Source of the DNA: Halobacillus amylolyticus
GTDB taxonomy: Bacteria; Bacillota; Bacilli; Bacillales; Halobacillaceae
Length of the DNA stretch: 64,000 nucleotides
Assembly (NCBI RefSeq): GCF_022921115.1
Contig: NZ_CP095075.1
Coordinates: 3,608,001 to 3,672,000, forward strand
Reading direction: 5' to 3'
The notes under the pieces are model-generated. The model did not search any database, was not told where the DNA came from, and worked only from the letters and a program-made list of their open reading frames with translations. The position numbers and the translations under genes were made by a program. Of the stretch, positions 1-64,000 are shown piece by piece. Each line of letters opens with the position of its first letter. The stretch's first letter is position 1.

Positions 1-132
1 CCCGGAACACTGCTTTACTTGAATGAGCAAATTTTTTATTACTTGCTTGTTAATATTGTAGCAATTGGAGTGGCCTTTGGATTAACGTATATGTTTGGGT
101 TCAATGATAAAGATCACAATATCAACGAGTAA
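1..132 (+). CDS. C-terminal end of a PTS EIIC-type sugar permease (partial)
   Basis: An open frame runs from the window edge to a TAA at 130-132. It encodes 43 residues with a hydrophobic stretch (YYLLVNIVAIGVAFGLTYMF) and a short polar tail, FGFNDKDHNINE. This is the usual end of a glucose/sucrose-family PTS EIIBC membrane protein. A sucrose-6-phosphate hydrolase and a fructokinase follow directly, so the most likely identity is the sucrose permease that imports and phosphorylates sucrose. Too little is visible to prove the substrate. Confidence 0.6.
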   Translation, partial: PGTLLYLNEQIFYYLLVNIVAIGVAFGLTYMFGFNDKDHNINE

Positions 133-142
133 TTATATTGAA

Positions 143-176
143 AAAAGACCTAGTAGCGTCTACTGGGTCTTCTTTT
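143..176 (+). terminator. Hairpin plus T-run after the PTS permease
   Basis: The arms AAGACCTAGTAG and CTACTGGGTCTT form a hairpin followed by TCTTTTT. It lies between the permease stop and the scrB ribosome site. It may terminate transcription only partly, because the downstream genes belong to the same pathway and no clear new promoter is visible. Confidence 0.7.
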
Positions 177-195
177 TCATGAAGGTGGGAATGAA

Positions 196-1638
196 ATGAG
201 TAACGACCAAAGTTTAAGAGAGCAAGCCTATCAAGCTATTGAAAAATACGAGGGAGTCGTTCGGCAGGATCCGTACCGGCAGTGTTTTCACCTTTCTCCT
301 CCTGTCGGCTTACTGAACGATCCGAACGGCTGGATCCAGTGGAAGGGAATCTATCATTTGTACTTTCAATGGATGCCTTTTCATACAGGCCATGGAGCGA
401 AATTTTGGGGACATTACAGTTCACGCGATTTGGTCAATTGGACACTCGAGCCCATCGCTCTAACGCCGAGTGAATGGTATGATAAAAACGGCTGCTATTC
501 TGGCAGTGCCATAACCGATCAAGGAAAATTGAAAGTGTTCTATACCGGTAATGTTAAGGATGAGAACGGGAATAGGGAGACCTATCAATGCTCGGCAGAA
601 TCAGATAATGGTGTCGATTTTGTGAAAAATGGTGTGGAGATCTATCTTCCAAAAGGATATACCGCCCATTTTCGTGATCCGAAAGTTTGGAAGCATGAAG
701 ATCACTGGTATATGGTGGTTGGTGCCCAGAGTGCAGATCACTATGGATGTGTCGTATTATTTGAATCAGCGGATACGAAGGAATGGGTCTTCAGAGGGAA
801 TCTATCACATTCAACGAGGGAAGAGTTCGGTTATCTAGGCTACATGTGGGAATGCCCGGACTTTTTTTCATTGGATGGCGAAGAGGTGCTGATCTTTTCA
901 CCACAAGGTGTGGAAGCTGATGGGATCGACTATAATAATCTCTATCAGACAGGTTATGTCATTGGTGAACTCGATTATAGACAAGCGGAGTATAAGCATG
1001 GTCGCTTTGTAGAGCTAGATCGAGGCTTTGAATTCTACGCCCCGCAAACGACGTGTGATGATAGAGGAAGACGACTGCTTGTCGGTTGGCTGGGCGGTCC
1101 TGATCACAATGAAAAGAGCCAGCCGACCCATGATTACCACTGGATCCACAGTATGACAATCCCGAGAGAACTGCGTCTTGAAAAGGGAAAATTGATCCAG
1201 AAGCCAGTGGAAGAGTTGTCAGAATTACGGGTAAAGCAATGGTACGATGAACAAATAGTAAAATCAGGAGTCTATGAGATTGAAAGAGTGTCTGAAGTTC
1301 ACATAGAAGGGGAGTCCCTTGAAGGATTCGAGCTGACTTTATTCAGCTATATGCAGTTGATCTATGATCAGGATACTGAACTTTTAACGTTGAAGCGTCC
1401 TGACTTTGCAGGAGGAAATCTTGAGTCACGCAGCTGTCGCCTGCCTCAAGGATTAAAGCAGCTGCAGTTGTTCATCGATCGTTCATCTGTTGAAATTTTC
1501 ATCAATGGCGGTGAAGAAGTGTTCACGTCAAGGATGTTTGCTGATCCTGAGGAACAAAGGCTTGAACTTAAGACTAGCAACTCAACTTCAATGAATGTAC
1601 AGGCTTGGAGTTTAAGAGAAGACGCGATCCATATATAA
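196..1638 (+). CDS. scrB: Sucrose-6-phosphate hydrolase (GH32 invertase)
   Basis: A 480-residue cytoplasmic glycoside hydrolase of family 32 that splits sucrose-6-phosphate into glucose-6-phosphate and fructose. All three GH32 active-site blocks are visible: LLNDPNG (about residue 40, nucleophile Asp), FRDPKVW (about 159, transition-state Asp) and WECPDFF (about 219, acid/base Glu). The C-terminal beta-sandwich carries DRSSVEIFINGG, typical of the family. Length matches bacterial enzymes. The ATG at 196 is preceded by GAAGGTGGGA. It sits between a PTS permease tail and a fructokinase, which supports the phosphorylated substrate over free sucrose. Confidence 0.93.
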   Translation: MSNDQSLREQAYQAIEKYEGVVRQDPYRQCFHLSPPVGLLNDPNGWIQWKGIYHLYFQWMPFHTGHGAKFWGHYSSRDLVNWTLEPIALTPSEWYDKNGCYSGSAITDQGKLKVFYTGNVKDENGNRETYQCSAESDNGVDFVKNGVEIYLPKGYTAHFRDPKVWKHEDHWYMVVGAQSADHYGCVVLFESADTKEWVFRGNLSHSTREEFGYLGYMWECPDFFSLDGEEVLIFSPQGVEADGIDYNNLYQTGYVIGELDYRQAEYKHGRFVELDRGFEFYAPQTTCDDRGRRLLVGWLGGPDHNEKSQPTHDYHWIHSMTIPRELRLEKGKLIQKPVEELSELRVKQWYDEQIVKSGVYEIERVSEVHIEGESLEGFELTLFSYMQLIYDQDTELLTLKRPDFAGGNLESRSCRLPQGLKQLQLFIDRSSVEIFINGGEEVFTSRMFADPEEQRLELKTSNSTSMNVQAWSLREDAIHI

Positions 1639-1656
1639 TAGGGAGGAAATGATGGG

Positions 1657-2523
1657 ATGAAATTAGGTGCAATTGAAGCTGGCGGAACGAAGTTTGTCTG
1701 TGCGATTGGCAATGAACAAGGGGATATTTTTGAAAAAACAGTCATTCCGACAGAGCATCCGGATGTAACGATGCCGGTTGTTTATCAGTTTTTCAAAGGC
1801 AAAGGGGTCGAGCGTATCGGGATTGGCAGCTTCGGCCCCATTGATGTAAATGAAGCGAGTGACAGTTATGGAACGATTCAAAACACTCCGAAGATCGACT
1901 GGGTGGATTTTCCACTTGCCAAAAGGCTTGCTGACCAGTTACATGTGCCTGTAAAGGTGGACACCGACGTCAATGTAGCTGCTTTGTCTGAGGCAGAGTG
2001 GGGAAATGCAACCGATGTGGATTCTTGTCTCTATATTACTGTAGGCACGGGCATTGGAGCTGGAGCGATCGTGAACGGGACCACATTAAACGGATTGTCA
2101 CATCCTGAGATGGGACATATTGCCGTGAAACGTCATGATGACGATTCGTTTGCAGGAGCGTGTCCTTATCATAATGATTGCTTAGAAGGAATGGCTTCTG
2201 GACCTGCACTTGAGAAACGTTGGGGGAAAGCAGGCAAGGAATTGGCCGACGATGAGAGAGTATGGGAAATCGAAGCACATTATTTAGCCCAAGCTCTCGT
2301 TAATTATATTTATATCTTGTCACCAGAGCGGATTATTATGGGTGGCGGTGTGATGCAGCAGGAACACCTTTTTGACCTGATTCGAAAAAATGTAATGGAA
2401 AGCTTAGCGGGTTATGTAAGCTCACCGTTTCTATCTGCTGAAAACATAGATCGATATATTGTTCCTCCTGGATTGACAGATGAGGCGGGAGTCAAGGGTG
2501 CACTTCTTTTAGCATCTAAATGA
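1657..2523 (+). CDS. scrK: Fructokinase, ROK family
   Basis: A 288-residue ATP-dependent sugar kinase that would phosphorylate the fructose released by the preceding hydrolase. The N-terminus GAIEAGGTKFVCAIG is the ROK phosphate-binding block. TVGTGIGAGAIVNG gives the second nucleotide-binding segment, and GHIAVKRHDDD followed by CPYHNDCLEG is the ROK signature with its zinc-binding Cys/His set. It starts 18 bp after scrB, behind AGGGAGG, and is clearly in the same operon. Bacillus fructokinases of the GmuE/YdhR type have the same size. Specificity for fructose rather than mannose rests on context. Confidence 0.9.
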   Translation: MKLGAIEAGGTKFVCAIGNEQGDIFEKTVIPTEHPDVTMPVVYQFFKGKGVERIGIGSFGPIDVNEASDSYGTIQNTPKIDWVDFPLAKRLADQLHVPVKVDTDVNVAALSEAEWGNATDVDSCLYITVGTGIGAGAIVNGTTLNGLSHPEMGHIAVKRHDDDSFAGACPYHNDCLEGMASGPALEKRWGKAGKELADDERVWEIEAHYLAQALVNYIYILSPERIIMGGGVMQQEHLFDLIRKNVMESLAGYVSSPFLSAENIDRYIVPPGLTDEAGVKGALLLASK

Positions 2524-2569
2524 AAATAAGCCACATTCCAATTGGTAAAAGGGAATGTGGCTTATTTTT
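2524..2569. terminator. Bidirectional terminator between scrK and manA
   Basis: The arms AAATAAGCCACATTCC and GGGAATGTGGCTTATTT form a 16-17 bp stem with A-run and T-run flanks. It can terminate both the sucrose operon (+) and manA (-), which converge here. Confidence 0.9.
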
Positions 2570-2575
2570 GTATCG

Positions 2576-3531
2576 TTACTTATTTGAATGTGAAGTAATG
2601 AGTGAAGCTCTTCCCTCTACCGTGTAGGACTCAACGGTTGCAGGGATGATGAAGTGATCCCCTTTGCTGAATGGAAACACCCCTTCATCTGTGATAATGT
2701 TGCCTTCACCCTCTAAAGCACTGAACAGTTGATAGTTCTCGTAAATGATCGGATTACTTTTCCCATCTAAACTTAGGTGATGAACAGTGAAATAGGCTTC
2801 CTCCACTAACTTCTCAGTACGGACACCAGCCTCTAGTGCATGATCGCGTTCAAGAGATGGATTCACGTGCGGCACATTCGTCACATCAAGTGAACGATCT
2901 AAGTGCAGTTCACGTTTCTGACCATCTTTGTCTGTACGATCGTAATCGTAAACACGGTAGGTAATATCCGAACTTTGCTGGGTTTCCAAAATTTGAATCC
3001 CTTCCCCGATCGCATGAATCGTCCCGCTTGGAACATAGTAGAATTCCCCGGGCTGGACAGGGATACGATGAAGCAGTTCGTCCCATTGCCCATTCTCAAT
3101 CATTGAGGCCAGTTCTTCTTTGCTGTTAGCATGGTGGCCAAAGATAATTTCGGCCCCTTCCTCACAATCAATCACATACCAGCATTCCGTTTTCCCATAG
3201 GTTTCATCTTCAACATTCCTAGCATACTCATCGTCAGGATGAACTTGAACAGATAAATCCTTTTTTGAATCCAATATTTTTACGAGTAATGGAAACTCAT
3301 CGCCTTCTTCATTTCCGAAAAGTTCTCTATGATTATTCCAGGCTTCAGCTAACGTTTTTCCCCGAAGCGGTCCATTCTTTATCAGGTTTGATCCGTTAGA
3401 ATGTCCAGAAATCCCCAGCATTCGCCAGTGGTTTCCGAGGGTATCTCGTAATTGAAAATCTCTTTAAGTTTCGTTCCGCCCCATAGGCGTTGTTTAAATT
3501 CGGGTTGTAGAAAAATGGGTTCATTGTACAT
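2576..3531 (-). pseudogene. manA: Mannose-6-phosphate isomerase with one frameshift
   Basis: Class I phosphomannose isomerase interconverting mannose-6-P and fructose-6-P. The long frame (2576-3421) carries the metal-site and family blocks QVHPDDEYA, KTECWYVID and GEFYYVPSGTIHAIGEGI. It lacks the family N-terminus, which is present upstream in another frame: from the ATG at 3529-3531 (behind AGAGGTG) the sequence reads MYNEPIFLQPEFKQRLWGGT and continues to TTGECW. Restoring one C in the CCCC run at 3413-3416 joins the two as GECWGISGHSNG, giving 318 residues, close to the 315 of B. subtilis ManA. It is divergent from the mannosyl-glycerate genes and would process the mannose-6-P they release. 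A sequencing undercall is more likely than a dead gene. Confidence 0.88.
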
Positions 3532-3635
3532 TTTTGTTTAACACCTCTTTGAATAGTTCAACTCATTAAAGGTCATTGTATCATAACACCGCTTTCTCAC
3601 AGGAAAATATTTTTGCAAGCTGCCGTATTATAGCA

Positions 3636-3644
3636 TGTTATAAT
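3636..3644 (+). promoter_or_regulatory. Extended -10 promoter of the rpiR gene
   Basis: TGTTATAAT is a perfect extended -10 element. It lies 41 bp upstream of the start codon. A TTGCAA lies further upstream at 3613-3618 with an over-long spacer, so the TG extension probably compensates for a weak -35. Confidence 0.55.
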
Positions 3645-3684
3645 AGGGCTACTTTTTAACACGAACGATAGAGGTGAGTTAACG

Positions 3685-4413
3685 ATGAACTTACAAGATC
3701 GTGCTCATAAATATGAGTACAAATTAAATGATACGGATGACCAAGTTGTCGATTATATACTTGAGAATAAATCAACTGTGGTTAGCATGTCGATCCAATC
3801 ATTAGCCAAAACACTGTATACGGTGCCTAATACGATCACGCGGTTATCAAAAAAGTTAGGGTACGACGGGTTTTCACAGTTAAAAAATAGTCTTAAGGAA
3901 GAAGTACAGGAACAGGAATCAAACCACGACACCAGTATTCAATACAATATGAAACGTACACTCGAGCTGCTGGATCATGATAGGCTCGCTGAAATCGCGA
4001 AAAAGATTCATCAGGCTAATCATATCTACGTTTTTGGTGTTGGGGATACCGTCCCATTTTGCGAGATTCTCTCTACCCATCTTAAAATTGGCGGGAAAAC
4101 GGCTGAGTTTTTCTTACACCGTCATGATGCGGTTTATGCGATTAACCATGCCAACAAACAGGATGTTCTCTTTTTGATCAGCATGTCTGGTGAAACGAAG
4201 CAAATTGTAGAAATGGTCGACTTAGCCAAGTCAAGAGGTGTCACAATCATCTCGTTAACCCACTTTACACGCAACACATTACAGGCTAAAGCTGACTATA
4301 AATTTTTCTTCTATTCCCCTAAGCGTATGCTTGAGAACTATAATACCTCTGATAAAACTCCAGTCATGCTAGCCCTTCAAGTATTATCTACTATCATTTG
4401 GGAAAACGTATAA
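3685..4413 (+). CDS. RpiR/MurR-family transcriptional regulator
   Basis: A 242-residue regulator. The N-terminal 75 residues form an RpiR-type HTH (SIQSLAKTLYTVPNTITRLSKKLGYDGFSQLK). Residues of about 105-235 form a SIS sugar-phosphate domain, with HIYVFGVGDT and LFLISMSGETKQIVEM. It probably senses a phosphosugar, such as mannosyl-glycerate phosphate or mannose-6-P. It lies between manA (divergent) and the mngA/mngB pair (downstream, same strand). E. coli uses a GntR-type MngR here, so the regulator type differs. The start is chosen at ATG 3685 after GAGGTG. Confidence 0.85.
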   Translation: MNLQDRAHKYEYKLNDTDDQVVDYILENKSTVVSMSIQSLAKTLYTVPNTITRLSKKLGYDGFSQLKNSLKEEVQEQESNHDTSIQYNMKRTLELLDHDRLAEIAKKIHQANHIYVFGVGDTVPFCEILSTHLKIGGKTAEFFLHRHDAVYAINHANKQDVLFLISMSGETKQIVEMVDLAKSRGVTIISLTHFTRNTLQAKADYKFFFYSPKRMLENYNTSDKTPVMLALQVLSTIIWENV

Positions 4414-4429
4414 TGTGTATAAATACACA

Positions 4430-4443
4430 TGAAAACGGTTTCC
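4430..4443 (+). promoter_or_regulatory. cre-like CcpA site before mngA
   Basis: TGAAAACGGTTTCC matches the catabolite-responsive element consensus TGWAANCGNTNWCA at 13 of 14 positions. It lies about 100 bp upstream of the PTS gene and immediately after the short palindrome TGTGTATAAATACACA (4414-4429). Catabolite repression of the mannosyl-glycerate operon by CcpA is inferred. Confidence 0.6.
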
Positions 4444-4543
4444 TTCTGTTTGTTCGTGTACTTTTTTCAAAATAAGCAAACGCTTACTTTCCCTATGCTA
4501 AGCTGAGGTCAAGTTTCAATTATGCACTTGAGGAGGCAAAGTG

Positions 4544-6502
4544 ATGAGATTACAAAGTTTGACCTCATCTAACTTAATAACTACGAATCAGTCCTTTTCT
4601 ACCAAAGATGAAGCGATTCGTTATTTGGTAGACCAGCTGAATAACAATGGCAAGCTTCACTCCAAAGAGGATTTCTACCAGGCCGTTCTTGAAAGAGAGT
4701 CTTTATCTCCTACCGGTTTTGAAGGAGGATTAGCCATTCCTCATGGTAAATCCACGGCGGTAAAGGAAGCGGCCTTTGCGGTTGCTACGCTTGAAACCCC
4801 TTTAGAGGATTGGGAGAGCATTGACGAAGAGAACAAGGTTGAGCTCGTCATGCTATTAGCGATCCCGGAAAATGAAGCTGGATCAACGCATCTTAATTTG
4901 TTGGCTGAATTAATGACAAGGTTAGCAGATCCAGCTTATAAAGAAAGACTTATGAAAGCGAAAACAAGTGAAGAGTTCTTCATAGGTCTTGATCATGAAG
5001 AAGAGCAGCAGGAAGCAACTGAACAACAAGTTGATAAAACAATTCTTGCTGTTACGGCCTGTCCAGCGGGAATTGCTCACACGTATATGGCTGCAGAAGC
5101 TCTGGTCAGGGCAGGGAATGAATTAAATGTAAAAGTTATCGTTGAAAAACAGGGAGCTAATGGCATCGAGGATCGCCATTCGAAAGGTCAAATCGCCCGG
5201 GCTGATGCGGTGATTTTTGCAGCAGACGTTGCTGTGAAGGATCGGGAAAGATTCTCACGCTTGCCACGAGTTACGACAACGGTTGCTGCGCCTTTGAAAA
5301 ATGCCAAAGGGATTCTTGAAGAAGCGATAGAAAAGTCGAATCAATCCCCAAAGGCAGCAGAAGATGTTCAAGAAGCGATAGAGGACGACGAGCCTGAGAA
5401 TAAACCGTTTAAGACAGAGATAAAAGATTCGATTATGACTGGTATTTCATATATTATCCCGATTATTGTAGCAGGGGGAATGACGCTTGCCTTTGCTGTA
5501 TTAGTCTCACAAGCGTTTGGATTACAGGATGTGTACGCAGAAGAAGGTTCCTGGCTTTGGCTGCTCCGTCAATTAGGTGGGACGATGCTTGGCACAATCA
5601 TGGTTCCCGTGCTATCTGCTTACATGGCGTACTCTATTGCCGATAAACCGGCACTTGGACCAGGCTTTGCTGCTGGTATCGCTGCGAACTTAATCGGCAG
5701 TGGCTTTTTAGGTGGTATGCTCGGTGGTCTCCTAGCTGGTTACATTATTAAGTTTTTGAAGAAACATGTGCAAACATCTGGCACGTTTGCAGGATTTGTA
5801 AGTTTCTGGCTCTATCCTGTTGTCGGTACACTTTCAGTCGGCGCGATTATGTTGTTTGTTGTTGGAGAGCCTCTGGCTGCCCTGAACAACGGACTAATCA
5901 GTTGGCTTGAAGGGTTATCAGGTGGAAATGCTATTTTGCTTGGAGCGATTCTCGGTGCGATGGTTTCCTTTGACCTTGGTGGACCTGTCAATAAGGCTGC
6001 CTACACGTTCTGTATCGGAGCGATGGCAAGTGGAAATATTATGCCGTACGCTGCCTTCGCCTCTATCAAAATGGTTTCAGCTTTTGCTGTAACAGGGGCT
6101 ACGATTGTTGGTAAAAAGTACTTTACGAAACCTGAACAAGAAGTTGGGAAGCAAACGTGGCTTCTTGGCTTAGCTGGGATTACTGAAGGTGCTATTCCGT
6201 TTATGATCAATGATCCGATCCGGGTTATTCCTTCATTGGTTGCTGGTTCAGCAGTGACAGGCGGAATTGTGGCTTACTTTGGAATAGGATTAAATGTTCC
6301 GGGAGCAGGAATCTTTTCACTAGCTCTATTAGATGGCCCACCATTATTTGCAGCTGCTAGTATTTGGCTCGGATCTGCCTTGATAGGTGCATTTATATCC
6401 ATGGTATTACTGATTATTACACGTAAAAATAAACTGAAAAAGCAACCTAGAACAATGACACAGGCTGAAGAAAACGTACAAATGGAAACAGCTGTGAACT
6501 AA
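4544..6502 (+). CDS. mngA: PTS EIIABC permease, mannosyl-D-glycerate type
   Basis: A 652-residue fused PTS permease that imports and phosphorylates its sugar. Domain order is EIIA (His in LAIPHGKST, about residue 69), EIIB (Cys in TACPAGIAHTYMAAEAL, about 174) and a fructose-family EIIC from about residue 300 with ADKPALGPGFAAG and SFDLGGPVNKAAY. This A-B-C order and the detailed wording (for example EGGLAIPHGKSTAVKEAAFA and VEKQGANGIE) closely resemble E. coli MngA, the 2-O-alpha-mannosyl-D-glycerate permease of about the same length. A GTG at 4541 is in frame, but AGGAGG at 4531-4536 is better spaced for the ATG at 4544. The hydrolase gene follows 23 bp later. Confidence 0.88.
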   Translation: MRLQSLTSSNLITTNQSFSTKDEAIRYLVDQLNNNGKLHSKEDFYQAVLERESLSPTGFEGGLAIPHGKSTAVKEAAFAVATLETPLEDWESIDEENKVELVMLLAIPENEAGSTHLNLLAELMTRLADPAYKERLMKAKTSEEFFIGLDHEEEQQEATEQQVDKTILAVTACPAGIAHTYMAAEALVRAGNELNVKVIVEKQGANGIEDRHSKGQIARADAVIFAADVAVKDRERFSRLPRVTTTVAAPLKNAKGILEEAIEKSNQSPKAAEDVQEAIEDDEPENKPFKTEIKDSIMTGISYIIPIIVAGGMTLAFAVLVSQAFGLQDVYAEEGSWLWLLRQLGGTMLGTIMVPVLSAYMAYSIADKPALGPGFAAGIAANLIGSGFLGGMLGGLLAGYIIKFLKKHVQTSGTFAGFVSFWLYPVVGTLSVGAIMLFVVGEPLAALNNGLISWLEGLSGGNAILLGAILGAMVSFDLGGPVNKAAYTFCIGAMASGNIMPYAAFASIKMVSAFAVTGATIVGKKYFTKPEQEVGKQTWLLGLAGITEGAIPFMINDPIRVIPSLVAGSAVTGGIVAYFGIGLNVPGAGIFSLALLDGPPLFAAASIWLGSALIGAFISMVLLIITRKNKLKKQPRTMTQAEENVQMETAVN

Positions 6503-6525
6503 TAGAAGTAAGGAAGGGATTACGA

Positions 6526-9141
6526 ATGAAGCAGGTGCACATCGTCCCCCACATGCATTGGGATCGTGAATGGTATTTTTCTACCGAGGAATCACGTATT
6601 TTACTCGTTAATAATATGGAAGAAATCATGGACCGTTTGGAAACTGATCCTGACTATCCTTACTATGTCCTAGATGGACAGACATCTATTTTAGAGGACT
6701 ATTTCGCTGTCAAACCTGAAGCAAAGGATCGTGTGAAGAAACTTGTTCAAGCAGGTAAGCTCATCATCGGTCCATGGTACACGCAAACAGATGAAATGGT
6801 AGTAGGCGGCGAGTCGATCGTAAGAAATTTACTGTATGGAATCAAAGACAGCAAGGAATTTGGCAATCCGATGATGATCGGCTATCTACCTGATTCGTTT
6901 GGACAATCGGCGCAGATGCCTCATATTCTTAATGGGTTTGACATTAAGTACACCATCTTCTGGCGTGGTACGTCAGAACGGCACGGGACCGATAAAACAG
7001 AATTTCATTGGGAGACAAAGGATGGATCTAAGGTTCTTGTGCAACTGCTGCCACTTGGTTATGCAATCGGAAAATATTTGCCGCAGGACGAAGCGGCTTT
7101 ACAGCAACGCATGGAGAAATATTTCCCGGTACTTGACCGCGGAGCTACAACTGATCATCAGTTACTTCCAAATGGTCATGATCAAATGCCGATTCAAAAA
7201 GATATTTACGAGGTTATGGAGAAATTGAAGCAGCTCTATCCAGATCGTGAGTTTTTCCTAAGTAAATACGAAAATATCTTTGCTGAACTAGAAAAACAAG
7301 CAAATCTTGCGACATTAAATGGTGAATTTTTAGACGGTAAGTATATGCGTGTTCACCGTAGTATTTTTTCAACACGGATGGATATTAAAGCAGCCAATAC
7401 TCGTGTTGAAAACAAGATTACCAATCTACTAGAACCGTTAGCTTCAATGGCTTATGATTTAGGCTTTGAGTATCATCACGGGTTGATCGAATTGATTTGG
7501 AAGGAAATTATGAAAAATCACGCCCATGACAGTATTGGCTGCTGTTGTTCAGATAAAGTCCATCGTGAAATAGCGAATCGCCTGTTTTTGGCAGAAGAAA
7601 AAACAGACCAGCTGATCGAGTTTTACAAACGGCAGATGGTCGATTCTATGGAAACGAGCCATGACATGGATCGCTTAACCCTGTTCAACTTTCTTCCTTA
7701 TGAACGAGAAGAGGTAGTAACGATGGAAATCATCTCGAAGTACAGTGCCTTTTCGTTGGAAAATGAAGAGGGAGAAGCTGTCGAATATGAGGTCCTTCAG
7801 GCCGAAGAAATTGATCCTGGCTTGATTGATAGACAGATTGTTCATTATGGGAATTATGAGCCTTTTATTCAGTATAAAATCCAGCTTAAAGCAACACTTC
7901 CGGCAATGGGCTATCGAACTCTTTTTGTCAAAGAGGGTCAAGAGTCCCGTGGTCATAGTAAACAGAACAAACAGTCGATAGAAACCGATTATTACAAGAT
8001 TTCCGTGAATAGCAATGGTTCGTTAAACATTTGGGATAAACAATTAGAGAAATCTTTTGACCAAGTCCTTTTACTGGAAAATGGCGGCGACGATGGAGAT
8101 GAATATGATTATTCTCCACTTGAGAACGAAGAGTTAATTTTCAGTGACGATGTGGAGGCTGATGTTGCACTTGAACAAAACGATTACGCTGCATCCATTG
8201 ATATTCGCTACTCTATGGATGTACCAAAGGATATCAAGGAGCGCAAGGCTGGAGAGAGAACAAGTAAAGTGGATGTACACTTTAACCTTTCCATCTCAAA
8301 TCATAAACCAATCATTGAGGTTACGTGTGAATTAGACAATTTTGCTAAAGATCATCGGTTGCGTACGTATATTCCAACAGGACTTAGCTCGTCCTTCTCT
8401 ATTGCTGATAACCAGTTTGGCCATATCAAAAGGGATGTTTATGATGCGGCTATGGATGTGTGGCAAGAGGAAAACTGGAGTGAACGTCCGGACCCAATCT
8501 ATCCGATGCTGAATTTTATCGGATTATCTAATGAGCGGTATGGTATAAGTGTTCTGACAAACAGTACGAGGGAGTACGAAATCGTAGGGGAGTACTATGA
8601 TACGATTGCTTTAACGTTATTTAGAAGCATAGGTCACTTAGGTAAAGCTGATATGATACGCCGACCAGGTAGACCTTCAGGGATTAAGCTGCCGACGCCG
8701 GATTCTCAAATGATCGGAAAACTTACGCTGGACTTTGCCTTATATCTACACAAGGGGAGTACATTACAAGCAAATGTGGCCAAAGTGGCCAAAGAATATC
8801 TAACGCCTGTTCATACGTATAATAAGATTCCTTATAATGCGATGAAATTAAATGAATCAGGAGTTAAGACACCTCTATCGTTTCAACTTTTGAAAGAGGA
8901 AGGTACACACGCTGTGCTAAGTACACTGAAAAAATCTGAACAGGATGACACTTTGGTCCTAAGGGTATTTAACCCATCGGATGAGGCTTCTGAAGCTATC
9001 TATCATTTTGGTGACGAAGTAAAAGAAGTTTACCGAACCAATTTGAATGAAGATCGACAGGAAGAACTCATTCCAGATCAAGGGACTCTGACTGTGCCAT
9101 TAAAGGTAAATCAATCACAAACGATTTCGATAAAAAGATAA
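6526..9141 (+). CDS. mngB: Mannosylglycerate-phosphate hydrolase (GH38 alpha-mannosidase)
   Basis: An 871-residue cytoplasmic GH38 enzyme expected to cleave 2-O-(6-phospho-mannosyl)-D-glycerate to mannose-6-P and glycerate. Visible blocks are HMHWDREWYF (zinc-binding His/Asp), YLPDSFGQSAQMPHI (nucleophile Asp), LPNGHDQMP and the unusual Cys-rich NHAHDSIGCCCSDKVHREI. These all occur in E. coli MngB, which has nearly the same length (about 877). The C-terminal half is the GH38 beta-sandwich. It is translated from ATG 6526 after GTAAGGAAGGG. The partner PTS gene and the divergent manA complete a pathway into glycolysis. No glycerate kinase is visible in the window. Confidence 0.88.
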   Translation: MKQVHIVPHMHWDREWYFSTEESRILLVNNMEEIMDRLETDPDYPYYVLDGQTSILEDYFAVKPEAKDRVKKLVQAGKLIIGPWYTQTDEMVVGGESIVRNLLYGIKDSKEFGNPMMIGYLPDSFGQSAQMPHILNGFDIKYTIFWRGTSERHGTDKTEFHWETKDGSKVLVQLLPLGYAIGKYLPQDEAALQQRMEKYFPVLDRGATTDHQLLPNGHDQMPIQKDIYEVMEKLKQLYPDREFFLSKYENIFAELEKQANLATLNGEFLDGKYMRVHRSIFSTRMDIKAANTRVENKITNLLEPLASMAYDLGFEYHHGLIELIWKEIMKNHAHDSIGCCCSDKVHREIANRLFLAEEKTDQLIEFYKRQMVDSMETSHDMDRLTLFNFLPYEREEVVTMEIISKYSAFSLENEEGEAVEYEVLQAEEIDPGLIDRQIVHYGNYEPFIQYKIQLKATLPAMGYRTLFVKEGQESRGHSKQNKQSIETDYYKISVNSNGSLNIWDKQLEKSFDQVLLLENGGDDGDEYDYSPLENEELIFSDDVEADVALEQNDYAASIDIRYSMDVPKDIKERKAGERTSKVDVHFNLSISNHKPIIEVTCELDNFAKDHRLRTYIPTGLSSSFSIADNQFGHIKRDVYDAAMDVWQEENWSERPDPIYPMLNFIGLSNERYGISVLTNSTREYEIVGEYYDTIALTLFRSIGHLGKADMIRRPGRPSGIKLPTPDSQMIGKLTLDFALYLHKGSTLQANVAKVAKEYLTPVHTYNKIPYNAMKLNESGVKTPLSFQLLKEEGTHAVLSTLKKSEQDDTLVLRVFNPSDEASEAIYHFGDEVKEVYRTNLNEDRQEELIPDQGTLTVPLKVNQSQTISIKR

Positions 9142-9150
9142 GGAGTGAAG

Positions 9151-9180
9151 GCCAGAGAGCAAATCTCTGGCTTTTATTAT
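9151..9180 (+). terminator. Terminator of the mngA-mngB operon
   Basis: GCCAGAGA and TCTCTGGC form an 8-bp GC-rich stem around GCAAA, followed by TTTTATTATTT. It begins 10 bp after the mngB stop. Confidence 0.85.
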
Positions 9181-9331
9181 TTAGAGGGAGTAGGAGGGGC
9201 CCAATCTATGGGCAGCTTATCTGTGATTATTGGATAGTTTTTTCGATATTCTAATGATAGAATCATAATAGCAATAGCAACTACATAAGCAAGGAGGAAG
9301 CTGAACTCCCTGCAAGAAAGGGGGGAAGCTT

Positions 9332-9370
9332 ATGACGACATACGAAGCATTTAGTCTATCGCGGTACTGA
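9332..9370 (+). pseudogene. Possible remnant of a small holin-like (type I) toxin gene
   Basis: A 12-codon frame, MTTYEAFSLSRY, starts at an ATG behind AAAGGGGGGAAGC. The opening MTTYEA is the usual start of the 30-40 residue holin-like peptides annotated as putative type I toxins in Bacilli. One extra base after AGTCT would continue the frame as IAVLTLIVTIV, a hydrophobic segment, up to a TGA at about 9392. It is therefore probably a truncated or frameshifted copy, and the match rests on very few residues. The rest of this intergenic stretch (9181-9622) holds the tandem repeat described next and a TATAAT at 9581-9586 that may serve ycsI. Confidence 0.4.
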
Positions 9371-9403
9371 CATTGATTGTAACGATTGTATGATTCGGGA
9401 ATG

Positions 9404-9528
9404 GATTCGATCCAAAACTGAAAAGATTATTCCCAAAATCATAGGATTCTCCCCGATTTTCCAATAATTCTACCCAAAATTCAAAAGATTCTACCCAAAA
9501 TCACCAAGATTCTGCCCAAACGTTAGAT
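9404..9528. repeat. Degenerate 20-21 bp tandem repeat, six units
   Basis: Six imperfect units begin at 9404, 9425, 9445, 9466, 9487 and 9508, so spacing is 21, 20, 21, 21 and 21 bp. The unit is roughly GATTCTNCCCAAAATCA plus a few A/C bases, best conserved in the last three copies. It is non-coding on both strands and lies between mngB and ycsI. Function is unknown. A second array with a 20-bp period but different sequence lies at 46562-46681. Confidence 0.75.
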
Positions 9529-9622
9529 ACCACTCTCCAGCCAAAAAGAGTTTCTAATTTAAGTTACAGCGGTCTTCTTTTATAATGATATTAACCAGAT
9601 AATAATAAATGGAGGCTGTCGT

Positions 9623-10381
9623 ATGAAACCGAAACAGCAACGTGAAAAATTTCGCTCAAACGAATACACAGGAACAACATCTGGTATGTGTGACAACTAC
9701 TTACAAGCTAACATGATCATTTTGCCGAAGGAGTATGCCTTTGAATTCCTGCTATTTTGCCAGCGGAATCCTAAGTCATGTCCGATAGTTGATGTACTCG
9801 AAGCGGGTGTCACTCACCCCCGGATAGCTGACGCTGATATTCGAACCGATTTGCCTAAATATCGCATTTATCGTAATGGGGAACTAGAAAAAGAGGTCGT
9901 TGATATTACAGATGAGTGGCGAGACGACTTTGTTACGTTTCTAATTGGCTGCAGTTTTACTTTCGAAAAGGCGCTAACGGAGGAGGACATCGGGCTCCTT
10001 CACCAGGAACAAGACAGGGTCGTTCCGATGTACAAAACGACTATTCCTTGTGAGAAGTCAGGCCGCTTCGAGGGAAACATGGTTGTCAGCATGCGTGCTT
10101 TGAAAGAGGACGAAATCGAAAAAGCAGTCCAAATTACTGAGAAATTCAAGACCTCCCATGGTGGACCTATTCACATCGGGAATCCAGCAGAAATTGGCAT
10201 TGCTGATCTTCAAAACCCCGATTATGGGGAAAGTGTTTCGTTTAATGAGAGTGAACGAACACCCGTGTTTTGGGCCTGTGGTGTAACACCGCAAAATGTA
10301 GGCCTCAATGTCAAACCATCAATCATGATTGCCCATGCACCCGGGCACATGTTAATTACTGACCAACTAGAAGAACAGTAA
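9623..10381 (+). CDS. ycsI: YcsI family protein (DUF1445, putative hydro-lyase / D-glutamate cyclase-like)
   Basis: A 252-residue soluble protein of the DUF1445 family. Family wording includes TSGMCDNYLQANMIILPKEYAFEF, FLIGCSFTFEKAL, FEGNMVVSMRAL, HGGPIHIGNP and VFWACGVTPQ. Family members are annotated as putative hydro-lyases, and mammalian relatives act as D-glutamate cyclases making 5-oxo-D-proline. In B. subtilis ycsI lies inside the 5-oxoprolinase operon (ycsF-ycsG-ycsI-kipI-kipA). Here it is convergent with that operon across a shared terminator, so the association is kept but the strand differs. GGAGG lies upstream of ATG 9623. Enzymatic role is inferred. Confidence 0.85.
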   Translation: MKPKQQREKFRSNEYTGTTSGMCDNYLQANMIILPKEYAFEFLLFCQRNPKSCPIVDVLEAGVTHPRIADADIRTDLPKYRIYRNGELEKEVVDITDEWRDDFVTFLIGCSFTFEKALTEEDIGLLHQEQDRVVPMYKTTIPCEKSGRFEGNMVVSMRALKEDEIEKAVQITEKFKTSHGGPIHIGNPAEIGIADLQNPDYGESVSFNESERTPVFWACGVTPQNVGLNVKPSIMIAHAPGHMLITDQLEEQ

Positions 10382-10423
10382 AAAAGAAGTCAACAAACGT
10401 GTGCGTTCTGTTGACTTCTTTTT
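10381..10423. terminator. Bidirectional terminator between ycsI and the NRAMP gene
   Basis: AAAAAGAAGTCAACA pairs with TGTTGACTTCTTTTT around a 13-nt loop. The A-run and T-run make it work for both converging genes. Confidence 0.9.
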
Positions 10424-10427
10424 GTAT

Positions 10428-11615
10428 TTAACTGAATAATTGCGGGATGCCGTTAATAAGCGTGATAACACCCATATAGGCCATTGCGACAACGATGATT
10501 GCTCCAAATATTGTCATCCAGGATGGGTGCCGGTAGTCGCCGACAATTTTTGTTTTATGTGCAGCAACTAGCATGACACCTAAAGCTATTGGTAAAATTA
10601 ATCCGTTTACTGAACCAACTAATACTAAGATACTTACAGGCTGACCTACAAACACGAACACAAGGGTGGAGATCGTGATAAAACTGATTGTCAGCCATCT
10701 GTGGTATTTTTCTAGTACGGGGCTGAACGACCTTAGGAATGAAACGGACGTATAGGCAGCTCCTACAACGGAAGTGACAGCTGCAGCCCACATGACGACA
10801 CCGAAAATTTTATATCCGACCTGTCCGGCTGCGTGCTGAAATACGGACGCGGGCGGATTGCCATCGTCTAAAGGCAGGCCTTGGGCTACCACACCTAGAA
10901 CGGCTAAGAATAAAAAGATTCTCATGATTGATGCTACCCCAATGGCGTAAACAGAGCTTTTGGTAACCTCAGGGAGGGCTGCTTTCCCTTTTAACCCAGC
11001 ATCAATCAAACGGTGTCCGCCGGCGAAAGTAATATAACCGCCGACCGTTCCTCCGACTAACGTAACGATAGCTAAGAAGTCGATGGTGTCGGGCGCGAAC
11101 GTTTTGGCAACGGCTTCACCTACAGGGGGCTGGGCTGTGAACATCACATAAATGGTAAGAGCAATCATGACAAATCCGAGAAGCTGTGTGAAGCGGTCCA
11201 TTAGACGACCCGCTTCTTTCACTGTGAAAATTCCAATCGCTAAAACACCACTGAGGATTGCTCCCAGTTTAGGGTCTATGCCGAGCAAAACGTTCGTTCC
11301 TAATCCCGCTCCGGCGATGTTTCCAATGTTAAAAGCGAGTCCGCCGGCGACAACCAGGGCGGCCAGGAAATAACCTAATCCCGGGAGTACGTCATTTGCG
11401 ATGTCTTGGGCACGTTTTTCACTGACAGCAATGATTCGCCATATGTTCATTTGTGCTCCGATATCAATAATAATGGATATGAGAATAACAAATCCAAAAC
11501 TCGCTGCAAGAGTTTCAGTAAATACAGTCGTTTGTGTTAAGAAGCCTGGTCCTATGGCTGAAGTAGCCATTAAGAAAGCGGCACCAATCAAAATACTGCG
11601 GTTGGTTGTTTTCAT
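10428..11615 (-). CDS. ycsG: NRAMP-family transporter (YcsG-like)
   Basis: A 395-residue polytopic membrane protein with about 11 hydrophobic segments. The start GAAFLMATSAIGPGFLTQTT matches the NRAMP opening, in which metal carriers show a DPGN motif. Here SAIGPGFLTQ lacks the DPGN, and QMNIWRI replaces the usual helix-6 metal motif. A non-metal substrate is therefore plausible, as proposed for the divergent NRAMP-related proteins encoded with 5-oxoprolinase. It is the last gene of the pxpB-pxpC-pxpA operon, 24 bp after pxpA. Import of a 5-oxoproline-like compound is inferred from context only. Confidence 0.82.
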   Translation of the reverse strand: MKTTNRSILIGAAFLMATSAIGPGFLTQTTVFTETLAASFGFVILISIIIDIGAQMNIWRIIAVSEKRAQDIANDVLPGLGYFLAALVVAGGLAFNIGNIAGAGLGTNVLLGIDPKLGAILSGVLAIGIFTVKEAGRLMDRFTQLLGFVMIALTIYVMFTAQPPVGEAVAKTFAPDTIDFLAIVTLVGGTVGGYITFAGGHRLIDAGLKGKAALPEVTKSSVYAIGVASIMRIFLFLAVLGVVAQGLPLDDGNPPASVFQHAAGQVGYKIFGVVMWAAAVTSVVGAAYTSVSFLRSFSPVLEKYHRWLTISFITISTLVFVFVGQPVSILVLVGSVNGLILPIALGVMLVAAHKTKIVGDYRHPSWMTIFGAIIVVAMAYMGVITLINGIPQLFS

Positions 11616-11639
11616 CGGATTCTACTCCTATCTATGATG

Positions 11640-12410
11640 TTATAGTATATCTTGGATTTTTTTAACTGCAATATCCGCTTCTCTAAGCGATGCTGAAATA
11701 TTTTTAGCAAAGTCGAGCGCGGTCACACCGTCACCGTGAATACAAATCGTATCAGCCTGTATCTCAACATCTGAACCCTGGGCGCTCATCACTTGTTTCT
11801 CTTTTACCATACGAATGACTTGTTTGATTGCTTCTTCTGGGTCGGTAATCAGGGCATTTGATTCGGTTCTTGATGTAAGTGATCCATCCATTTGGTACGT
11901 ACGATCAGAAAAAACTTCGTTCGCTGTTTTTAGTCCAACTTTTTCCCCTGCTTTAACGAGTTCGCTTCCAGATAAACCGAATAAAATCATGCCTGGGTCA
12001 ACGTTATAGACCGCCTCTGCGATGGACTCAGATAATTCAGCATCTTTCGCAGCCATATTGAATAGGGCTCCGTGCGGCTTAACGTGCTGGATGCGACCGC
12101 CTTCTGCTTTTACAAAACTGGATAGGGCCCCGATTTGATAAACGACTAAATCATAGGCTTCTTTAGGCGAAATGGCAATATTCCTTCGGCCAAAACCTGC
12201 CAAGTCTTGAAGGCCCGGGTGAACCCCAATTCCGACATTCTTTTCGAGAGCGAGCTTGACTGTTTTCCTCATTGTTGATGGGTCACCTGCGTGAAAACCA
12301 CAGGCAATGTTTGCTGAGGTCACGTAATCGAGAATTTCTTCATCACGCCCCATTTTGTAGGCTCCAAAACTTTCGCCCATATCACAATTGATGTCTACTA
12401 AATAACTCAT
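11640..12410 (-). CDS. pxpA: 5-oxoprolinase subunit A (LamB/YcsF family)
   Basis: A 256-residue cytoplasmic subunit of the ATP-dependent 5-oxoprolinase that opens pyroglutamate to glutamate. The start [16 protein letters not shown], then [29 protein letters not shown] and [10 protein letters not shown] are hallmark LamB/YcsF blocks. Length is standard. It begins at the base after the pxpC stop codon region, with its ribosome site GGAGGACG inside the end of pxpC, so the two are translationally coupled. Confidence 0.95.
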
Positions 12411-13421
12411 TTAAACGTCCTCCTGTCCTTTTAATGTAATCGATCTCTTTAAGAGTTGAATCGCCTTTTCCTGATGGATGAAAGCTTTTTGAGCATCTTC
12501 CAATGTTACCTCTGTGAAGGTAATTTGATCACCTGGTTTGAGCTGACTTACAAGAGGCAGATCAACGGAAGCAATCTGTCCAATCTTCGGGTAACCACCT
12601 GTTGTCTGCCGATCAGCCATTAAGATAATTGGATTTCCGTCAGGCGGAACTTGAATCGAACCAAATGCCACAGCCTCCGAGATGAGCTCTTTAGGATTTT
12701 GTAAGGAGAGGGTTGTTCCATTCAAACGGTAGCCCATTCGATCTGATTGGGAGGAGATCGTAAAAGGTTCCTTATAAATATTCTGCTGGCTTTCTTCATT
12801 AAATAACGCATACTGGGGTCCTTTAATTAGTTGGATCAGTGGTTGGGAAGAATAGTCAGGGATCATATCGGCCGACGGTGTCCAATCCGTTTCATAAAAA
12901 TGGCCGTCTTGCATTTGTTTACGCATATGGGCCAGTTTACTTGTCTGCTCCTGATCTGGTGGTCGGATCGAAATCTCATCACCGGATTTTACTGCCCGTC
13001 CTTGATATCCTCCAATTTTTGCCCTTATATAGGTCGACTGACTGTCCATAACATTTGGTATATCCATGCCGCCAGCTATCGCGATATACGCTCTGCACCC
13101 TGACTGACTTTTACCAAATTTTAAGACGGAACCTGCCTTTACATAGATTGCTCTCCACATATGTACTTTTTCACCGTTAATGGTGGGGGACAGGTTCCCA
13201 CCGCAAATGGATAGGAGGACGTCTTCTTGAAATTCGATAGCAGGTCCAAGCAGCGTGGCCTCAAGCGTCGCTTCCGCTTCATCATTACCTACTAGTAAAT
13301 TCGCTATTCGATGTGCATATGGGTCCATGCTGCCGCTTACAATGACACCATATTTTTGATAGCCTGTCCGCCCTAAGTCTTGCACACTTGTCAGCAATCC
13401 TTCCTTAATTATTTTCATCAT
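12411..13421 (-). CDS. pxpC: 5-oxoprolinase subunit C (biotin-dependent carboxyltransferase-like, KipA)
   Basis: A 336-residue subunit containing the carboxyltransferase-like domain. Typical wording includes SVQDLGRTGYQKYGV, GSMDPYAHRIANLLVGN, SQSDRMGYRLNG, ILMADRQTTGGYPKIG and LPLVSQLKPGD. It overlaps the pxpB stop by 17 bp, consistent with tight operon coupling. B. subtilis KipA has about the same size (335). With PxpA and PxpB it forms the bacterial 5-oxoprolinase. In B. subtilis KipI/KipA also modulate the sporulation kinase KinA, which need not apply here. Confidence 0.94.
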   Translation of the reverse strand: MMKIIKEGLLTSVQDLGRTGYQKYGVIVSGSMDPYAHRIANLLVGNDEAEATLEATLLGPAIEFQEDVLLSICGGNLSPTINGEKVHMWRAIYVKAGSVLKFGKSQSGCRAYIAIAGGMDIPNVMDSQSTYIRAKIGGYQGRAVKSGDEISIRPPDQEQTSKLAHMRKQMQDGHFYETDWTPSADMIPDYSSQPLIQLIKGPQYALFNEESQQNIYKEPFTISSQSDRMGYRLNGTTLSLQNPKELISEAVAFGSIQVPPDGNPIILMADRQTTGGYPKIGQIASVDLPLVSQLKPGDQITFTEVTLEDAQKAFIHQEKAIQLLKRSITLKGQEDV

Positions 13422-14120
13422 TAATAGACTCCTCCCAGTTGTGGTACTCTTCTTCGGTGATTTCTTTAAAAGTAATCAAATCCCCGGCACGCAGTAAACT
13501 TGGAGTCTCTTGTTCTGGAGTGAATAACCTCATTGGCGTCCGGCCAATCAATTGCCAGCCACCGGGTGTTTCAATAGGATAGACGCCAGTCTGCATCCCA
13601 GCAATTCCTACCGTTCGTTCAGGAATAGCGAGCCTAGGTGAGTCTCGTCTCGGTGCAGCAATTTTTTCGGACATCCCACCGATAAAAGGAAAGCCAGGCG
13701 CGAATCCAATCATATAGACGGTGTACTGACCACTGCTGTGGATGTCAATCACTTCTTTTGTTGAAAGGTTATTATGCTCGGCAACAAATTCTAAATCAGG
13801 TCCAAACTCACCGCCATAACATACAGGAATCTCAATCGTCCTGACTGATTCCGCTTCACCTTCTTTCACAGTTGAAAGCAGGGACTCAACCTTCTTTTTA
13901 ACTATTGTGTAGGGGAATACATCATCAGTAGCTAATTGAAGAGGATCATAAAAAAGCGTAACCGTCGTGAATGCGGGTATGTATTCAACCATCCAATCAG
14001 GTTTTTCTTGATCGAATAGGTGGGAAAGAATGCGTACTTTATTTTGTGCATCTTCATTAATCTCATCACTAATCGTAATAACAATGGCCTGATCACCAAG
14101 GGGGATAACGAGTAATTCAC
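13405..14120 (-). CDS. pxpB: 5-oxoprolinase subunit B (KipI), frameshifted near the 5' end
   Basis: The main frame from 13992 downwards encodes the bulk of PxpB, with PVCYGGEFGPDLEFVA, YMIGFAPGFPFIGGM, TPGGWQLIGRTP and LRAGDLITF. The family N-terminus lies in the same frame upstream, reading VIPLGDQAIVITISDEIN and on through LFDQEKPDWMVEY, but that frame has no NTG start. A GTG at 14118-14120 behind GAGGTG gives MNYS. Adding one base near 14109-14111 joins MNYS to VIPLGDQ, giving 238 residues, the expected size. A single missing base, probably a sequencing error, is more likely than a gene starting at the internal ATG. Confidence 0.88.
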
Positions 14121-14162
14121 TGTTTCACCTCAAATCGGTTAGAGTTTTCTGAAATTATTTTA

Positions 14163-14191
14163 ATTATAGATCATTGTACAATATGTGACAA
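14163..14191 (-). promoter_or_regulatory. Sigma-A promoter of the pxpBCA operon
   Basis: On the minus strand TTGTCA (14186-14191) and TATAAT (14163-14168) are separated by exactly 17 bp. The start codon of pxpB is 43 bp downstream of the -10. No specific operator was recognised. Confidence 0.75.
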
Positions 14192-14345
14192 ATAGCTTGT
14201 TAATCTTCCATAGTCTTGACATACAATGCGGTATTCAGGCATTTAAACTGCATAATGTACTATTGTTATAAAAAGTAGGGGAACTTAAAATAGCTAAAGT
14301 GGAAGACTTTTCAGGGATCATCCTTGCCTGTTAGATTGCTTGAAT

Positions 14346-14390
14346 AAAAAAAGTCTGATCCGAGATGTTCGTACACCTGGATCAGACCCT
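14346..14390 (-). terminator. Terminator of the TAXI-TRAP operon
   Basis: GTCTGATCC (14353-14361) pairs with GGATCAGAC (14379-14387). Read on the minus strand the stem is followed by TTTTTTTATTC. It lies just after the stop of the permease gene. Confidence 0.85.
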
Positions 14391-14414
14391 TTATTACTTA
14401 TTATTAACCGTTTA

Positions 14415-16373
14415 TTACGAGGTCGTTGCTTCTTGTTGTCCTGGACCACTCTTATTATTTCGAATAAATTGCAGAGCTGTCACTACAGCAAAAACAGCTA
14501 AGCCTGCCAGAGAGATAACATACTCAGGATAGACGAGCAGCAACCCGCCAGCGAATAGAAAGATACGTTCAAGCCAATTCACCTTGCTGACAAAATAGCC
14601 AATCATGGCAGCACTGATGCTGGCCATTCCTAACAAGGCCGTAACGACGGCAATCGAAACATTCACGAAGTTGGCATCCCCCTGCAAGAGCAAAATCGGC
14701 TGGGAAACAAACACATAAGGAATAATGAATGCAGCGATAGCTAGTTTTACGGCTGTGACTCCGGCCTTCATTGGATTCGCCCCTGCGATCCCTGCTCCTG
14801 CATAGGCCGCTAAACATACAGGCGGTGTGATATCGGCTACGATTCCAAAATAAAACACAAACATATGAACAGCAATGACCGGAACGTCAAAGGCTAACAA
14901 AGCTGGTGCAGCCATTGTTGCTGTTACAACATAGTTCGCTGTCGTAGGGAGTCCCATACCTAGGATAATACAGGCAATCATCGTAAAGAACATGACGAGG
15001 AAAAACTGTCCTTGCGCCAAGTCAATAATGCCCCCTGCAATTTTTGGTCCTAGTCCCGTAGTCGTTACCGTTCCTGCAATAATTCCAGCCGTCGCACAGG
15101 CGGCAATGACAGGAAGAGCTACTCTCGCGCCTTCTTCCAGCAGCTTGATGATGCCTCTTAAGGACATTCGTGTATCGTTCCGGAAAAAGCTAATCACAAA
15201 GGCTGTCCCTATCGCGAATAACGCAGCATAAGTTGGTGTGTAACCAACAAGTAAAAAGCCGATAATGATGACTAATGGCAGGAATAAATCGATTCGTTTG
15301 GCCAGGTTTTTCGTTTTCGGGAGTTCCTCTTTTTTAAGACCCATAATTCCTTGCTTCCGCGCTTCAAAGTGAGTACCTAGGAACACCCCGGCAAAATATA
15401 AAACGGCCGGAATAATGGCTATGACAATGATCTCATTATAAGGAATTCCAGTGTAGGAAGCCATGATAAAAGCGGCAGCCCCCATAATAGGCGGCATGAT
15501 TTGTCCACCTGTTGAGGCAGAGGCTTCAGATGCAGCTGCAAAATGTGGCTTGAATCCAGCGTTTTTCATCATAGGAATGGTAAACGATCCTGAGCCGACT
15601 GTATTTGCTACTGAACTTCCGCTTACCATCCCTTGCAACCCACTTGCAGCAACAGCCGCTTTCGCTGTCCCACCTGTGTAACGGCCTGTTAAACGTAAGG
15701 CAATATCATTAAAGAATTGCCCGATATTCGTTTTAACTAAAATGACCCCAAAGAATAGGAATAAATAAATGTAAGTAGATGAAATTTGAATGGGTATGCC
15801 AAAAATGGAACTGGAACTATAGAACATCTCTGTTGCCAGTGTAGGCCAGTCATAACCGGCGTGACCGATGACTGGGATAAATTGCCCGAACAGGCCATAA
15901 AGCAAAGCCGCGATCGCAATAATGACAATCGGGAGTCCAACTACACGGCGCGTCGCTTCAAGTAATAAAAGTATCCCCGCCGTTGCGACGATTTGATCCA
16001 TGTACGTAAAACCAAAAATAATCGCTTCATTAATTAATCGTTCATAATTGTAGATAATATAGTAGTTAGAAAATAATGCGGCAATCGCTAAGAGTGCATC
16101 ATACCAAGGTACACCTCGTTTTTTTGTCAAGGAAGACTTGAATGGATATAAGAGATAGACCAAACATAAGCCTGCCCCTAAATGGAGGGCCCCCTGAACC
16201 AGTGACACATAGGATCCTCTAAAAGCAGTGTATAGCTGAAAAATAGTTAAAGCTCCGCCGAGGATTAATGTCACCCAGCCCCATGGTCCTAAATTTGTAC
16301 GAAAGGCGCTTTCTTTGTCATACTTAGCCATAAGTTCATGTTTATCTATTTCCTTCGTTTCCTTTGCAGACAC
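14415..16373 (-). CDS. TRAP transporter permease, fused small and large membrane subunits
   Basis: A 652-residue membrane protein of the fused DctQM type used by TAXI-family TRAP transporters. These are sodium-driven uptake systems that use an extracellular binding protein. The N-terminal third (small subunit-like) has about 4-5 membrane segments. The rest is DctM-like, with GSSVANTVGSGSFTIPMM, ASTGGQIMPPIMGAAAFIMA and LGMGLPTTANYVVTATM. Translation starts at a GTG (16371-16373) behind AGGGGGT. The binding-protein gene is immediately upstream in the operon. Substrate is not shown. The neighbouring 5-oxoproline operon makes a glutamate-like compound one possibility. Confidence 0.92.
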   Translation of the reverse strand: MSAKETKEIDKHELMAKYDKESAFRTNLGPWGWVTLILGGALTIFQLYTAFRGSYVSLVQGALHLGAGLCLVYLLYPFKSSLTKKRGVPWYDALLAIAALFSNYYIIYNYERLINEAIIFGFTYMDQIVATAGILLLLEATRRVVGLPIVIIAIAALLYGLFGQFIPVIGHAGYDWPTLATEMFYSSSSIFGIPIQISSTYIYLFLFFGVILVKTNIGQFFNDIALRLTGRYTGGTAKAAVAASGLQGMVSGSSVANTVGSGSFTIPMMKNAGFKPHFAAASEASASTGGQIMPPIMGAAAFIMASYTGIPYNEIIVIAIIPAVLYFAGVFLGTHFEARKQGIMGLKKEELPKTKNLAKRIDLFLPLVIIIGFLLVGYTPTYAALFAIGTAFVISFFRNDTRMSLRGIIKLLEEGARVALPVIAACATAGIIAGTVTTTGLGPKIAGGIIDLAQGQFFLVMFFTMIACIILGMGLPTTANYVVTATMAAPALLAFDVPVIAVHMFVFYFGIVADITPPVCLAAYAGAGIAGANPMKAGVTAVKLAIAAFIIPYVFVSQPILLLQGDANFVNVSIAVVTALLGMASISAAMIGYFVSKVNWLERIFLFAGGLLLVYPEYVISLAGLAVFAVVTALQFIRNNKSGPGQQEATTS

Positions 16374-16417
16374 TGTTCTACCCCCTTTTCACATTGAAAA
16401 ATAATAGTGAGGTGAAA

Positions 16418-16442
16418 GAACCGGACATTCTTTGTCCGGTTC
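16418..16442 (-). terminator. Intercistronic hairpin between binding protein and permease
   Basis: GAACCGGACA and TGTCCGGTTC form a perfect 10-bp stem with a 5-nt loop. On the minus strand only a weak TTTC tract follows, so it is probably an attenuator or mRNA-stabilising hairpin. Such a hairpin would let the binding protein be made in excess over the permease. Confidence 0.6.
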
Positions 16443-16454
16443 TCAAGCCAACTA

Positions 16455-17480
16455 CTATTCGATAATCCCTGCTTCTTTAAAGTACTTCTCAGCACCCGGG
16501 TGAAGAGGAAGGTCCTTAGCGCCGGTTAGCGCGCTATCTTCCGTAATTAATTTTGCCTGGGCAATCGTCATATCGCCCGCTTTTTCATAAAGTGTCTTCG
16601 TAATTTTGTAAGCCAAGTCCTCACTTACTTGATCTTTAGATGCTACTAGCAAAGCCATAGCTGTAACGGTTTGGACAGGCTCGTCTTGCCACTCGTATGT
16701 GCCCGGTTCTACCGTATACGCTTCATATTGACTATTTTCAGTGACTTCTTTAAGTGCCTCTCCTTCAATATCAAGGAAATTAACCTCACCTGTAGCAGCA
16801 GCTAGCTCATCTGTTGTAGATGAAGGGACCCCGACAACGGCAAATGAAGCATCAATCGTACCATTTTGCAGCTTACTTTTAGCATCGCCGAAACCTTCTT
16901 CGTACGCTTCGTAATCGCCTTCTTCAATCCCGTAGGCCGATAACACGAGCTCAGCTGCTTCACGTGTTGCCCCGCCTGGAGGCCCAATCGCAACACGCTT
17001 TCCTTTTAAGTCCTCAATTGACTCAATGCCAGTAGAATCTAATGTAACAACTTGCAATGCTTCAGGGTAAAGGGAGCCGATCACACCTACATTGTCCATC
17101 TCTTTACCTTCAAACTCTCCTGTACCTTCTGTCGCATTAATCATCGTTGTATTTTGAGCAATTCCAAGTTGGAAATCACCCGACTGAATTTTAGCGATAT
17201 TCTCTACAGAGGCACCAGACTCTACAGAACTGACGTCAAAACCATCTACATCGATATTATCTGTCCAAAGGTTTGCCATCTCTCCACCTAATGGATAATA
17301 AACGCCTCCCACACTACCTGTTCCCATGGTTAAGTTTGTCATCGTTTCTCCGCCGTCACTTCCACCATCACCACTGTCTGAACTGGAATCACCGCCGCCT
17401 TTTCCACTCTCGCCACAGGCACTTAGGATCATGCCGATAGCTAAGACGAATACGAATAAAAATAGCGTTTTTTTCTTCAA
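16455..17480 (-). CDS. TAXI-family TRAP transporter solute-binding lipoprotein
   Basis: A 341-residue secreted binding protein. The first 20 residues are a lipoprotein signal (FLFVFVLAIGMILSACGES, lipobox LSAC), followed by a low-complexity Gly/Ser/Asp linker (GGGDSSSDSGDGGSDGG). The mature part carries TAXI hallmarks: LTMGTGSVGGVYYPLGG, SGASVENIAKIQSGDFQLGI, LKGKRVAIGPPGGATREA and LPLHPGAEKYFKEAGI. Start is a TTG at 17478-17480 behind AAGGGGGT. It is first in the operon with the TRAP permease. The acidic linker is in keeping with a halophilic host. Confidence 0.93.
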   Translation of the reverse strand: MKKKTLFLFVFVLAIGMILSACGESGKGGGDSSSDSGDGGSDGGETMTNLTMGTGSVGGVYYPLGGEMANLWTDNIDVDGFDVSSVESGASVENIAKIQSGDFQLGIAQNTTMINATEGTGEFEGKEMDNVGVIGSLYPEALQVVTLDSTGIESIEDLKGKRVAIGPPGGATREAAELVLSAYGIEEGDYEAYEEGFGDAKSKLQNGTIDASFAVVGVPSSTTDELAAATGEVNFLDIEGEALKEVTENSQYEAYTVEPGTYEWQDEPVQTVTAMALLVASKDQVSEDLAYKITKTLYEKAGDMTIAQAKLITEDSALTGAKDLPLHPGAEKYFKEAGIIE

Positions 17481-17507
17481 AAAAATACCCCCTTAATATT
17501 TTTGTTC

Positions 17508-17553
17508 ATATTTAAAACATAATGATAGATTTACCAATATGTTTAAAACATAA
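17508..17553 (-). promoter_or_regulatory. Paired operator-like repeats upstream of the TAXI gene
   Basis: ATATTTAAAACATAA (17508-17522) and ATGTTTAAAACATAA (17539-17553) are direct repeats with starts 31 bp apart, about three helical turns. ATGTTTAAAACAT is itself nearly palindromic. They occupy the promoter region of the binding-protein gene. The regulator is unknown. Confidence 0.5.
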
Positions 17554-17915
17554 AGTTGTAGCACATCGATTCGTCATTTTTGAAAACTTGTTCACAAATT
17601 CGTGACTAACGTGTACAGCGAGGTAGATTATAAAATCATCTAATCATTAGGTTTTAAGAATAATAGAATTTAGATGCACCAAGAATCTTCTACAGATCAA
17701 TATAAGGCGACTATTTATGTAGTTCTTGAGAACTGGTCAGCCGCGATTATAAAATTAATTACTTTATACGGAGCTAGCGTATCAAGTCATTTTTATTATA
17801 TGTGGTTGTACTCGGAATATAACTTGCTTGCAGGAAAGCAAATGATCCTTGTAATGCTTCCTATTTCAAAAGCCGTATGTTCTTGATTCCCCTACATATT
17901 TATGAAATAATTGGG
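17554..17915. other. Intergenic stretch without a supported gene
   Basis: The interval between the divergent TAXI and regulator genes is AT-rich. A 70-codon frame (17674-17886) is present but has no ribosome site or recognisable family. Apart from the flanking operator-like elements I see nothing convincing here. Confidence 0.6.
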
Positions 17916-17934
17916 TTGTTGAAAAATGCAACAA
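17916..17934. promoter_or_regulatory. TTGTTG-N7-CAACAA operator before the regulator gene
   Basis: TTGTTG and CAACAA are inverted 6-bp arms 7 bp apart, ending 16 bp before the regulator start codon. The same arrangement occurs three times before kdgT. Autoregulation is inferred. Confidence 0.6.
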
Positions 17935-17950
17935 GTGGCGAGGGATAATT

Positions 17951-19710
17951 ATGATAAAAGTGCTAGTTGTAGCCCCTTACCAGGGACTAGCGGAAGCAAT
18001 GAAACTTTGGAAGTTTGAGCAGGGTCAATTAATCATTGATATTCATATTGGAAACTTAGAAGAAGGGGTAAAGATTGCCCGTAACGCAGAATCACAAGGA
18101 TATGATGTGATTATCAGTCGTGGAGGTACAGCCTCTTTAATTGAGGAAGCTGTCGGATTGCCAGTTGTGGATATAAAAGTAACGGGATATGATATGTTAC
18201 GAGTTTTTACTTTGCTGAAAGGGATGCGAGGGAAAGCGGCCCTAGTCGGGTTTCCTAATATCTCTCAAGGGCATCTACGATATGCAGTATTTTGGATATG
18301 GATGTTAAAACAGTAACCATTCAAAGTGGAGAAGAAGTTGCTGGGCACTTGAAGGTATTGAAGCAGGAGGGATATGGGGTAGTCATTGGTGATGTAGTAA
18401 CTGTTCAAAATGCTGAGAAAGTAGGGCTTCAAGGTATATTGATCACCTCAGGAAAAGAGGCAATCATGGAAGCATGTGATGAAGCGAAAAGAATGTATAA
18501 ACTTTTTGATAGGCTACATCGCCATAATTCGTTGCATGCTCAGTTATTGGATACTCTACCGCAGGCTCTTCTTATGGTAGATGCCAATGCAGAGATCATT
18601 TTAGAAAATAAAATCTTAAAAGAAGTATTGGGAGCAAAAGATGTAATGGAACTGGCTATGATCAACCAGATGTTAAGTCAAGTCCTTGAGCACAAGTATA
18701 GTCAATGGAGTAAAGTTGAAATAAATCATACTATGTACGAGGTCTACGGGTATTTAGCAGATAAAAAAGAACAAATTGTGTGTTTTTTATTTCAAAAATC
18801 GTACTTCAATAAACATGTAGAAGGAATGCAGGTAGCCACACATACGTCTCATGTACCCATTTCTGGGAGTAGTCCGATAGCCGTACAGATGGAGGGCAGT
18901 TTAGTGGATTATGCTAAGGTGGATTCTTCCATATGGTTGGAGGGAGAACCAGGTACTGGGAAAATGACTTTTGCTCATAATCTACATTTTGAAATGTTTG
19001 GTCAATCTGCTCCCATCGTCTTAATGGATGCAGAGTATTTATCTTCTCAGGATCTTAAATCATTGATCGAAAGTGAACAATCCCCTTTATTCGAACGAGG
19101 TACTTTCGTCTGTAATAATATTCATAAACTTGACTTAGATGCCCAAGGTCTCATGCTGAAATTGCTCTATCGATTATCAAGCCAATTTCGTATCATTACC
19201 GTTTCTGATCATTCAGTACATTCTCTTTTAGAACAGGGGCTATTTAGTCATGATTTGTATTATAAAATCGCAAAGCTGAATATGCATTTTCCTCCGCTGA
19301 AGGAACGTATGGAAGATATACAGGAATTGATACAATCGTTTATCACAGAAGCTCATACAAAAAGCGGTTGTGAAACAATTGGAATACGGCCTAAAGCTTT
19401 AGAAATGCTCCAGAACTACCATTGGCCGGGCAACATTGATCAATTAAAACAAGTTACGGAAGAGTTAATTCTAAACAGTAGTGGCTACTACGTTGAACCA
19501 TCAGATGTTGCTAAAGTGATCAAGAAGTTAAAACAAGATCATTCTATCGAAGAGGATTCATCCGAAAAACTCCACATAAAGGGCGACCTAAAGCATATGG
19601 AGAAAACAATTATCCAAAAGGTTATGGAGCAAGAAGGTATGAATCAATCAAGAGCAGCTAAAAGACTTGGAATAAATAGAACGACATTGTGGCGCAAGCT
19701 TAATTCATAA
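17951..19710 (+). pseudogene. PrpR_N-type AAA+ regulator without GAFTGA, one frameshift
   Basis: Reconstructed length is 586 residues. The first part (to 18316) is a PrpR_N sensor (VISRGGTASLIEEAVGLPVVDI). The second (from 18292) continues it (VKTVTIQSGEEV) and adds a PAS-like segment, an AAA+ domain and a C-terminal Fis-type HTH (NQSRAAKRLGINRTTLWRKL). Adding one G to the GGG at 18269-18271 fuses the two parts through a normal PrpR_N sequence. The AAA+ domain has Walker A GEPGTGK, but no GAFTGA loop is visible, and the Walker B region reads GTFVCNNI instead of a GTLFLDE-like block. It probably does not drive sigma-54 promoters. It precedes and likely controls the four-carbon acid operon. Confidence 0.8.
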
Positions 19711-19722
19711 GCTTGCGTTTAT
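19693..19722 (+). terminator. Terminator overlapping the regulator stop codon
   Basis: CGCAAGCTTA (19693-19702) and TAAGCTTGCG (19708-19717) form a perfect 10-bp stem, followed by TTTATTGTT. The stop codon TAA at 19708-19710 lies inside the right arm. Confidence 0.75.
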
Positions 19723-19874
19723 TGTTGCAAAAATAAACAAAATTTTATACATATAGGATAAATATGATTTTGTTTACTCCCTCTTGTGATTTATTGTTGC
19801 ATATTATAACTGTTTATTTTATCATGAAAACATGAAAACGCTTTAGTTATATTTATTGTTTCATTATTAAACAA
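19722..19874. promoter_or_regulatory. Three TTGTTK-N7-MAACAA operators before kdgT
   Basis: Sites of 19 bp lie at 19722-19740 (TTGTTG-N7-AAACAA), 19794-19812 (TTGTTG-N7-TAACTG, weaker right arm) and 19856-19874 (TTGTTT-N7-AAACAA). Each is preceded by TTTA or TTA. They match the single site before the regulator gene in arm sequence and 7-bp spacing. A cre-like sequence TGAAAACGCTTTAG (12 of 14) lies between them at 19833-19846. No TGGC-N8-TTGC sigma-54 promoter is present. Confidence 0.65.
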
Positions 19875-19902
19875 TAGTGCTAAAATGAAGGAGGAAGAAA
19901 AG

Positions 19903-20906
19903 ATGAAAATCAAAGCAACTTTGGAGAGGATTCCCGGCGGTATGATGGTGGTACCGTTGCTATTAGCAGCAGTACTTAATACAGTCGCACCCGATTTACT
20001 ACGGATCGGTAACTTTACCCAAGCACTGTTTGTAGATGGTGCAAGTACATTAATTGCTTTGTTCCTTTTATGCACGGGAGCTCAAATCAATTTGAAGACT
20101 GTAGGGGTCAGCCTTGGTAAAGGGCTACACTTCTAACGACTAAATGGGTAGTGGGAGCCGCTTTTGGACTATTGGCATATTTCTTTGCTGGTGAAAACGG
20201 GCTTTGGCTAGGTCTTGCTCCTATTGCCATCATAGCTGCAATGACGAATAGTAATGGTGGTCTTTATATTGCGGTAGTGGGTCAATACGGTAATAAAACA
20301 GACCGAGCCGCTTATTCATTGCTCGCTCTAAACGATGGACCTTTCTTTACGATGGTAGCCTTATCCATTTTTGGTGCGATGGGATTTGTTGATGGTTTAT
20401 TCTCTATCACTTCATTTATCGCAGTTTTACTACCTATTATTGTAGGTATGGTGCTAGGTAATCTTGATGAAGAAATGAGATCGTTCCTTGACCAAGGAAG
20501 CTCCATGCTCATCCCGTTTTTCGCTTTTGCACTTGGTATGGGCATTGATTTTAGCAAAATTATTGAAGGTGGCTTATCAGGAATCCTACTAGGTGTAGCG
20601 ACGACATTTGTCACAGGTACAGCAGGATACTTTGTATTTAAAGCATTCAAATGGAACCCTATTGCTGGGGCAGCTGAGGGATCAACAGCTGGAAATGCTG
20701 TCGCTACACCTGCGGCGATTGCAGCTGCTAACGCAAGTTTTGCTGGGGTTGTTGAACTAGCAACAGTCCAGGTCGCAGCATCTACTGTAACGACAGCGGT
20801 ACTACTTCCGCTTTATGTTGGGTTTTTAGTCAAACGGTTAGAGAAAAAAGGTGTCAAATTACCTGATGACTATGCAGAAGATTATAAACGTAATGCCACA
20901 GCGTAG
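19903..20906 (+). pseudogene. kdgT: KdgT-family sugar acid permease with one frameshift
   Basis: A KdgT-family (2-keto-3-deoxygluconate transporter) membrane protein with about 10 membrane segments. The first frame carries ERIPGGMMVVPLLLAAVLNT and LFLLCTGAQINLKTVG. The second carries TNSNGGLYIAVVGQYG, FFAFALGMGIDFSKI and EGSTAGNAVATPAA. Adding one G to GGG at 20122-20124 joins them as GKGATLLTTKW, giving 334 residues, the usual family length. The ATG at 19903 is chosen because AAGGAGG (19888-19894) is ideally spaced, although an upstream in-frame ATG exists. It is first in an operon with a DUF1537 kinase and a PdxA homologue, so D-threonate or D-erythronate is the likely cargo. Confidence 0.85.
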
Positions 20907-20937
20907 TTAGTTTTCTATGGAAGTGAGGAGTTGCAGG

Positions 20938-22267
20938 ATGAACTATAAATTTGGGATTATTGCTGACGATTTAACTGGGGCTAATGATAGTGGTGTGCAA
21001 TTGACGGAGAAAGGCTTGGAAACCTCTGTATTTTTCCGGATTCCTGGCCAAGATCAGAAACTAGATGAAACCATTGTCATTGATACAGATTCAAGAGCCC
21101 TTAGCAGAGACCAAGCCTATCAAACTACTAAAAAATCAGCTCAATTCTTATTTGAAACTGGTTATCAGCATATTTATAAGAAAATGGATTCGACGTTAAG
21201 GGGATATATAGGAGTTGAACTACAGGCGATGAAGGAAATTTTTAACCCGGTCTTTCTTGTAGTGGCTCCTGCCTTCCCCCTTATGGACGGACGACGGAAA
21301 AAGGTGTCCATTTGCTGAAAGGAACACCCATTTCGGAAACTGAGTTGGCAAAAGATCCAAAACATCCTGTAAATGAAGCACGAATCAAGTCGGTCATTGA
21401 GGAGCAAACGAACGAGAAAGTTGCGGAAATTGATTTGCAGTTACTTTCGGGGATACAGAAGCCTGGCAAAAGAAATTAAAACGACTAGAGCAAGAGGGGA
21501 TTCATTATCTAGTTTGTGATGCACGAACACAGGGTGATTTACAAGAGATTGCAGAACAGATTAATAAATACACTGAACAAGTTATATGGTCAGGATCGGC
21601 TGGTCTGGCTGAGGTTCTTCCAGATGTCCTTAAAATTGGCAGGGAAAAGGTTGATTCAGAAACAACTCCTCCGTCCCAGGTTTTTACAGTATGTGGAAGT
21701 CTTTCTCGTACTACACAAGACCAAATCAAATATGCTATTGAGCAACAAGATGTGCAATCTGTAGAAATAGAGACAGAACAAATTTTTCGAGACGAATGGG
21801 ATAAATATAAACAGATATATATAAATCAGTGTATAGAGGCATTTAAAAATCAAAAAAGTGTTGTTTTATATGTACCTTCTACACAAGAGACGCGGGAGAA
21901 AGTTAAGGTAGTAGCAAAGCAAATGGAAATGACACCAATGGAGGTGGGAAGCAGAATCTCACAAGCATTAGGTGCCGTTACAAAAGAAGTGATCGAACAG
22001 GTTCCTGATTTAAGTGCTTTAGTTTTGACTGGAGGAGACACTGCAAAGCATGTGGCTTATTGTTTAGGTGCAACTGGATTCAGACTCACCCGTCAACTTG
22101 AAGCGGGTATTCCTCAAGGAAGCCTACTTGGTATAGATCAGCCTATCCAAGTCATTACAAAAGCTGGAGCCTTTGGGGAAATGGAATCAATATATACAGC
22201 TATTCAACAGTTGAAAGGAGAAAGTGAGAATGAATCAGAAACCAATCATCGGTATCACTATGGGTGA
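20938..22267 (+). pseudogene. dtnK: Four-carbon acid sugar kinase (DUF1537) with two frameshifts
   Basis: ATP-dependent kinase of the OtnK/DtnK family that phosphorylates D-threonate/D-erythronate-type acids at O4. The N-terminal frame has GIIADDLTGANDSGVQL, DTDSRALS and KMDSTLRGYIGVEL. The C-terminal frame has SALVLTGGDTAKHVAYCL and IDQPIQVITKAGAFGE. The middle lies in other frames. Adding one base near 21288-21296 restores MDGRTEKGVHLLKGT, and one G in the GGGG at 21449-21452 restores LLSGDTEAWQKKL, giving 443 residues, typical for the family. Start ATG 20938 follows GTGAGGAG. It overlaps the pdxA2 start. Two short G/C defects in one gene again suggest sequence errors. Confidence 0.83.
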
Positions 22268-23225
22268 TGCAGCTGGGGTGGGGCCGGAAATAATCATGAA
22301 AAGCCTGACTCACAAACGTATTAACGACCAAGCCATTCCGTTAGTGATCGGGGATCAAAAAATGCTTGAGCGGGCTGCTCAGGTGCTTAACATTGATATC
22401 ACGTTCAAAACAGTACAAAAAGACGAGGAATTCCAAGTGCAAAATGATGAGATTCTCTGCCTTGATCTAGATCTCTTACCGAAAAATCTAGCCTACGGAG
22501 AGGTATCTGCTGAAGCAGGACATGCCGCATTTGAATATTTGAGTACGGCCATCGAACTTGCGAATAGGGGGCGAATCGATGCGATTTGCACCGCTCCTCT
22601 AAACAAGGAAGCACTCCACAAAGGCGGGCACCTTTATCCTGGTCATACTGAGATACTGGCAGAACTAACAAATACGAAAGATTTTTCAATGATGCTTTCC
22701 TCCCCTAAATTAAAAGTAATTCACGTCACAACCCATGTGGGGTTACTCGATGCGGTGAAGATGATCAACCCAGATCGTGTCTATGATGTCGTACGCATGG
22801 CACATGAAACACTAAAAAGTGCAGGCAACCATCAGCCAAAAATTGCTGTGTGTGGGATAAACCCACATGCTGGTGAAAATGGTTTGTTTGGGAATGGGGA
22901 AGAAGGAGAAAAAGTAATTCCTGGAGTGAAGCGTGCCCAACAAGACGGCATTGATGTACAAGGCCCCTTGCCGGCAGATACCCTATTCTTTAGGGCTGTA
23001 AGAGGTGATTTTGATATTGTAGTGGCTATGTACCATGATCAAGGGCATGGACCAATCAAGGTTCTTGGGCTTGATGCAGGAGTGAATATCACAGTCGGTC
23101 TTCCGATTATCCGCACAAGTGTGGACCACGGAACTGCATTTGATATCGCTGGAACAGGGATAGCTGATGAGAAAAGTATGCTTGAAGCCTTAAATCAAGC
23201 GATTGAGTTAGCTCCTAAAAAATAG
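22230..23225 (+). CDS. pdxA2: PdxA-family 4-phospho-sugar acid dehydrogenase
   Basis: A 331-residue homologue of 4-hydroxythreonine-4-phosphate dehydrogenase. Conserved blocks are GITMGDAAGVGPEI, APLNKEALHKGG, GHTEILAELT (metal His), YHDQGHGPIK and RTSVDHGTAFDIAG. Next to a DUF1537 kinase, such PdxA2 proteins oxidise D-threonate- or D-erythronate-4-phosphate, leading to dihydroxyacetone phosphate, rather than making vitamin B6. That assignment follows published neighbourhood logic and is not provable here. The ATG at 22230 is chosen over the GTG at 22224 because AAAGGAG lies 9 bp upstream. The start lies inside the kinase gene, so the two are translationally coupled. Confidence 0.87.
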   Translation: MNQKPIIGITMGDAAGVGPEIIMKSLTHKRINDQAIPLVIGDQKMLERAAQVLNIDITFKTVQKDEEFQVQNDEILCLDLDLLPKNLAYGEVSAEAGHAAFEYLSTAIELANRGRIDAICTAPLNKEALHKGGHLYPGHTEILAELTNTKDFSMMLSSPKLKVIHVTTHVGLLDAVKMINPDRVYDVVRMAHETLKSAGNHQPKIAVCGINPHAGENGLFGNGEEGEKVIPGVKRAQQDGIDVQGPLPADTLFFRAVRGDFDIVVAMYHDQGHGPIKVLGLDAGVNITVGLPIIRTSVDHGTAFDIAGTGIADEKSMLEALNQAIELAPKK

Positions 23226-23290
23226 GGTTTTGACAGTTGAGTTGATCCTTTTACCATAATAAGTTGATCTATGAGTTATATAGGGAGAAT

Positions 23291-23336
23291 AAAGTCCATG
23301 GCTCGGATATTATCTAAAAAGTCATGGGCTTTTTTG
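23291..23336 (+). terminator. Terminator of the four-carbon acid operon
   Basis: AAAGTCCATGGC pairs imperfectly with GTCATGGGCTTT and is followed by TTTTT. It lies 66 bp after the pdxA2 stop. Confidence 0.7.
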
Positions 23337-23399
23337 TTCTGTGTTTTTTTCAAAGTTTTCGTTTAATGAGTACTTTATTATGTAAAATTCATTGTTTAA

Positions 23400-23428
23400 T
23401 TGACAGAAAATTATTGTCGGAGTATATT
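23400..23428 (+). promoter_or_regulatory. Sigma-A promoter of the asparaginase gene
   Basis: A perfect TTGACA (23400-23405) and TATATT (23423-23428) are 17 bp apart. They lie about 50 bp before the start codon. Confidence 0.8.
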
Positions 23429-23476
23429 CACTCTAGTTATTGTATATTTGCTGATAAAACTCGGGAGGTTTTACAT

Positions 23477-24493
23477 ATGTTATATAACAAGGTGGTTGAA
23501 ATACATAGAGGAGGAAGAATGGAAAGTTCTCACTTTGGTCACGCTGCGGTTGTGAATGCAAATGGAGAACTATTACACTATATCGGGGATAAGAACCGAG
23601 TCACCTATGCTCGTTCCTCTGTTAAACCCATTCAAGCACTTCCGATTGTAGAAACAGGGGCGGCAGATTATTATAACTTGCAGGATAAAGATTTAGCACT
23701 GTTCTGTTCTTCACACAGTAGTGAAGAACAGCATACTTCAAGGGTGTCTCAATTATTAAAAAGAGCCGGTCTATCTGAGGGGAATCTTCAGTGCGGAAGC
23801 CATATTCCATTTTCGGATGATGTTTACCGTTCTTTGATTCAGCAAAAACAAGAACCAACACCTCTCTATAGCAATTGTTCTGGAAAGCATACTGGTATGC
23901 TGCTCACTGCTAAGTACCTCGGGGAATCATTGGATGATTATTATAAACAGGAACACCCTGTCCAACAACGAATTTTAAATGCGATGGCGGGAGCAGCTGA
24001 CTATCCTAAAGGAAAAATAGCAATTGGATTGGATGGCTGCGGGGTCCCTGTGTTTGGATTGCCGCTCCATAAACTTGCTCATACTTTTGCAAGACTTGCT
24101 CGTCCAGAGGTGTTTGATGAAAAGCGTGCGGATGCGGTCGGACGTATTACGGTTGCGATGACAAGCCATCCTGAGATGGTGGCAGGGACAAATCGATTCT
24201 GTACAGATTTCATGAACGTGGGGGGAGGAAGATTTTTTGCAAAGTTAGGGGCAGAATCTGTTTATTGCATTGGTGATAAACAAACTGGGCTCGGGATAGC
24301 TGTGAAAATAGAAGACGGTGATTATAAGCGGGCTTTATACCCGTTTGTAATGGAAATCCTAGTTCAATTAAATGTACTTACAGCTTTGCAGGTGCAAAGC
24401 TTGGAGAAGTACTATCAGCCTAAGATCCGAAATGCAAGGAATGAAATCATTGGTGAAATCATTCCTTCTTTTGTACTGGAAAAGTCGCAATGA
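23477..24493 (+). CDS. L-asparaginase II family protein (Rhizobium etli type)
   Basis: A 338-residue protein of the asparaginase_II family (PF06089), structurally unrelated to E. coli AnsA/AnsB. It has the SxxK catalytic motif in YARSSVKPIQALP, then CSSHSSEEQH, NCSGKHTGML (Cys and Lys of the zinc site) and GLDGCGVPVFGLPL (second Cys), as in the R. etli thermolabile enzyme. It would hydrolyse asparagine to aspartate and ammonia. An in-frame upstream ATG exists at 23324, but the ATG at 23477 has GGGAGG at 23463-23468 and lies correctly downstream of the promoter. It appears to be a single-gene unit, closed by terminators on both sides. Confidence 0.85.
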   Translation: MLYNKVVEIHRGGRMESSHFGHAAVVNANGELLHYIGDKNRVTYARSSVKPIQALPIVETGAADYYNLQDKDLALFCSSHSSEEQHTSRVSQLLKRAGLSEGNLQCGSHIPFSDDVYRSLIQQKQEPTPLYSNCSGKHTGMLLTAKYLGESLDDYYKQEHPVQQRILNAMAGAADYPKGKIAIGLDGCGVPVFGLPLHKLAHTFARLARPEVFDEKRADAVGRITVAMTSHPEMVAGTNRFCTDFMNVGGGRFFAKLGAESVYCIGDKQTGLGIAVKIEDGDYKRALYPFVMEILVQLNVLTALQVQSLEKYYQPKIRNARNEIIGEIIPSFVLEKSQ

Positions 24494-24535
24494 GGACAGT
24501 TATCGTAAGAGTGTTTTAGACTAATAGAGTAAAGA

Positions 24536-24584
24536 AGAAAAGTCGATGGCTTTCGTTCACTTCACGAAAACCATCGACTTTTCT
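24536..24584 (+). terminator. Terminator after the asparaginase gene
   Basis: AGAAAAGTCGATGG (24536-24549) pairs with CCATCGACTTTTCT (24571-24584). The right arm supplies the T-run. Confidence 0.85.
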
Positions 24585-24687
24585 CTGTCTTAAAATGGTT
24601 AAGAAGCCCTGTGATCATAGTCCTCCGTTGATATGACATGTCGCACTAGAACAGGTTGAAAGATTCATGTTGTATTTTGTCTATTGA

Positions 24688-24701
24688 TGAAAGCGGTTTA
24701 T
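24688..24701 (+). promoter_or_regulatory. Weak cre-like site before iclR
   Basis: TGAAAGCGGTTTAT matches the cre consensus at 12 of 14 positions and lies 87 bp before the IclR gene. Catabolite control is possible but weakly supported. Confidence 0.35.
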
Positions 24702-24737
24702 TGTGCTAAGATTTACTTTAAATTCATATATAAGAAT

Positions 24738-24759
24738 CTGATTCACATATGTGAATCAG
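24738..24759. promoter_or_regulatory. Perfect 22-bp palindrome, probable IclR operator
   Basis: CTGATTCACAT is followed directly by its exact reverse complement ATGTGAATCAG. The palindrome ends 15 bp before the chosen start codon of the IclR gene and overlaps the expected start of transcription. IclR proteins bind such palindromes, so negative autoregulation is inferred. Confidence 0.7.
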
Positions 24760-24774
24760 GGAAGGTGTGAAGCG

Positions 24775-25518
24775 ATGACAGTTAAGTCTGCTGATCGTGT
24801 CATAAATATACTAGATTTGCTAAAAGAGTTTCCGGAAGGACTGACACTTAAGGAAATCGCTGATAGACTATCACTGCCGCAAAGCAGTACCTTTCATCTG
24901 CTGCAAACGATGGAGATGAGACAGTTTTTGTCGGTAACGGAGCGAAAGACCTACAAACTCGGTCCGAAGCTGATTCAGATCGGGACAAGAGCGCTGGAAA
25001 CATTGGATGTGAATGCTGAAGCGCAGCCGTATCTTCGACAGTTAATGGAGAACGTAGAGGAGACCGTTTTTATGGCGGTCATGTTAGAAAATGAACTTGT
25101 CTATGTTGCCAAGGTTGATAACTATCGATCGGTTCGCACAAGTGCGCAGATCGGGATGAGGAAGCCGATGTACTGTACAGGGCTCGGGAAAGCCTTTCTC
25201 GCATTTTTACCAGAACAAGTCAAAAACAATATTCTATCACAAATTGAGATGCCAGCGATTACAAAAAATACGATAACGGATCAAGATGCATTAAATGAAC
25301 AACTGTTAGAATTTCGCAGACTTGGTTATTCCATTGATGATGAAGAGAATGAGGGCAGTCTTTATTGTTTGGCTGCACCCATATACAATGCAGCTGGTGA
25401 AATGACTGCGGCTGTCAGTGTGGCTGGACCAAAAAACAGAGTGTACCCACGCCAATCGGAAATTGTTAAAGAGTTATTATCTACCGCAAAGGCGATTTCT
25501 GAACGGACTGGGTTTTAG
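24775..25518 (+). CDS. IclR-family transcriptional regulator
   Basis: A 247-residue regulator with an N-terminal winged HTH (DRVINILDLLKEFPEGLTLKEIADRLSLPQSS in two adjoining parts) and a C-terminal IclR effector domain (MRKPMYCTGLGKAFLAFLPE, YSIDDEENEGSLYCLAAPIYN, AAVSVAGPKNRV). It heads a five-gene operon for 2-keto-3-deoxy sugar acid breakdown and probably responds to a pathway intermediate. The ATG at 24775 is chosen over the in-frame GTG at 24751 because GGAAGGTG lies just upstream and the GTG falls inside the palindrome. Confidence 0.92.
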   Translation: MTVKSADRVINILDLLKEFPEGLTLKEIADRLSLPQSSTFHLLQTMEMRQFLSVTERKTYKLGPKLIQIGTRALETLDVNAEAQPYLRQLMENVEETVFMAVMLENELVYVAKVDNYRSVRTSAQIGMRKPMYCTGLGKAFLAFLPEQVKNNILSQIEMPAITKNTITDQDALNEQLLEFRRLGYSIDDEENEGSLYCLAAPIYNAAGEMTAAVSVAGPKNRVYPRQSEIVKELLSTAKAISERTGF

Positions 25519-25534
25519 AGAGGAGGCGAACGTT

Positions 25535-26488
25535 ATGGATGTGATTACACTTGGGGAAACGATGGTCCTGTTCACTCCGAAATCTTCCGGACTTATGCGT
25601 TATGCTGGTGATTTTTCAACAAAAGTTGCCGGTGCTGAATCCAATGTGGCCATTGGGCTTGCCAGGCTCGGCCATCAGACAGGCTGGATCAGTCGGCTTG
25701 GAAAGGATGAGTTCGGCGAAAAGATCCAATCCTTTATACGAGGTGAAGGGGTCGATGTCAGTCAAGTTACGTTTGATGATTCTGCATCGACGGGGCTTTA
25801 TTTTAAGGAAAAATTAACGGCCAACGAATTAAGGCTGAAGTATTATCGAAGCGATTCGGCGGCGAGTCGGATGTCAGATGATGACTTAGATGAAACGTAT
25901 ATTTCGAACGCGAGGTTTCTTCATGTAACAGGCATTACCCCGGCACTAAGTGAGCATTGTTTTGAAACCGTTTTAAAAGCAATGGAGTATGCCCATAGAA
26001 ATGGTGTGACGGTTGTCTTTGACCCTAATTTGCGGCGTAAATTATGGACTGATAGCTATGCTAGACAGGTGCTTCGGAAGTTATCAGGGATGGCTGATAT
26101 TGTTTTGCCAGGGATTGATGAAGCAGAATTTATATTTGGTCAATCAGATCATGAGTCATTGGCTCAAGCGTTCTTTGATAATGGGGCGAAAACGGTAATT
26201 ATGAAGCTTGGTAAGAAGGGGGCCTATGTTCACTCGGACCAGTCAAAAGGTTTCGTCGAGGGATTCCCTGTTGAACAGGTGGTGGACCCCGTTGGAGCTG
26301 GTGATGGCTTTGCTGCCGGATGCCTGTCAGGTTTAATTGACGGACTTGGCTTGAAAGAAGCCGTTAAACGAGGGAATGCTGTTGGGGCAATGGTGACAAT
26401 GGTTGATGGTGATGTGGAAGGATTGCCTGGGAAAGCAAGACTCACCGAATTTATGAACAGAACACATCGAGATGATGTCGAGAGATAA
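25535..26488 (+). CDS. kdgK: 2-keto-3-deoxygluconate/galactonate kinase (PfkB family)
   Basis: A 317-residue ribokinase-family sugar kinase. It opens ITLGETMVLFTPKSSGLMRY, as KdgK proteins do, has the PfkB signature 1 region (GAESNVAIGLARLGHQTGWISRLG) and the catalytic DPVGAGDGFAAGCLSG near residue 250. Substrate is 2-keto-3-deoxygluconate or its galacto epimer, giving the 6-phosphate. ATG 25535 follows AGGAGG at 25521-25526. It lies between IclR and the aldolase in one operon. Confidence 0.92.
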   Translation: MDVITLGETMVLFTPKSSGLMRYAGDFSTKVAGAESNVAIGLARLGHQTGWISRLGKDEFGEKIQSFIRGEGVDVSQVTFDDSASTGLYFKEKLTANELRLKYYRSDSAASRMSDDDLDETYISNARFLHVTGITPALSEHCFETVLKAMEYAHRNGVTVVFDPNLRRKLWTDSYARQVLRKLSGMADIVLPGIDEAEFIFGQSDHESLAQAFFDNGAKTVIMKLGKKGAYVHSDQSKGFVEGFPVEQVVDPVGAGDGFAAGCLSGLIDGLGLKEAVKRGNAVGAMVTMVDGDVEGLPGKARLTEFMNRTHRDDVER

Positions 26489-26501
26489 GGAGGCTGACCG
26501 T

Positions 26502-27137
26502 ATGGCAGACACATTGCAGCAAATGATGGAACATAAGCTGGTCGCGGTTATACGTGGGGCGGAAGGCGAGGATGTATTATCCATCGCACGTGCCCTTCAT
26601 GAAGGTGGGGTTTACATGTTAGAAATTACAGCAGATACGCCGGAAGTGGACGGTTTAATCAAAAAGGTGAAGGATGAATTCGGCTATCAGATGATTGTCG
26701 GTGCAGGTACTGTTCTGGATCCGGAAACGGCTAGGGCAGCAATCATGGCAGGGGCCGACTTCATATTTTCACCGACAGTCAATAGTGAAACCATTCGTCT
26801 GACAAAACGCTATGGAGTTGTAAGCATTCCTGGTGCATTGACACCGACGGAAATTTTAACGGCCTACGAACAGGGAGCCGACCTGATTAAGGTATTTCCA
26901 GCGGGTACGGTGGGGCCAAGCTATATGAAGGATATCCACGGTCCCTTACCACACATACCGCTGATGCCGACCGGTGGTGTTGATTTGTCCAATGTTCGTG
27001 AGTACTTTGAAAAAGGTGCTGTCGCAGCCGGGCTAGGAAGTGCCCTCGTTAACACAAAGCAGCCGATTAATGCAGGTACATTAAAAGGGATCACTGACAG
27101 AGCACAACAATTTGTAGAAGCGATAAAGGATGTGTAA
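26502..27137 (+). CDS. eda: 2-keto-3-deoxy-6-phosphogluconate/galactonate aldolase
   Basis: A 211-residue class I aldolase of the KDPG/KHG family that splits KDPG or KDPGal to pyruvate and glyceraldehyde-3-P. Key pieces are [15 protein letters not shown] (catalytic Glu), [24 protein letters not shown] (Schiff-base Lys) and [14 protein letters not shown] 26502 follows AAGGAGG, which overlaps the kdgK stop, so translation is coupled. It is the step after KdgK. Confidence 0.92.
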
Positions 27138-27142
27138 TCGTT

Positions 27143-28291
27143 ATGAAAATTACTAATTTTAAACTGTACCAAGTACCGCCACGCTGGTTGTTTTTAAAAA
27201 TTGAAACAGATGAAGGGGTCGTTGGTTGGGGAGAGCCTGTTGTGGAAGGTCGCGCTCACACAGTGGCAGCTTGTGTCACTGAGCTGATGGACTACTTAAT
27301 TGGTCAAGATCCACGCAAAATTGAAGATCATTTTCAAGTTTTATATCGTGGCGGGTTCTACCGTGGCGGTCCGATTTTAATGAGTGCGATCTCAGGCATA
27401 GAGCAGGCACTTTGGGACATTAAAGGTAAGTTTTACAATATGCCCGTGTACGAAATGCTCGGTGGGGCTGTTCGGGATGACATTCAAGTTTATTCCTGGA
27501 TCGGCGGGGATCGTCCGCAAGATGTCGGTGCAGCAGCTAAAGAAAAGGCTGAAGCCGGCTTCACGGCGATCAAGATGAACGGAACCGAGGAAATGAATTA
27601 TATAGACAGTTATTCGAAGGTGGATGCAGCAGTTAATAGAGTCGCTGCAATTCGTGAAGCAGTGGGAAACGAGTTTGGGATTGGCATTGATTTTCATGGT
27701 CGTGTACATAAAGCAATGGCTAAAATACTTGTGAAGGAACTTGAGCCCTACCGACCGATGTTTATTGAAGAACCAGTACTCGTTGAAAACCTCGAGGCAT
27801 TTAAGGAGATTGCGAATCATACAACAACCCCCATTGCGACAGGTGAACGCAATTATACACGCTGGGGATTTAAGCAAATGTTGATAGATGGCACCGTTGA
27901 TATTATACAGCCTGATCTGTCACACACAGGGGGGATTCTTGAGGCGAAAAAAATCGCCACGATGGCAGAAACGTTTGATGTAGCTGTCGCCCCTCACGCG
28001 CCGCTTGGGCCAATTAATCTCGCTGCTTCTCTCCAGGTGGATGCTTGTACACCGAACTGTATTATTCAGGAACAAAGTCTCGGTATCCATTACAACAAAG
28101 GCAGCGACCTGCTTGATTATCTTGTTGACCCGACGGTGTTTGAATATCAATCAGGATCAGTCAAAATGCCGAAAGGAGTCGGTCTTGGTATTGAAATAAA
28201 CGAAGACCGTGTTAAGCAGGCAGCTAAAGAAGGCCACCAATGGAAAAATCCAATCTGGCGTCATGGGGATGGCACAGTAGCGGAGTGGTAA
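27143..28291 (+). CDS. dgoD: D-galactonate dehydratase (enolase superfamily)
   Basis: A 382-residue dehydratase of the mandelate racemase subgroup, the same length as E. coli DgoD. It follows DgoD closely in wording: [49 protein letters not shown] (metal Asp, catalytic His), [30 protein letters not shown] and [13 protein letters not shown], ending VAEW. It converts galactonate to 2-keto-3-deoxygalactonate. The ribosome site is modest (AAAGGATG). The kinase and aldolase upstream complete a De Ley-Doudoroff type route. Other hexonates are possible substrates. Confidence 0.92.
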
Positions 28292-28331
28292 AGGGATCGC
28301 TGTTTTGCCTTAGGTGTTGGTAAGAGTTTAT

Positions 28332-28345
28332 TGAAAGCGTTTTTA
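28332..28345 (+). promoter_or_regulatory. cre-like site before the GntP permease
   Basis: TGAAAGCGTTTTTA matches the cre consensus at 13 of 14 positions. It lies in the 97-bp gap between dgoD and the permease gene. It could act as a roadblock within the operon or mark a separate promoter. Confidence 0.45.
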
Positions 28346-28388
28346 ATCCAATCGATATCGTTACGAAAGATGGAAGGGGAGAAATTAA

Positions 28389-29747
28389 ATGTCTACAACA
28401 GGGTTAATTTTGCTGGCCGCTTTCGGTGTTGCACTATTGTTATTTCTTGTTATCCGCGTAAAATTGCAGGCGTTTATTGCATTAATTGTTGTTAGTTACG
28501 TTATTGGTCTTTTGGCTGGGATGAGCCCTGCGGAAATTTTTACAGCCGTGCAGGACGGCATGGGCGGAACCGTCGGAGAGATTGCTGTCATCATCGGTAT
28601 CGGCGCCATGTTTGGGGAAATACTGAAAGTCTCTGGTGGGGCTGAAAGATTAGCGATGACACTGATGAACAAATTTGGCGAAAAGCGCGTAAACTGGGCG
28701 CTTGTGCTAACTGGTTTTATCATTTCAATACCTGTCTTTCTTGATGTAGCTTTTGTTATTTTAGTGCCGATTTTATACAGTCTAGCACAGAAAACAGGGA
28801 AATCATTGCTATTCTATGGTATCCCGTTGCTAGCCGGTTTAGCGGTCACGCACAGTTTTGTGCCGCCAACCCCTGGACCGATCGCTGTTGCTTCATTATT
28901 AGGAGCTAACATCGGATGGGTGATCTTATTTGGTTTGCTTGCAGGGATACCAGCAGCCATTATTGCCGGTCCGGTCTTCGGTACCTATATTTCTAAAAAG
29001 ATTCACGTTGAAGTACCAACGGTGATGCTTAAGAACATGGCTGAAGAAGCCAAAGATAAGAAATATGATAAAGAACTTCCGAGTTTCGGCATGATTGCTG
29101 TTCTAATTTTACTGCCGCTTTTTCTTATTCTATTAAACACATTTGCTGGTGTGCTGCTCGCTGAGGGCAGTACACTGCGAACCATCGTGACATTTATCGG
29201 AAACCCAGGAGTAGCGCTGACGATTACGGCGCTGTTAACCTTTTATTTACTGGGTACACGACGTGGTTATTCTAAGGAAGAGATCCAGGACATCGCAACA
29301 AAATCTCTTGAACCTGCAGGGATCATCATTTTAATTACTGGTGCAGGTGGCGTTTTCGGTCAAGTGTTAGTTGAAACCGGGATCGGAGATGTATTGGCTA
29401 ATACGATGAGTGATCTGAACATGCCGATCCTCGTGTTTGCTTTCCTTGTTGCTTCAGCTGTACGTATTGCACAAGGTTCGGCTACGGTTGCGATGGTTAC
29501 AGCAGCCAGCTTAATTGCGCCAGTTATCGATACACTTGGTATCGAAGGCCCCATGCTAGCACTGCTCGTTATTACTATTGCATCAGGTGCAACCATTGCT
29601 TCACACGTTAACGACTCCGGTTTCTGGATGGTCAGCCGATTCTTCGGTATGTCTGAGAAAGATACACTGAAATCATGGACGGTTATGGAAACGATCATCG
29701 CCTTTATCGGATTTGGTGTGTCACTAATTATTAGTATGTTTATTTAA
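28389..29747 (+). CDS. GntP-family sugar acid permease
   Basis: A 452-residue membrane transporter with about 12-14 hydrophobic segments. It has GntP wording: ALLLFLVIRVKLQAFIAL, VQDGMGGTVGEIAVIIGIGA, PVFLDVAFVILVPI, HSFVPPTPGPIAVA, RIAQGSATVAMVTAA and SHVNDSGFWMVSRFFGMS. It would take up a gluconate-like acid by proton symport. As the last gene of the operon with galactonate dehydratase, galactonate is the likely cargo. ATG 28389 follows GGAAGGGGAG. Confidence 0.92.
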   Translation: MSTTGLILLAAFGVALLLFLVIRVKLQAFIALIVVSYVIGLLAGMSPAEIFTAVQDGMGGTVGEIAVIIGIGAMFGEILKVSGGAERLAMTLMNKFGEKRVNWALVLTGFIISIPVFLDVAFVILVPILYSLAQKTGKSLLFYGIPLLAGLAVTHSFVPPTPGPIAVASLLGANIGWVILFGLLAGIPAAIIAGPVFGTYISKKIHVEVPTVMLKNMAEEAKDKKYDKELPSFGMIAVLILLPLFLILLNTFAGVLLAEGSTLRTIVTFIGNPGVALTITALLTFYLLGTRRGYSKEEIQDIATKSLEPAGIIILITGAGGVFGQVLVETGIGDVLANTMSDLNMPILVFAFLVASAVRIAQGSATVAMVTAASLIAPVIDTLGIEGPMLALLVITIASGATIASHVNDSGFWMVSRFFGMSEKDTLKSWTVMETIIAFIGFGVSLIISMFI

Positions 29748-29765
29748 TAGTAAGTGAGAATTGTA

Positions 29766-29813
29766 AGAATTGCGGCTCGGACAAATGTAATGTTCAAGCC
29801 GCAGTTCTTTTTA
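29766..29813 (+). terminator. Terminator of the galactonate operon
   Basis: AGAATTGCGGCT (29766-29777) pairs with AGCCGCAGTTCT (29797-29808), followed by TTTTTAATTT. Confidence 0.85.
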
Positions 29814-29898
29814 ATTTGATACATATCGAACGACGGGGAAGGTGTAAAATGTTTTCAGGAGGGAAGAACAATATATAGATTGGATTGGAGGTTTTTTT

Positions 29899-31254
29899 GT
29901 GGAACCATTTAATGTACTAGGAAAATCAATGGAAGATTGGGAGGATCAATTTCCTTTGTTACCAAGCATAACCAGGCTTGACCCCGTGTTTTGGGCTAAT
30001 TCAAAATATAAAGAGATGGAGCAAGTTCCACCACTGCCTGTGAACGAGGAAGATATGTTCGAGGCGGAGCGGCTTTGGGATCGCTTTGCTCCCTTTTTAG
30101 CCAAAGCATTTCCGGAAACAGAAACGGCTGAGGGAGTAATCGAATCACCCTTAAGAGAAATTTCCACAATGAAGGATCACATACAGGCGCATTATAAGCA
30201 AACTTTTGAGGGGGGTTTTTATTTAAAATGTGATAATGAACTGCCTATTGCAGGTTCAATCAAGGCACGTGGAGGTGTCTACGAAGTCTTAAGCTATGCA
30301 GAGAAACTTGCTCTCGAAAACGACCTGATCTCAAAAGGCGATCATTATGAGGCGTTTCTCGATCCAGCATTTAAGCAATTCTTTAGCCAATATACGATAG
30401 GCGTAGGCTCAACTGGTAACCTTGCCTTAAGCATCGGTACAATCAGTGCTAAGCTTGGATTCAATGTTGAGGTGCACATGTCTAGGGATGCAAAACAATG
30501 GAAGAAGGATCTGTTGCGAGCACGAGGTGCAAATGTTTATGAATATACAGGGGATTTCAGTGAAGCAATTACAAGTGGAAGAACGAACACCATACAGGAC
30601 CCAAAAGGATACTTTGTTGATGATGAGGATTCAAAGGATTTATTTTTAGGTTACAGTGTGGCGGCATTAAGGCTCAAGAATCAGCTAGCTGAAGAGAACA
30701 TTTCAGTTGATCAAGATCACCCTTTATTTGTTTATCTGCCATGTGGTGTTGGGGGATCCCCGGGCGGCATTACCTTCGGATTAAAGCACGTTTTCGGAGA
30801 TAACGTCCATTGTATTTTTGTTGAACCGACTCATTCACCGTCTGTATTACTTGGAATGATGACAGGAGAAAATGAAAAGGTGAGTGTGCAGGATTTTGGC
30901 ATAGATAACCACACGGAAGCAGACGGTTTAGCTGTTGGTCGTCCATCACGTTTTGCTACTGAAGTTAGCAGTCACCTTGTCAGCGGCATTTATACAATAG
31001 AAGATGAGGAACTTTATAAGTTATTAGCATTACTGGCAGACAGTGAAACGATTCATGTTGAGCCATCTGCTACGGCTGGACTCTTGGGACCGCTAGTAGT
31101 ACAAGAGTCGAGCTATATAAGAAAACATGATCTTCAGGCAAAAATGGCTCAAGCCACTCATATTGCCTGGGCAACGGGCGGCGCACTCGTTCCCGAAACA
31201 GATATGGAAGCATTCTATCAAAAAAGTAAGTCATTACTGGAAATAGACAGGTAA
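29899..31254 (+). CDS. dsdA: D-serine ammonia-lyase (PLP enzyme)
   Basis: A 451-residue fold-type II PLP enzyme converting D-serine to pyruvate and ammonia. Hallmarks are GGFYLKCDNELPIAGSIKARGG in two parts (PLP Lys in SIKARGG), GVGSTGNLALSIG, EVHMSRDAKQWKKDLLR, YLPCGVGGSPGG (phosphate loop) and HVEPSATAGLLG. Length matches E. coli DsdA (about 442). Translation starts at a GTG behind TTGGAGG. It stands alone with its own terminator-like palindrome. It could detoxify D-serine or use it as nutrient. Confidence 0.94.
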   Translation: MEPFNVLGKSMEDWEDQFPLLPSITRLDPVFWANSKYKEMEQVPPLPVNEEDMFEAERLWDRFAPFLAKAFPETETAEGVIESPLREISTMKDHIQAHYKQTFEGGFYLKCDNELPIAGSIKARGGVYEVLSYAEKLALENDLISKGDHYEAFLDPAFKQFFSQYTIGVGSTGNLALSIGTISAKLGFNVEVHMSRDAKQWKKDLLRARGANVYEYTGDFSEAITSGRTNTIQDPKGYFVDDEDSKDLFLGYSVAALRLKNQLAEENISVDQDHPLFVYLPCGVGGSPGGITFGLKHVFGDNVHCIFVEPTHSPSVLLGMMTGENEKVSVQDFGIDNHTEADGLAVGRPSRFATEVSSHLVSGIYTIEDEELYKLLALLADSETIHVEPSATAGLLGPLVVQESSYIRKHDLQAKMAQATHIAWATGGALVPETDMEAFYQKSKSLLEIDR

Positions 31255-31283
31255 ATACCCATAATAAAGGGAATAGAACCAAA

Positions 31284-31332
31284 AACCCCCACCTCAGGTC
31301 ATCCAAATTCTGGATGACCTGAGGTGGGGGTT
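31284..31332. repeat. Dispersed palindrome, copy 1
   Basis: A perfect 22-bp stem lies at 31284-31305 and 31311-31332 with a 5-nt loop AATTC. The core arms are ACCTCAGGTCATCCA and TGGATGACCTGAGGT, extended by AACCCCC and GGGGGTT. It lies just after dsdA, so it probably also terminates transcription. Further copies lie at 32141, 37170 and 62003, with a diverged relative at 46717. Confidence 0.9.
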
Positions 31333-31386
31333 AAATGCTTTTATGGGAATATAATCCTAATCCTTTTTTTACCGTGATTCTACCTA

Positions 31387-31415
31387 TTGACGTGTGAAAT
31401 AATCGCTAATAAAAT
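31387..31415 (+). promoter_or_regulatory. Sigma-A promoter of the YczE-like gene
   Basis: TTGACG (31387-31392) and TAAAAT (31410-31415) are 17 bp apart, 66 bp before the start codon. Confidence 0.7.
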
Positions 31416-31480
31416 GTGGGAACGAATTTTAAGAGCAACCTCTTTTATTTCGATATTTTTTAAGAGGGGAGGGGATCGTT

Positions 31481-32122
31481 ATGCTTTATCGAGCTACGGT
31501 TTACCTTCTTGGTATGGTCATCAATTTCCTTGGGGTTACGCTCATCATTAACGCAACTCTCGGTGCCGGTTTCTGGACAGCGTTTTTTATTGGTATTTCT
31601 GATAAACTTGGTTTTACCGTAGGATTCTGGTACGGAGTGTTTCAGTTTTTCATCATTTTTATAAACGCTAAGTTAATGAAGCAGCTGCCGGAAGTGCGAG
31701 CGATTATACCTGTGTTATTGGAAAGTATTATTTTGGACTTTTGGCTTGAAATTGTTTTTGCAAATGTAGACCTATCAACAGCACCATTTGTATTGCAAGT
31801 AGCTACGTTACTCGCAGGGGTTGCTATTGTGGGGCTGGGAGTCGCTATTTATATCCTTCCGCAATTCCCAAGGGCACCCGTCGATCAACTATTCCTGGCA
31901 GTCAGTCATCGATTTAATTTAAGCTTGCAATTAGGCCAAACTGTAGTGGCAGTCATCATGACGAGTCTTGCTATCGTTATTGGTGGACCAGTCGGTATTG
32001 GAACACTAACACCGATGCTATTTCTCGGACCAATGATCCAACTCTGTTATACGTACGCCTATCCAATGTATTACAAACTTCATCCAAGCGGCGAACAAGA
32101 ACTGCAAAAAGAATTCATGTAA
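31481..32122 (+). CDS. YczE/YyaS/YitT family membrane protein
   Basis: A 213-residue protein with about 5 membrane segments. Typical YczE-family pieces are RATVYLLGMVINFLGVTLII, ATLGAGFWTAFFIGISDKLG, FTVGFWYGVFQFFIIFINA and IYILPQFPRAPVDQLFLAVS. The molecular function of the family is unknown, although B. subtilis YczE has been linked to antibiotic production. It has its own promoter and is flanked by two copies of the dispersed palindrome. ATG 31481 follows AGGGGAGGGG. Confidence 0.82.
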   Translation: MLYRATVYLLGMVINFLGVTLIINATLGAGFWTAFFIGISDKLGFTVGFWYGVFQFFIIFINAKLMKQLPEVRAIIPVLLESIILDFWLEIVFANVDLSTAPFVLQVATLLAGVAIVGLGVAIYILPQFPRAPVDQLFLAVSHRFNLSLQLGQTVVAVIMTSLAIVIGGPVGIGTLTPMLFLGPMIQLCYTYAYPMYYKLHPSGEQELQKEFM

Positions 32123-32140
32123 TATATATGTAAAATGCTA

Positions 32141-32193
32141 CCACCTCAGGTCACCCAGTATTGGTCACCCAGTATTTGGATGACCTGAGGTGG
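32141..32193. repeat. Dispersed palindrome, copy 2, with internal duplication
   Basis: Left arm CCACCTCAGGTCACCC and right arm GGATGACCTGAGGTGG form the stem. The loop is enlarged by a tandem duplication of GGTCACCCAGTATT, seen at 32149-32162 and 32163-32176. It lies between the converging YczE-like and ChbG genes and is flanked by TTTT on the right. Confidence 0.88.
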
Positions 32194-32218
32194 TTTTCTA
32201 TAGTAATGTGTACAGCCG

Positions 32219-32956
32219 TTAAATGGAACGATAATGGGTTAGCTCAAACGTATGCTGGTTTTTGTATGTCTCTTTTAAGGTTTTATCCGTCAACAAAGCT
32301 AGTTCATCCACCCGTGGATAATTAAATGATGAGCCATTCATAATACTTTTATCTAAATAAGCAGGGTGAGTCATCACTTCAATAGATTGAGCATCAGAAA
32401 ACTTTTCTGCTAATTTAATAGGCTCTTTTATTGTGTCTATTTTGTATTCAAAAGCATCGGTTTTTCTAATGGCGTCTAGATTAGTAGTTTCTGGATCAAA
32501 TACTCGGCGTACGGGCAGATCGTATTCTTCTGCAAGGTCGATAACTACTTCTGTTAGTTTTCCATAGGAATGAATATGGTGATGACTATCCAGGTGTGTA
32601 GGTTGAATACCGTTTACAATGGCCTGTTTAATCTGGGCCTTCCATTCCTCGTAAACCTCCCCTAAATCGATATCAAAGAAACCCAGATAGTATTTTAAGT
32701 TGCGAAAATGACCATTCTCATCTGTTACGGTTTGGAGATGTTTGAGAATAGGGCTTCCAGCCGTCAACGTTAAGTGTATTCCCACACCTATATTAGGGTT
32801 TTCTTTTGCTAACTGATAAGCATGGGAAGCGCCTGGCATGTTTGTCATTAGTGTCGTAGATGTTAATAATCCATGTTGAAAGGCATCAATGATACCAAAG
32901 TTTATGCCTCTTGAATAACCGAAATCATCCGCATTAATTATAAGTTTTTTTCTCAT
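32219..32956 (-). CDS. chbG: ChbG/YdjC carbohydrate deacetylase
   Basis: A 245-residue metal-dependent deacetylase. Hallmarks are INADDFGYSRGINFGIIDAF (metal Asp pair), GVGIHLTLTAG (His) and THLDSHHHIHSYG (His), typical of ChbG, which removes an N-acetyl group from chitobiose or chitobiose-6-phosphate. It is encoded directly after the GntR gene and divergent from the GH4/PTS genes. In E. coli the same set (chbBCARFG) handles N,N'-diacetylchitobiose. ATG 32956 is preceded by GTGAGGAAA. Confidence 0.9.
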   Translation of the reverse strand: MRKKLIINADDFGYSRGINFGIIDAFQHGLLTSTTLMTNMPGASHAYQLAKENPNIGVGIHLTLTAGSPILKHLQTVTDENGHFRNLKYYLGFFDIDLGEVYEEWKAQIKQAIVNGIQPTHLDSHHHIHSYGKLTEVVIDLAEEYDLPVRRVFDPETTNLDAIRKTDAFEYKIDTIKEPIKLAEKFSDAQSIEVMTHPAYLDKSIMNGSSFNYPRVDELALLTDKTLKETYKNQHTFELTHYRSI

Positions 32957-32973
32957 CGTTTTTTCCTCACATT

Positions 32974-33690
32974 CTATTCGTAATTTCTTTCAATTAAAAA
33001 TTCTACTCGATCACCACGAAAATAAGCTTCTGAGTATTCAACAATTTCTTCTGAATCTAAGAAGGTTTTCGTTGTGATTTGAAAACAAGGAGAACCTGAA
33101 GAAATGTTAAGGTTTCCGGCAACCTCCTCATCCGAAATGACAATTTTAATCTGTTCTTCCGTTCGATTTATTTGATTGCCTTTCTCTTTTATAGATTCAT
33201 ATAAGGAATGGCCCACCATTTCTGTGGTTAGCTCTGGAACAAGATCCCGTCGAACATAAGCAACCTCAAATTGAATTTCCTCATTATCAGCCAATCTTGT
33301 TCGTTTAACCTGGTGGACCTCGGTCCCCTCATCGACATTTAGAATCCTACTAATTTTGACCGCTGGGACTAACAACTGAAGGTCGTTGACTTCAATTTTT
33401 GGCTTGAGACCTTGGGATTCTAACTGCGCAGCATACTGAAGTTTACTTGAACTGAGAATCTGCTTTACCTTTCCTTTTGCAACAAAAGTACCTTTTCCCT
33501 GTTTACGATAAATGTGACCTTCCATAATGAGGTGATTGAGAGCTGTGCGAACAGTCGTCCGGCTGACATTGTATATGTTGCAAAACTCAGCCTCGGTCGG
33601 GAGGTTTTTACCTGGACGGTAATAACCATTATCGATTTTTTCTATAATATCTTTTTTTATTTGACTATGAAGTTGATCATTTTTGGACAT
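32974..33690 (-). CDS. GntR/HutC-family regulator with UTRA domain
   Basis: A 238-residue repressor-type protein. The N-terminal winged HTH reads PGKNLPTEAEFCNIYNVSRT, then TVRTALNHLIMEGHIYRKQG and GTFVAKG. The C-terminal UTRA ligand domain has VHQVKRTRLADNEEIQFEVAYVRRD in two parts and IVEYSEAYFRGDR. It resembles NagR/DasR proteins that sense glucosamine-6-P or GlcNAc-6-P. A dre-like site lies in the divergent intergenic region. This suggests control of the chitobiose genes and itself, whereas E. coli uses the AraC-type ChbR. Confidence 0.9.
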   Translation of the reverse strand: MSKNDQLHSQIKKDIIEKIDNGYYRPGKNLPTEAEFCNIYNVSRTTVRTALNHLIMEGHIYRKQGKGTFVAKGKVKQILSSSKLQYAAQLESQGLKPKIEVNDLQLLVPAVKISRILNVDEGTEVHQVKRTRLADNEEIQFEVAYVRRDLVPELTTEMVGHSLYESIKEKGNQINRTEEQIKIVISDEEVAGNLNISSGSPCFQITTKTFLDSEEIVEYSEAYFRGDRVEFLIERNYE

Positions 33691-33790
33691 AACATTACTC
33701 CTTCAAAAACAGCTTAAACTAACGATGTATGCGCTTAAAAATAGCATAACATGATTAGCTAGATTGTGGAATAAATTTGTTATTACAATC

Positions 33791-33802
33791 TGGTATAGAC
33801 AT
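33791..33802. promoter_or_regulatory. dre-like operator for the GntR regulator
   Basis: TGGTATAGACAT matches the NagR/DasR-type site TGGTATAGACCA at 10 of 12 positions. It lies about midway between the divergent gntR and GH4 genes. Confidence 0.55.
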
Positions 33803-33831
33803 ATTTGTTATGATCTGTTACTATTCATCTA

Positions 33832-33845
33832 AGAAAACGTTTTCA
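33832..33845 (+). promoter_or_regulatory. cre-like CcpA site before the GH4 gene
   Basis: AGAAAACGTTTTCA matches the cre consensus at 13 of 14 positions and is almost fully palindromic. It lies 23 bp before the start codon, a position suited to blocking transcription when glucose is present. Confidence 0.65.
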
Positions 33846-33868
33846 AGTAAATTGAGGGAGGTTCAATC

Positions 33869-35194
33869 ATGAGTCTAAAAGTTGTCATTATTGGTGGGGG
33901 ATCGAGCTACACACCCGAAATTATTGATGGAATGATTAAGCGCCATCATCAATTCCCTGTTTCAGAAATTGTCTTAGTTGACATCGATGAAGGGGAACGA
34001 AAACAAGAGATTGTAGCTAATCTAGCTAAACGAATGATCGAAGACGCTAAAGCTTCTATACAAATTCGCTACACAAAAGATAGAAGGAAAGCTTTACAGG
34101 GAGCCGATTTTGTGACAACGCAAATTCGAGTTGGTGGACTTAAAGCCCGGGCACTTGATGAAAGTATCCCGTTAAAACATGGAATGATCGGTCAGGAAAC
34201 CAATGGAGCGGGGGGGGTTTTTAAAGCATTTCGTACCATCCCTGTCCTACTTGAGATTGCTAGTGACATTCATGAAATCTGTCCAAACGCTTGGCTCGTG
34301 AATTTTACGAATCCAGCTGGAATCGTTACCGAAGCTGTTATGAAGCATAGTCAACATCAAAAAGTTATTGGAGTCTGTAATATTCCCTATAACATGAGAA
34401 GCGGTATTGGCGAGATTTTTAATGTAAGTGCTGATCGTGTCATGATCGAATTTATTGGACTTAACCATTTTGTATTCGGAAAACGAGTGTTTATTGATGG
34501 AGTTGATCAAACAGATGAGGCTATGCGACATCTTATTGATGATGATCTTAATTATTCACCGGCTAATATTGTTTCTCTTCCATGGAACAAGAATTTCTTG
34601 CAATCACTCAACATGCTTCCAAATCCTTATCATCAATATTATTTCCAGCATGAAGAAATCTTGGCAAAGGATCTTCAGGCTTATAGGGAGAACGGGACGC
34701 GTGCAGAAGTCGTTATGGAAGTCGAAAATAAACTTTTTGAAAAGTACAAAAACCCGAACCTTAAGGAGAAGCCTCAGGAGTTGGAGGAACGTGGAGGGGC
34801 CTATTATAGTGAATCTGCCTGTAGTTTAATGTCATCTATTTATAACAACTCAATGGATGTCCAAACGGTCAATACTTTAAATAAAGGAAGTATTCCAGAT
34901 TTACCATCTGATGCTGTCATTGAAGTAAATAGTGTAATTTCAGCAAGTGGTCCTATGCCGTTAGCTATTGGCCCTTTACCTGATACCATAAGCGGATCGA
35001 TTATACAATTGAAGAAATTTGAACAGCTCGTTATTGATGCTGCCGTTACGGGTGACTACAGAAAGGCTTATGCCTCTATCATCATGAATCCACTTGTCAC
35101 TTCAGATGAGAAGGCCCAAATGGTATTAGACGAACTTTTACAAGCTCATAAACCATATTTAGCCCAATTTGATAAGGAGGTAGTGAACGTATGA
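33869..35194 (+). CDS. chbF: GH4 6-phospho-beta-glucosidase / diacetylchitobiose-6-phosphate hydrolase
   Basis: A 441-residue NAD- and metal-dependent glycosidase. The start VVIIGGGSSYTPEIIDGMI is the NAD-binding region. TTQIRVGGLKARALDE, MIGQETNGAGG, NFTNPAGIVTEA, GVCNIP (metal Cys) and GLNHF are family-4 blocks. It would hydrolyse the phosphorylated disaccharide brought in by the PTS genes downstream. ChbG and a NagR-like regulator next door favour chitobiose over cellobiose. The stop overlaps the EIIC start (ATGA). Confidence 0.88.
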   Translation: MSLKVVIIGGGSSYTPEIIDGMIKRHHQFPVSEIVLVDIDEGERKQEIVANLAKRMIEDAKASIQIRYTKDRRKALQGADFVTTQIRVGGLKARALDESIPLKHGMIGQETNGAGGVFKAFRTIPVLLEIASDIHEICPNAWLVNFTNPAGIVTEAVMKHSQHQKVIGVCNIPYNMRSGIGEIFNVSADRVMIEFIGLNHFVFGKRVFIDGVDQTDEAMRHLIDDDLNYSPANIVSLPWNKNFLQSLNMLPNPYHQYYFQHEEILAKDLQAYRENGTRAEVVMEVENKLFEKYKNPNLKEKPQELEERGGAYYSESACSLMSSIYNNSMDVQTVNTLNKGSIPDLPSDAVIEVNSVISASGPMPLAIGPLPDTISGSIIQLKKFEQLVIDAAVTGDYRKAYASIIMNPLVTSDEKAQMVLDELLQAHKPYLAQFDKEVVNV

Positions 35195-36527
35195 AACAAA
35201 GTGGATTTATGAACCTCGTCGAATCGAAATTAATGCCTATTGCTGGGAAAATCGGATCGCAACGTCATCTGGTTGCGATCCGTGATGGCTTTGTTGCTAT
35301 TATGCCGCTTATTATTATTGGGTCACTAGCCATTTTAATTAACAATTTTCCGATACCTGGATTTCAAGATTTCATGATGAATGTTTTTGGCCAGGATTGG
35401 AAATCCGTTGGTGGCGCTATTTGGAACGGTTCGTTTGCTATATTGAGTTTACTGGTAGCAGCTGCCATTAGCTATAAACTTGCCGAGTCCTATGGAAGTG
35501 ATGGATTATCAGCAGCACTCGTTGGTGTCGGTGCATTTGTTGTTCTTACCCCGACCACCGAAGATTTTGGCCTTGCAATGACTTGGTTAGGTGCACAAGG
35601 GTTATTTGTGGCCGTTTTAACAGCCATAGTGTCAACGGAAATTTTCCGTCTGTTCTCCCAGGCAGAGAAACTAAAAATCAAAATGCCAGCTGGTGTACCT
35701 GATGGTGTAACAAAATCATTTAATGCTCTGTTACCAGCGGCTGTTATACTCTTTATTGCTGGTTTATTTAACGCAATTATTGTAAATCTTACAGGACAAA
35801 GCATCCATGAACTAGTATTTACATCTATACAGGAACCTTTACAAGGGTTATCCAACACACTAGGTTCAGCTATTATATTCTCATTCCTTAACCAGCTTTT
35901 ATGGTTTTTCGGGCTTCACGGGACGAATATTTTAGGACCGATTATGGAATCTATTTATCTTCCATTGATCCAAGAAAATCAGGCCTTATTTTCCGAAGGC
36001 ATGAGTGCGTTTGATGTACCTTATATCGTGACCAAGCCATTCTTTGATGCCTATGTATTTATGGGGGATCGGGAGCTACACTTGCTTTAATTATTGCGAT
36101 CTTTACCGTTGTAAAATCAAAACATTACCGAACCGTTGGGAAGCTTTCTGCAGCTCCTGGTGCGTTTAATATTAACGAGCCTATGCTGTTTGGCTTACCG
36201 ATTGTCTTAAATCCAATTATGTTCATTCCATTTATTTTGATCCCAATTATAATGACGGTTGTAGCTTACTTTGCCCTTGCACTTGGCTTCGTACCGAAAA
36301 CCGTTGCTATACTGCCTTGGACAACACCACCGATTATTAGTGGTTATCTTGTTACAGGAGGGTCCTGGAGTGGAGTCTTATTGCAACTGGTTAACTTGAC
36401 CATGGCCACAATCCTTTACATTCCATTTATCATGGCTGCCGATCGCGCAAGCTTAAAAAATACTGGAAGTGAAGACTTCTCATCAGAAAATGAACCTAGC
36501 TCAGAACAAAGGAGAAATGCACAATGA
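35191..36527 (+). pseudogene. chbC: PTS EIIC permease, cellobiose/chitobiose family, one frameshift
   Basis: Membrane permease of the lactose/cellobiose PTS family, with LVAIRDGFVAIMPLIIIGSL, LLWFFGLHGTNILGPIME, then NINEPMLFGLPIVLNPIMF and TTPPIISGYLVTGGSWSGV. The frame breaks after DAYVFMG. Adding one G to the five-G run at 36063-36067 gives MGGSGATLALIIAIF and continues into the second frame, for a total of 445 residues, a normal EIIC size. It overlaps its neighbours by ATGA on both sides. The defect matches the other G-run undercalls in the window, so the gene is probably intact in the cell. Confidence 0.87.
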
Positions 36528-36853
36528 CTAAAACGATTAACATTGAACAAGTATCGTTTGAAATAATTTTACATGCTGGCAATGCGAGATCTTCTGCGAT
36601 GGAGGCACTCCAAGTAGTTAAACAAGGAGACTATAAACAAGCAGATGATAAAATGGAGGAAGCTGAATCTGAACTTCATAAAGCCCATCAAACTCAAACG
36701 TCCCTTTTACAAAAAGAAGCAACAGGTGAGGGAGCTACACCTTCCGTCTTACTTATCCACGCACAGGATCATTTAATGACGGCGATGACGTTAAAAGATA
36801 TGGCCAAAGAAATGATTGATCTATATAAAGAAATTAGAGGAGGAAAAGAATGA
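36524..36853 (+). CDS. chbA: PTS EIIA, lactose/cellobiose family
   Basis: A 109-residue soluble phosphocarrier. It has EIILHAGNARSSAMEALQ and LLIHAQDHLMTAMT, the latter with the phosphorylated His typical of this family. It starts within the EIIC stop and ends within the EIIB start, a tightly coupled C-A-B order. It passes phosphate from HPr to the EIIB subunit. Confidence 0.92.
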   Translation: MTKTINIEQVSFEIILHAGNARSSAMEALQVVKQGDYKQADDKMEEAESELHKAHQTQTSLLQKEATGEGATPSVLLIHAQDHLMTAMTLKDMAKEMIDLYKEIRGGKE

Positions 36854-37155
36854 TGAAAATTGCTCTTGTTTGTTCAGCAGGTATGTCTACTAGTATGCTC
36901 GTTCAAAAAATGCGCCAAGTAGCTAAAGATAAAGGGTTAGAAGCAAATATTGATGCCTATGCCGAAACAGATTTAACTAAGCATATGGAGGATCTTGATG
37001 TTATCCTGATCGGGCCTCAAGTGCGTTATCTGAAAGCACAGATTACTAAGAAAGCCGAGCCATTTGGTACACCTGTAGATATTATTGATCAGATGGCATA
37101 CGGTACGATGGATGGAGAAAAAGTTTTAGGACAAGCGGAAGAATTAAAAAAATAA
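36850..37155 (+). CDS. chbB: PTS EIIB, lactose/cellobiose family
   Basis: A 101-residue soluble domain with the phosphocysteine loop IALVCSAGMSTSMLVQKM near the N-terminus, then VILIGPQVRYLKAQI. Two consecutive ATGs (36850 and 36853) follow GAGGAGGAAAAG; the second fits the family start better, the first overlaps the EIIA stop. It is last in the operon, followed by palindrome copy 3. Confidence 0.92.
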   Translation: MMKIALVCSAGMSTSMLVQKMRQVAKDKGLEANIDAYAETDLTKHMEDLDVILIGPQVRYLKAQITKKAEPFGTPVDIIDQMAYGTMDGEKVLGQAEELKK

Positions 37156-37169
37156 TAAACACCATATAC

Positions 37170-37206
37170 TACCTCAGGTCAACCAGTATTTGGATGACCT
37201 GAGGTT
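37170..37206. repeat. Dispersed palindrome, copy 3
   Basis: ACCTCAGGTCAACCA (37171-37185) and TGGATGACCTGAGGT (37191-37205) flank the loop GTATT. One mismatch lies in the left arm. It sits after the EIIB gene and before the GAF/PucR gene. Confidence 0.88.
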
Positions 37207-37307
37207 ACTTATGTTAAAAAACTAGATCGTTCTAAAAAGGTGAATGGTTTTCAAGGTTGAACATGTGTTACCTTTGTTAGTAACTATACATGTTAGGAGA
37301 TGGCGTA

Positions 37308-39089
37308 ATGGAAAGTGAGAAACGGCTGATGAGCTTAATCAATTCCGTGCGTGTTTTAAACTCAACAAGAGACCTTTCAGAAGTATTAAACCAGCTGATT
37401 AAAGAGGTGCATAACGTAATTGGTGGCGCCAATGCCAGTGTATTGTTTTTATATGATAAACAACTGGACATGCTTTATGCCAAAAGTGCCATCGGATTTG
37501 ATATGGAGTATATGAAGCATGCTTATTTACGACCAGGGGAAGGAATGAGTGGTCGGACCTTTTTATTGAAAAGAGGAAAGATCTTTTATTCAGAGGATGA
37601 TACCACACACGGGATGTCTAATGTCTCACCCGAAACCGAACACTTTTATGCTAAGTCTCTAGGCAGAATGGAATACCCGATGAGTGCGATTTGCGTGCCG
37701 TTGATATCAAATGATGACTGCATTGGAGTGCTGACGGTCGATATTTATTCAGAGGATATTCAGTTCGATGAGTCAGATTTACAGCTGCTTGAGACGTTCG
37801 CTGGGCAAGCGGCCATTGCGATTGAGAACGCCACGCTTTTTTCACAAAATGAGCGCACGAAGAAGATCCATGAAGAATTATCGAAGGTGTCCCTTTCGAA
37901 GGGAGGCTTGAGTGACATCACCAAATCGCTCGCGGGTTTAATGGGGAAACATGTAATGGTGTTCAATGAATTCAATGAGTCATTAGCGATATCAAGTCCG
38001 GAAGCAGGCCCGTTAGCAGATGAACTTAGTAAAAGCTTCGGTCCGTTACTGGAAACGAGTATCACTAAGCAAGGTTTCTCGTCTCATCGCACAAGTTTGT
38101 TTCAAAAAGACCATTTTATTTATTTCTTTCCCATTAAGACGGAAAAGCAGACGCTCGGTCTCCTGACCATCATCACGGAAGATTTATCCGAACTGGACCC
38201 TTTAGATAGGATCGCTATTGAACAAGCGATTACGATTTTCGCGATGGAAATCGACCGGCAGGAACGTCTTTTGGCAGAGGATTTTAGTCATTCGGGCTCG
38301 ATTTTAGAACAGTTGATCCATGCCCCATATGATGAGCTGTCTTCTAATCATTTAGCAAAACTCAACTTTCCCGAACACAAATCTCATCACTATGTCATCG
38401 CACAGCTCTATATCAAAAATCCGCTGCTTGCTTTTGAAAAGATTAGTGAAAAGAAGCAGCAACTGATGCGGATCATCTATCGAGAGGTTTCGAGACTTCC
38501 ATATAAGACGCTTGTGTATGATAAAAATATGGAGGTTACATTGATGTTCACGGTTTCCTCTTCAATGGATGAAGAGCAGGTGTTCCAGCATTTAGAGAAA
38601 CTATTTTCAAAAATCATTCGAACTTCCAATGAGAAACTGGCGCTCGATAACTTAGCAGGGTTTGGTCAAGTCGTGGAAAAATTGAAGCACGTTCACTTGT
38701 CATACAGGGATGCGAAACGTTGTGTACAATATTTGCAGTCAGCGTACAACGGGAAATCATTGTTGACGTATAAACAGCTCGGACCGTATCGATTGTTTTT
38801 AAAATTTGATCGAAAAGAATTACAAGAATACGTCGACGAGATTTTGGGGACTATTATCAGTTATGATCACGACCATGATACTGAACTGCTGCAAACGCTG
38901 CGAGTTTACTTGGAATCGAATCAGAATATGGAAAAGTGCTCTAAGGAACTGTTTGTCCATGTTAATACAGTCAAGTACCGTTTGAAAACGATCTACGGAA
39001 TATTGCATATTGAAAAGTTAACAGGTAGGGAAGCATTCGAACTACAGTTAGGGCTCCGTATTCTTGAGTATTTGAATGCAAAAATGTAA
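37308..39089 (+). CDS. GAF-domain PucR/CdaR-type transcriptional regulator
   Basis: A 593-residue regulator. Residues of about 10-185 form a GAF domain (GGANASVLFLYDKQLDMLYAKS in part, LRPGEGMSGRTFLLKRGKIF, PMSAICVPLISNDDCIGVLTV and LLETFAGQAAIAIENA). The middle resembles a CdaR GGDEF-like fold. The C-terminus is the PucR HTH (LRVYLESNQNMEKCSKELFV, then HVNTVKYRLKTIYGILHI). It precedes the amidohydrolase operon and probably activates it. The ATG at 37308 is chosen, after TTAGGAGATGG, although an upstream in-frame start exists at 37290. Confidence 0.87.
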   Translation: MESEKRLMSLINSVRVLNSTRDLSEVLNQLIKEVHNVIGGANASVLFLYDKQLDMLYAKSAIGFDMEYMKHAYLRPGEGMSGRTFLLKRGKIFYSEDDTTHGMSNVSPETEHFYAKSLGRMEYPMSAICVPLISNDDCIGVLTVDIYSEDIQFDESDLQLLETFAGQAAIAIENATLFSQNERTKKIHEELSKVSLSKGGLSDITKSLAGLMGKHVMVFNEFNESLAISSPEAGPLADELSKSFGPLLETSITKQGFSSHRTSLFQKDHFIYFFPIKTEKQTLGLLTIITEDLSELDPLDRIAIEQAITIFAMEIDRQERLLAEDFSHSGSILEQLIHAPYDELSSNHLAKLNFPEHKSHHYVIAQLYIKNPLLAFEKISEKKQQLMRIIYREVSRLPYKTLVYDKNMEVTLMFTVSSSMDEEQVFQHLEKLFSKIIRTSNEKLALDNLAGFGQVVEKLKHVHLSYRDAKRCVQYLQSAYNGKSLLTYKQLGPYRLFLKFDRKELQEYVDEILGTIISYDHDHDTELLQTLRVYLESNQNMEKCSKELFVHVNTVKYRLKTIYGILHIEKLTGREAFELQLGLRILEYLNAKM

Positions 39090-39095
39090 CCCATT

Positions 39096-39146
39096 ATAGA
39101 TAACCGACAAAATTCTAACTCATTTTTTGTCGGTTATCTATATATT
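39096..39146 (+). terminator. Terminator after the GAF/PucR gene
   Basis: A perfect 17-bp stem pairs ATAGATAACCGACAAAA (39096-39112) with TTTTGTCGGTTATCTAT (39125-39141). An AT-rich tail follows. Confidence 0.8.
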
Positions 39147-39215
39147 TTATCTATTTGAATTATCTTATAATTTTGACTACTAACTTTTAAAACTAAAGGA
39201 AAAGGATGTGTAGGA

Positions 39216-40382
39216 ATGGCGCCCATATTTATTGTATTGATCCTAGTTTCTATTATTGCTTTAGGGGAAGTTCTCTCACTGTCATCGAGAGCAAAGATTC
39301 CTACATTATTAGTAGTTGTAGCTGTTACTTTTGTGTTGCTGCAAACCGGTATATTGCCGGAATCTTATATTGAAGCATCGACCTTCGTGGCTGCCGGCGG
39401 TGTGCTCGTTCCCGTATTAATCGTACACCTGGGAACGATGATCCCGTTATCTGTCATCAAAAAGCAGTACAAGGCAGTCCTTATTACATTGATAGGTCTC
39501 CTAGTATCTGTCGGAGCAATGCTCATCATCATTTCCCTTATTTTCGATTATAAAACAGCCGTAGCTGGAGCAGGCCCGCTAACTGGCGGAATTATCGCCT
39601 ACATTGTTACGCAAGAAGGACTAACAGAAGCCGGTTTCACTTCGCTTGCCGCGATTCCGGTTGTTGTGTTTGCGCTGCAAAACCTTGTTGGCATGCCACT
39701 TACTTCTACGCTGTTAAGTAAGTATGCTGTGTCGATAAGGGATGATTTTTCTAGTGAAAATTATCCTGATCAACAAGATGATGAAATGGAAAGGGCAAGT
39801 AAGAACAAAAAATTGCTGCTTCCAGACCGCTTTATGCAAAGCAACTTCTTTCTGCTGTTCCTATTGTTTATTGGCGGGGCGCTAGCTACTTGGCTAGGTG
39901 AAATAACCGGCATCAATTATAGCCTCTGGTCGCTCGCTATCGGGATCATAGGGTTTGCTTTAGGGTTTTATCCTGACAAAACACTCGATCGCTCTAATAG
40001 TTCAGGACTTGCGATGGTGGCATTGATCATCGTCGTTGTTAATTCACTCGTTGGCATCACTTGGGACCAAGTTGTATCTTCGCTTGTAGCAGTATTATTC
40101 GTGATTGTAGTAGGGACGACAGGTCTAGTTATCGGTGGAATGATAGGAGCGAAAATTTTCAAATGGAAACCGACTAAGGCAGTACCGATCGTACTGACGG
40201 CACTGTACGGCTTCCCTGGAGATTATTTGATCGTAGAAGAAGTAAGCAGAAGTATTGGACGTAATGAAGCCGAACAAAAAAGGATTATGGATGAATTACT
40301 TGCGCCAATGTTGATCGGAGGTTTCACTTCAGTCACTGTTGGATCAATCGTTATCGCAAGTATTCTAATAGGTACACTTTAA
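39216..40382 (+). CDS. Uncharacterised polytopic membrane protein, putative transporter
   Basis: A 388-residue protein with about 10-11 hydrophobic segments and one polar cytoplasmic loop (about residues 170-200, charged, ending ERASKNKKLLLPDRF). Segments such as GAGPLTGGIIAYIVTQEGLT and LTALYGFPGDYLIVEEVSRS contain Gly/Pro-rich breaks typical of ion-coupled carriers. I do not recognise the family with certainty. It is the first gene of an operon with an amidohydrolase and an M20 amidase, so it probably imports their substrate. ATG 39216 follows AAAGGATGTG. Confidence 0.7.
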   Translation: MAPIFIVLILVSIIALGEVLSLSSRAKIPTLLVVVAVTFVLLQTGILPESYIEASTFVAAGGVLVPVLIVHLGTMIPLSVIKKQYKAVLITLIGLLVSVGAMLIIISLIFDYKTAVAGAGPLTGGIIAYIVTQEGLTEAGFTSLAAIPVVVFALQNLVGMPLTSTLLSKYAVSIRDDFSSENYPDQQDDEMERASKNKKLLLPDRFMQSNFFLLFLLFIGGALATWLGEITGINYSLWSLAIGIIGFALGFYPDKTLDRSNSSGLAMVALIIVVVNSLVGITWDQVVSSLVAVLFVIVVGTTGLVIGGMIGAKIFKWKPTKAVPIVLTALYGFPGDYLIVEEVSRSIGRNEAEQKRIMDELLAPMLIGGFTSVTVGSIVIASILIGTL

Positions 40383-40399
40383 AAAAGGAGAGATTGCTA

Positions 40400-41659
40400 A
40401 TGGCCTATACACTAATTAAAAATGGAACGTTGCTCGATGGCCAAGGAAATGAGCCGGTCCCTGGTGCAGCTGTACTAATTAAGGACAATTTTATTGAGCT
40501 AGTAGGAAAGTCAGCAGAAATATCAATACCAGAGGATGCCACTGTGATCGATGCGACAGGCAAATATATTTTGCCGGGCTTAATCGATACGCACGTGCAT
40601 ATGGCGATGGAGTTGAGAAATATTCAAGACGCGATTCTGACACCTTTTTCCTATCGTTTTTATGAAAGTGTCCATTATTTGAAACGAACATTGGATGTCG
40701 GCATCACCTCTGTTCGTGATGCCGGGTTTTCAGATGCCGGTATGAAAAAAGCTGTAGAAGATGGCCTTGTGGATGGACCGCGCATGCAAGTAAGCATCAA
40801 TCCACTAACGATTACCGGGGGACACGGAGATAATTGGAATCGTTCTGGAGTAGACACAACGATGCAGACGTATCCGGGAATGCCGAACGCGATTTGTGAT
40901 GGCAAAGAAGCTGTTCGCAAAACAGTGCGTGAAATGCTGCGTGCTGGAGCCGATGTGATTAAAGTCCATGCGACAGGAGGAGTAACGAGTCCAACTGACC
41001 ACCCAGAGTTTACCCAGTTCTCACAGGAAGAATTAGAAGTGATGGTGGAAGAAGCTCATTTTCGTAAAGGTATAAAGGTGATGGCCCATGCCCAGGGAGC
41101 AGAAGGTATCAAGAATGCTATCCGAGCAGGCATCTACTCTATTGAACATGGCATCTATATCGATGATGAAGCAATTGAACTGATGCTCGAGAATGGTACT
41201 TTCCTTGTCCCTACCTTGCTCGCCCCTATTTCCGTGCTAGAGTCGAGTGAGAAAGATGACAAGATGGCACCATATGCTGTCGAGAAATCCAAGGAGGTCG
41301 TTGAGGCCCATAGGGCAAGTGTTGCTAAGGCTTATAAAGCTGGTGTAAAGATTGCGATGGGAACAGATGCAGGGGTAATGGCACACGGGACCAACCTCCG
41401 CGAGCTTGGGCTGATGTGTGATATCGGCATGTCACCGATGGAAGCTCTTGTAGCCACTACTAAAACCGCGGCCGAGTGCCTTGGCTGGGAAGATCAAGTC
41501 GGAACAATCGAAGCAGGAAAACTTGCCGATGTCATTTTGACCGATGTGGATCCTCTTAAGGATATCCGTGCATTAGAAAACAGTGATCATATCACAATGG
41601 TTATGAAAAATGGCTCCGTCTATAAAAATCTAGCGGAAAGGAAGGGTGCACATGTCTAA
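40400..41659 (+). CDS. Metal-dependent amidohydrolase (imidazolonepropionase/prolidase-like)
   Basis: A 419-residue amidohydrolase-superfamily enzyme. Metal ligands are visible in order: GLIDTHVHMA (HxH), DVIKVHATGGV (bridging Lys), VMAHAQG (His), SIEHGI (His) and MGTDAGVM (Asp). These match the imidazolonepropionase-like / Xaa-Pro dipeptidase subgroup that cleaves N-acylated or cyclic amides. The ATG at 40400 is used (AAGGAG upstream) rather than a TTG at 40394. It lies between a transporter and an N-carbamoyl-type amidase. The actual substrate is unknown. Confidence 0.85.
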   Translation: MAYTLIKNGTLLDGQGNEPVPGAAVLIKDNFIELVGKSAEISIPEDATVIDATGKYILPGLIDTHVHMAMELRNIQDAILTPFSYRFYESVHYLKRTLDVGITSVRDAGFSDAGMKKAVEDGLVDGPRMQVSINPLTITGGHGDNWNRSGVDTTMQTYPGMPNAICDGKEAVRKTVREMLRAGADVIKVHATGGVTSPTDHPEFTQFSQEELEVMVEEAHFRKGIKVMAHAQGAEGIKNAIRAGIYSIEHGIYIDDEAIELMLENGTFLVPTLLAPISVLESSEKDDKMAPYAVEKSKEVVEAHRASVAKAYKAGVKIAMGTDAGVMAHGTNLRELGLMCDIGMSPMEALVATTKTAAECLGWEDQVGTIEAGKLADVILTDVDPLKDIRALENSDHITMVMKNGSVYKNLAERKGAHV

Positions 41660-42950
41660 TAGTTGGGATTTATATACGAGATTAATAGAAGACTACAGTC
41701 CATCCCTTTCCTCTGGTGGCATCGATGGGGATAGGATTGCAAGAAGGCTGCATGAGATTTCCAAGATCGGTCTTACGGAAGATGGAGGAAGCCGGAGAGT
41801 TGGCTTCTCCCAGGAGGAAAAGCAGGCGAAAACATTGGTTAAAGGATGGATGAAAGAATTAGGTCTTTCTATCACAGAGGATGGTGCTGGGAATGTATTC
41901 GGCCGCCTAGAAGGGAAAAATCCTTCCCTGCCGGCGATTGTCAGTGGCTCTCATTTGGATAGCGTACCAAATGGCGGTCATTTTGACGGGCCCCTTGGTG
42001 TCCTTTCTTCGCTAGAACTAGTGGAAGCCTGGAAGGAAAACGGTTATCAGCCGACAAGGCCGTATGAAGTGGCAATTTTTTCCGATGAAGAGGGGTCTCG
42101 TTTCAACAGTGGTCTGACAGGAAGCAGGGCGATGACCGGTGATGTCGATATGGAACTTCAGCAGGGACTCGTCGACCAAGATGGGAACTCATTTGAACGT
42201 GTGATGAGTGAAGTTGGGTTATCTGCGGAGAGTTTCGCCGGTGCTGCTCGAAATCTGAACGAGGTGGCATCATTCGTCGAGGTCCATATTGAACAAGGGA
42301 AAAAGTTAGACGAGCAAAACCTTCCCGTAGGTATCGTATCTGGCATTGCAGGCCCAAGCTGGCTCGAGGTCGAATTTTATGGGAACGCAGGCCATGCCGG
42401 AAACACACCAATGACCGATCGCCAAGACGCATTAGTGGCTGCTGGGGGATTCATTAGCCGCATTCATAGTCTGCCGGGCCAGGTGAGTGATTCTGCCGTC
42501 GCTACTGTCGGGAAACTTCACGTCTACCCGAATGGAATCAATGTCATCCCGGGAAAAGTCGCCTTGCATGTCGATATTCGCGACATCCATGAAGACACAC
42601 GAACAGAGCTGACTCAATTAATTATTGAGGAAGCAGAGAAGACTTCCCAAAATTACGGAGTTCGGTGCAGTCATAAACAAACGTTGCAAGTCACTCCAGT
42701 ACCGATACAGTCTGATATCAAACAATACCTGCGCCAGGCAATGGAACAGCATCAGATTCCCGCGACAGAACTACCAAGTGGTGCCGGGCATGATGCATTA
42801 ATCATCGGAAGCCACCTTCCAGTAGCCATGCTATTTGTGAAAAGTAAAGACGGCGTAAGTCATAACCCTGAAGAGTGGTCATCTTTAAATGACTGCGTTC
42901 AAGGTGTCCATGTATTGAAGGCATATGTGGAATCAATTGATCAGGCATAG
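41652..42950 (+). CDS. M20-family Zn hydrolase (N-carbamoyl-L-amino acid / allantoate amidohydrolase type)
   Basis: A 432-residue dinuclear zinc amidase. Blocks are SGSHLDSVPNGGHFDGPLGV (metal His/Asp), FSDEEGSRFNSGLTGSRAM (catalytic and metal Glu), EVHIEQGKKLDE, GNAGHAGNTPM in the dimerisation domain and LPSGAGHDAL (His). This set defines the hydantoinase/carbamoylase family, including N-carbamoyl amino acid hydrolase, allantoate and ureidoglycolate enzymes. It overlaps the preceding gene by 8 bp. With the amidohydrolase upstream it could perform two successive hydrolyses, but the substrate is not evident. Confidence 0.87.
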   Translation: MSNSWDLYTRLIEDYSPSLSSGGIDGDRIARRLHEISKIGLTEDGGSRRVGFSQEEKQAKTLVKGWMKELGLSITEDGAGNVFGRLEGKNPSLPAIVSGSHLDSVPNGGHFDGPLGVLSSLELVEAWKENGYQPTRPYEVAIFSDEEGSRFNSGLTGSRAMTGDVDMELQQGLVDQDGNSFERVMSEVGLSAESFAGAARNLNEVASFVEVHIEQGKKLDEQNLPVGIVSGIAGPSWLEVEFYGNAGHAGNTPMTDRQDALVAAGGFISRIHSLPGQVSDSAVATVGKLHVYPNGINVIPGKVALHVDIRDIHEDTRTELTQLIIEEAEKTSQNYGVRCSHKQTLQVTPVPIQSDIKQYLRQAMEQHQIPATELPSGAGHDALIIGSHLPVAMLFVKSKDGVSHNPEEWSSLNDCVQGVHVLKAYVESIDQA

Positions 42951-43031
42951 CATGCAATAGTTAGTCAGCCAAGTTATAAAGAATCTGCTTAAAAAATAAC
43001 AAATAAAGACAACAGATGAGGAGGCGGGCAT

Positions 43032-43850
43032 ATGTCTGAAGTGCAAAAAAATCTATGGAAGGATTGGCGTCTGCATGCACTTATATTTGTTATTGTAGTG
43101 ATAACAGAGTTGATCGGCACACACGAATTTTCTGTTGGGCCAGGGGTTATTCTGTTATTGCCTATGCTTTATGCGATCATTATAGGTCTTGCTCTGTATT
43201 TCACCCCAATTGTTAAAGAAAAACAATCTAAACATGCCGAACCTCTAATTGTTCTAGGGGTCACGCTGTTAATTGCAAAAATTGGTGTGATCATAGGTCC
43301 GTCATTACCGCAAATTATTGCCGCCGGACCTGCCTTATTGCTGCAAGAGTTTGGAAACCTGGGGACCATTTTCATAGCCCTGCCGATCGCTGTCTTTCTT
43401 GGCTTAAAAAGAGAAAGTATTGGCATGACGCACTCAGTGGCTCGTGAACCCAATGTCGGGCTGATCATGGACAAATACGGATTTAATTCCCCGGAAGGGC
43501 GGGGAGTTATGGCCATTTACATCTTTGGAACAGTGTTTGGTGCCGTATTTATGGGCCTCATCTCTGGATTTTTAGCGACCATTACACCAATCCACCCGTT
43601 ATCCTTTGCGATGGCATCAGGGATCGGCAGCGGCAGTATGATGGCAGCAGCCAGTGGCTCACTTGTAGCCGCCTTTCCTAGTATGGAAACGAATATCCTT
43701 GCCTTCGCCGGAGCAAGTAACCTCCTGTCATTATCGACCGGTTTGTACATGAGTATATTCATTGGATTACCGTTGACGGAAAAATTATATGATGTGTTAA
43801 CAAAGCGAAGAGATAACAGGTCAGATGCTAAGACGGGAAGGGGTGCGTAA
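43032..43850 (+). CDS. DUF3100 family membrane protein
   Basis: A 272-residue protein with about 7-8 membrane segments. The order WRLHALIFVIVVITELIGTH, ALYFTPIV, LGLKRESIGMTHSVAREPN and ASGIGSGSMMAAASGSLVAA is typical of DUF3100 proteins. Its function is unknown. The next gene, 2 bp downstream, encodes another small membrane protein. The two probably form a two-subunit transporter. This would be the second putative transporter in the operon, perhaps an exporter of a product. ATG 43032 follows GAGGAGGCGGG. Confidence 0.8.
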   Translation: MSEVQKNLWKDWRLHALIFVIVVITELIGTHEFSVGPGVILLLPMLYAIIIGLALYFTPIVKEKQSKHAEPLIVLGVTLLIAKIGVIIGPSLPQIIAAGPALLLQEFGNLGTIFIALPIAVFLGLKRESIGMTHSVAREPNVGLIMDKYGFNSPEGRGVMAIYIFGTVFGAVFMGLISGFLATITPIHPLSFAMASGIGSGSMMAAASGSLVAAFPSMETNILAFAGASNLLSLSTGLYMSIFIGLPLTEKLYDVLTKRRDNRSDAKTGRGA

Positions 43851-43852
43851 CC

Positions 43853-44305
43853 ATGCTGAAAAGTGTACAGGAATGGACATTGTTATTGCTGATCTTTGGA
43901 GTTGTTTCAATCCTTGGCAACTGGATTGGATATAACATCTTCCCAGTCGAGGCCATACCAGGTATGGTTATTCTCATTTTGATCGCTTTAGCAGGGCTGA
44001 TTTTGCAAAAACTCCTCCCAATAAGGATTCCCAGCATAGCTTATGTTGCCATTATAGGTGTGCTAGTATCCATGCCATGGATGCCTGGCTCTGAACAAAT
44101 CGTAGCTATGACAAACCATATAAACCTCTTAGCCCTTACCACCCCCATCCTTGCCTATGCAGGTATTGCGATTGGTCGTTCATGGGCCGATTTCGTCAAG
44201 CTTGGATGGAGAACGATTGTAGTAGCATCCTTTGTGATGCTTGGCACTTTCCTTGGTTCAGCGATTATAGCTGAGTTTGTTTTGAGAATGCAAGGTATCA
44301 TTTAG
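43853..44305 (+). CDS. Small membrane protein partnered with DUF3100 protein
   Basis: A 150-residue protein with about 4-5 membrane segments (LLLLIFGVVSILGNWIGYNI, AIPGMVILILIALAGLIL, ILAYAGIAIGRSWADFVKLG and the C-terminal VVASFVMLGTFLGSAIIAEF). It starts 2 bp after the DUF3100 stop. It is not recognised beyond this. It probably functions with DUF3100 as a bipartite carrier and is last in the operon. Confidence 0.78.
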   Translation: MLKSVQEWTLLLLIFGVVSILGNWIGYNIFPVEAIPGMVILILIALAGLILQKLLPIRIPSIAYVAIIGVLVSMPWMPGSEQIVAMTNHINLLALTTPILAYAGIAIGRSWADFVKLGWRTIVVASFVMLGTFLGSAIIAEFVLRMQGII

Positions 44306-44323
44306 CGGAATGTTTCATTTATT

Positions 44324-44369
44324 AAAGTCGATTGTTTAAGCTTCTGGTGCTTAAACAATCGACTTTTTT
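44324..44369 (+). terminator. Terminator of the amidohydrolase operon
   Basis: AAAGTCGATTGTTTAAGC (44324-44341) pairs perfectly over 18 bp with GCTTAAACAATCGACTTT (44349-44366), followed by more Ts. Confidence 0.92.
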
Positions 44370-44479
44370 ATATGCAAGTTGTGATGCATTATTATAAAAT
44401 GATAACAAACGAACTTTCCTAGTCAGACAGAAGTTTTATCGCATTTAAAAATTGCTATATGAAAAGGAGAGGGTAAAAG

Positions 44480-45475
44480 ATGAAGAAGATCATTAATAAT
44501 CCTGAAGAGGTCGTTCAAGACATGCTAAAAGGGTTGATTGCTGCCCACCCGAATTCACTTAAGCAAATCCCTAATACTACAGTGATCGTTCGAAAAGGTG
44601 CACCTGTCCCTAACAAGGTTGGAATTGTCAGCGGTGGTGGAAGCGGTCACGAACCTGCTCATGCCGGCTATTTAGGTGAAGGGATGCTTGATGCTGCTGT
44701 ATGTGGTGAAATGTTCACTTCACCTACTCCCGATCAAGTGTTTGAAGCAATCAAAGCGGTAGACAGCGGTTCAGGTGTGTTTCTTGTCATTAAAAACTAC
44801 ACGGGGGATGTTATGAACTTCGAGATGGCTGCAGAGCTTGCTGAGGCAGAGGGAATTAGTGTTGAGAAGGTTGTGGTTAATGACGATGTAGCTGTAGAAG
44901 ACAGCTCCTTCACAACAGGACGGCGCGGTATCGCCGGGACGGTTTTTGTCCATAAGATTGCTGGGGCGAAGGCTGCTGCAGGAGGATCTTTACAAGAAGT
45001 GAAGGACGTGGCTGAAAAAGTGGTGGCTAACGTCCGTTCCATGGGCATGGCCTTAACTCCCTGTACGGTACCGGCTGCTGGAAAGCCTAGTTTTACTCTT
45101 GATGAGGATGAAATGGAAATTGGCATAGGCATTCATGGGGAACCAGGAATCGAAAGGAAGAAATTGACTTCAGCTGACGAAGTCGCAGAAGAATTGACGC
45201 AAAAGGTACTTGACGACATCAAATTTAACAGTGGCGATGAAGTAGCTGTCATGATCAATGGAATGGGGTCGACACCTGAGATGGAATTGTACATTTTGAA
45301 TGGGAAAGTCCAAGAGATCCTTCATGAGCGAGGTCTTACTATTCATAAAACCTTTGTCGGTGAATATATGACTTCACTTGAAATGGCTGGTTGTTCCGTT
45401 ACGTTGCTCAAACTCGATAAAGAAACGAAACAATTACTAGATTCAGATTCAAACGCGCCGGCCTTCCACAGCTAA
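44480..45475 (+). CDS. dhaK: Dihydroxyacetone kinase subunit DhaK
   Basis: A 331-residue subunit binding dihydroxyacetone covalently. GIVSGGGSGHEPAHAGYLG is the substrate loop, and GIGIHGEPGIERKK contains the His that forms the hemiaminal. Other family blocks are FLVIKNYTGDVMNFEMA and GRRGIAGTVFVHKIAGA. It is the first of a dhaK-dhaL-dhaM operon that uses PTS phosphate, not ATP, to make dihydroxyacetone phosphate. ATG 44480 follows AAAGGAGAGGG. Confidence 0.95.
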   Translation: MKKIINNPEEVVQDMLKGLIAAHPNSLKQIPNTTVIVRKGAPVPNKVGIVSGGGSGHEPAHAGYLGEGMLDAAVCGEMFTSPTPDQVFEAIKAVDSGSGVFLVIKNYTGDVMNFEMAAELAEAEGISVEKVVVNDDVAVEDSSFTTGRRGIAGTVFVHKIAGAKAAAGGSLQEVKDVAEKVVANVRSMGMALTPCTVPAAGKPSFTLDEDEMEIGIGIHGEPGIERKKLTSADEVAEELTQKVLDDIKFNSGDEVAVMINGMGSTPEMELYILNGKVQEILHERGLTIHKTFVGEYMTSLEMAGCSVTLLKLDKETKQLLDSDSNAPAFHS

Positions 45476-45494
45476 TAGGAAAGGGGTATCTAAA

Positions 45495-46115
45495 ATGGAA
45501 CTACAAGTTGAACAAATCGTGACATGGATGGAAAAGACGAACGAAAAAATCCAAGACAACAAAGAATATTTAACATCATTAGATCAGGCAATCGGAGATG
45601 GCGACCATGGCATCAATATGGCCCGTGGCTTCAAGGAGGTTGTCCAAAAAGTATCTGGATCCGATTATGAATCAGCTTCAGATATTCTGAAAGATGTTGC
45701 GATGACGTTGATGGGAAAGGTCGGCGGTGCAGCAGGACCGTTGTATGGTACAGCCTTTTTAAAATTGTCGGCATCAGTGAAGGGGAAGAAATCCATCGAT
45801 TGTGGAAGCTTTGTTACAGGCTTAGAGGAAGCTTTGGCAGGTATGAAGCAGAGGGGAAAGTCAGAGCAAGGAGAAAAAACTCTAATCGATACTTGGGCTC
45901 CTGTTACTGAAGAGATGAAAAAGGCAGAAGACTTTGATGCTTCCCTTCTATTTGAAACAGCTAAAACAGCAATGGAAAAAACAAAAGATATCAAAGCGAC
46001 GAAAGGCCGGGCAGCTTATCTAGGCGAGCGTTCAATAGGCCATCTTGACCCAGGGTCCGTTTCGTCCTACTACCTATTCACATCCTTGGCAGAAACGATC
46101 AGAGGAGGAGAGTAA
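45495..46115 (+). CDS. dhaL: Dihydroxyacetone kinase subunit DhaL
   Basis: A 206-residue ADP-binding subunit. AIGDGDHGINMARGF holds the Asp residues that coordinate Mg-ADP. GKVGGAAGPLYGTAFL, KTLIDTWAPV and TKGRAAYLGERSIGHLDPG are standard DhaL blocks. It transfers phosphate from DhaM to dihydroxyacetone on DhaK. It starts 19 bp after dhaK behind AGGAAAGGGG. Confidence 0.95.
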   Translation: MELQVEQIVTWMEKTNEKIQDNKEYLTSLDQAIGDGDHGINMARGFKEVVQKVSGSDYESASDILKDVAMTLMGKVGGAAGPLYGTAFLKLSASVKGKKSIDCGSFVTGLEEALAGMKQRGKSEQGEKTLIDTWAPVTEEMKKAEDFDASLLFETAKTAMEKTKDIKATKGRAAYLGERSIGHLDPGSVSSYYLFTSLAETIRGGE

Positions 46116-46120
46116 TTCTT

Positions 46121-46501
46121 ATGTCACAAGTAGGCATTGTCCTGATTTCCCATAGCCCAAAAGTAGTTGAAGGAATCAAGGATATCATCAATCAAGTCGC
46201 TAAAGACGTACCTGTCGAACTTGCCGGAGGGACCGAGGAGAACGAAATCGGTACAAGTGTTGAAAAAATCCAAGCAGCCATCGAGCGGGTCCACACTGAT
46301 AGAGGTGTGCTTTTGATCTATGATTTGGGTAGTGCAATGATGAACGCAGAGCTAGCCGTGGAAATGTCAGATTACGAAGATATTGAAATCGCTGAAGCAC
46401 CACTTTTAGAGGGAGCTTATGTTGCTGCTGTCGAATCTGGCATGGACAAAAGCCTGGGGGACGTGAAGAAAGCATGTGAAAATGCACTCAAAAATGGATA
46501 A
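46121..46501 (+). CDS. dhaM: PTS-dependent dihydroxyacetone kinase phosphotransferase DhaM
   Basis: A 126-residue EIIA-Man-like domain. The phosphorylated His is in VLISHSPKVVEGIKD near residue 10. GTSVEKIQAAIERV and LLIYDLGSAMMNAELAVEM are typical. It is the short Gram-positive form without the HPr and EI-like extensions of E. coli DhaM. It starts 5 bp after dhaL, behind GAGGAGAG. Confidence 0.93.
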   Translation: MSQVGIVLISHSPKVVEGIKDIINQVAKDVPVELAGGTEENEIGTSVEKIQAAIERVHTDRGVLLIYDLGSAMMNAELAVEMSDYEDIEIAEAPLLEGAYVAAVESGMDKSLGDVKKACENALKNG

Positions 46502-46561
46502 GGGAGACGTTCCCTCACTCTTGGAAGATCTAATTCCAATCTATGTGTGACCTTTAAATAA

Positions 46562-46681
46562 TTGCATGAAATTCTTGTTATTTGCATGAAAATCGGAATA
46601 ATTGCACGGAATTTAACTTTTTTGCATATAACCTGAGATTATTGCTTGAAAGTACCTAATATATGCATATTTGACCTAGCA
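46562..46681. repeat. Degenerate 20-bp tandem repeat, six units
   Basis: Six units of exactly 20 bp begin at 46562, 46582, 46602, 46622, 46642 and 46662. Unit heads read TTGCATGAAA, TTGCATGAAA, TTGCACGGAA, TTGCATATAA, TTGCTTGAAA and TATGCATATT. The second half of each unit is variable and AT-rich. The array lies between dhaM and the glycosyltransferase gene. The rest of this interval (46682-46950) holds only palindrome copy 5 and a TATAAT at 46795-46800. Confidence 0.8.
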
Positions 46682-46716
46682 AGTCCTCTTACGCGTCCAA
46701 AGTAGATAACAACTAT

Positions 46717-46745
46717 ACAGGCCATCCACACTTTGGATGGCCTGT
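46717..46745. repeat. Diverged relative of the dispersed palindrome (copy 5)
   Basis: ACAGGCCATCC and GGATGGCCTGT form an 11-bp perfect stem around ACACTTT. The CAGG-CATCCA and TGGATG-CCTG core resembles the other four copies, but the outer arms have changed. It may serve as the dhaM operon terminator. Confidence 0.6.
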
Positions 46746-46950
46746 GGTGTATGAACCATTTACTTTGAGGACCGCTATAAACCTAGCATCCTACTATAAT
46801 AAACGGCCTCCCCTTAGGAGACCTCATAATTTCTTGAACCGTTGAATAGTTATAGAAGTGAAAAAATTGAAGCCCCAATTCTAGTCAATGGCTAGACGAG
46901 AGTCAGTTACAAGATTAAATATGAGCTTTGAAGAGAACGGAGGTTTACTG

Positions 46951-48225
46951 TTGAAAGATATAACCGCCATCCTCGTTCATTATTCCGATAAGGCAGCATT
47001 GCACAAGGCGTTACTCTCTTTACAAAAAATCAGCTCCAGGATTGAATCGATTGTGGTTGTTCAAGAGCAAAAAGTGTCTCTAAATAGGAGCCATGATTGG
47101 TTTGACCAGGTTCAATTTATTGCCACTAAAGATAGCGACATGGGGCAGACATTGAATGATACAATCTCTAAACTAACCAGTTCTTATGTGTTATTTCTTC
47201 AAGATAAGGATTACCTTTCCTCTACTGTAACCGCCGAATCCTTTCAGCTTTCCCACCCAAAAAAGATGTTAGGGAACCTTTATCGTAATCGAAGCATGGC
47301 CATCCATCATCCTTTACTAGTTCACACATCACTCCTTAAACAGCAGCGTTTTCTATTAGACCTTCAGCTGCCATTCCAAGAGGCTCGTTTTCCTGCTTGG
47401 CTTTCAAATGTGGATTCTTCTCTTACATTTTCCAAAGAAGAACTTGTGAGGCAATCAAGGAAAAATAGCTCCGCCAATACGATGGAAAAGCTAAAGTTCG
47501 TGCAGAAATATCAGTTGAAAAAAGCCAAAACGGAACACCCTACGCTTTCGGTCTTGATTTCGAATTATAATATGGGAAAATACGTTGAAATTGCCGTTGT
47601 TTCATGTCTTTTACAAAATGAACAGCCTGACCAATTGCTAATAATTGATGACGGCTCAACGGATAACTCCTTTAACCAGCTTCAACGATGGAGCGATGGG
47701 GAACGGGTGAAAGTATTTAACAAAAAGAATGGGGGAAAGGCGAGGGCTTTAAATGAACTGCTTCCTCATGTAACGTCTGACTTTATATTGGAGCTTGATG
47801 CAGATGATTGGCTTGATGCAGATGCTGTTTCCGTTATTAAAAAACGGTTAGCCGATCTTCCTGAGGATGTTTCGGTGCTATACGGTAATCTTAGAAAGTG
47901 GAAGCAGTTAACTGGGGACGTTCTTTTTAAGGGGATCACCAAAGGGACCGCTGTTAATGGAAGGGCTGACTTACTGTCATATCGCTTCCCCCTTGGACCA
48001 AGGGTGTACAGAACTTCACTTTTAAAAGAAAAGGGAGGGTTTCCCGTGGTTGATTTTGAAAATGGGAAGCTTTATGAGGACGTAAGTTTGTTAAATCAAT
48101 TAATAAAGGATTATCGGTTTCGTTACCATGATTTCACTGTTTATAATGTACGGGAACATAGTGAGAGTATCACAAAAAATAATCCAGCAAAGTGGAAAGA
48201 TTTTTTAAAAACATTAGATGTATAA
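46951..48225 (+). CDS. GT2 glycosyltransferase with a degenerate second GT-A-like domain
   Basis: A 424-residue protein. The C-terminal half (from about residue 205) is a normal family-2 glycosyltransferase: LSVLISNYNMGKYVEIAVVS, LLIIDDGSTDNSF and LELDADDWLDADA (metal DxD). The N-terminal half (DITAILVHYSDKAALHKALL, SIVVVQEQ, SYVLFLQDKDYLS) has the layout of a GT-A fold but lacks a proper DxD, so it may be a decayed duplicate. The TTG at 46951 is chosen because GGAGG lies 7 bp upstream. An ATG at 46888 is in frame without a clear ribosome site. It is the first gene of the surface polysaccharide region. Confidence 0.82.
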   Translation: MKDITAILVHYSDKAALHKALLSLQKISSRIESIVVVQEQKVSLNRSHDWFDQVQFIATKDSDMGQTLNDTISKLTSSYVLFLQDKDYLSSTVTAESFQLSHPKKMLGNLYRNRSMAIHHPLLVHTSLLKQQRFLLDLQLPFQEARFPAWLSNVDSSLTFSKEELVRQSRKNSSANTMEKLKFVQKYQLKKAKTEHPTLSVLISNYNMGKYVEIAVVSCLLQNEQPDQLLIIDDGSTDNSFNQLQRWSDGERVKVFNKKNGGKARALNELLPHVTSDFILELDADDWLDADAVSVIKKRLADLPEDVSVLYGNLRKWKQLTGDVLFKGITKGTAVNGRADLLSYRFPLGPRVYRTSLLKEKGGFPVVDFENGKLYEDVSLLNQLIKDYRFRYHDFTVYNVREHSESITKNNPAKWKDFLKTLDV

Positions 48226-48230
48226 CGAAA

Positions 48231-48265
48231 GAGACCAATGGATACAGTGGCTATCCGTTGGTCTC
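48231..48265 (+). terminator. Hairpin between GT2 and the convergent aminotransferase
   Basis: GAGACCAATGGATA (48231-48244) pairs with TATCCGTTGGTCTC (48252-48265) around CAGTGGC. The right arm overlaps the end of the aminotransferase gene. It probably terminates the plus-strand transcript. Confidence 0.65.
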
Positions 48266-49375
48266 CATAAATCTCTTAACCGTTGAAATAATATAATCTT
48301 GTTTTTGAAAAGATAGCATTGGAGAAATAGGAAGTGCTAATATTCGTTTAGCTGTCTTCTCTGCAATCGGAAAATCACCTTCCTTATAGTGAAGATAGTG
48401 AAAAGCCTCCTGCAGGTGCAGTGGAATAGGATAGTAAATGGCTGAAGCAATCCCATGATCTTTAAGTGCTGCAGCAAGTTCATCCCTGTTGTCTAATTCA
48501 ATACAATATTGGTGAAAAGTATGTTCCCGATTATCTGTGGTTCGTGGAGTTTTAAAGAGATGGCTGAGGTGCTCAGTGTATCTGTTGGCGACCTCTTTTC
48601 GCTTATGCAAGAAAATATCTAAATAATATAATTTAACAAGCAAAACAGCTGCCTGAAATTCATCAAGTCTACTATTCATCCCGATTGAGGAATGATGATA
48701 TTTCTTTTCACTCCCGTGGTTCCGAAGTTCACTAAGCTTTTCATGCAATTGTTTTTGATTGGTTACAACTAGACCAGCGTCTCCAAATGCTCCAAGGTTT
48801 TTTGAGGGAAAAAAGGAGAAGCAGCCAATATCGCCGATTGCACCAATTCTCTTTCCGTCATATTCTGTTCCTATGGCTTGGCAGGCATCTTCTATGACTC
48901 TCAAGTGATGTGTTTTTGCGATCTCGACAATTTCTTTCATTTTAGCAGACTGACCATACAAATGTACTGCAATTATGGCTTTTGTATTTTGGGTTATCGC
49001 TTGCTCAATTTTAGAAGGATCGATGTTATACGTTTCTTCTTCTATATCAACGAAAACTGGTTTAGCCCCTACCTGTGCAATGGCTTCACCGCTGGCAAAG
49101 AAAGTAAACGGTGTCGTGATTACCTCATCACCAGGACCAATGTTTAATGCTCTTAGCGATAATTGTAAAGCATCCGTACCATTTGCGACACCAAGACCAT
49201 AGGAAGCGTTCACATATTGGGCCAATTGTTTTTCTAGCTGCTCTCCTTTGTCCCCCAAAATATAGTCCCCGCTATCTAAGACTTCCGTTAACATCGACAA
49301 TACTGGATCTCTAATTAATCTTAACTCTTCCTTTAGATCAACCATTGGGATCTGCCCGAATTTGTTGTCTGACAT
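48251..49375 (-). CDS. DegT/DnrJ/EryC1/StrS sugar aminotransferase (WbpE-like)
   Basis: A 374-residue PLP-dependent aminotransferase acting on a nucleotide-linked 3-keto sugar. Blocks are QIPMVDLKEEL, VANGTDALQLSLRALNIGPG, DEVITTPFTFFASGEAIAQV, VIEDACQAIG (PLP Asp) and FFPSKNLGAFGDAG (PLP Lys). It lies 16 bp after the nucleotide-sugar dehydrogenase gene in the same operon. With the oxidoreductase, acetyltransferase and epimerase nearby it fits the WbpE step that installs the 3-amino group of UDP-GlcNAc3NA. Exact substrate is inferred. Confidence 0.87.
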   Translation of the reverse strand: MSDNKFGQIPMVDLKEELRLIRDPVLSMLTEVLDSGDYILGDKGEQLEKQLAQYVNASYGLGVANGTDALQLSLRALNIGPGDEVITTPFTFFASGEAIAQVGAKPVFVDIEEETYNIDPSKIEQAITQNTKAIIAVHLYGQSAKMKEIVEIAKTHHLRVIEDACQAIGTEYDGKRIGAIGDIGCFSFFPSKNLGAFGDAGLVVTNQKQLHEKLSELRNHGSEKKYHHSSIGMNSRLDEFQAAVLLVKLYYLDIFLHKRKEVANRYTEHLSHLFKTPRTTDNREHTFHQYCIELDNRDELAAALKDHGIASAIYYPIPLHLQEAFHYLHYKEGDFPIAEKTAKRILALPISPMLSFQKQDYIISTVKRFMETNG

Positions 49376-49391
49376 TTTTTAACCCCCTTTC

Positions 49392-50693
49392 CTAATTTCC
49401 AATTCCTTTATATTTGATGCCTAATTGGGAAATCTCGTGTTCATTTAACTTATTACGACCGTCTAAAACGAGCTTACATTTACTAAACTTACTAAAGTCT
49501 AAATGGCTATATTCTTGGTGAAAGGCTTGAAGGATAACCACATCAATTTCAGAAACAAATGAGTCTTCCAAAGATAAAGGGTTAGCTCCATATTTTTGAA
49601 TTTCACTATCTGTAAATAATGGGTCATTAATTAATAGATTTGCCTTTTTGTTTTTAAGTTGGTCAATGAGCAGCAAGGAAGTCGATTTTGTTGGCTCTTT
49701 TACATTTTCCCTGTACGATAATCCTAAGATAAGCACATTTTCATTCTCTAAGGATCCTATTTCTTTTTCAATTTTGGAAACGGCATAGTTAGCCATGTTG
49801 TCATTAATTTGCCTGGACATAGGGGTAAGTCCCTGATCTAATCCTTTATCTATAAAAAAGTAAGGGTAGATTGGAATGCAATGTCCGCCCACACCAATAC
49901 CAGGGGAGTGTAAATGCGAATAGGGTTGACTATTACTAGCTGTTATGACCTCGGCCATATTAACGCCTTTTTCTTCTGCAAACACCGCAAGTTCATTAGC
50001 AAGAGCAATATTTACATCACGGTATACACACTCGGCTACCTTGGAGAATTCCGCGGTTTCTAAAGAACTAACTTCAATTAAATTACAATCTAGAGCTCTT
50101 TTATAAAAATTTGATGCAAGTTCAAGACTTTGCCTATTTAAACCTCCAACTACTTTTGGATAGTTTTGCAAGTCCTCAAGAATCCGATTTGAGTAGACTC
50201 TTTCAGGGCTATAGGCGAGGTGGAAATCCTTTTCCATGCTCAAACCCGAAAGTTCCTCTATCTTTTTCCCGAATCTATTTTTCGTGTCCCCAGGTGGAAG
50301 TGTTGTTTCAAAGATTACTAACGAGCCTTTCTTAATCCCTTTGGCTATATCGTGAACGGCTGAATCAATAAACTGGTAATCTACATTGTTTTGATCATCA
50401 ACTAGAACGGGAACAATCACAACGATGATATCCGAATGGGCAACAGCTTCTGTGGTTACTGAAGTAGCCGATAGCGTGTTATTTTTATGGGCATGTAGGA
50501 CGAGCTGATCTAATCCTGGCTCATTGTTAACATGGGATTTACCTTGATTTACTGAAGTGACCACCTCTTTGTTTATATCTGCCCCAACTACTTTATAGCC
50601 ATTATTGGCGAAAACGGCAGCTAGAGTCAGTCCTATTTTTCCGAGGCCAACCACTGCTACATTCTGCAATGACTGGCTTTGGTCTATTAACAT
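49392..50693 (-). CDS. Nucleotide sugar 6-dehydrogenase (UDP-GlcNAc/ManNAc type, WbpA-like)
   Basis: A 433-residue NAD-dependent UDP-sugar dehydrogenase making a uronic acid. VVGLGKIGLTLAAVFANNGY is the NAD site, ETTLPPGDT and SPERVYSN belong to the UDP-sugar dehydrogenase fold, and GIGVGGHCIPIYPYFF contains the catalytic Cys. The SPER and GHCIPIYP wording fits the UDP-N-acetylhexosamine group better than UDP-glucose dehydrogenase. It is upstream of the DegT aminotransferase in a minus-strand operon and starts the proposed di-N-acetylated uronate route. ATG 50693 has a weak ribosome site. Confidence 0.87.
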   Translation of the reverse strand: MLIDQSQSLQNVAVVGLGKIGLTLAAVFANNGYKVVGADINKEVVTSVNQGKSHVNNEPGLDQLVLHAHKNNTLSATSVTTEAVAHSDIIVVIVPVLVDDQNNVDYQFIDSAVHDIAKGIKKGSLVIFETTLPPGDTKNRFGKKIEELSGLSMEKDFHLAYSPERVYSNRILEDLQNYPKVVGGLNRQSLELASNFYKRALDCNLIEVSSLETAEFSKVAECVYRDVNIALANELAVFAEEKGVNMAEVITASNSQPYSHLHSPGIGVGGHCIPIYPYFFIDKGLDQGLTPMSRQINDNMANYAVSKIEKEIGSLENENVLILGLSYRENVKEPTKSTSLLLIDQLKNKKANLLINDPLFTDSEIQKYGANPLSLEDSFVSEIDVVILQAFHQEYSHLDFSKFSKCKLVLDGRNKLNEHEISQLGIKYKGIGN

Positions 50694-50814
50694 ATTTCAA
50701 CCTCATTTCTTTTGATCCTTAAGAAGTTCATTTCATACCTTATGTGTATTAAAATCATTGTGTTTGGACTTTTTGATATATTGTTTTTCCTTCAAATAAA
50801 ATGTTACAAACTTT

Positions 50815-51190
50815 TTAAATACCCACATAGCGCTCCGCCGCTATTGGAGTGCGCTGGCGCTTTGCCTGTGTACTAAGTTCATCCACTTTCTGCGGATCTC
50901 TTATAAGATTTTCCAATTCTTTCGCTATGATGGAGGGGTTAGCCTGAGCATAGGGGACCCAAAAGGGGAGGATTCTAGCGGCCAATTTTCTTGTGATTGC
51001 TGATCAAAGACAATGGGGGGATGGTAGGAGAAAGGCATCGTTTCATTATGGGGGATTCCCTCCATTAATCCCGATAATTATATCCTCTGGACTATAGTCG
51101 AATGATCGATTGCTGCGTTTCTCATTTGTAAATAGGGACTTCCCCACAACGATCACTTCCCTCTCCTGATAATTGGGCCATTTCACAATA
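50815..51190 (-). pseudogene. Decayed gene in the polysaccharide cluster
   Basis: On the minus strand, after the glycosyltransferase at 51208, three frames carry protein-like pieces in order: VKWPNYQEREVIVVGKSLF with RSFDYSPEDIIIGINGG, then PHNETMPFSYHPPIVFDQQS, then LPFWVPYAQANPSIIAKELE with NLIRDPQKVDELSTQAKRQR and a TAA at 50815-50817. The last piece looks like the end of a glycosyltransferase. At least two frameshifts separate them and no start is clear. Unlike the other frameshifted genes, the reading is too broken to be repaired by one base. The remaining bases of the 50694-51207 gap show nothing else. Confidence 0.6.
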
Positions 51191-51207
51191 TTTAAATTGA
51201 TAACTTT

Positions 51208-52437
51208 TCAAAGGTTTTTCGCCAATTGATCATACACTTTAAATAGCCTTTTTTCCATGTGTTCCCAGCTGAAATCCGATTCCATTACCTTGCGTGAATT
51301 AATACCCATCTCCCGGGTCTTAACTCTATTGGAGTGAAGAAGAAGGAGGGCTTGAAGGTAATCCCGAGCAGTGGCCTGTAACTTTTTGACGACATGCCCA
51401 CATTTATAGGTTTGGATAAATCTTTCCATGTCCGTGCACTGGTTTACTAAAATAGGGAGCCCATTATTTAAATAACTAAAAAATTTATTTGGCATAGCAA
51501 ACCTATTATTCAAGGAGTTGGCAGCGTCTAAATCTATCCATCCTAGGTCCACATCGTTCATGGCTTCAGGGATTGAATCATAGCTCACCCACCCGGTAAA
51601 CTGCACTTTTTCTTTTAGATGAGAGGGAATGCAAAAGTTAAGATCCTCTTTTGAATCCTTCCATCCTCCGATGATTTTAGCTTTCAGGTCAAATTGTTTA
51701 TTACACATTTCCAATACATCCATCAACTTATTGAAATTTCCTCTTTTCTTATTCATTACACCTTCATACCCAATGACGAATTCTGATTTAGTACCTTGTC
51801 TTGGCTCATAACCGACAGCTAGTGGAGGGGAATTATAGATAACTTCTATAGGGAGCTGTGGCTCTATTGATAGATAATACGATTTAATAGATTCTGACAC
51901 TGTTATCACGTAATCTAGCTCTTTTAACATGTGCTCAAGCATTTGCCTTTTGATTTTTTTTGTATTCTGGGGTTGGTTAATTAAAGGGTCAGGTTCTAGT
52001 TCATGGCTATCATAAATTAATTTGCAGCGTTTTCCCATTGAAGTTAAAGCACGTTTGATTCCGACGCCTGAATAGAGGGAAAAAAATTCATGAGCATGGT
52101 AGAAATCAGCCTTCTGTGCAATACCTAACTGTGTTAAGGAATCTGTAAAACGGGTATAGCTGCCTGAGCGAAGATTATAATGGAGATTTTTAATATTTTT
52201 CTCGGGATACATCTGTTCATATGTAACCACTTTAATTCCCTCATAAGTAAAAGCTTTCGATTGAAAGCTTTTACTAAAGGTACTTCCATCCACATCAAAA
52301 AGATTCCCATCTCTCCTAGGAACGATCATTGTTACCTTATATCCTTGTTTCACGAGGCTTTTGGCTTCCTTTTTAAATATCCGTGCATCTAAAAAAGGAT
52401 GTTCAGTTACTAAAAAGCAAACATTTTTACTCATCAT
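51208..52437 (-). CDS. GT4-like glycosyltransferase, paralogue A
   Basis: A 409-residue cytoplasmic GT-B glycosyltransferase. The N-domain has NVCFLVTEHPFLDARIFKKE, KSLVKQGYKVTMIVPRRDG and FYHAHEFFSLYSGVGIKR. The C-domain has VIYNSPPLAVGYEP, FVIGYEGVMNKKRGNF, FTGWVSYDSIPEAMNDVDLG, RFAMPNKFFSYLNNGLPILV and the end SWEHMEKRLFKVYDQL. It is clearly related to the gene at 56873 (same blocks, similar length), and a remnant of a third copy lies at 54417. The acceptor is unknown. Spore-surface or envelope glycan assembly is inferred from the neighbours. Confidence 0.86.
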   Translation of the reverse strand: MMSKNVCFLVTEHPFLDARIFKKEAKSLVKQGYKVTMIVPRRDGNLFDVDGSTFSKSFQSKAFTYEGIKVVTYEQMYPEKNIKNLHYNLRSGSYTRFTDSLTQLGIAQKADFYHAHEFFSLYSGVGIKRALTSMGKRCKLIYDSHELEPDPLINQPQNTKKIKRQMLEHMLKELDYVITVSESIKSYYLSIEPQLPIEVIYNSPPLAVGYEPRQGTKSEFVIGYEGVMNKKRGNFNKLMDVLEMCNKQFDLKAKIIGGWKDSKEDLNFCIPSHLKEKVQFTGWVSYDSIPEAMNDVDLGWIDLDAANSLNNRFAMPNKFFSYLNNGLPILVNQCTDMERFIQTYKCGHVVKKLQATARDYLQALLLLHSNRVKTREMGINSRKVMESDFSWEHMEKRLFKVYDQLAKNL

Positions 52438-52618
52438 TTTCCTCCAGATAAGTTTTACTTCACCTGATAACTAAAAGGTAGGGGGCGATAAACACGTAAA
52501 CTGCCCCCTCCTAATAACGTATTAACACCCTAAGTACATTATTCATATAAATAAGACTGAATATGCTTTCTAGCTTAAAGGTTCTTCGATATAGGTCTTA
52601 AAGGTTGGGGGAGAAAGG

Positions 52619-53374
52619 ATGGAGTTAAATCTAAAGGGAAAAAGGGTGTTAGTTACCGGAGGTTCAAGAGGAATTGGAAAGGCAATAGCTGAAGCTTTTT
52701 TGAATGAGGGTGCCTCTGTGGGGATTACAGCTAGAAGTAATACAGAACTTTTACAAGCACAAGAGAAGCTAGGAGTACAAACTTATCAAAAAGACCTTGC
52801 AAAGCATGAGGATAGAGAACGATTAATGAGTGAATTTATTGATGATTTTAACACCATTGATGTTCTTATTAATAACGTGGGATCAAGCCACGGGGGAGCG
52901 GTTTTAAAAACTCCTTCAGGCGTGTTTAAAGAAGCAATGGAGCTGAATTTTATCTCTGCTGTTCATTTAAGTCAATTGGCCAGTAAACAGATGATAAACA
53001 AAGGCAAGGGAGTCATTATAAATATTTCCTCGATCTATGGAAAAGAAGCCGGTGGTATTCCTTCTTATAATGCTTCAAAGTCAGCTTTAATTAGCTTTAC
53101 AAAATCTTTTAGTTCTGAGGCTATAAAAAATAATGTTCGTGTAATTGGCATTGCCCCAGGTGCTGTCTATCATCCAAATAAAGAATGGCAACGTCGGCTG
53201 GAACTTGATCCCGATTTTTTGAAAAACTATGCTCGAGATAAGATCCCAGCTGGACGACTTGGAAAACCCGAAGAGATTGGAAATGTTGCAGTATTTCTGG
53301 CATCTGATATGGCCTCCTGGATCGTGGGATCTACCATTACCGTCGACGGCGGGCAATCTCGATTGAATTTTTAA
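52619..53374 (+). CDS. SDR-family oxidoreductase
   Basis: A 251-residue classical short-chain dehydrogenase. VLVTGGSRGIGKAIAEAF is the cofactor site, INNVGSSHGG the NNxG element, ISSIYG the catalytic Ser and YNASKSAL the YxxxK motif. The C-terminus WIVGSTITVDGGQSR is typical of FabG-like proteins. It starts at ATG 52619 after GGGGGAGAAAGG and is followed 28 bp later by a sugar epimerase. A nucleotide-sugar or lipid substrate is possible but not shown. Confidence 0.88.
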   Translation: MELNLKGKRVLVTGGSRGIGKAIAEAFLNEGASVGITARSNTELLQAQEKLGVQTYQKDLAKHEDRERLMSEFIDDFNTIDVLINNVGSSHGGAVLKTPSGVFKEAMELNFISAVHLSQLASKQMINKGKGVIINISSIYGKEAGGIPSYNASKSALISFTKSFSSEAIKNNVRVIGIAPGAVYHPNKEWQRRLELDPDFLKNYARDKIPAGRLGKPEEIGNVAVFLASDMASWIVGSTITVDGGQSRLNF

Positions 53375-53401
53375 CTATGAAACGGAAGGAAGTGCCAAAT
53401 A

Positions 53402-54373
53402 TTGAAACGACCGTCACTTGTTAATAGCACCATTTTAATTATTGGAGGGGCCGGTTTTATCGGAAGTCATTTAGTAGATAAACTACTAACAGAAGGCGCA
53501 GCTCAAATTATAATTGTTGACAATCTATTTATGGGGAAAAAAGAAAATGTTGAACATGCTCTAAAGAAAGACGTAATCCTTCATGTTGAAGACGCTGAGA
53601 ATCAAGAAGCCCTGAACTATATCACGGAAAAATACGATATCGACATCGTTTTTAACTGTGCTACCAAAGCACTGAATTATTCATTTATAAATCCGTCCAA
53701 TGCGTTTTTAACAAATGTTTTAGTTCTAAAAAACTTGTTGGAGCTTCAAAGAAAAAAGGCATTTCAAACATTGTGTCATTTTTCTTCTTCAGAAGCGTAC
53801 GGTTCGGCTCAATACGAACCAATGGATGAAGAACACCCGCTTGTCCCGACAACAACCTATGCTGCAGGGAAAGCAGCAGCTGATTTAATGTTACAGTCTT
53901 ATGTTAAGATGTTTAATTTGGATGCCTTTCTTGTTCGTCCTTTTAATAACTATGGACCTAGGCAGAATTTTGAAGGAGCCCTAGCTGGAGTAATTCCTCT
54001 TACCATTAAAAAAATTTTAGAGGAGGATGCTCCCGAGATTCATGGTGGCGGTCAACAAACTAGGGATTTTATTTATGTTGAAGACACCGTTGACATCGTA
54101 TCGAAAGTCTTTCCTATTATTAAGCCAGGTGAGTGTGTAAATATAACTACAGACCAACAGTTGTCGATCAAGAACGTAATTGAAACCATAATAGACGTTA
54201 TGAAATATAAGGGGAAGGTTATCAGAAAGCCTAATCGAACAGCAGACGTTAATAGCCATAGAGGATCATTGGAAAAATTACAAAACATGGTTGGTCAGTA
54301 TCATAAAACGCCCTTTAAAGATGGCATTGGGGCCACTGTGCATTGGGTGAAGGCTAATGTTGCAAAAGGGTGA
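53402..54373 (+). CDS. NAD-dependent sugar epimerase/dehydratase
   Basis: A 323-residue extended SDR protein. ILIIGGAGFIGSHLVDKLL is the NAD site, HFSSSEAYGSA holds the catalytic Ser/Thr, TTYAAGKAAADLMLQSY is the YxxxK motif, and RPFNNYGPRQNF and RDFIYVEDTVD are typical of GalE/RmlB-like enzymes. It starts with a TTG (53402-53404) behind GGAAGGAAG. Likely a UDP- or dTDP-sugar epimerase or dehydratase for the surface glycan. The exact reaction cannot be assigned. Confidence 0.87.
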   Translation: MKRPSLVNSTILIIGGAGFIGSHLVDKLLTEGAAQIIIVDNLFMGKKENVEHALKKDVILHVEDAENQEALNYITEKYDIDIVFNCATKALNYSFINPSNAFLTNVLVLKNLLELQRKKAFQTLCHFSSSEAYGSAQYEPMDEEHPLVPTTTYAAGKAAADLMLQSYVKMFNLDAFLVRPFNNYGPRQNFEGALAGVIPLTIKKILEEDAPEIHGGGQQTRDFIYVEDTVDIVSKVFPIIKPGECVNITTDQQLSIKNVIETIIDVMKYKGKVIRKPNRTADVNSHRGSLEKLQNMVGQYHKTPFKDGIGATVHWVKANVAKG

Positions 54374-54416
54374 CCGTAGCCACAGCCATCTATAATAACT
54401 TACTTTTCGAATGGAT

Positions 54417-54623
54417 CTACTCAAAAGAGAGAATGGAACCACTGTTACAGAATAGTGTAATAAATTTAATCTTTAAGTACTTCATTTTTATTAGATAACT
54501 GTTATAAACATTCATCAATTTCTTCTCCATTTTCTCCCAAAAGTAGATTGCTCCATTACTTTTCAAGCATTCAAACCCATAGTGGAGTGATAATATCCTT
54601 GGTAGGCTTCTTATTTCTGTCAT
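54417..54623 (-). pseudogene. Remnant of a third GT4 paralogue (C-terminus)
   Basis: A 68-codon minus-strand frame contains LKSNGAIYFWEKMEKKLMNV followed by YNSYL. This closely resembles the ends of the two intact paralogues (SRKVMENLYSWEKMEKRLFN followed by VYQQL at 56873, and KVMESDFSWEHMEKRLFKVY at 51208). The rest of that gene is absent, and the fragment sits between two plus-strand genes. It is a scar of duplication and deletion. The remainder of the 54374-54671 gap shows only the ribosome site of the next gene. Confidence 0.7.
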
Positions 54624-54671
54624 ATAGGGGCCTGTTTTTCCCGGGGGACAATCATAGAAAGGGGGGATAAG

Positions 54672-55748
54672 GTGAAAATCTTAACAATAGTGGGAGCAAG
54701 ACCTCAATTTATAAAGGCATCTATGTTGTCTAATACTATAAAATTTAGTTCGAAAATTGAAGAATTTATTGTACACACCGGCCAACATTATGACGATAAT
54801 ATGTCGACCGTCTTTTTTAAGCAATTAAACCTCCCGAAACCAGATTATTATTTAGGAGTCGGTTCTGGACCTCACGGGGAACAAACAGCCAAGATGTTAT
54901 TGGATCTAGAGAAGATTATGACTTCTGTTCATCCGGATATTGTATTAGTATATGGTGATACAAATTCTACCATTGCTGGGAGCTTGGCTGCATCAAAGCT
55001 TCATATTCCAGTAGCCCATGTAGAGGCAGGGTTGCGCAGTTTTAACAAAAGAATGCCTGAAGAGATTAATAGAATTATTACCGATCACCTTTCTAATTAT
55101 TTGTTTTGTCCTTCAAATGCTGCAGTTGAAAATTTAAAACGTGAGGGAATTGATAAGGGGGTATATCAGGTAGGAGATATTATGTATGAATCCGTCTCTC
55201 ACTTTAAACCTTACGCACTGCGCCAATCCTCTATCCTGCGGGAGTTATCGCTTTCGGAAAACAAGTATTATCTGGCAACCATTCACCGGGCTGAAAATAC
55301 AGATGATCCTGTTCGCTTAAAATCTATACTTGAAGCAATGCAACAACTAAGAATACCGGTGGTTCTCCCATTACATCCCAGAACTAAAAGTAAAATAAAT
55401 CAATTTAAATTAGCGGATATAGTCTCCTCCCCGTCTGTTAAACTAATCGAACCATTAAATTATCTTGATATGTTAGCGATTGCCTCCAAGGCGAGAGTAA
55501 TTTTAACAGACTCAGGTGGGCTTCAAAAAGAATCTTACATGCTTCAAGTTCCTTGTATCACCCTGAGAGAAGAAACAGAGTGGGAGGAAACCGTGCAACA
55601 TGGTTGGAATCACTTAGTTGGTTCATCCACACAACAAATTCTAGATACTGTAAACACCATCCAACTCCCTAAAGAACATCCACCCCTTTTCGGGGATGGA
55701 AAAACTTCGCAAAAAATAATCGACATTTTGATTAAAGATTTCAATTAG
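54672..55748 (+). CDS. UDP-N-acetyl sugar 2-epimerase (WbpI/WecB family)
   Basis: A 358-residue non-hydrolysing 2-epimerase. MKILTIVGARPQFIKASMLS, EFIVHTGQHYDDNMS, VLVYGDTNSTIAGSLAASKL, VEAGLRSFNKRMPEEINRI, HRAENTDDPVRL, LPLHPRTKSKI and LTDSGGLQKESYML cover the UDP-binding and catalytic sites. The opening GARPQFIKAS and HRAENTDDP resemble P. aeruginosa WbpI (UDP-GlcNAc3NAcA 2-epimerase) more than classical WecB. It would complete UDP-2,3-diacetamido-mannuronate synthesis. The ATG at 54672 follows AAAGGGGGGATAAGG. Confidence 0.87.
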   Translation: MKILTIVGARPQFIKASMLSNTIKFSSKIEEFIVHTGQHYDDNMSTVFFKQLNLPKPDYYLGVGSGPHGEQTAKMLLDLEKIMTSVHPDIVLVYGDTNSTIAGSLAASKLHIPVAHVEAGLRSFNKRMPEEINRIITDHLSNYLFCPSNAAVENLKREGIDKGVYQVGDIMYESVSHFKPYALRQSSILRELSLSENKYYLATIHRAENTDDPVRLKSILEAMQQLRIPVVLPLHPRTKSKINQFKLADIVSSPSVKLIEPLNYLDMLAIASKARVILTDSGGLQKESYMLQVPCITLREETEWEETVQHGWNHLVGSSTQQILDTVNTIQLPKEHPPLFGDGKTSQKIIDILIKDFN

Positions 55749-55824
55749 CGATGGATGATTTAAGGGGAAAAGAATCCCTTTCTCTCCATCTTATAAATGT
55801 ATTAAGTTAGGAAAACTTGCATCT

Positions 55825-56829
55825 CTATAATTTATTGTAGATGCCCAAATACTGATTAACGACTTTTTCAGCCATATGGTTCTGTATGACATAGGTTCTC
55901 CCGTTAAAACCTGTATTTCTTCTTTGCCTTGGGTTTTTAATTAAATTCCCTAAAACAGTAGTAATGGTATCCGGATTTGCATTCACAATGGGCAAACCAG
56001 CTGGGTATTTATCTACAAGATCTTCCCTGATATAGCATATAACTGGTTTTCCTAACGCCATCGCCTCAGAACTAACATAGCCATATGAACCGATCCTCAA
56101 CTGGTCGATGACAATATCTGCCTGGGCAAAAAGAATTTTGGCTTCATCATTGGATAGTCCTTCAACCAATTTAAATTGAAATGATAACCCCGAACGTTGC
56201 AACTCCTGGACGGCTTTCAATATGAAATCAGTTCCTTTGATATGTCGTGAAGTAGGGGCGTGAACGACGAGAGGAGAAGTTTGTTTGACATCCGGATATT
56301 GTGGTTTAAATTGATGTACATCAATAGTATGAGGGATTACATAGGTATGTTTATATAAATTTGAAATATACCCTTCTAATTCAGGGTCTTGGACAATTGC
56401 ATGATCGATATATTTTGATAAAGCGGCTACATTATTATATATTTTTTCTTCTGTCCATTCAGGCTTCACCTGAACATACGGGTTGTTTTTTCTGGCAACC
56501 GAAAGGAGTCGTATATCCGAACCATGATGGTGTACAACCATCTTCTTTCCAGCACGCTTCAGAATCTCCAAATCCCTTTTATCAGGAAAAAATGTTTCAC
56601 CAAAATGAAAATGGAAGATGTCATACTTTGGTATAGATTCTAGTAAAAACTGTTCAATTCTATTCTCTCTTTCATTTTTTGACAGCAGATTAAGCTTTAA
56701 ACATATATCTGGTTGAAATTTAAAAGGGTGTTCATCAAAGTGGCAAGAAGAAGCTTGAACTCCTTTTAGCCGTAATGCCTTACACAATTCGATCATAGGA
56801 GATCCATAAGAAATATGCAGTACTCTCAC
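55825..56829 (-). CDS. GT-B glycosyltransferase
   Basis: A 334-residue glycosyltransferase of the GT4-like type. VLHISYGSPMIELCKALRLK and FHFHFGETFFPDKRDLEIL lie in the N-domain; VVHAPTSRHIKGTDFILKAV, ADIVIDQLRIGSYGYVSSEA and MALGKPVICYIREDL in the donor-binding C-domain. It is about 75 residues shorter than the two paralogues nearby. It is the last gene of a five-gene minus-strand operon (59794 to 55825). Confidence 0.84.
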   Translation of the reverse strand: MRVLHISYGSPMIELCKALRLKGVQASSCHFDEHPFKFQPDICLKLNLLSKNERENRIEQFLLESIPKYDIFHFHFGETFFPDKRDLEILKRAGKKMVVHHHGSDIRLLSVARKNNPYVQVKPEWTEEKIYNNVAALSKYIDHAIVQDPELEGYISNLYKHTYVIPHTIDVHQFKPQYPDVKQTSPLVVHAPTSRHIKGTDFILKAVQELQRSGLSFQFKLVEGLSNDEAKILFAQADIVIDQLRIGSYGYVSSEAMALGKPVICYIREDLVDKYPAGLPIVNANPDTITTVLGNLIKNPRQRRNTGFNGRTYVIQNHMAEKVVNQYLGIYNKL

Positions 56830-56872
56830 ATTTATCTTTCCTTTCTTTTTACAGAAATCCTTATTTTCTCAT

Positions 56873-58096
56873 TTACTTAGTTAGGAGTTGTTGGTAAACA
56901 TTAAATAATCGTTTCTCCATTTTCTCCCATGAATATAAATTTTCCATTACTTTACGACTATTCAGACTCATTCTTTTCAAGTTGCTTTTATTTTGGCTAA
57001 GATATAGTAAGGCATCTGCATAATCCTGAGCTGTAGCATTCGTTTTCTCGACAACAACCCCACATTGATGTGTGTTTACAAAAGCCTCCATTTCATGACA
57101 TTTATTCACTAAAATTGGTATCCCATTATTCAAATAACTAAAAAATTTATTTGGCATGGCGTACTTGAAATTAAGGGAGTTTTCTACATTCTCCAAATCA
57201 ATCCAGCCAATATCAACATCTTTCAAATGATTTGGAATGTCAAGATAATCAACCCATCCAGTTAAGGTTAGATTACTTTGAAGGGGCTCTGGGATGGCGA
57301 AGGGATTATTAAACCGACTTCCCCCCACAATCTTGAACTGAAAATCTAACTTCTTAGAGCATAATTCTGTAATCCCAATAATCTTTTCCTTCATGCCTTT
57401 TTTATCATCAAAGTTTCCTTCATAGCCGATAGTTAACCCATTTGAACCATACTCTTTAGGTAGATATTTTTGAGCTAAAGGAGGTGAGTTATAGATTACT
57501 TCCACAGGCAGTTTTGGTTTATGAGATAAATACCATGATTTAATTGAATCTGAAACAGTAATCACGTAATCAACTTCATCCAGCATAATAAGGAGTTTCT
57601 GTTTCAATTCATCTCTATGTTTCTCGCTGTATCTAGGGTTCAAAGGATCAGGAGTCAATTCATGGCTATCATAAATTAACTTTACATCCTTTCCTTTTCT
57701 TTTCTTCATTAATCGTTTTATACCTACTCCAGCGAAAAGGGATAGGTACTCATGGGTATGATAAATATCAGCATTTTGCTGAATAGCGAGTTGCGTTAAT
57801 TGATTGGTAAACCCTTGTGTTTCCCAAACATTCTCATTGCTTAATACTTTACTTAATTGATCTTTACAACTCTCCCAGTTGTATGTGACCATTTTTATTC
57901 CTTCGTGTGTAAAGACCTTATTCCTGAAACGTTTCGTAAAAGGGGTACCATCAATATCGAATAGATGACCATTCCTCCTCGGAACAATCATCGTGACATG
58001 GTATCCTTTTTTCTGTAAGCTTTTTGCTTCCTTCCTAAAGATTCTCGCGTCCAAAAATGGATGATAAGCAATAACCATGCATACCCTTTTTGACAC
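56873..58096 (-). CDS. GT4-like glycosyltransferase, paralogue B
   Basis: A 407-residue paralogue of the glycosyltransferase at 51208. It shares ARIFRKEAKSLQKKGYHVTM, IVPRRNGHLFDIDGTPF, KLIYDSHELTPDPLNPRY, YVITVSDSIKSWYLSHKPKL, PVEVIYNSPPLAQKYLP, YAMPNKFFSYLNNGIPILVN and the ending YSWEKMEKRLFNVYQQL. It probably transfers a different sugar of the same glycan. It lies within the minus-strand operon with the acetyltransferase and CgeB-like genes. Confidence 0.86.
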   Translation of the reverse strand: MSKRVCMVIAYHPFLDARIFRKEAKSLQKKGYHVTMIVPRRNGHLFDIDGTPFTKRFRNKVFTHEGIKMVTYNWESCKDQLSKVLSNENVWETQGFTNQLTQLAIQQNADIYHTHEYLSLFAGVGIKRLMKKRKGKDVKLIYDSHELTPDPLNPRYSEKHRDELKQKLLIMLDEVDYVITVSDSIKSWYLSHKPKLPVEVIYNSPPLAQKYLPKEYGSNGLTIGYEGNFDDKKGMKEKIIGITELCSKKLDFQFKIVGGSRFNNPFAIPEPLQSNLTLTGWVDYLDIPNHLKDVDIGWIDLENVENSLNFKYAMPNKFFSYLNNGIPILVNKCHEMEAFVNTHQCGVVVEKTNATAQDYADALLYLSQNKSNLKRMSLNSRKVMENLYSWEKMEKRLFNVYQQLLTK

Positions 58097-58177
58097 AATT
58101 CCCCACCCTTTCTTGAACAGATAAATATCATGTGGATTTTTTGTTTCCTCTATACATGGATCCCGACATTAATCTCA

Positions 58178-58855
58178 TCACTTGATTTTTCTTGCGGGAA
58201 CGCCTGCAGCAACTATGTTATCCTCTGTGTCCTTCGTTACCACAGCTCCCGCACCTATTATAGTATTATGACCAACCGTAACTCCTGGTAAGAGTGAGGC
58301 ATTGTTTCCTATTTTAGCTCCTTTTCTAATATGTGGTCCTTTTAGGGAGTATGCCTGAGCACCCATGTACTTATCATTTGACATCGATACACATGGGCCA
58401 ATGAACACATGATCTTCAAGGGTCGTATCACCTGTTACATAAGCTTGCGTTTGCACTGTGCATCTTTTCCCTATCTTTGTATTTAATTCCACTATAGCTG
58501 CTCTTCCAATGACAGATTCGTCAGCAACTGACACATTTTCCCGAATACTAGCGTGATCACCAATAAACACGTCTTTTCCAAGCTCAGTTCCAGAATAGAT
58601 GGAAACCAAATGTCCGATTCGTGTACCAGACTGGATCACTAACTGTCGATTCGCATTGGAGGTTTCTCGCATTCTTTGATTAACAGCTGGGCGAATTCCA
58701 AGCACACAATTACAACCAACTGTTACGTTATCACCAATTTCAGTACCCTGTAAGATTACAGAATGATGACCGATCACAACATTTTTTCCGATTTTTACAT
58801 CTTTTTCAATGACGACGCGTTCTCCCAGTTGGGCACTTCCGTGGATATCAGACAT
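58178..58855 (-). CDS. Left-handed beta-helix N-acetyltransferase (WbpD-like)
   Basis: A 225-residue hexapeptide-repeat acyltransferase. Multiple hexads run from IEKDVKIGKNVVIGHHSVIL through HVFIGPCVSMSNDK to PGVTVGHNTIIGAGAVVTKD and the end AAGVPARKIK. Hexads of the first half form one helix block, followed by an insert (ILGIRPAVNQRMRETSNANRQ in register with the coil). This is the expected fold of WbpD, which N-acetylates the 3-amino group of UDP-GlcNAc3NA with acetyl-CoA. At 225 residues it is slightly longer than P. aeruginosa WbpD. It lies 16 bp after the CgeB-like gene. Confidence 0.85.
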   Translation of the reverse strand: MSDIHGSAQLGERVVIEKDVKIGKNVVIGHHSVILQGTEIGDNVTVGCNCVLGIRPAVNQRMRETSNANRQLVIQSGTRIGHLVSIYSGTELGKDVFIGDHASIRENVSVADESVIGRAAIVELNTKIGKRCTVQTQAYVTGDTTLEDHVFIGPCVSMSNDKYMGAQAYSLKGPHIRKGAKIGNNASLLPGVTVGHNTIIGAGAVVTKDTEDNIVAAGVPARKIK

Positions 58856-58870
58856 ATAAAAACTCCCTTC

Positions 58871-59794
58871 TTACTTATGAACAATACCTTCTATTTTTTG
58901 AACCAGTTGCTGGGTTCGTCGTTCAACTGAGTGTTTTTGATGGATGAAATGGTACCCCTGCTTCACTATCTTCAGGCGGGCCGAATCATTCGCTAAATAA
59001 GCTACTGCTTTTTCCTGAAAATTCCCTTCGTCTATCGGCACAAAATGAACCCCTGGAATGAAACCAAGATCCTCCAATTCTTTGAAGGTTGGTGCTAGCA
59101 GAAGGGTCTTGCAAGCAAGCGCTTCAAAATACTTTATAACAGGGTAGTTTAAAACCGATGGACAGGTGAAGAAAATATTGGCCCGGTTAATTTCCTTTCC
59201 ATAAATTTGGCCAATAAATTTTTGGTTTTCCTCTTCTTTACTAAATTCCCGATAACCGGGGTGGTTGTGATAGACGAAGTCTGCATCCCCTTCATACGTC
59301 TTCAATATTTTCTGTCTTAACGGATAGGAGTCGTTAACAGCCCCCATCATTAGCAAATTGATATCCTTTTTTAACCCATAGTCCCTACATAATTCTGTAT
59401 TAACAAAGTGGGGGAACCATTCCATTTTCTTTTTAAATTCCGGATAAGTTTCTATAAATTTGTCTCGAACAACAGTGAATAAATAAGGGATATCGTGTTT
59501 AGCTATATAGTTTCTTCTAAGACTCGTAAACCGATGAACATCATTCACAAATAGTCCCGTGGGGATATCTATATTAGCGAGACCTTTAATCATGGGTGTC
59601 ATTTGGTGGTCAATATCATTTAACAGCAATATAAAATCGGGTCGCGTGGGGAGTTGTTTCAAAATATAGCTAATATGACCAGGTTTTCTCCATATCGTTA
59701 AGTTGACTACCTTTGAAAGTTCCTGCTCTAAATAATAAAAATTTTTATTTAACAACCTTGATGTATCCTCTGCTATAAACAAAAGATTAATCAA
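58871..59794 (-). CDS. CgeB-like glycosyltransferase (spore maturation type)
   Basis: A 307-residue protein resembling the CgeB/YkvP group of glycosyltransferases. The N-domain has INLLFIAEDTSRLLNKNFYY and IPTGLFVNDVHRF. The C-domain has NLLMMGAVNDSYPLRQKIL, FFTCPSVLNYPVIKYFEALA and LEDLGFIPGVHFVPIDEGNF, the usual donor-binding part. CgeB in B. subtilis is a sporulation gene needed for the outer spore surface. It is first in the minus-strand operon, behind a sigma-K-like -10 (59822-59830). A role in decorating spore-surface glycans is inferred. Confidence 0.82.
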   Translation of the reverse strand: MINLLFIAEDTSRLLNKNFYYLEQELSKVVNLTIWRKPGHISYILKQLPTRPDFILLLNDIDHQMTPMIKGLANIDIPTGLFVNDVHRFTSLRRNYIAKHDIPYLFTVVRDKFIETYPEFKKKMEWFPHFVNTELCRDYGLKKDINLLMMGAVNDSYPLRQKILKTYEGDADFVYHNHPGYREFSKEEENQKFIGQIYGKEINRANIFFTCPSVLNYPVIKYFEALACKTLLLAPTFKELEDLGFIPGVHFVPIDEGNFQEKAVAYLANDSARLKIVKQGYHFIHQKHSVERRTQQLVQKIEGIVHK

Positions 59795-59821
59795 AATGCA
59801 ATCTCCCTTCTTTTAAACGTT

Positions 59822-59905
59822 TACTCTATGAGAAGTCGGACAAACGCCAATTTTACTTTCTCTGTTATGGCAGTCTATTTCGTTTCAAAACTGGCGCATA
59901 GAATA
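59822..59905. promoter_or_regulatory. Divergent sigma-K-like -10 elements
   Basis: Two CATANNNTA matches face away from each other: CATAGAGTA on the minus strand (59822-59830), before the CgeB-like operon, and GCATAGAATA on the plus strand (59896-59905), before the oxidoreductase. The -35 (AC) parts are not convincing. Late mother-cell expression is a hypothesis. Confidence 0.4.
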
Positions 59906-59938
59906 ATCTAGTAGTTTATAAGAGTGAGGAGAATTTTT

Positions 59939-60895
59939 ATGAAAGTCGGTGTAATTGGAACAGGGAATATGGGAGAAAATCATGTGCGCACGTACTTATC
60001 ACTGCATGAGCATTGCCAGCTTGTCGGTATATTCGACAATGATGAGAAGAAAGGTCATCAGATTGCTGAGAAGTATAAGGTGAAACAGTTTCAATCAATG
60101 AGCGACCTTCTCAAATCGGTGGACGCTGTGAGCATTGCTGTGCCGACTGAATTTCATTATGATATCGGTCTAACATGTATCGAACACAACGTACACATGT
60201 TAATGGAAAAGCCAATTACTAGTACAGTCGCTCAGGCTGAAGCTTTGCTCGACAAAGCCCTTAAGGCAGATGTTAAAGTTCAAGTGGGACACATTGAGCT
60301 TTTTAACCCATTAATCCAAGTTCTCACAAAAGAATTAGAAAATGAAGATATTATTGGAGTTGTCTTCCACAGAATGAGTCCGTATGATGAAAGGATTAAA
60401 AACGTTGATGTTGTGAAGGATTTAATGATTCATGACCTTTATATTTTAAAAGCCCTTCTCAAAGATAAGATAACGGAATTTTATGCACTTGGGAACATCA
60501 TTGAGGATACTCCAAAGCACGCCGTTGCCATCGCCAGGTTTTCACAAGGGGTTACAGCACAACTGACGGCCAGTTTTAAATCAAAACGAAAGGCTAGAAA
60601 TATTCAAATTCTTACCGAGGACGCTTTTATTGAAGTTGATATCTTAAATAGAGAAATCAAGCTAACACGTTCTGTATTAGAGGATAAAAGTAATTCTCCA
60701 GTAACGCTAACTCAGAATATTCAAGTTGACGATTCTATACAACCACTAAGCATTGAATTAGTGGATTTCATAAATTGTATTAAATTTGAAAAAGAGCCTT
60801 CCGTTTCAGGTGAAGATGGTATGAGAACACTAATGATTACCAATAAAATTAGTGAGGCCATTAGTAATTTAAAAGCTAACGATGACGTGCACTAG
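59939..60895 (+). CDS. Gfo/Idh/MocA-family oxidoreductase (WbpB-like)
   Basis: A 318-residue NAD-dependent sugar oxidoreductase. VGVIGTGNMGENHVRTYLSL is the Rossmann start, AVSIAVPTEFHYDIGLTCIE and HMLMEKPITSTVAQAEALL hold the conserved EKP motif, and HIELFNPL and KDLMIHDLYILKALL belong to the catalytic C-domain. It fits WbpB, which oxidises C3 of UDP-GlcNAcA before transamination. ATG 59939 after GTGAGGAG is preferred over a GTG at 59924. It is transcribed alone, opposite the CgeB-like operon. Confidence 0.86.
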   Translation: MKVGVIGTGNMGENHVRTYLSLHEHCQLVGIFDNDEKKGHQIAEKYKVKQFQSMSDLLKSVDAVSIAVPTEFHYDIGLTCIEHNVHMLMEKPITSTVAQAEALLDKALKADVKVQVGHIELFNPLIQVLTKELENEDIIGVVFHRMSPYDERIKNVDVVKDLMIHDLYILKALLKDKITEFYALGNIIEDTPKHAVAIARFSQGVTAQLTASFKSKRKARNIQILTEDAFIEVDILNREIKLTRSVLEDKSNSPVTLTQNIQVDDSIQPLSIELVDFINCIKFEKEPSVSGEDGMRTLMITNKISEAISNLKANDDVH

Positions 60896-60915
60896 ATGAA
60901 GACAGTAAAGAGGCA

Positions 60916-60948
60916 GGGCATCCTTAAAGGAGAGGATGCCCTATTTAT
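60916..60948 (+). terminator. Terminator after the oxidoreductase gene
   Basis: GGGCATCCT (60916-60924) pairs with AGGATGCCC (60933-60941), followed by TATTTAT. The next 220 bp to 61167 show no gene. Confidence 0.75.
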
Positions 60949-61167
60949 ATGGTGCTAGTCAAGGATAAGTTACTGTCGAATCCCTTCAAACAGCTTGTGA
61001 CGCGATGACTATAGGATAATAAACCATTGCTGTAACTTTTGAGTACACGTTTTGTGTATTAAACAGGCAGGATTTAGAGCTATAATTAGCTTCGCTGTTA
61101 TTTATATGTCGATAAACGGATAATTATTTTCAAAATTTACTTTTCCAAAAACACGAAGTTACGCTAT

Positions 61168-61204
61168 ACAAAAATACCCTGGCTTCGTAAAGACCAGGGT
61201 ATTT
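61168..61204 (-). terminator. Terminator of the DUF2642 gene pair
   Basis: AAATACCCTGG (61172-61182) pairs with CCAGGGTATTT (61193-61203). Read on the minus strand it ends in TTTTTGTATAG. Confidence 0.8.
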
Positions 61205-61238
61205 ACCAAAACTATTCTGTTTAAATACATCTTTTGTT

Positions 61239-61451
61239 CTATGCTGCTACAAGAAAACGAACAAAGTTGATAGCATCTACCGAGATAAATTGTTTGTTAT
61301 TTGATCCATAACCACTATCAACCTCAACAACTAGCACTAAATCTGCTGTAACGGTTGAGAGAAGCCCTTCGATCAAATTATTATTTGTAGCTACTTCAAC
61401 TCTTGAACCAATACGTGTGGCTAGTTCGGCAGCAAAAGTTTCTGCAAACAT
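61239..61451 (-). CDS. Small DUF2642-like protein, possible spore coat component
   Basis: A 70-residue acidic protein: FAAELATRIGSRVEVATNNN, then IEGLLSTVTADLVLVVEVDS and FISVDAINFVRFL. The pattern of a short beta-barrel with a central ADLVLVVE strand resembles the C-terminal half of the next protein and DUF2642 proteins of Bacillus spores. It starts at ATG 61451, behind AAAGGAGGG, 13 bp after the upstream gene. The assignment to spore coat is inferred. Confidence 0.7.
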   Translation of the reverse strand: MFAETFAAELATRIGSRVEVATNNNLIEGLLSTVTADLVLVVEVDSGYGSNNKQFISVDAINFVRFLVAA

Positions 61452-61464
61452 CTAAAACCCTCCT

Positions 61465-61854
61465 TTACATTTCACTGACAAGTTCAATTTTTTCAATACG
61501 GACTAGGACTTGAGCTCCAGAACTTTCAACAATCACGACATAATCGCTTTCTACGACCAACAGTGTTCCAGTTACTACACCAAAAGGGGTAGTGACTTCT
61601 ACTTGTTCGTTGACTAAAGTCAACAATACTTCCCTAAGTGTTGTAGGGGTTGTAGGGGTTGTAGGGGGTGTTGGAGTCCCTGGTACAGGGTCCACTGTAT
61701 CATCTCCTCCTAAATCGACATCGAGATCGACATCGACATCTAACCCTGGTAAATCAAGTGAATTATTTGAGCTTAGCCCACTACCAGAAATTAAACTCTG
61801 GGACAATTGGTTAGCCAGCCTTAAAAGTTCTGTCTGGCGATTTGTTAGAGTCAA
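61465..61854 (-). CDS. DUF2642-like protein with acidic repeat and Thr-Pro linker, possible spore coat protein
   Basis: A 129-residue protein in three parts. Residues 1-30 form a helix (NRQTELLRLANQLSQSLISG). Residues 35-70 are a low-complexity acidic and Thr/Pro stretch (LDVDVDLDVDLGGDDTVDP, then PTPPTTPTTPTTL). Residues 70-129 are a DUF2642 beta domain (LREVLLTLVNEQVEVTTPFG, VVTGTLLVVESDYVVIVES). Start is a TTG (61852-61854) behind AAAGGATG. It is followed by the 70-residue relative. The layout and sigma-K-like promoter suggest a spore coat or exosporium protein near the glycan genes. Confidence 0.72.
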   Translation of the reverse strand: MTLTNRQTELLRLANQLSQSLISGSGLSSNNSLDLPGLDVDVDLDVDLGGDDTVDPVPGTPTPPTTPTTPTTLREVLLTLVNEQVEVTTPFGVVTGTLLVVESDYVVIVESSGAQVLVRIEKIELVSEM

Positions 61855-61887
61855 CTGAATTCATCCTTTCTATAATAGTTTTCTATT

Positions 61888-61914
61888 TACTATATGTTTG
61901 TTTCTTTCGTCCGT
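61888..61914 (-). promoter_or_regulatory. Sigma-K-like promoter of the coat-like genes
   Basis: On the minus strand CATATAGTA (61888-61896) matches the CATANNNTA -10. An AC at 61913-61914 lies 16 bp upstream, as in the -35 of sigma-K promoters. It lies 34 bp before the TTG start. Confidence 0.5.
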
Positions 61915-62002
61915 AAGGGCATTCACATACGTTAATAGATAATTCCACCAATAACCTAGAATTATAGAACACAAAAATATAGCAACCATAATCAAGGTAA
62001 AT

Positions 62003-62049
62003 AATGCCACCTCAGGTCATCCAATATTTGGATGACCTGAGGTGGCATT
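62003..62049. repeat. Dispersed palindrome, copy 4
   Basis: A perfect 22-bp stem spans 62003-62024 and 62028-62049 with a 3-nt loop. The arms are the common core extended by AATGCC and GGCATT. It ends 7 bp from the aldehyde dehydrogenase stop codon and probably terminates that minus-strand gene. Confidence 0.92.
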
Positions 62050-62055
62050 TTATAG

Positions 62056-63375
62056 TTACATATTCAGGATGAATAATTTATCTTGTGTCATGGATTCGAT
62101 ACTGCGGCGTATTCCTTGTGAACCAAGACCTGAGTTCTTTGCACCTATGAAAGGGAAATGGTCTGGGCCGCGCTCTGTTTTTGCATTGAACTGTACAGAT
62201 CCAACGCTTAGCTTTGCGCCAATATCCATTGCTTTTTGAACGTCGGCAGTAAAGATACTTGCTTGCAAGCCATAGTCTGATTCATTCGCCAGTGATACAA
62301 ATTCAGTTTCATTTTTAACGCGAATGATAGGGAGTACAGGACCAAAAGGCTCTTCCCAGGCGACCTTCATGTTTGGCGTTACATGATCGAGTAGTGTTGG
62401 GTAAATCAAGTTGTTTTTACGTTTATTTCCTGTAATGAGTTCAGCACCGTTTTGTAAGGCATCATCGATTAACTCTTGAACAAAGTCGGCTGCACCTTCA
62501 TCAATCAAAGGGGTGATGGTTGCATCGTCTTCCGGCTTCCCAACAGTAAGGTCATTAACCTTTTGCTTGATTTTCTCGGTGAGTGCATCAGCCACCACGT
62601 CATCGACCAACACGCGTTTAATCGCTGTACAGCGCTGCCCTGAATAGGAAAAAGCACCACTTACGATTTGTCCTGCAGCTAAGTCGAGGTCGGCATCGTT
62701 AAGTACAATGGCTGGATCTTTGCCGCCTAATTCAAGAACGACAGGAATCATTTTCGCCTTCTTCGAAATAGATTGACCTGTAGCCGTACTTCCTGTGAAT
62801 GTAATCATATTAATTTGGGGGTGGGTGACAAGAAAGTCGCCAATTTCAGAACCCTTTCCGGTGACACATTGTACGGTATCCTCGGGCAGGTCTGTCTCAA
62901 GCAGGGCTTCAATCATTAATTGACCACTTAAAGCTCCTTGGGAGGCAGGCTTGAAAACGACCGCATTTCCAGCCATTAAAGCAGGGGCGATTTTTGAAGC
63001 AGCTAAGTTCACGGGATAGTTAAAGGGTGAAATCGCCAGGACAACACCAAGTGGTTCGCGTTCGACCATGGCCATCTTGCTGGAACTGCCTCCACGGAAA
63101 GAATCCCCGCGCAGCATATCACCATGAATGCGGCAGCCTTCCTCTGCCGTATAACGAATTAAATCCGCCGTACGGACGACCTCTTTCATGGCGGAAGATC
63201 TATTTTTGCCTACTTCTTTAGAGATCATTTCACCGATTTGTTCCTGTTTTTCTACTAAATGATCAGCCCACTCATGCAATACATCTGCACGCTTATATAT
63301 TTCTGTTCCCGCCCAATCAGTTTGAGCTTGATTTGCTTTCTGAATGGACTGATCTACTTCTTCCTGTGACATCAA
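62056..63375 (-). CDS. gapN: NADP-dependent glyceraldehyde-3-phosphate dehydrogenase-like aldehyde dehydrogenase (GapN type)
   Basis: A 439-residue aldehyde dehydrogenase, longer if the upstream open frame is used. ISPFNYPVNLAASKIAPALM, FTGSTATGQSISKKA, LELGGKDPAIVLNDADLDLA (catalytic Glu) and GAFSYSGQRCTAIKRVLVDD (catalytic Cys) follow streptococcal GapN closely, as do WEEPFGPVLPIIRVKN and the ending FPFIGAKNSGLGSQGI. It would oxidise glyceraldehyde-3-P directly to 3-phosphoglycerate, making NADPH. The family N-terminus continues in frame upstream (ITITKEKKVYSVSGNEVLGA) to about 63450, but there is no normal start codon there. A small frameshift or ATT start near 63448 is possible. Confidence 0.88.
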   Translation of the reverse strand: MMSQEEVDQSIQKANQAQTDWAGTEIYKRADVLHEWADHLVEKQEQIGEMISKEVGKNRSSAMKEVVRTADLIRYTAEEGCRIHGDMLRGDSFRGGSSSKMAMVEREPLGVVLAISPFNYPVNLAASKIAPALMAGNAVVFKPASQGALSGQLMIEALLETDLPEDTVQCVTGKGSEIGDFLVTHPQINMITFTGSTATGQSISKKAKMIPVVLELGGKDPAIVLNDADLDLAAGQIVSGAFSYSGQRCTAIKRVLVDDVVADALTEKIKQKVNDLTVGKPEDDATITPLIDEGAADFVQELIDDALQNGAELITGNKRKNNLIYPTLLDHVTPNMKVAWEEPFGPVLPIIRVKNETEFVSLANESDYGLQASIFTADVQKAMDIGAKLSVGSVQFNAKTERGPDHFPFIGAKNSGLGSQGIRRSIESMTQDKLFILNM

Positions 63376-63518
63376 TGGAAGGGCACCAAGGACTTCATTT
63401 CCAGAAACTGAATAAACTTTCTTTTCCTTTGTGATTGTAATGCTGATAATCCATCACTCCTTTTCAATAATTAGACTATTCTGATTATTGGGGAAAAAAG
63501 ATAGAATATCAAACTCGA

Positions 63519-63553
63519 TAAAAGCGTTAACATTGTCCATTTAAGCGTTTGCA
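63519..63553. promoter_or_regulatory. Two cre-like sites upstream of gapN
   Basis: TAAAAGCGTTAACA (63519-63532) matches the cre consensus at 13 of 14 positions. TTTAAGCGTTTGCA (63540-63553) matches at 12 of 14. They are 21 bp apart, two helical turns, within the promoter region between gapN and the SDR gene. Nothing else was recognised in 63461-63733. Confidence 0.5.
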
Positions 63554-63733
63554 GTTAGCTTATAATCTAATATACAGGCCCATTCTTCTTTTTTCACATT
63601 AATGTGATGAAGTTAGTCAACTGAAAATTATATAACTTAGAGATATAATGGAAACAAGAGAGTGTACAAAAATTAGAAATGTTGAATCAGCGGTTAAATG
63701 CTTTCGACATCAACTAGAAGGGAATGAACTAGA

Positions 63734-64000
63734 ATGGATTTAGGACTAAAAGGTAAATCAGCCGTGATAACAGCTGCAAGTAAAGGGTTAGGAAAAGCAA
63801 CTGCGTTAGAATTTGCAAAAGAAGGTGCGCACATTTTAATTTCAAGCAGAGATGAAACGGAACTTCAAAAAACGCAAGCTGAGATCAAGAAAATCAGCGG
63901 AAATCCTCATATTGAGTATACCGTTTGTGACGTGATGAATGCTGAAGAGATCCAACAATTGGCTAGGAAGGCTGTCAGCTTGAACGGCACAATTGATGTG
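63734..64000 (+). CDS. SDR-family oxidoreductase, partial (runs off the window)
   Basis: The first 89 residues of a short-chain dehydrogenase are visible. SAVITAASKGLGKATALEFA is the cofactor-binding motif in its TAxSxGxG form, and HILISSRDETELQKT follows. ATG 63734 is preceded by GAAGGGAATG. The catalytic YxxxK lies outside the window, so the substrate cannot be guessed. Confidence 0.85.
   Translation, partial: MDLGLKGKSAVITAASKGLGKATALEFAKEGAHILISSRDETELQKTQAEIKKISGNPHIEYTVCDVMNAEEIQQLARKAVSLNGTIDV

Follow-up and report, generated by a model that had tools for sequence, protein, structure and literature searches.

The dispersed palindromes found at gene ends in a 64,000-nt window of the Halobacillus amylolyticus genome (contig NZ_CP095075.1, positions 3,608,001 to 3,672,000) are very probably REPINs, that is, REP doublets forming hairpins, of a REP-associated tyrosine transposase (RAYT) whose gene lies about 93 kb past the end of the window. 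As we read it, the Bacillota host, the lack of a 5' GTAG foot and the RAYT stop codon embedded in one of the copies are new here. An earlier note on the window had leaned towards a mobile or protein-bound element akin to a REP or MITE rather than plain terminators, and this preference is supported by the 57 copies in the genome, their excess at gene ends and the copy-flanked RAYT.

All four copies reported to share an exact right arm (TGGATGACCTGAGGT) were found in place (Table 1), and the one variable position of the left arm reads T, C, A and T in copies 1 to 4. They do lie at gene 3' ends, 12–36 nt from the nearest stop codon, and the hairpin described as a diverged relative is real. With up to two mismatches allowed, the window contains 9 arm matches, whereas 100 shuffles gave 0.05 on average. 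Among the 53 paired copies that were read, 50 have a loop of 5 nt; the longer loop of copy 2 is a partial duplication.

Table 1 Hairpin copies in the window and the genes that adjoin them (positions counted from the first nucleotide of the window)
Feature	Position	Strand	Remarks
REPIN copy 1	31284..31332	.	22-bp stem including copy-specific extension; dsdA stop 36 nt before the 15-mer
REPIN copy 2	32141..32193	.	loop of 19 nt (usually 5 nt); flanked by yczE-like and ydjC-like genes that converge on it
REPIN copy 3	37170..37206	.	single left-arm change; PTS IIB gene ends 15 nt before
REPIN copy 4	62003..62049	.	3' end of minus-strand aldehyde dehydrogenase gene 12 nt away
Diverged relative	46717..46748	.	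hairpin ACAGGCCATCCA; orthologue in relative G007 diverged too
D-serine ammonia-lyase (adjoins copy 1)	29899..31254	+	
YczE-like membrane protein (adjoins copies 1 and 2)	31481..32122	+	match under curated cut-off
YdjC-like deacetylase (adjoins copy 2)	32219..32956	-	
PTS lactose/cellobiose IIB (adjoins copy 3)	36850..37155	+	
Aldehyde dehydrogenase family (adjoins copy 4)	62056..63375	-	

The earlier note had called for a genome-wide copy number, the position of copies relative to gene ends and a search for a REP-associated tyrosine transposase. The palindrome CCACCTCAGGTCATCCA-N5-TGGATGACCTGAGGTGG occurs 57 times in the genome and reversed-pattern controls 0 times, so the family extends well beyond the window copies; single arms with at most two mismatches number 74 + 75 (control, 1 + 3). 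Each copy is an inverted pair of a 17-nt word around an AT-rich 5-nt spacer, and its stem is often lengthened by complementary flanks peculiar to that copy. The canonical GT[AG]G is absent from the 5' foot, which reads CCAC, and GTGG is confined to the 3' foot. Nearly all copies read (49/53) lie between called genes; sites between convergent genes hold 22 copies where 11.2 are expected, and copies are in excess beside stop codons, typically 8–40 nt after the stop. Between genes on the same strand, 20 of 22 copies are closer to the 3' end of the upstream gene.

The 15-mer is also found single, including inside ligA and purE, which would suit an uptake signal for DNA, such as DUS or USS, with a frequent arrangement in inverted pairs. 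However, DUS and USS occur roughly once per kb, and about 150 arms in a 4.3-Mb genome fall far under this density; the exact arms are mostly paired, and the association with a RAYT would go unexplained. An uptake signal was rejected on arm number and pairing, and we regard it as barely credible.

The RAYT gene (G000:C1:3764521-3765084, minus strand; G000 being the H. amylolyticus genome) is the only match to Y1_Tnp (PF01797) in that genome and is flanked by a palindrome copy on each side, the downstream one holding the RAYT stop codon. Copies flank the RAYT on both sides in nine genomes of two genera, out of the ten rich in copies (in G020 by coordinates), and in all nine the stop codon falls within the downstream copy; no Y1_Tnp match was obtained in the tenth, G066, an assembly of about 1000 contigs. 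This layout is seen in 0 of the 26 other RAYT-like rows, and a RAYT stop within a perfect hairpin at 9 of 80 public loci, all of them from Halobacillus. Copies are also crowded within 30 kb of the RAYT (13 of 57 in G000, 12 of 55 in G007 and 6 of 27 in G036, with fewer than one expected in each).

At the protein level, H60, H62 and Y119, the HUH motif and the tyrosine, are invariant in 17 of 17 sequences. The sole NCBIfam family matched by the RAYT is REP_Tyr_transpos (65.7 bits, E 4e-18), a score that does not reach the 80-bit cut-off of NF047646, the REP-associated tyrosine transposase equivalog. Searched by sequence against solved structures, the RAYT gave no PDB match; the best fold match for the predicted structure of a relative's RAYT was 4er8, a RAYT-REP complex (E 1.4e-7, rmsd 6.7).

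The distribution of the palindrome in the family is nearly all-or-none, even inside one genus: among 44 genomes, 10 hold 27–64 copies, 5 hold 1–2 and 29 hold none. Related transposases in other genomes carry different repeat words, which were counted separately, and these words track the RAYT tree with 8 changes against a shuffled mean of 21.9 (35 rows, with the IS200-like and truncated loci L090-L094, L103 and L109, the fragment loci L133 and L134, and L128, which had no ORF through the filter, omitted). Even sister species with closely kin transposases have differing words. The words of copy-poor genomes are recognisable only beside their RAYTs; that such other words are ordinary species-specific terminators was considered and rejected, two loci of these genomes, inspected by eye in stretches of 20 kb, having shown no long palindrome that stands out by recurring. 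Short repeats are likewise shared at the RAYTs of other Bacillaceae, suggesting further such families to find. Spread by viruses was rejected, IMG/VR giving 0 exact matches, and a plasmid collection gave nothing near to 24 kb of the window.

Of the features that mark a REPIN/RAYT system in the broad sense, the following were found here: many inverted doublets of a single word, dispersed and for the most part outside genes; a Y1 HUH transposase flanked by the same repeat, in the above nine copy-rich genomes; the HUH motif, catalytic tyrosine and a RAYT-like fold; and a repeat family of its own for each RAYT lineage.

Copies are stable in position between species. When 20 paired copies of G000 were compared with G007, the site was common to both in 17 and unmappable in 3, and neither a transposition event nor a clean empty site was encountered in this comparison. 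At orthologous copies, 17 of 646 arm positions had changed against 443 of 3088 flank positions, the arms thus evolving about 5 times slower; flanks have diverged by 12–14% while the arm word hardly changes, and among two-sided arm changes 2 are compensatory. On another reading, the palindromes would be MITEs derived from a conventional DDE-type insertion sequence, and the RAYT would adjoin them by chance. Their short repeated inverted-repeat structure, mostly intergenic location and patchy distribution agree with this, but it is hard to reconcile with a RAYT that in nine genomes, from two genera, stands between two copies and has its stop codon inside one of them, or with sister RAYTs that carry their own words. 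We hold this reading to be highly unlikely. Inspection of the aligned sites by eye showed no target duplication, with no clean empty site among them for comparison.

The 5-nt loop is the exact reverse complement between orthologues in 3 of 19 G000-G007 pairs and in 11 of 31 G020-G034 pairs (34 copies in G020 and 44 in G034; 31 pairs kept at a 35% flank-divergence limit). Loop inversion was considered as a RAYT signature and rejected, since control hairpins invert too: other long hairpins showed it in 3 of 5 informative pairs (3 distinct hairpins, 2 with inversion), although no inversion was seen in a second, smaller control set of 4 hairpins. Because it is seen in hairpins unrelated to the RAYT, it points to a general hairpin process, comparable to the small inversions reported at palindromes of plastid DNA, and not to RAYT action.

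The earlier note had taken the complementary flanks of the copies as an argument for selection on hairpin structure. The pairing itself is real, exceeding all 200 column shuffles at positions 3–6 beyond the 15-mer (at position 3, 42 of 53 copies paired against a shuffled mean of 17.4). Selection on RNA structure is not required by it, because strand-switching at hairpins, as a DNA-level correction of one arm by the other, could also produce such flanks. The suggestion that the copies may be terminators holds in so far as their position fits, as does an outward flank consensus that is T-rich at positions 6–10 on both sides; a plain terminator set is disfavoured, though a terminator role may coexist with the REPIN identity.

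In its full form, the terminator reading takes the copies for intrinsic terminators working in both directions, with a common stem word owed to protein or RNA binding and no connection to transposition. It could draw on the distances from stop codons, the nearness to upstream 3' ends, the T-rich flanks and the far greater conservation of fixed-site arms than of flanks, but it leaves the flanked RAYT with its embedded stop and the clade-tracking words unexplained and sits poorly with the nearly all-or-none distribution inside a genus. At gltD, furthermore, the element follows an ordinary terminator, and in relatives G006 and G008 a terminator is present but the element is not. We therefore consider it improbable. 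A terminator scan of positions 30000–48000 listed copy 1 (minus strand) and not copies 2 and 3, and a crude scan for other terminators found them at 18 of 66 gene ends adjoining copies and 15 of 83 control ends, a scan that does not discriminate, either on this reading or on the idea that copies had displaced or replaced terminators.

By analogy with published work on other RAYTs, an HUH/tyrosine enzyme of this kind would bind the single-stranded hairpin and would have spread the REPIN copies at a low rate. Insertions beside stop codons would have survived, many copies may today work as hairpins at mRNA 3' ends or as terminator-like hairpins in both directions, and either host selection or exchange among copies may keep the arm word constant. 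Because copies stay put between species and their arms change so slowly relative to the flanks, many could by now be of use to the host, possibly in termination, as judged from the sequence comparisons. It is a tentative and rather doubtful extension that the copies are no longer selfish, their hairpins being held by host selection or inter-copy exchange, and that the RAYT, with its last codons in a REPIN, is kept as keeper of the hairpin population and not as a spreading transposase. The arm conservation could instead reflect a host function unconnected with the RAYT.

Among known systems, the GI-GIII REPIN/RAYT families of P. fluorescens SBW25, in the sections of PMC3116915 drawn on here, are alike in that an invariant word forms inverted doublets about a spacer that is less conserved, changes are compensatory, singlets resemble decayed doublets and a tyrosine transposase is linked to the repeats. 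Theirs are GT[AG]G REPs in doublets of 71 or 110 bp, whereas the 57 Halobacillus copies have arms of 17 nt separated by 5 nt and lack GTAG at the 5' foot, and one of them overlaps the stop codon of the RAYT. The E. coli REPtron with TnpA-REP (4er8; sections of PMC8266576) shares the HUH and tyrosine enzyme, the closest fold and a gene flanked by its own repeat; its REPs depend on GTAG and on a bulge in the stem, while Halobacillus stems are perfect and untagged, and the similarity between the two enzymes is too low for a PDB match by sequence. The TnpA-Y1 subclasses 2.6, class 3 and TIRYTs, as described in portions of PMC6006769, also have Y1 transposase genes with flanking repeats without a GT[AG]G consensus; subclass 2.6 is mostly in Bacteroidetes and class 3 mostly in Planctomycetes, Acidobacteria and Proteobacteria, and the likeness to Halobacillus is drawn from the untagged repeats.

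In the sections of PMC3733652 consulted, GTAG-tagged REPs are assigned to Proteobacteria, Cyanobacteria, Chloroflexi and the PVC group and CGTC-tagged REPs to Proteobacteria, Chlorobi, Bacteroidetes, Spirochaetes and Thermotogae, with Firmicutes unnamed among the REP hosts. Geobacillus papers, in the excerpts available, merely count annotated RayT genes. A literature search found the 15-mer in no paper, and among work on RAYT/REP in Bacillus, Bacillaceae and Firmicutes/Bacillota and on Halobacillus repeats it found no description of this system, a 2017 RAYT survey lying outside the search. That survey, of domesticated RAYTs, may have treated those of Bacillota before.

Overall, the repeat family is linked to a RAYT and belongs to halophilic members of the Bacillota. 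The differing words of closely kin transposases offer a natural test of joint change in repeat and transposase, and the strong conservation of arms at fixed sites bears on why bacteria retain REPINs for so long.

The four palindromes of the window were recovered with the coordinates and arms that the earlier note had assigned to them, and the window holds 9 matches to the arm when up to 2 mismatches are allowed, compared with a mean of 0.05 for shuffled sequence. A search of the whole genome (G000; 4.30 Mb in 2 contigs), the copy count that note had proposed, returned 57 palindromes and 0 control matches, while single arms with up to 2 mismatches numbered 74 on one strand and 75 on the other (1 and 3 for the control); part of these are copies with one half deleted, and inside-out pairs are also present. 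Among the 53 paired copies read with their flanks, the loop measured 5 nt in 50, 6 nt in two and 19 nt in one. Each of the two bases just outside the 15-mer is G at 103 of 106 arm ends, which extends the conserved arm to 17 nt; outside it the flank consensus is T-rich at positions 6–10.

A single Y1_Tnp match was detected in G000, in a 187-aa ORF with a palindrome at both sides, so that a REP-associated tyrosine transposase (RAYT), whose presence the earlier note had proposed to check, does accompany the palindromes (hereafter REPINs). The same bracketing was observed in nine of the ten copy-rich genomes (G000, G006, G007, G008, G020, G030, G034, G036 and G063), the tenth, G066, being an assembly of about 1000 contigs with no Y1_Tnp match, and in none of 26 further RAYT-like rows. 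In each of the 9 genomes with this layout, the RAYT gene extends into the downstream copy; in G000 the final codons ACC TCA GGT CAT CCA GAA ATT GGA TGA yield the tail TSGHPEIG and the stop. Among public-genome relatives (80 loci kept of 201), the stop lies inside a perfect hairpin with arms of at least 11 in nine loci, all Halobacillus, and in neither the tenth Halobacillus locus (L143, where the layout is kept with one base changed) nor the other 70. REP_Tyr_transpos was the sole NCBIfam family matched (E 4e-18, under the curated cut-off), 17 sequences compared show no variation at residues H60, H62 and Y119, and the best fold match of the predicted H. hunanensis structure (mean pLDDT 78.6) was 4er8, a RAYT bound to a REP hairpin (E 1.4e-7, TM 0.61 and 0.67, rmsd 6.7).

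Coordinates of the palindromes, the RAYT gene and associated loci
Feature	Position	Remark
Window palindrome	31284-31332	
Window palindrome	32141-32193	
Window palindrome	37170-37206	
Window palindrome	62003-62049	
RAYT gene	G000:C1:3764521-3765084	minus strand; ~93 kb past window end
Bac_DnaA_C match	G000:C1:2713256-2713462	dnaA
Exact 15-mer within ligA	L025:3033-3047	
Exact 15-mer within purE	L026:3077-3091	
BCCT betaine-type transporter gene	L050:2449-4261	G006; between two copies
2.3-kb segment of G007	window 29757-29811	absent from window
Inverted loops	L247/L254; L248/L275	G020 vs G034
Inverted loops	L046:8560; L046:14901; L047:1294	vs G007

Exact copies were found in 8 of 61 genomes and 2 of 30 genera, and a family survey of 44 genomes (up to 3 mismatches) gave 10 with 27–64 copies, 5 with 1–2 and 29 with none; G000 and G008 share a GTDB-type genus. 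In copy-poor relatives the RAYTs are accompanied by different repeat words: eight genomes of genus g4 each carry 3–11 occurrences of GACCTGGTCAYCCA per strand, mostly with the inverse 5 nt off, and TGTACCNGGTACA occurs 18 times in G001, 31 in G002, 38 in G009, 7 in G012 and 6 in G028, the copy-rich genomes holding 0–1 and 0–2 of these, respectively. A further type, GGTGCCAGGCACC, was seen as well. On the RAYT tree (35 rows) the word labels can be explained by 8 changes, compared with 21.9 on average for shuffled labels. All CCAGGTC rows fall into a single clade (support 100/99), which may be nested, with weak support, inside the CTGAGG rows, and a single origin of the latter is still conceivable from the tree. 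RAYT-like genes of other Bacillaceae (L147, L154, L175, L185, L187, L199, L209 and others) have short repeats common to both flanks, such as GGGGACTGTCC, GGGTCAGACCC and GTGCCAGGCAC, possibly further repeat families.

The gene-end position described in the earlier note was borne out, convergent intergenic sites holding 22 of 53 copies against 11.2 expected from intergenic length over the same fetched stretches with automatic gene calls; same-strand pairs held 22 (27.9 expected), divergent pairs 5 (9.9 expected), and called ORFs 4, the RAYT being one. The exact 15-mer also lies once within ligA and once within purE; a survey (PMC3733652) records a REP within the DNA ligase of another species. 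The RAYT neighbourhood is crowded, with 13 of 57 copies in G000, 12 of 55 in G007 and 6 of 27 in G036 lying within 30 kb of the gene. Copies also avoid the dnaA-distal part of the chromosome (4.15 Mb) in G000, where the 56 of 57 located all lie no more than 1.34 Mb from the dnaA match, and in G036 (26 of 27 within 1.38 Mb), a bias for which dosage, core-gene content and history are possible reasons. The G000 dnaA open frame spans 182 aa vs 452–493 aa in five relatives, possibly a frame break or assembly error.

Comparison with 220 kb of G007 (identity about 86–90%) placed 17 of 20 paired G000 copies at a common site, and 2 of the 3 unmapped by long alignment found a partner through their flanks; three paired G007 copies have no G000 partner, one of them lying opposite a part of G000 outside the fetched sequence. 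A single arm lies inside the G007 segment absent from the window, and a REPIN close to the segment's right edge. Across the 19 pairs matched by their flanks, 17 of 646 arm positions had changed, compared with 443 of 3088 flank positions (Fisher p 4e-21); two of the arm changes are compensatory. Between G020 and G034, 31 of 34 G020 copies have a partner, arms being changed at 7 of 1054 positions, a figure biased low because the set was chosen by exact arm matches, and flanks at 662 of 5652.

Orthologous 5-nt loops are frequently exact reverse complements, with no change in the orientation of the outer flanks. Read in the better orientation, 18 G000–G007 loops mismatch at 18 of 90 bases (random 33.8, p 0.0002), and read directly at 42 (random 49.5, p 0.08); loops are thus inherited, though frequently reversed. 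Among 30 informative G020–G034 loops the direct reading fits better in 16 and the inverted in 14. As other long hairpins also reverse in one control set (a second had no reversal), loop inversion is probably a general hairpin process. This bears on the earlier note's argument that complementary flanks reflect selection on hairpin structure: flanks do vary among copies and pair within a copy at positions 3–6 above all 200 shuffles, beyond column composition, and strand-switching could also produce such complementarity. It could likewise maintain that of arms and flanks; alone, it is unable to fix the arm at the family consensus, so arm constancy argues for selection, or for exchange among copies.

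At gltD, an ordinary terminator is followed by the element in G000 and G007. In G006 and G008 a terminator is present and the element absent; the element is therefore an addition at this locus. The BCCT gene bracketed in G006 corresponds to a single copy in G008, G000 and G007, which suggests recombination between copies, and the gene was possibly gained or lost in this way. REPIN/RAYT systems are already a known kind; a literature search, with most subscription papers outside its coverage, found in print neither this palindrome family, nor a REPIN–RAYT system in Bacillota, nor the missing 5' GTAG foot with an embedded stop codon, nor a series of repeat words across sister species. Spread by transposition and a terminator role are both putative. 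Most likely, a RAYT dispersed these REPINs at a low rate and insertions adjoining stop codons survived; many copies may now serve as 3'-end hairpins.
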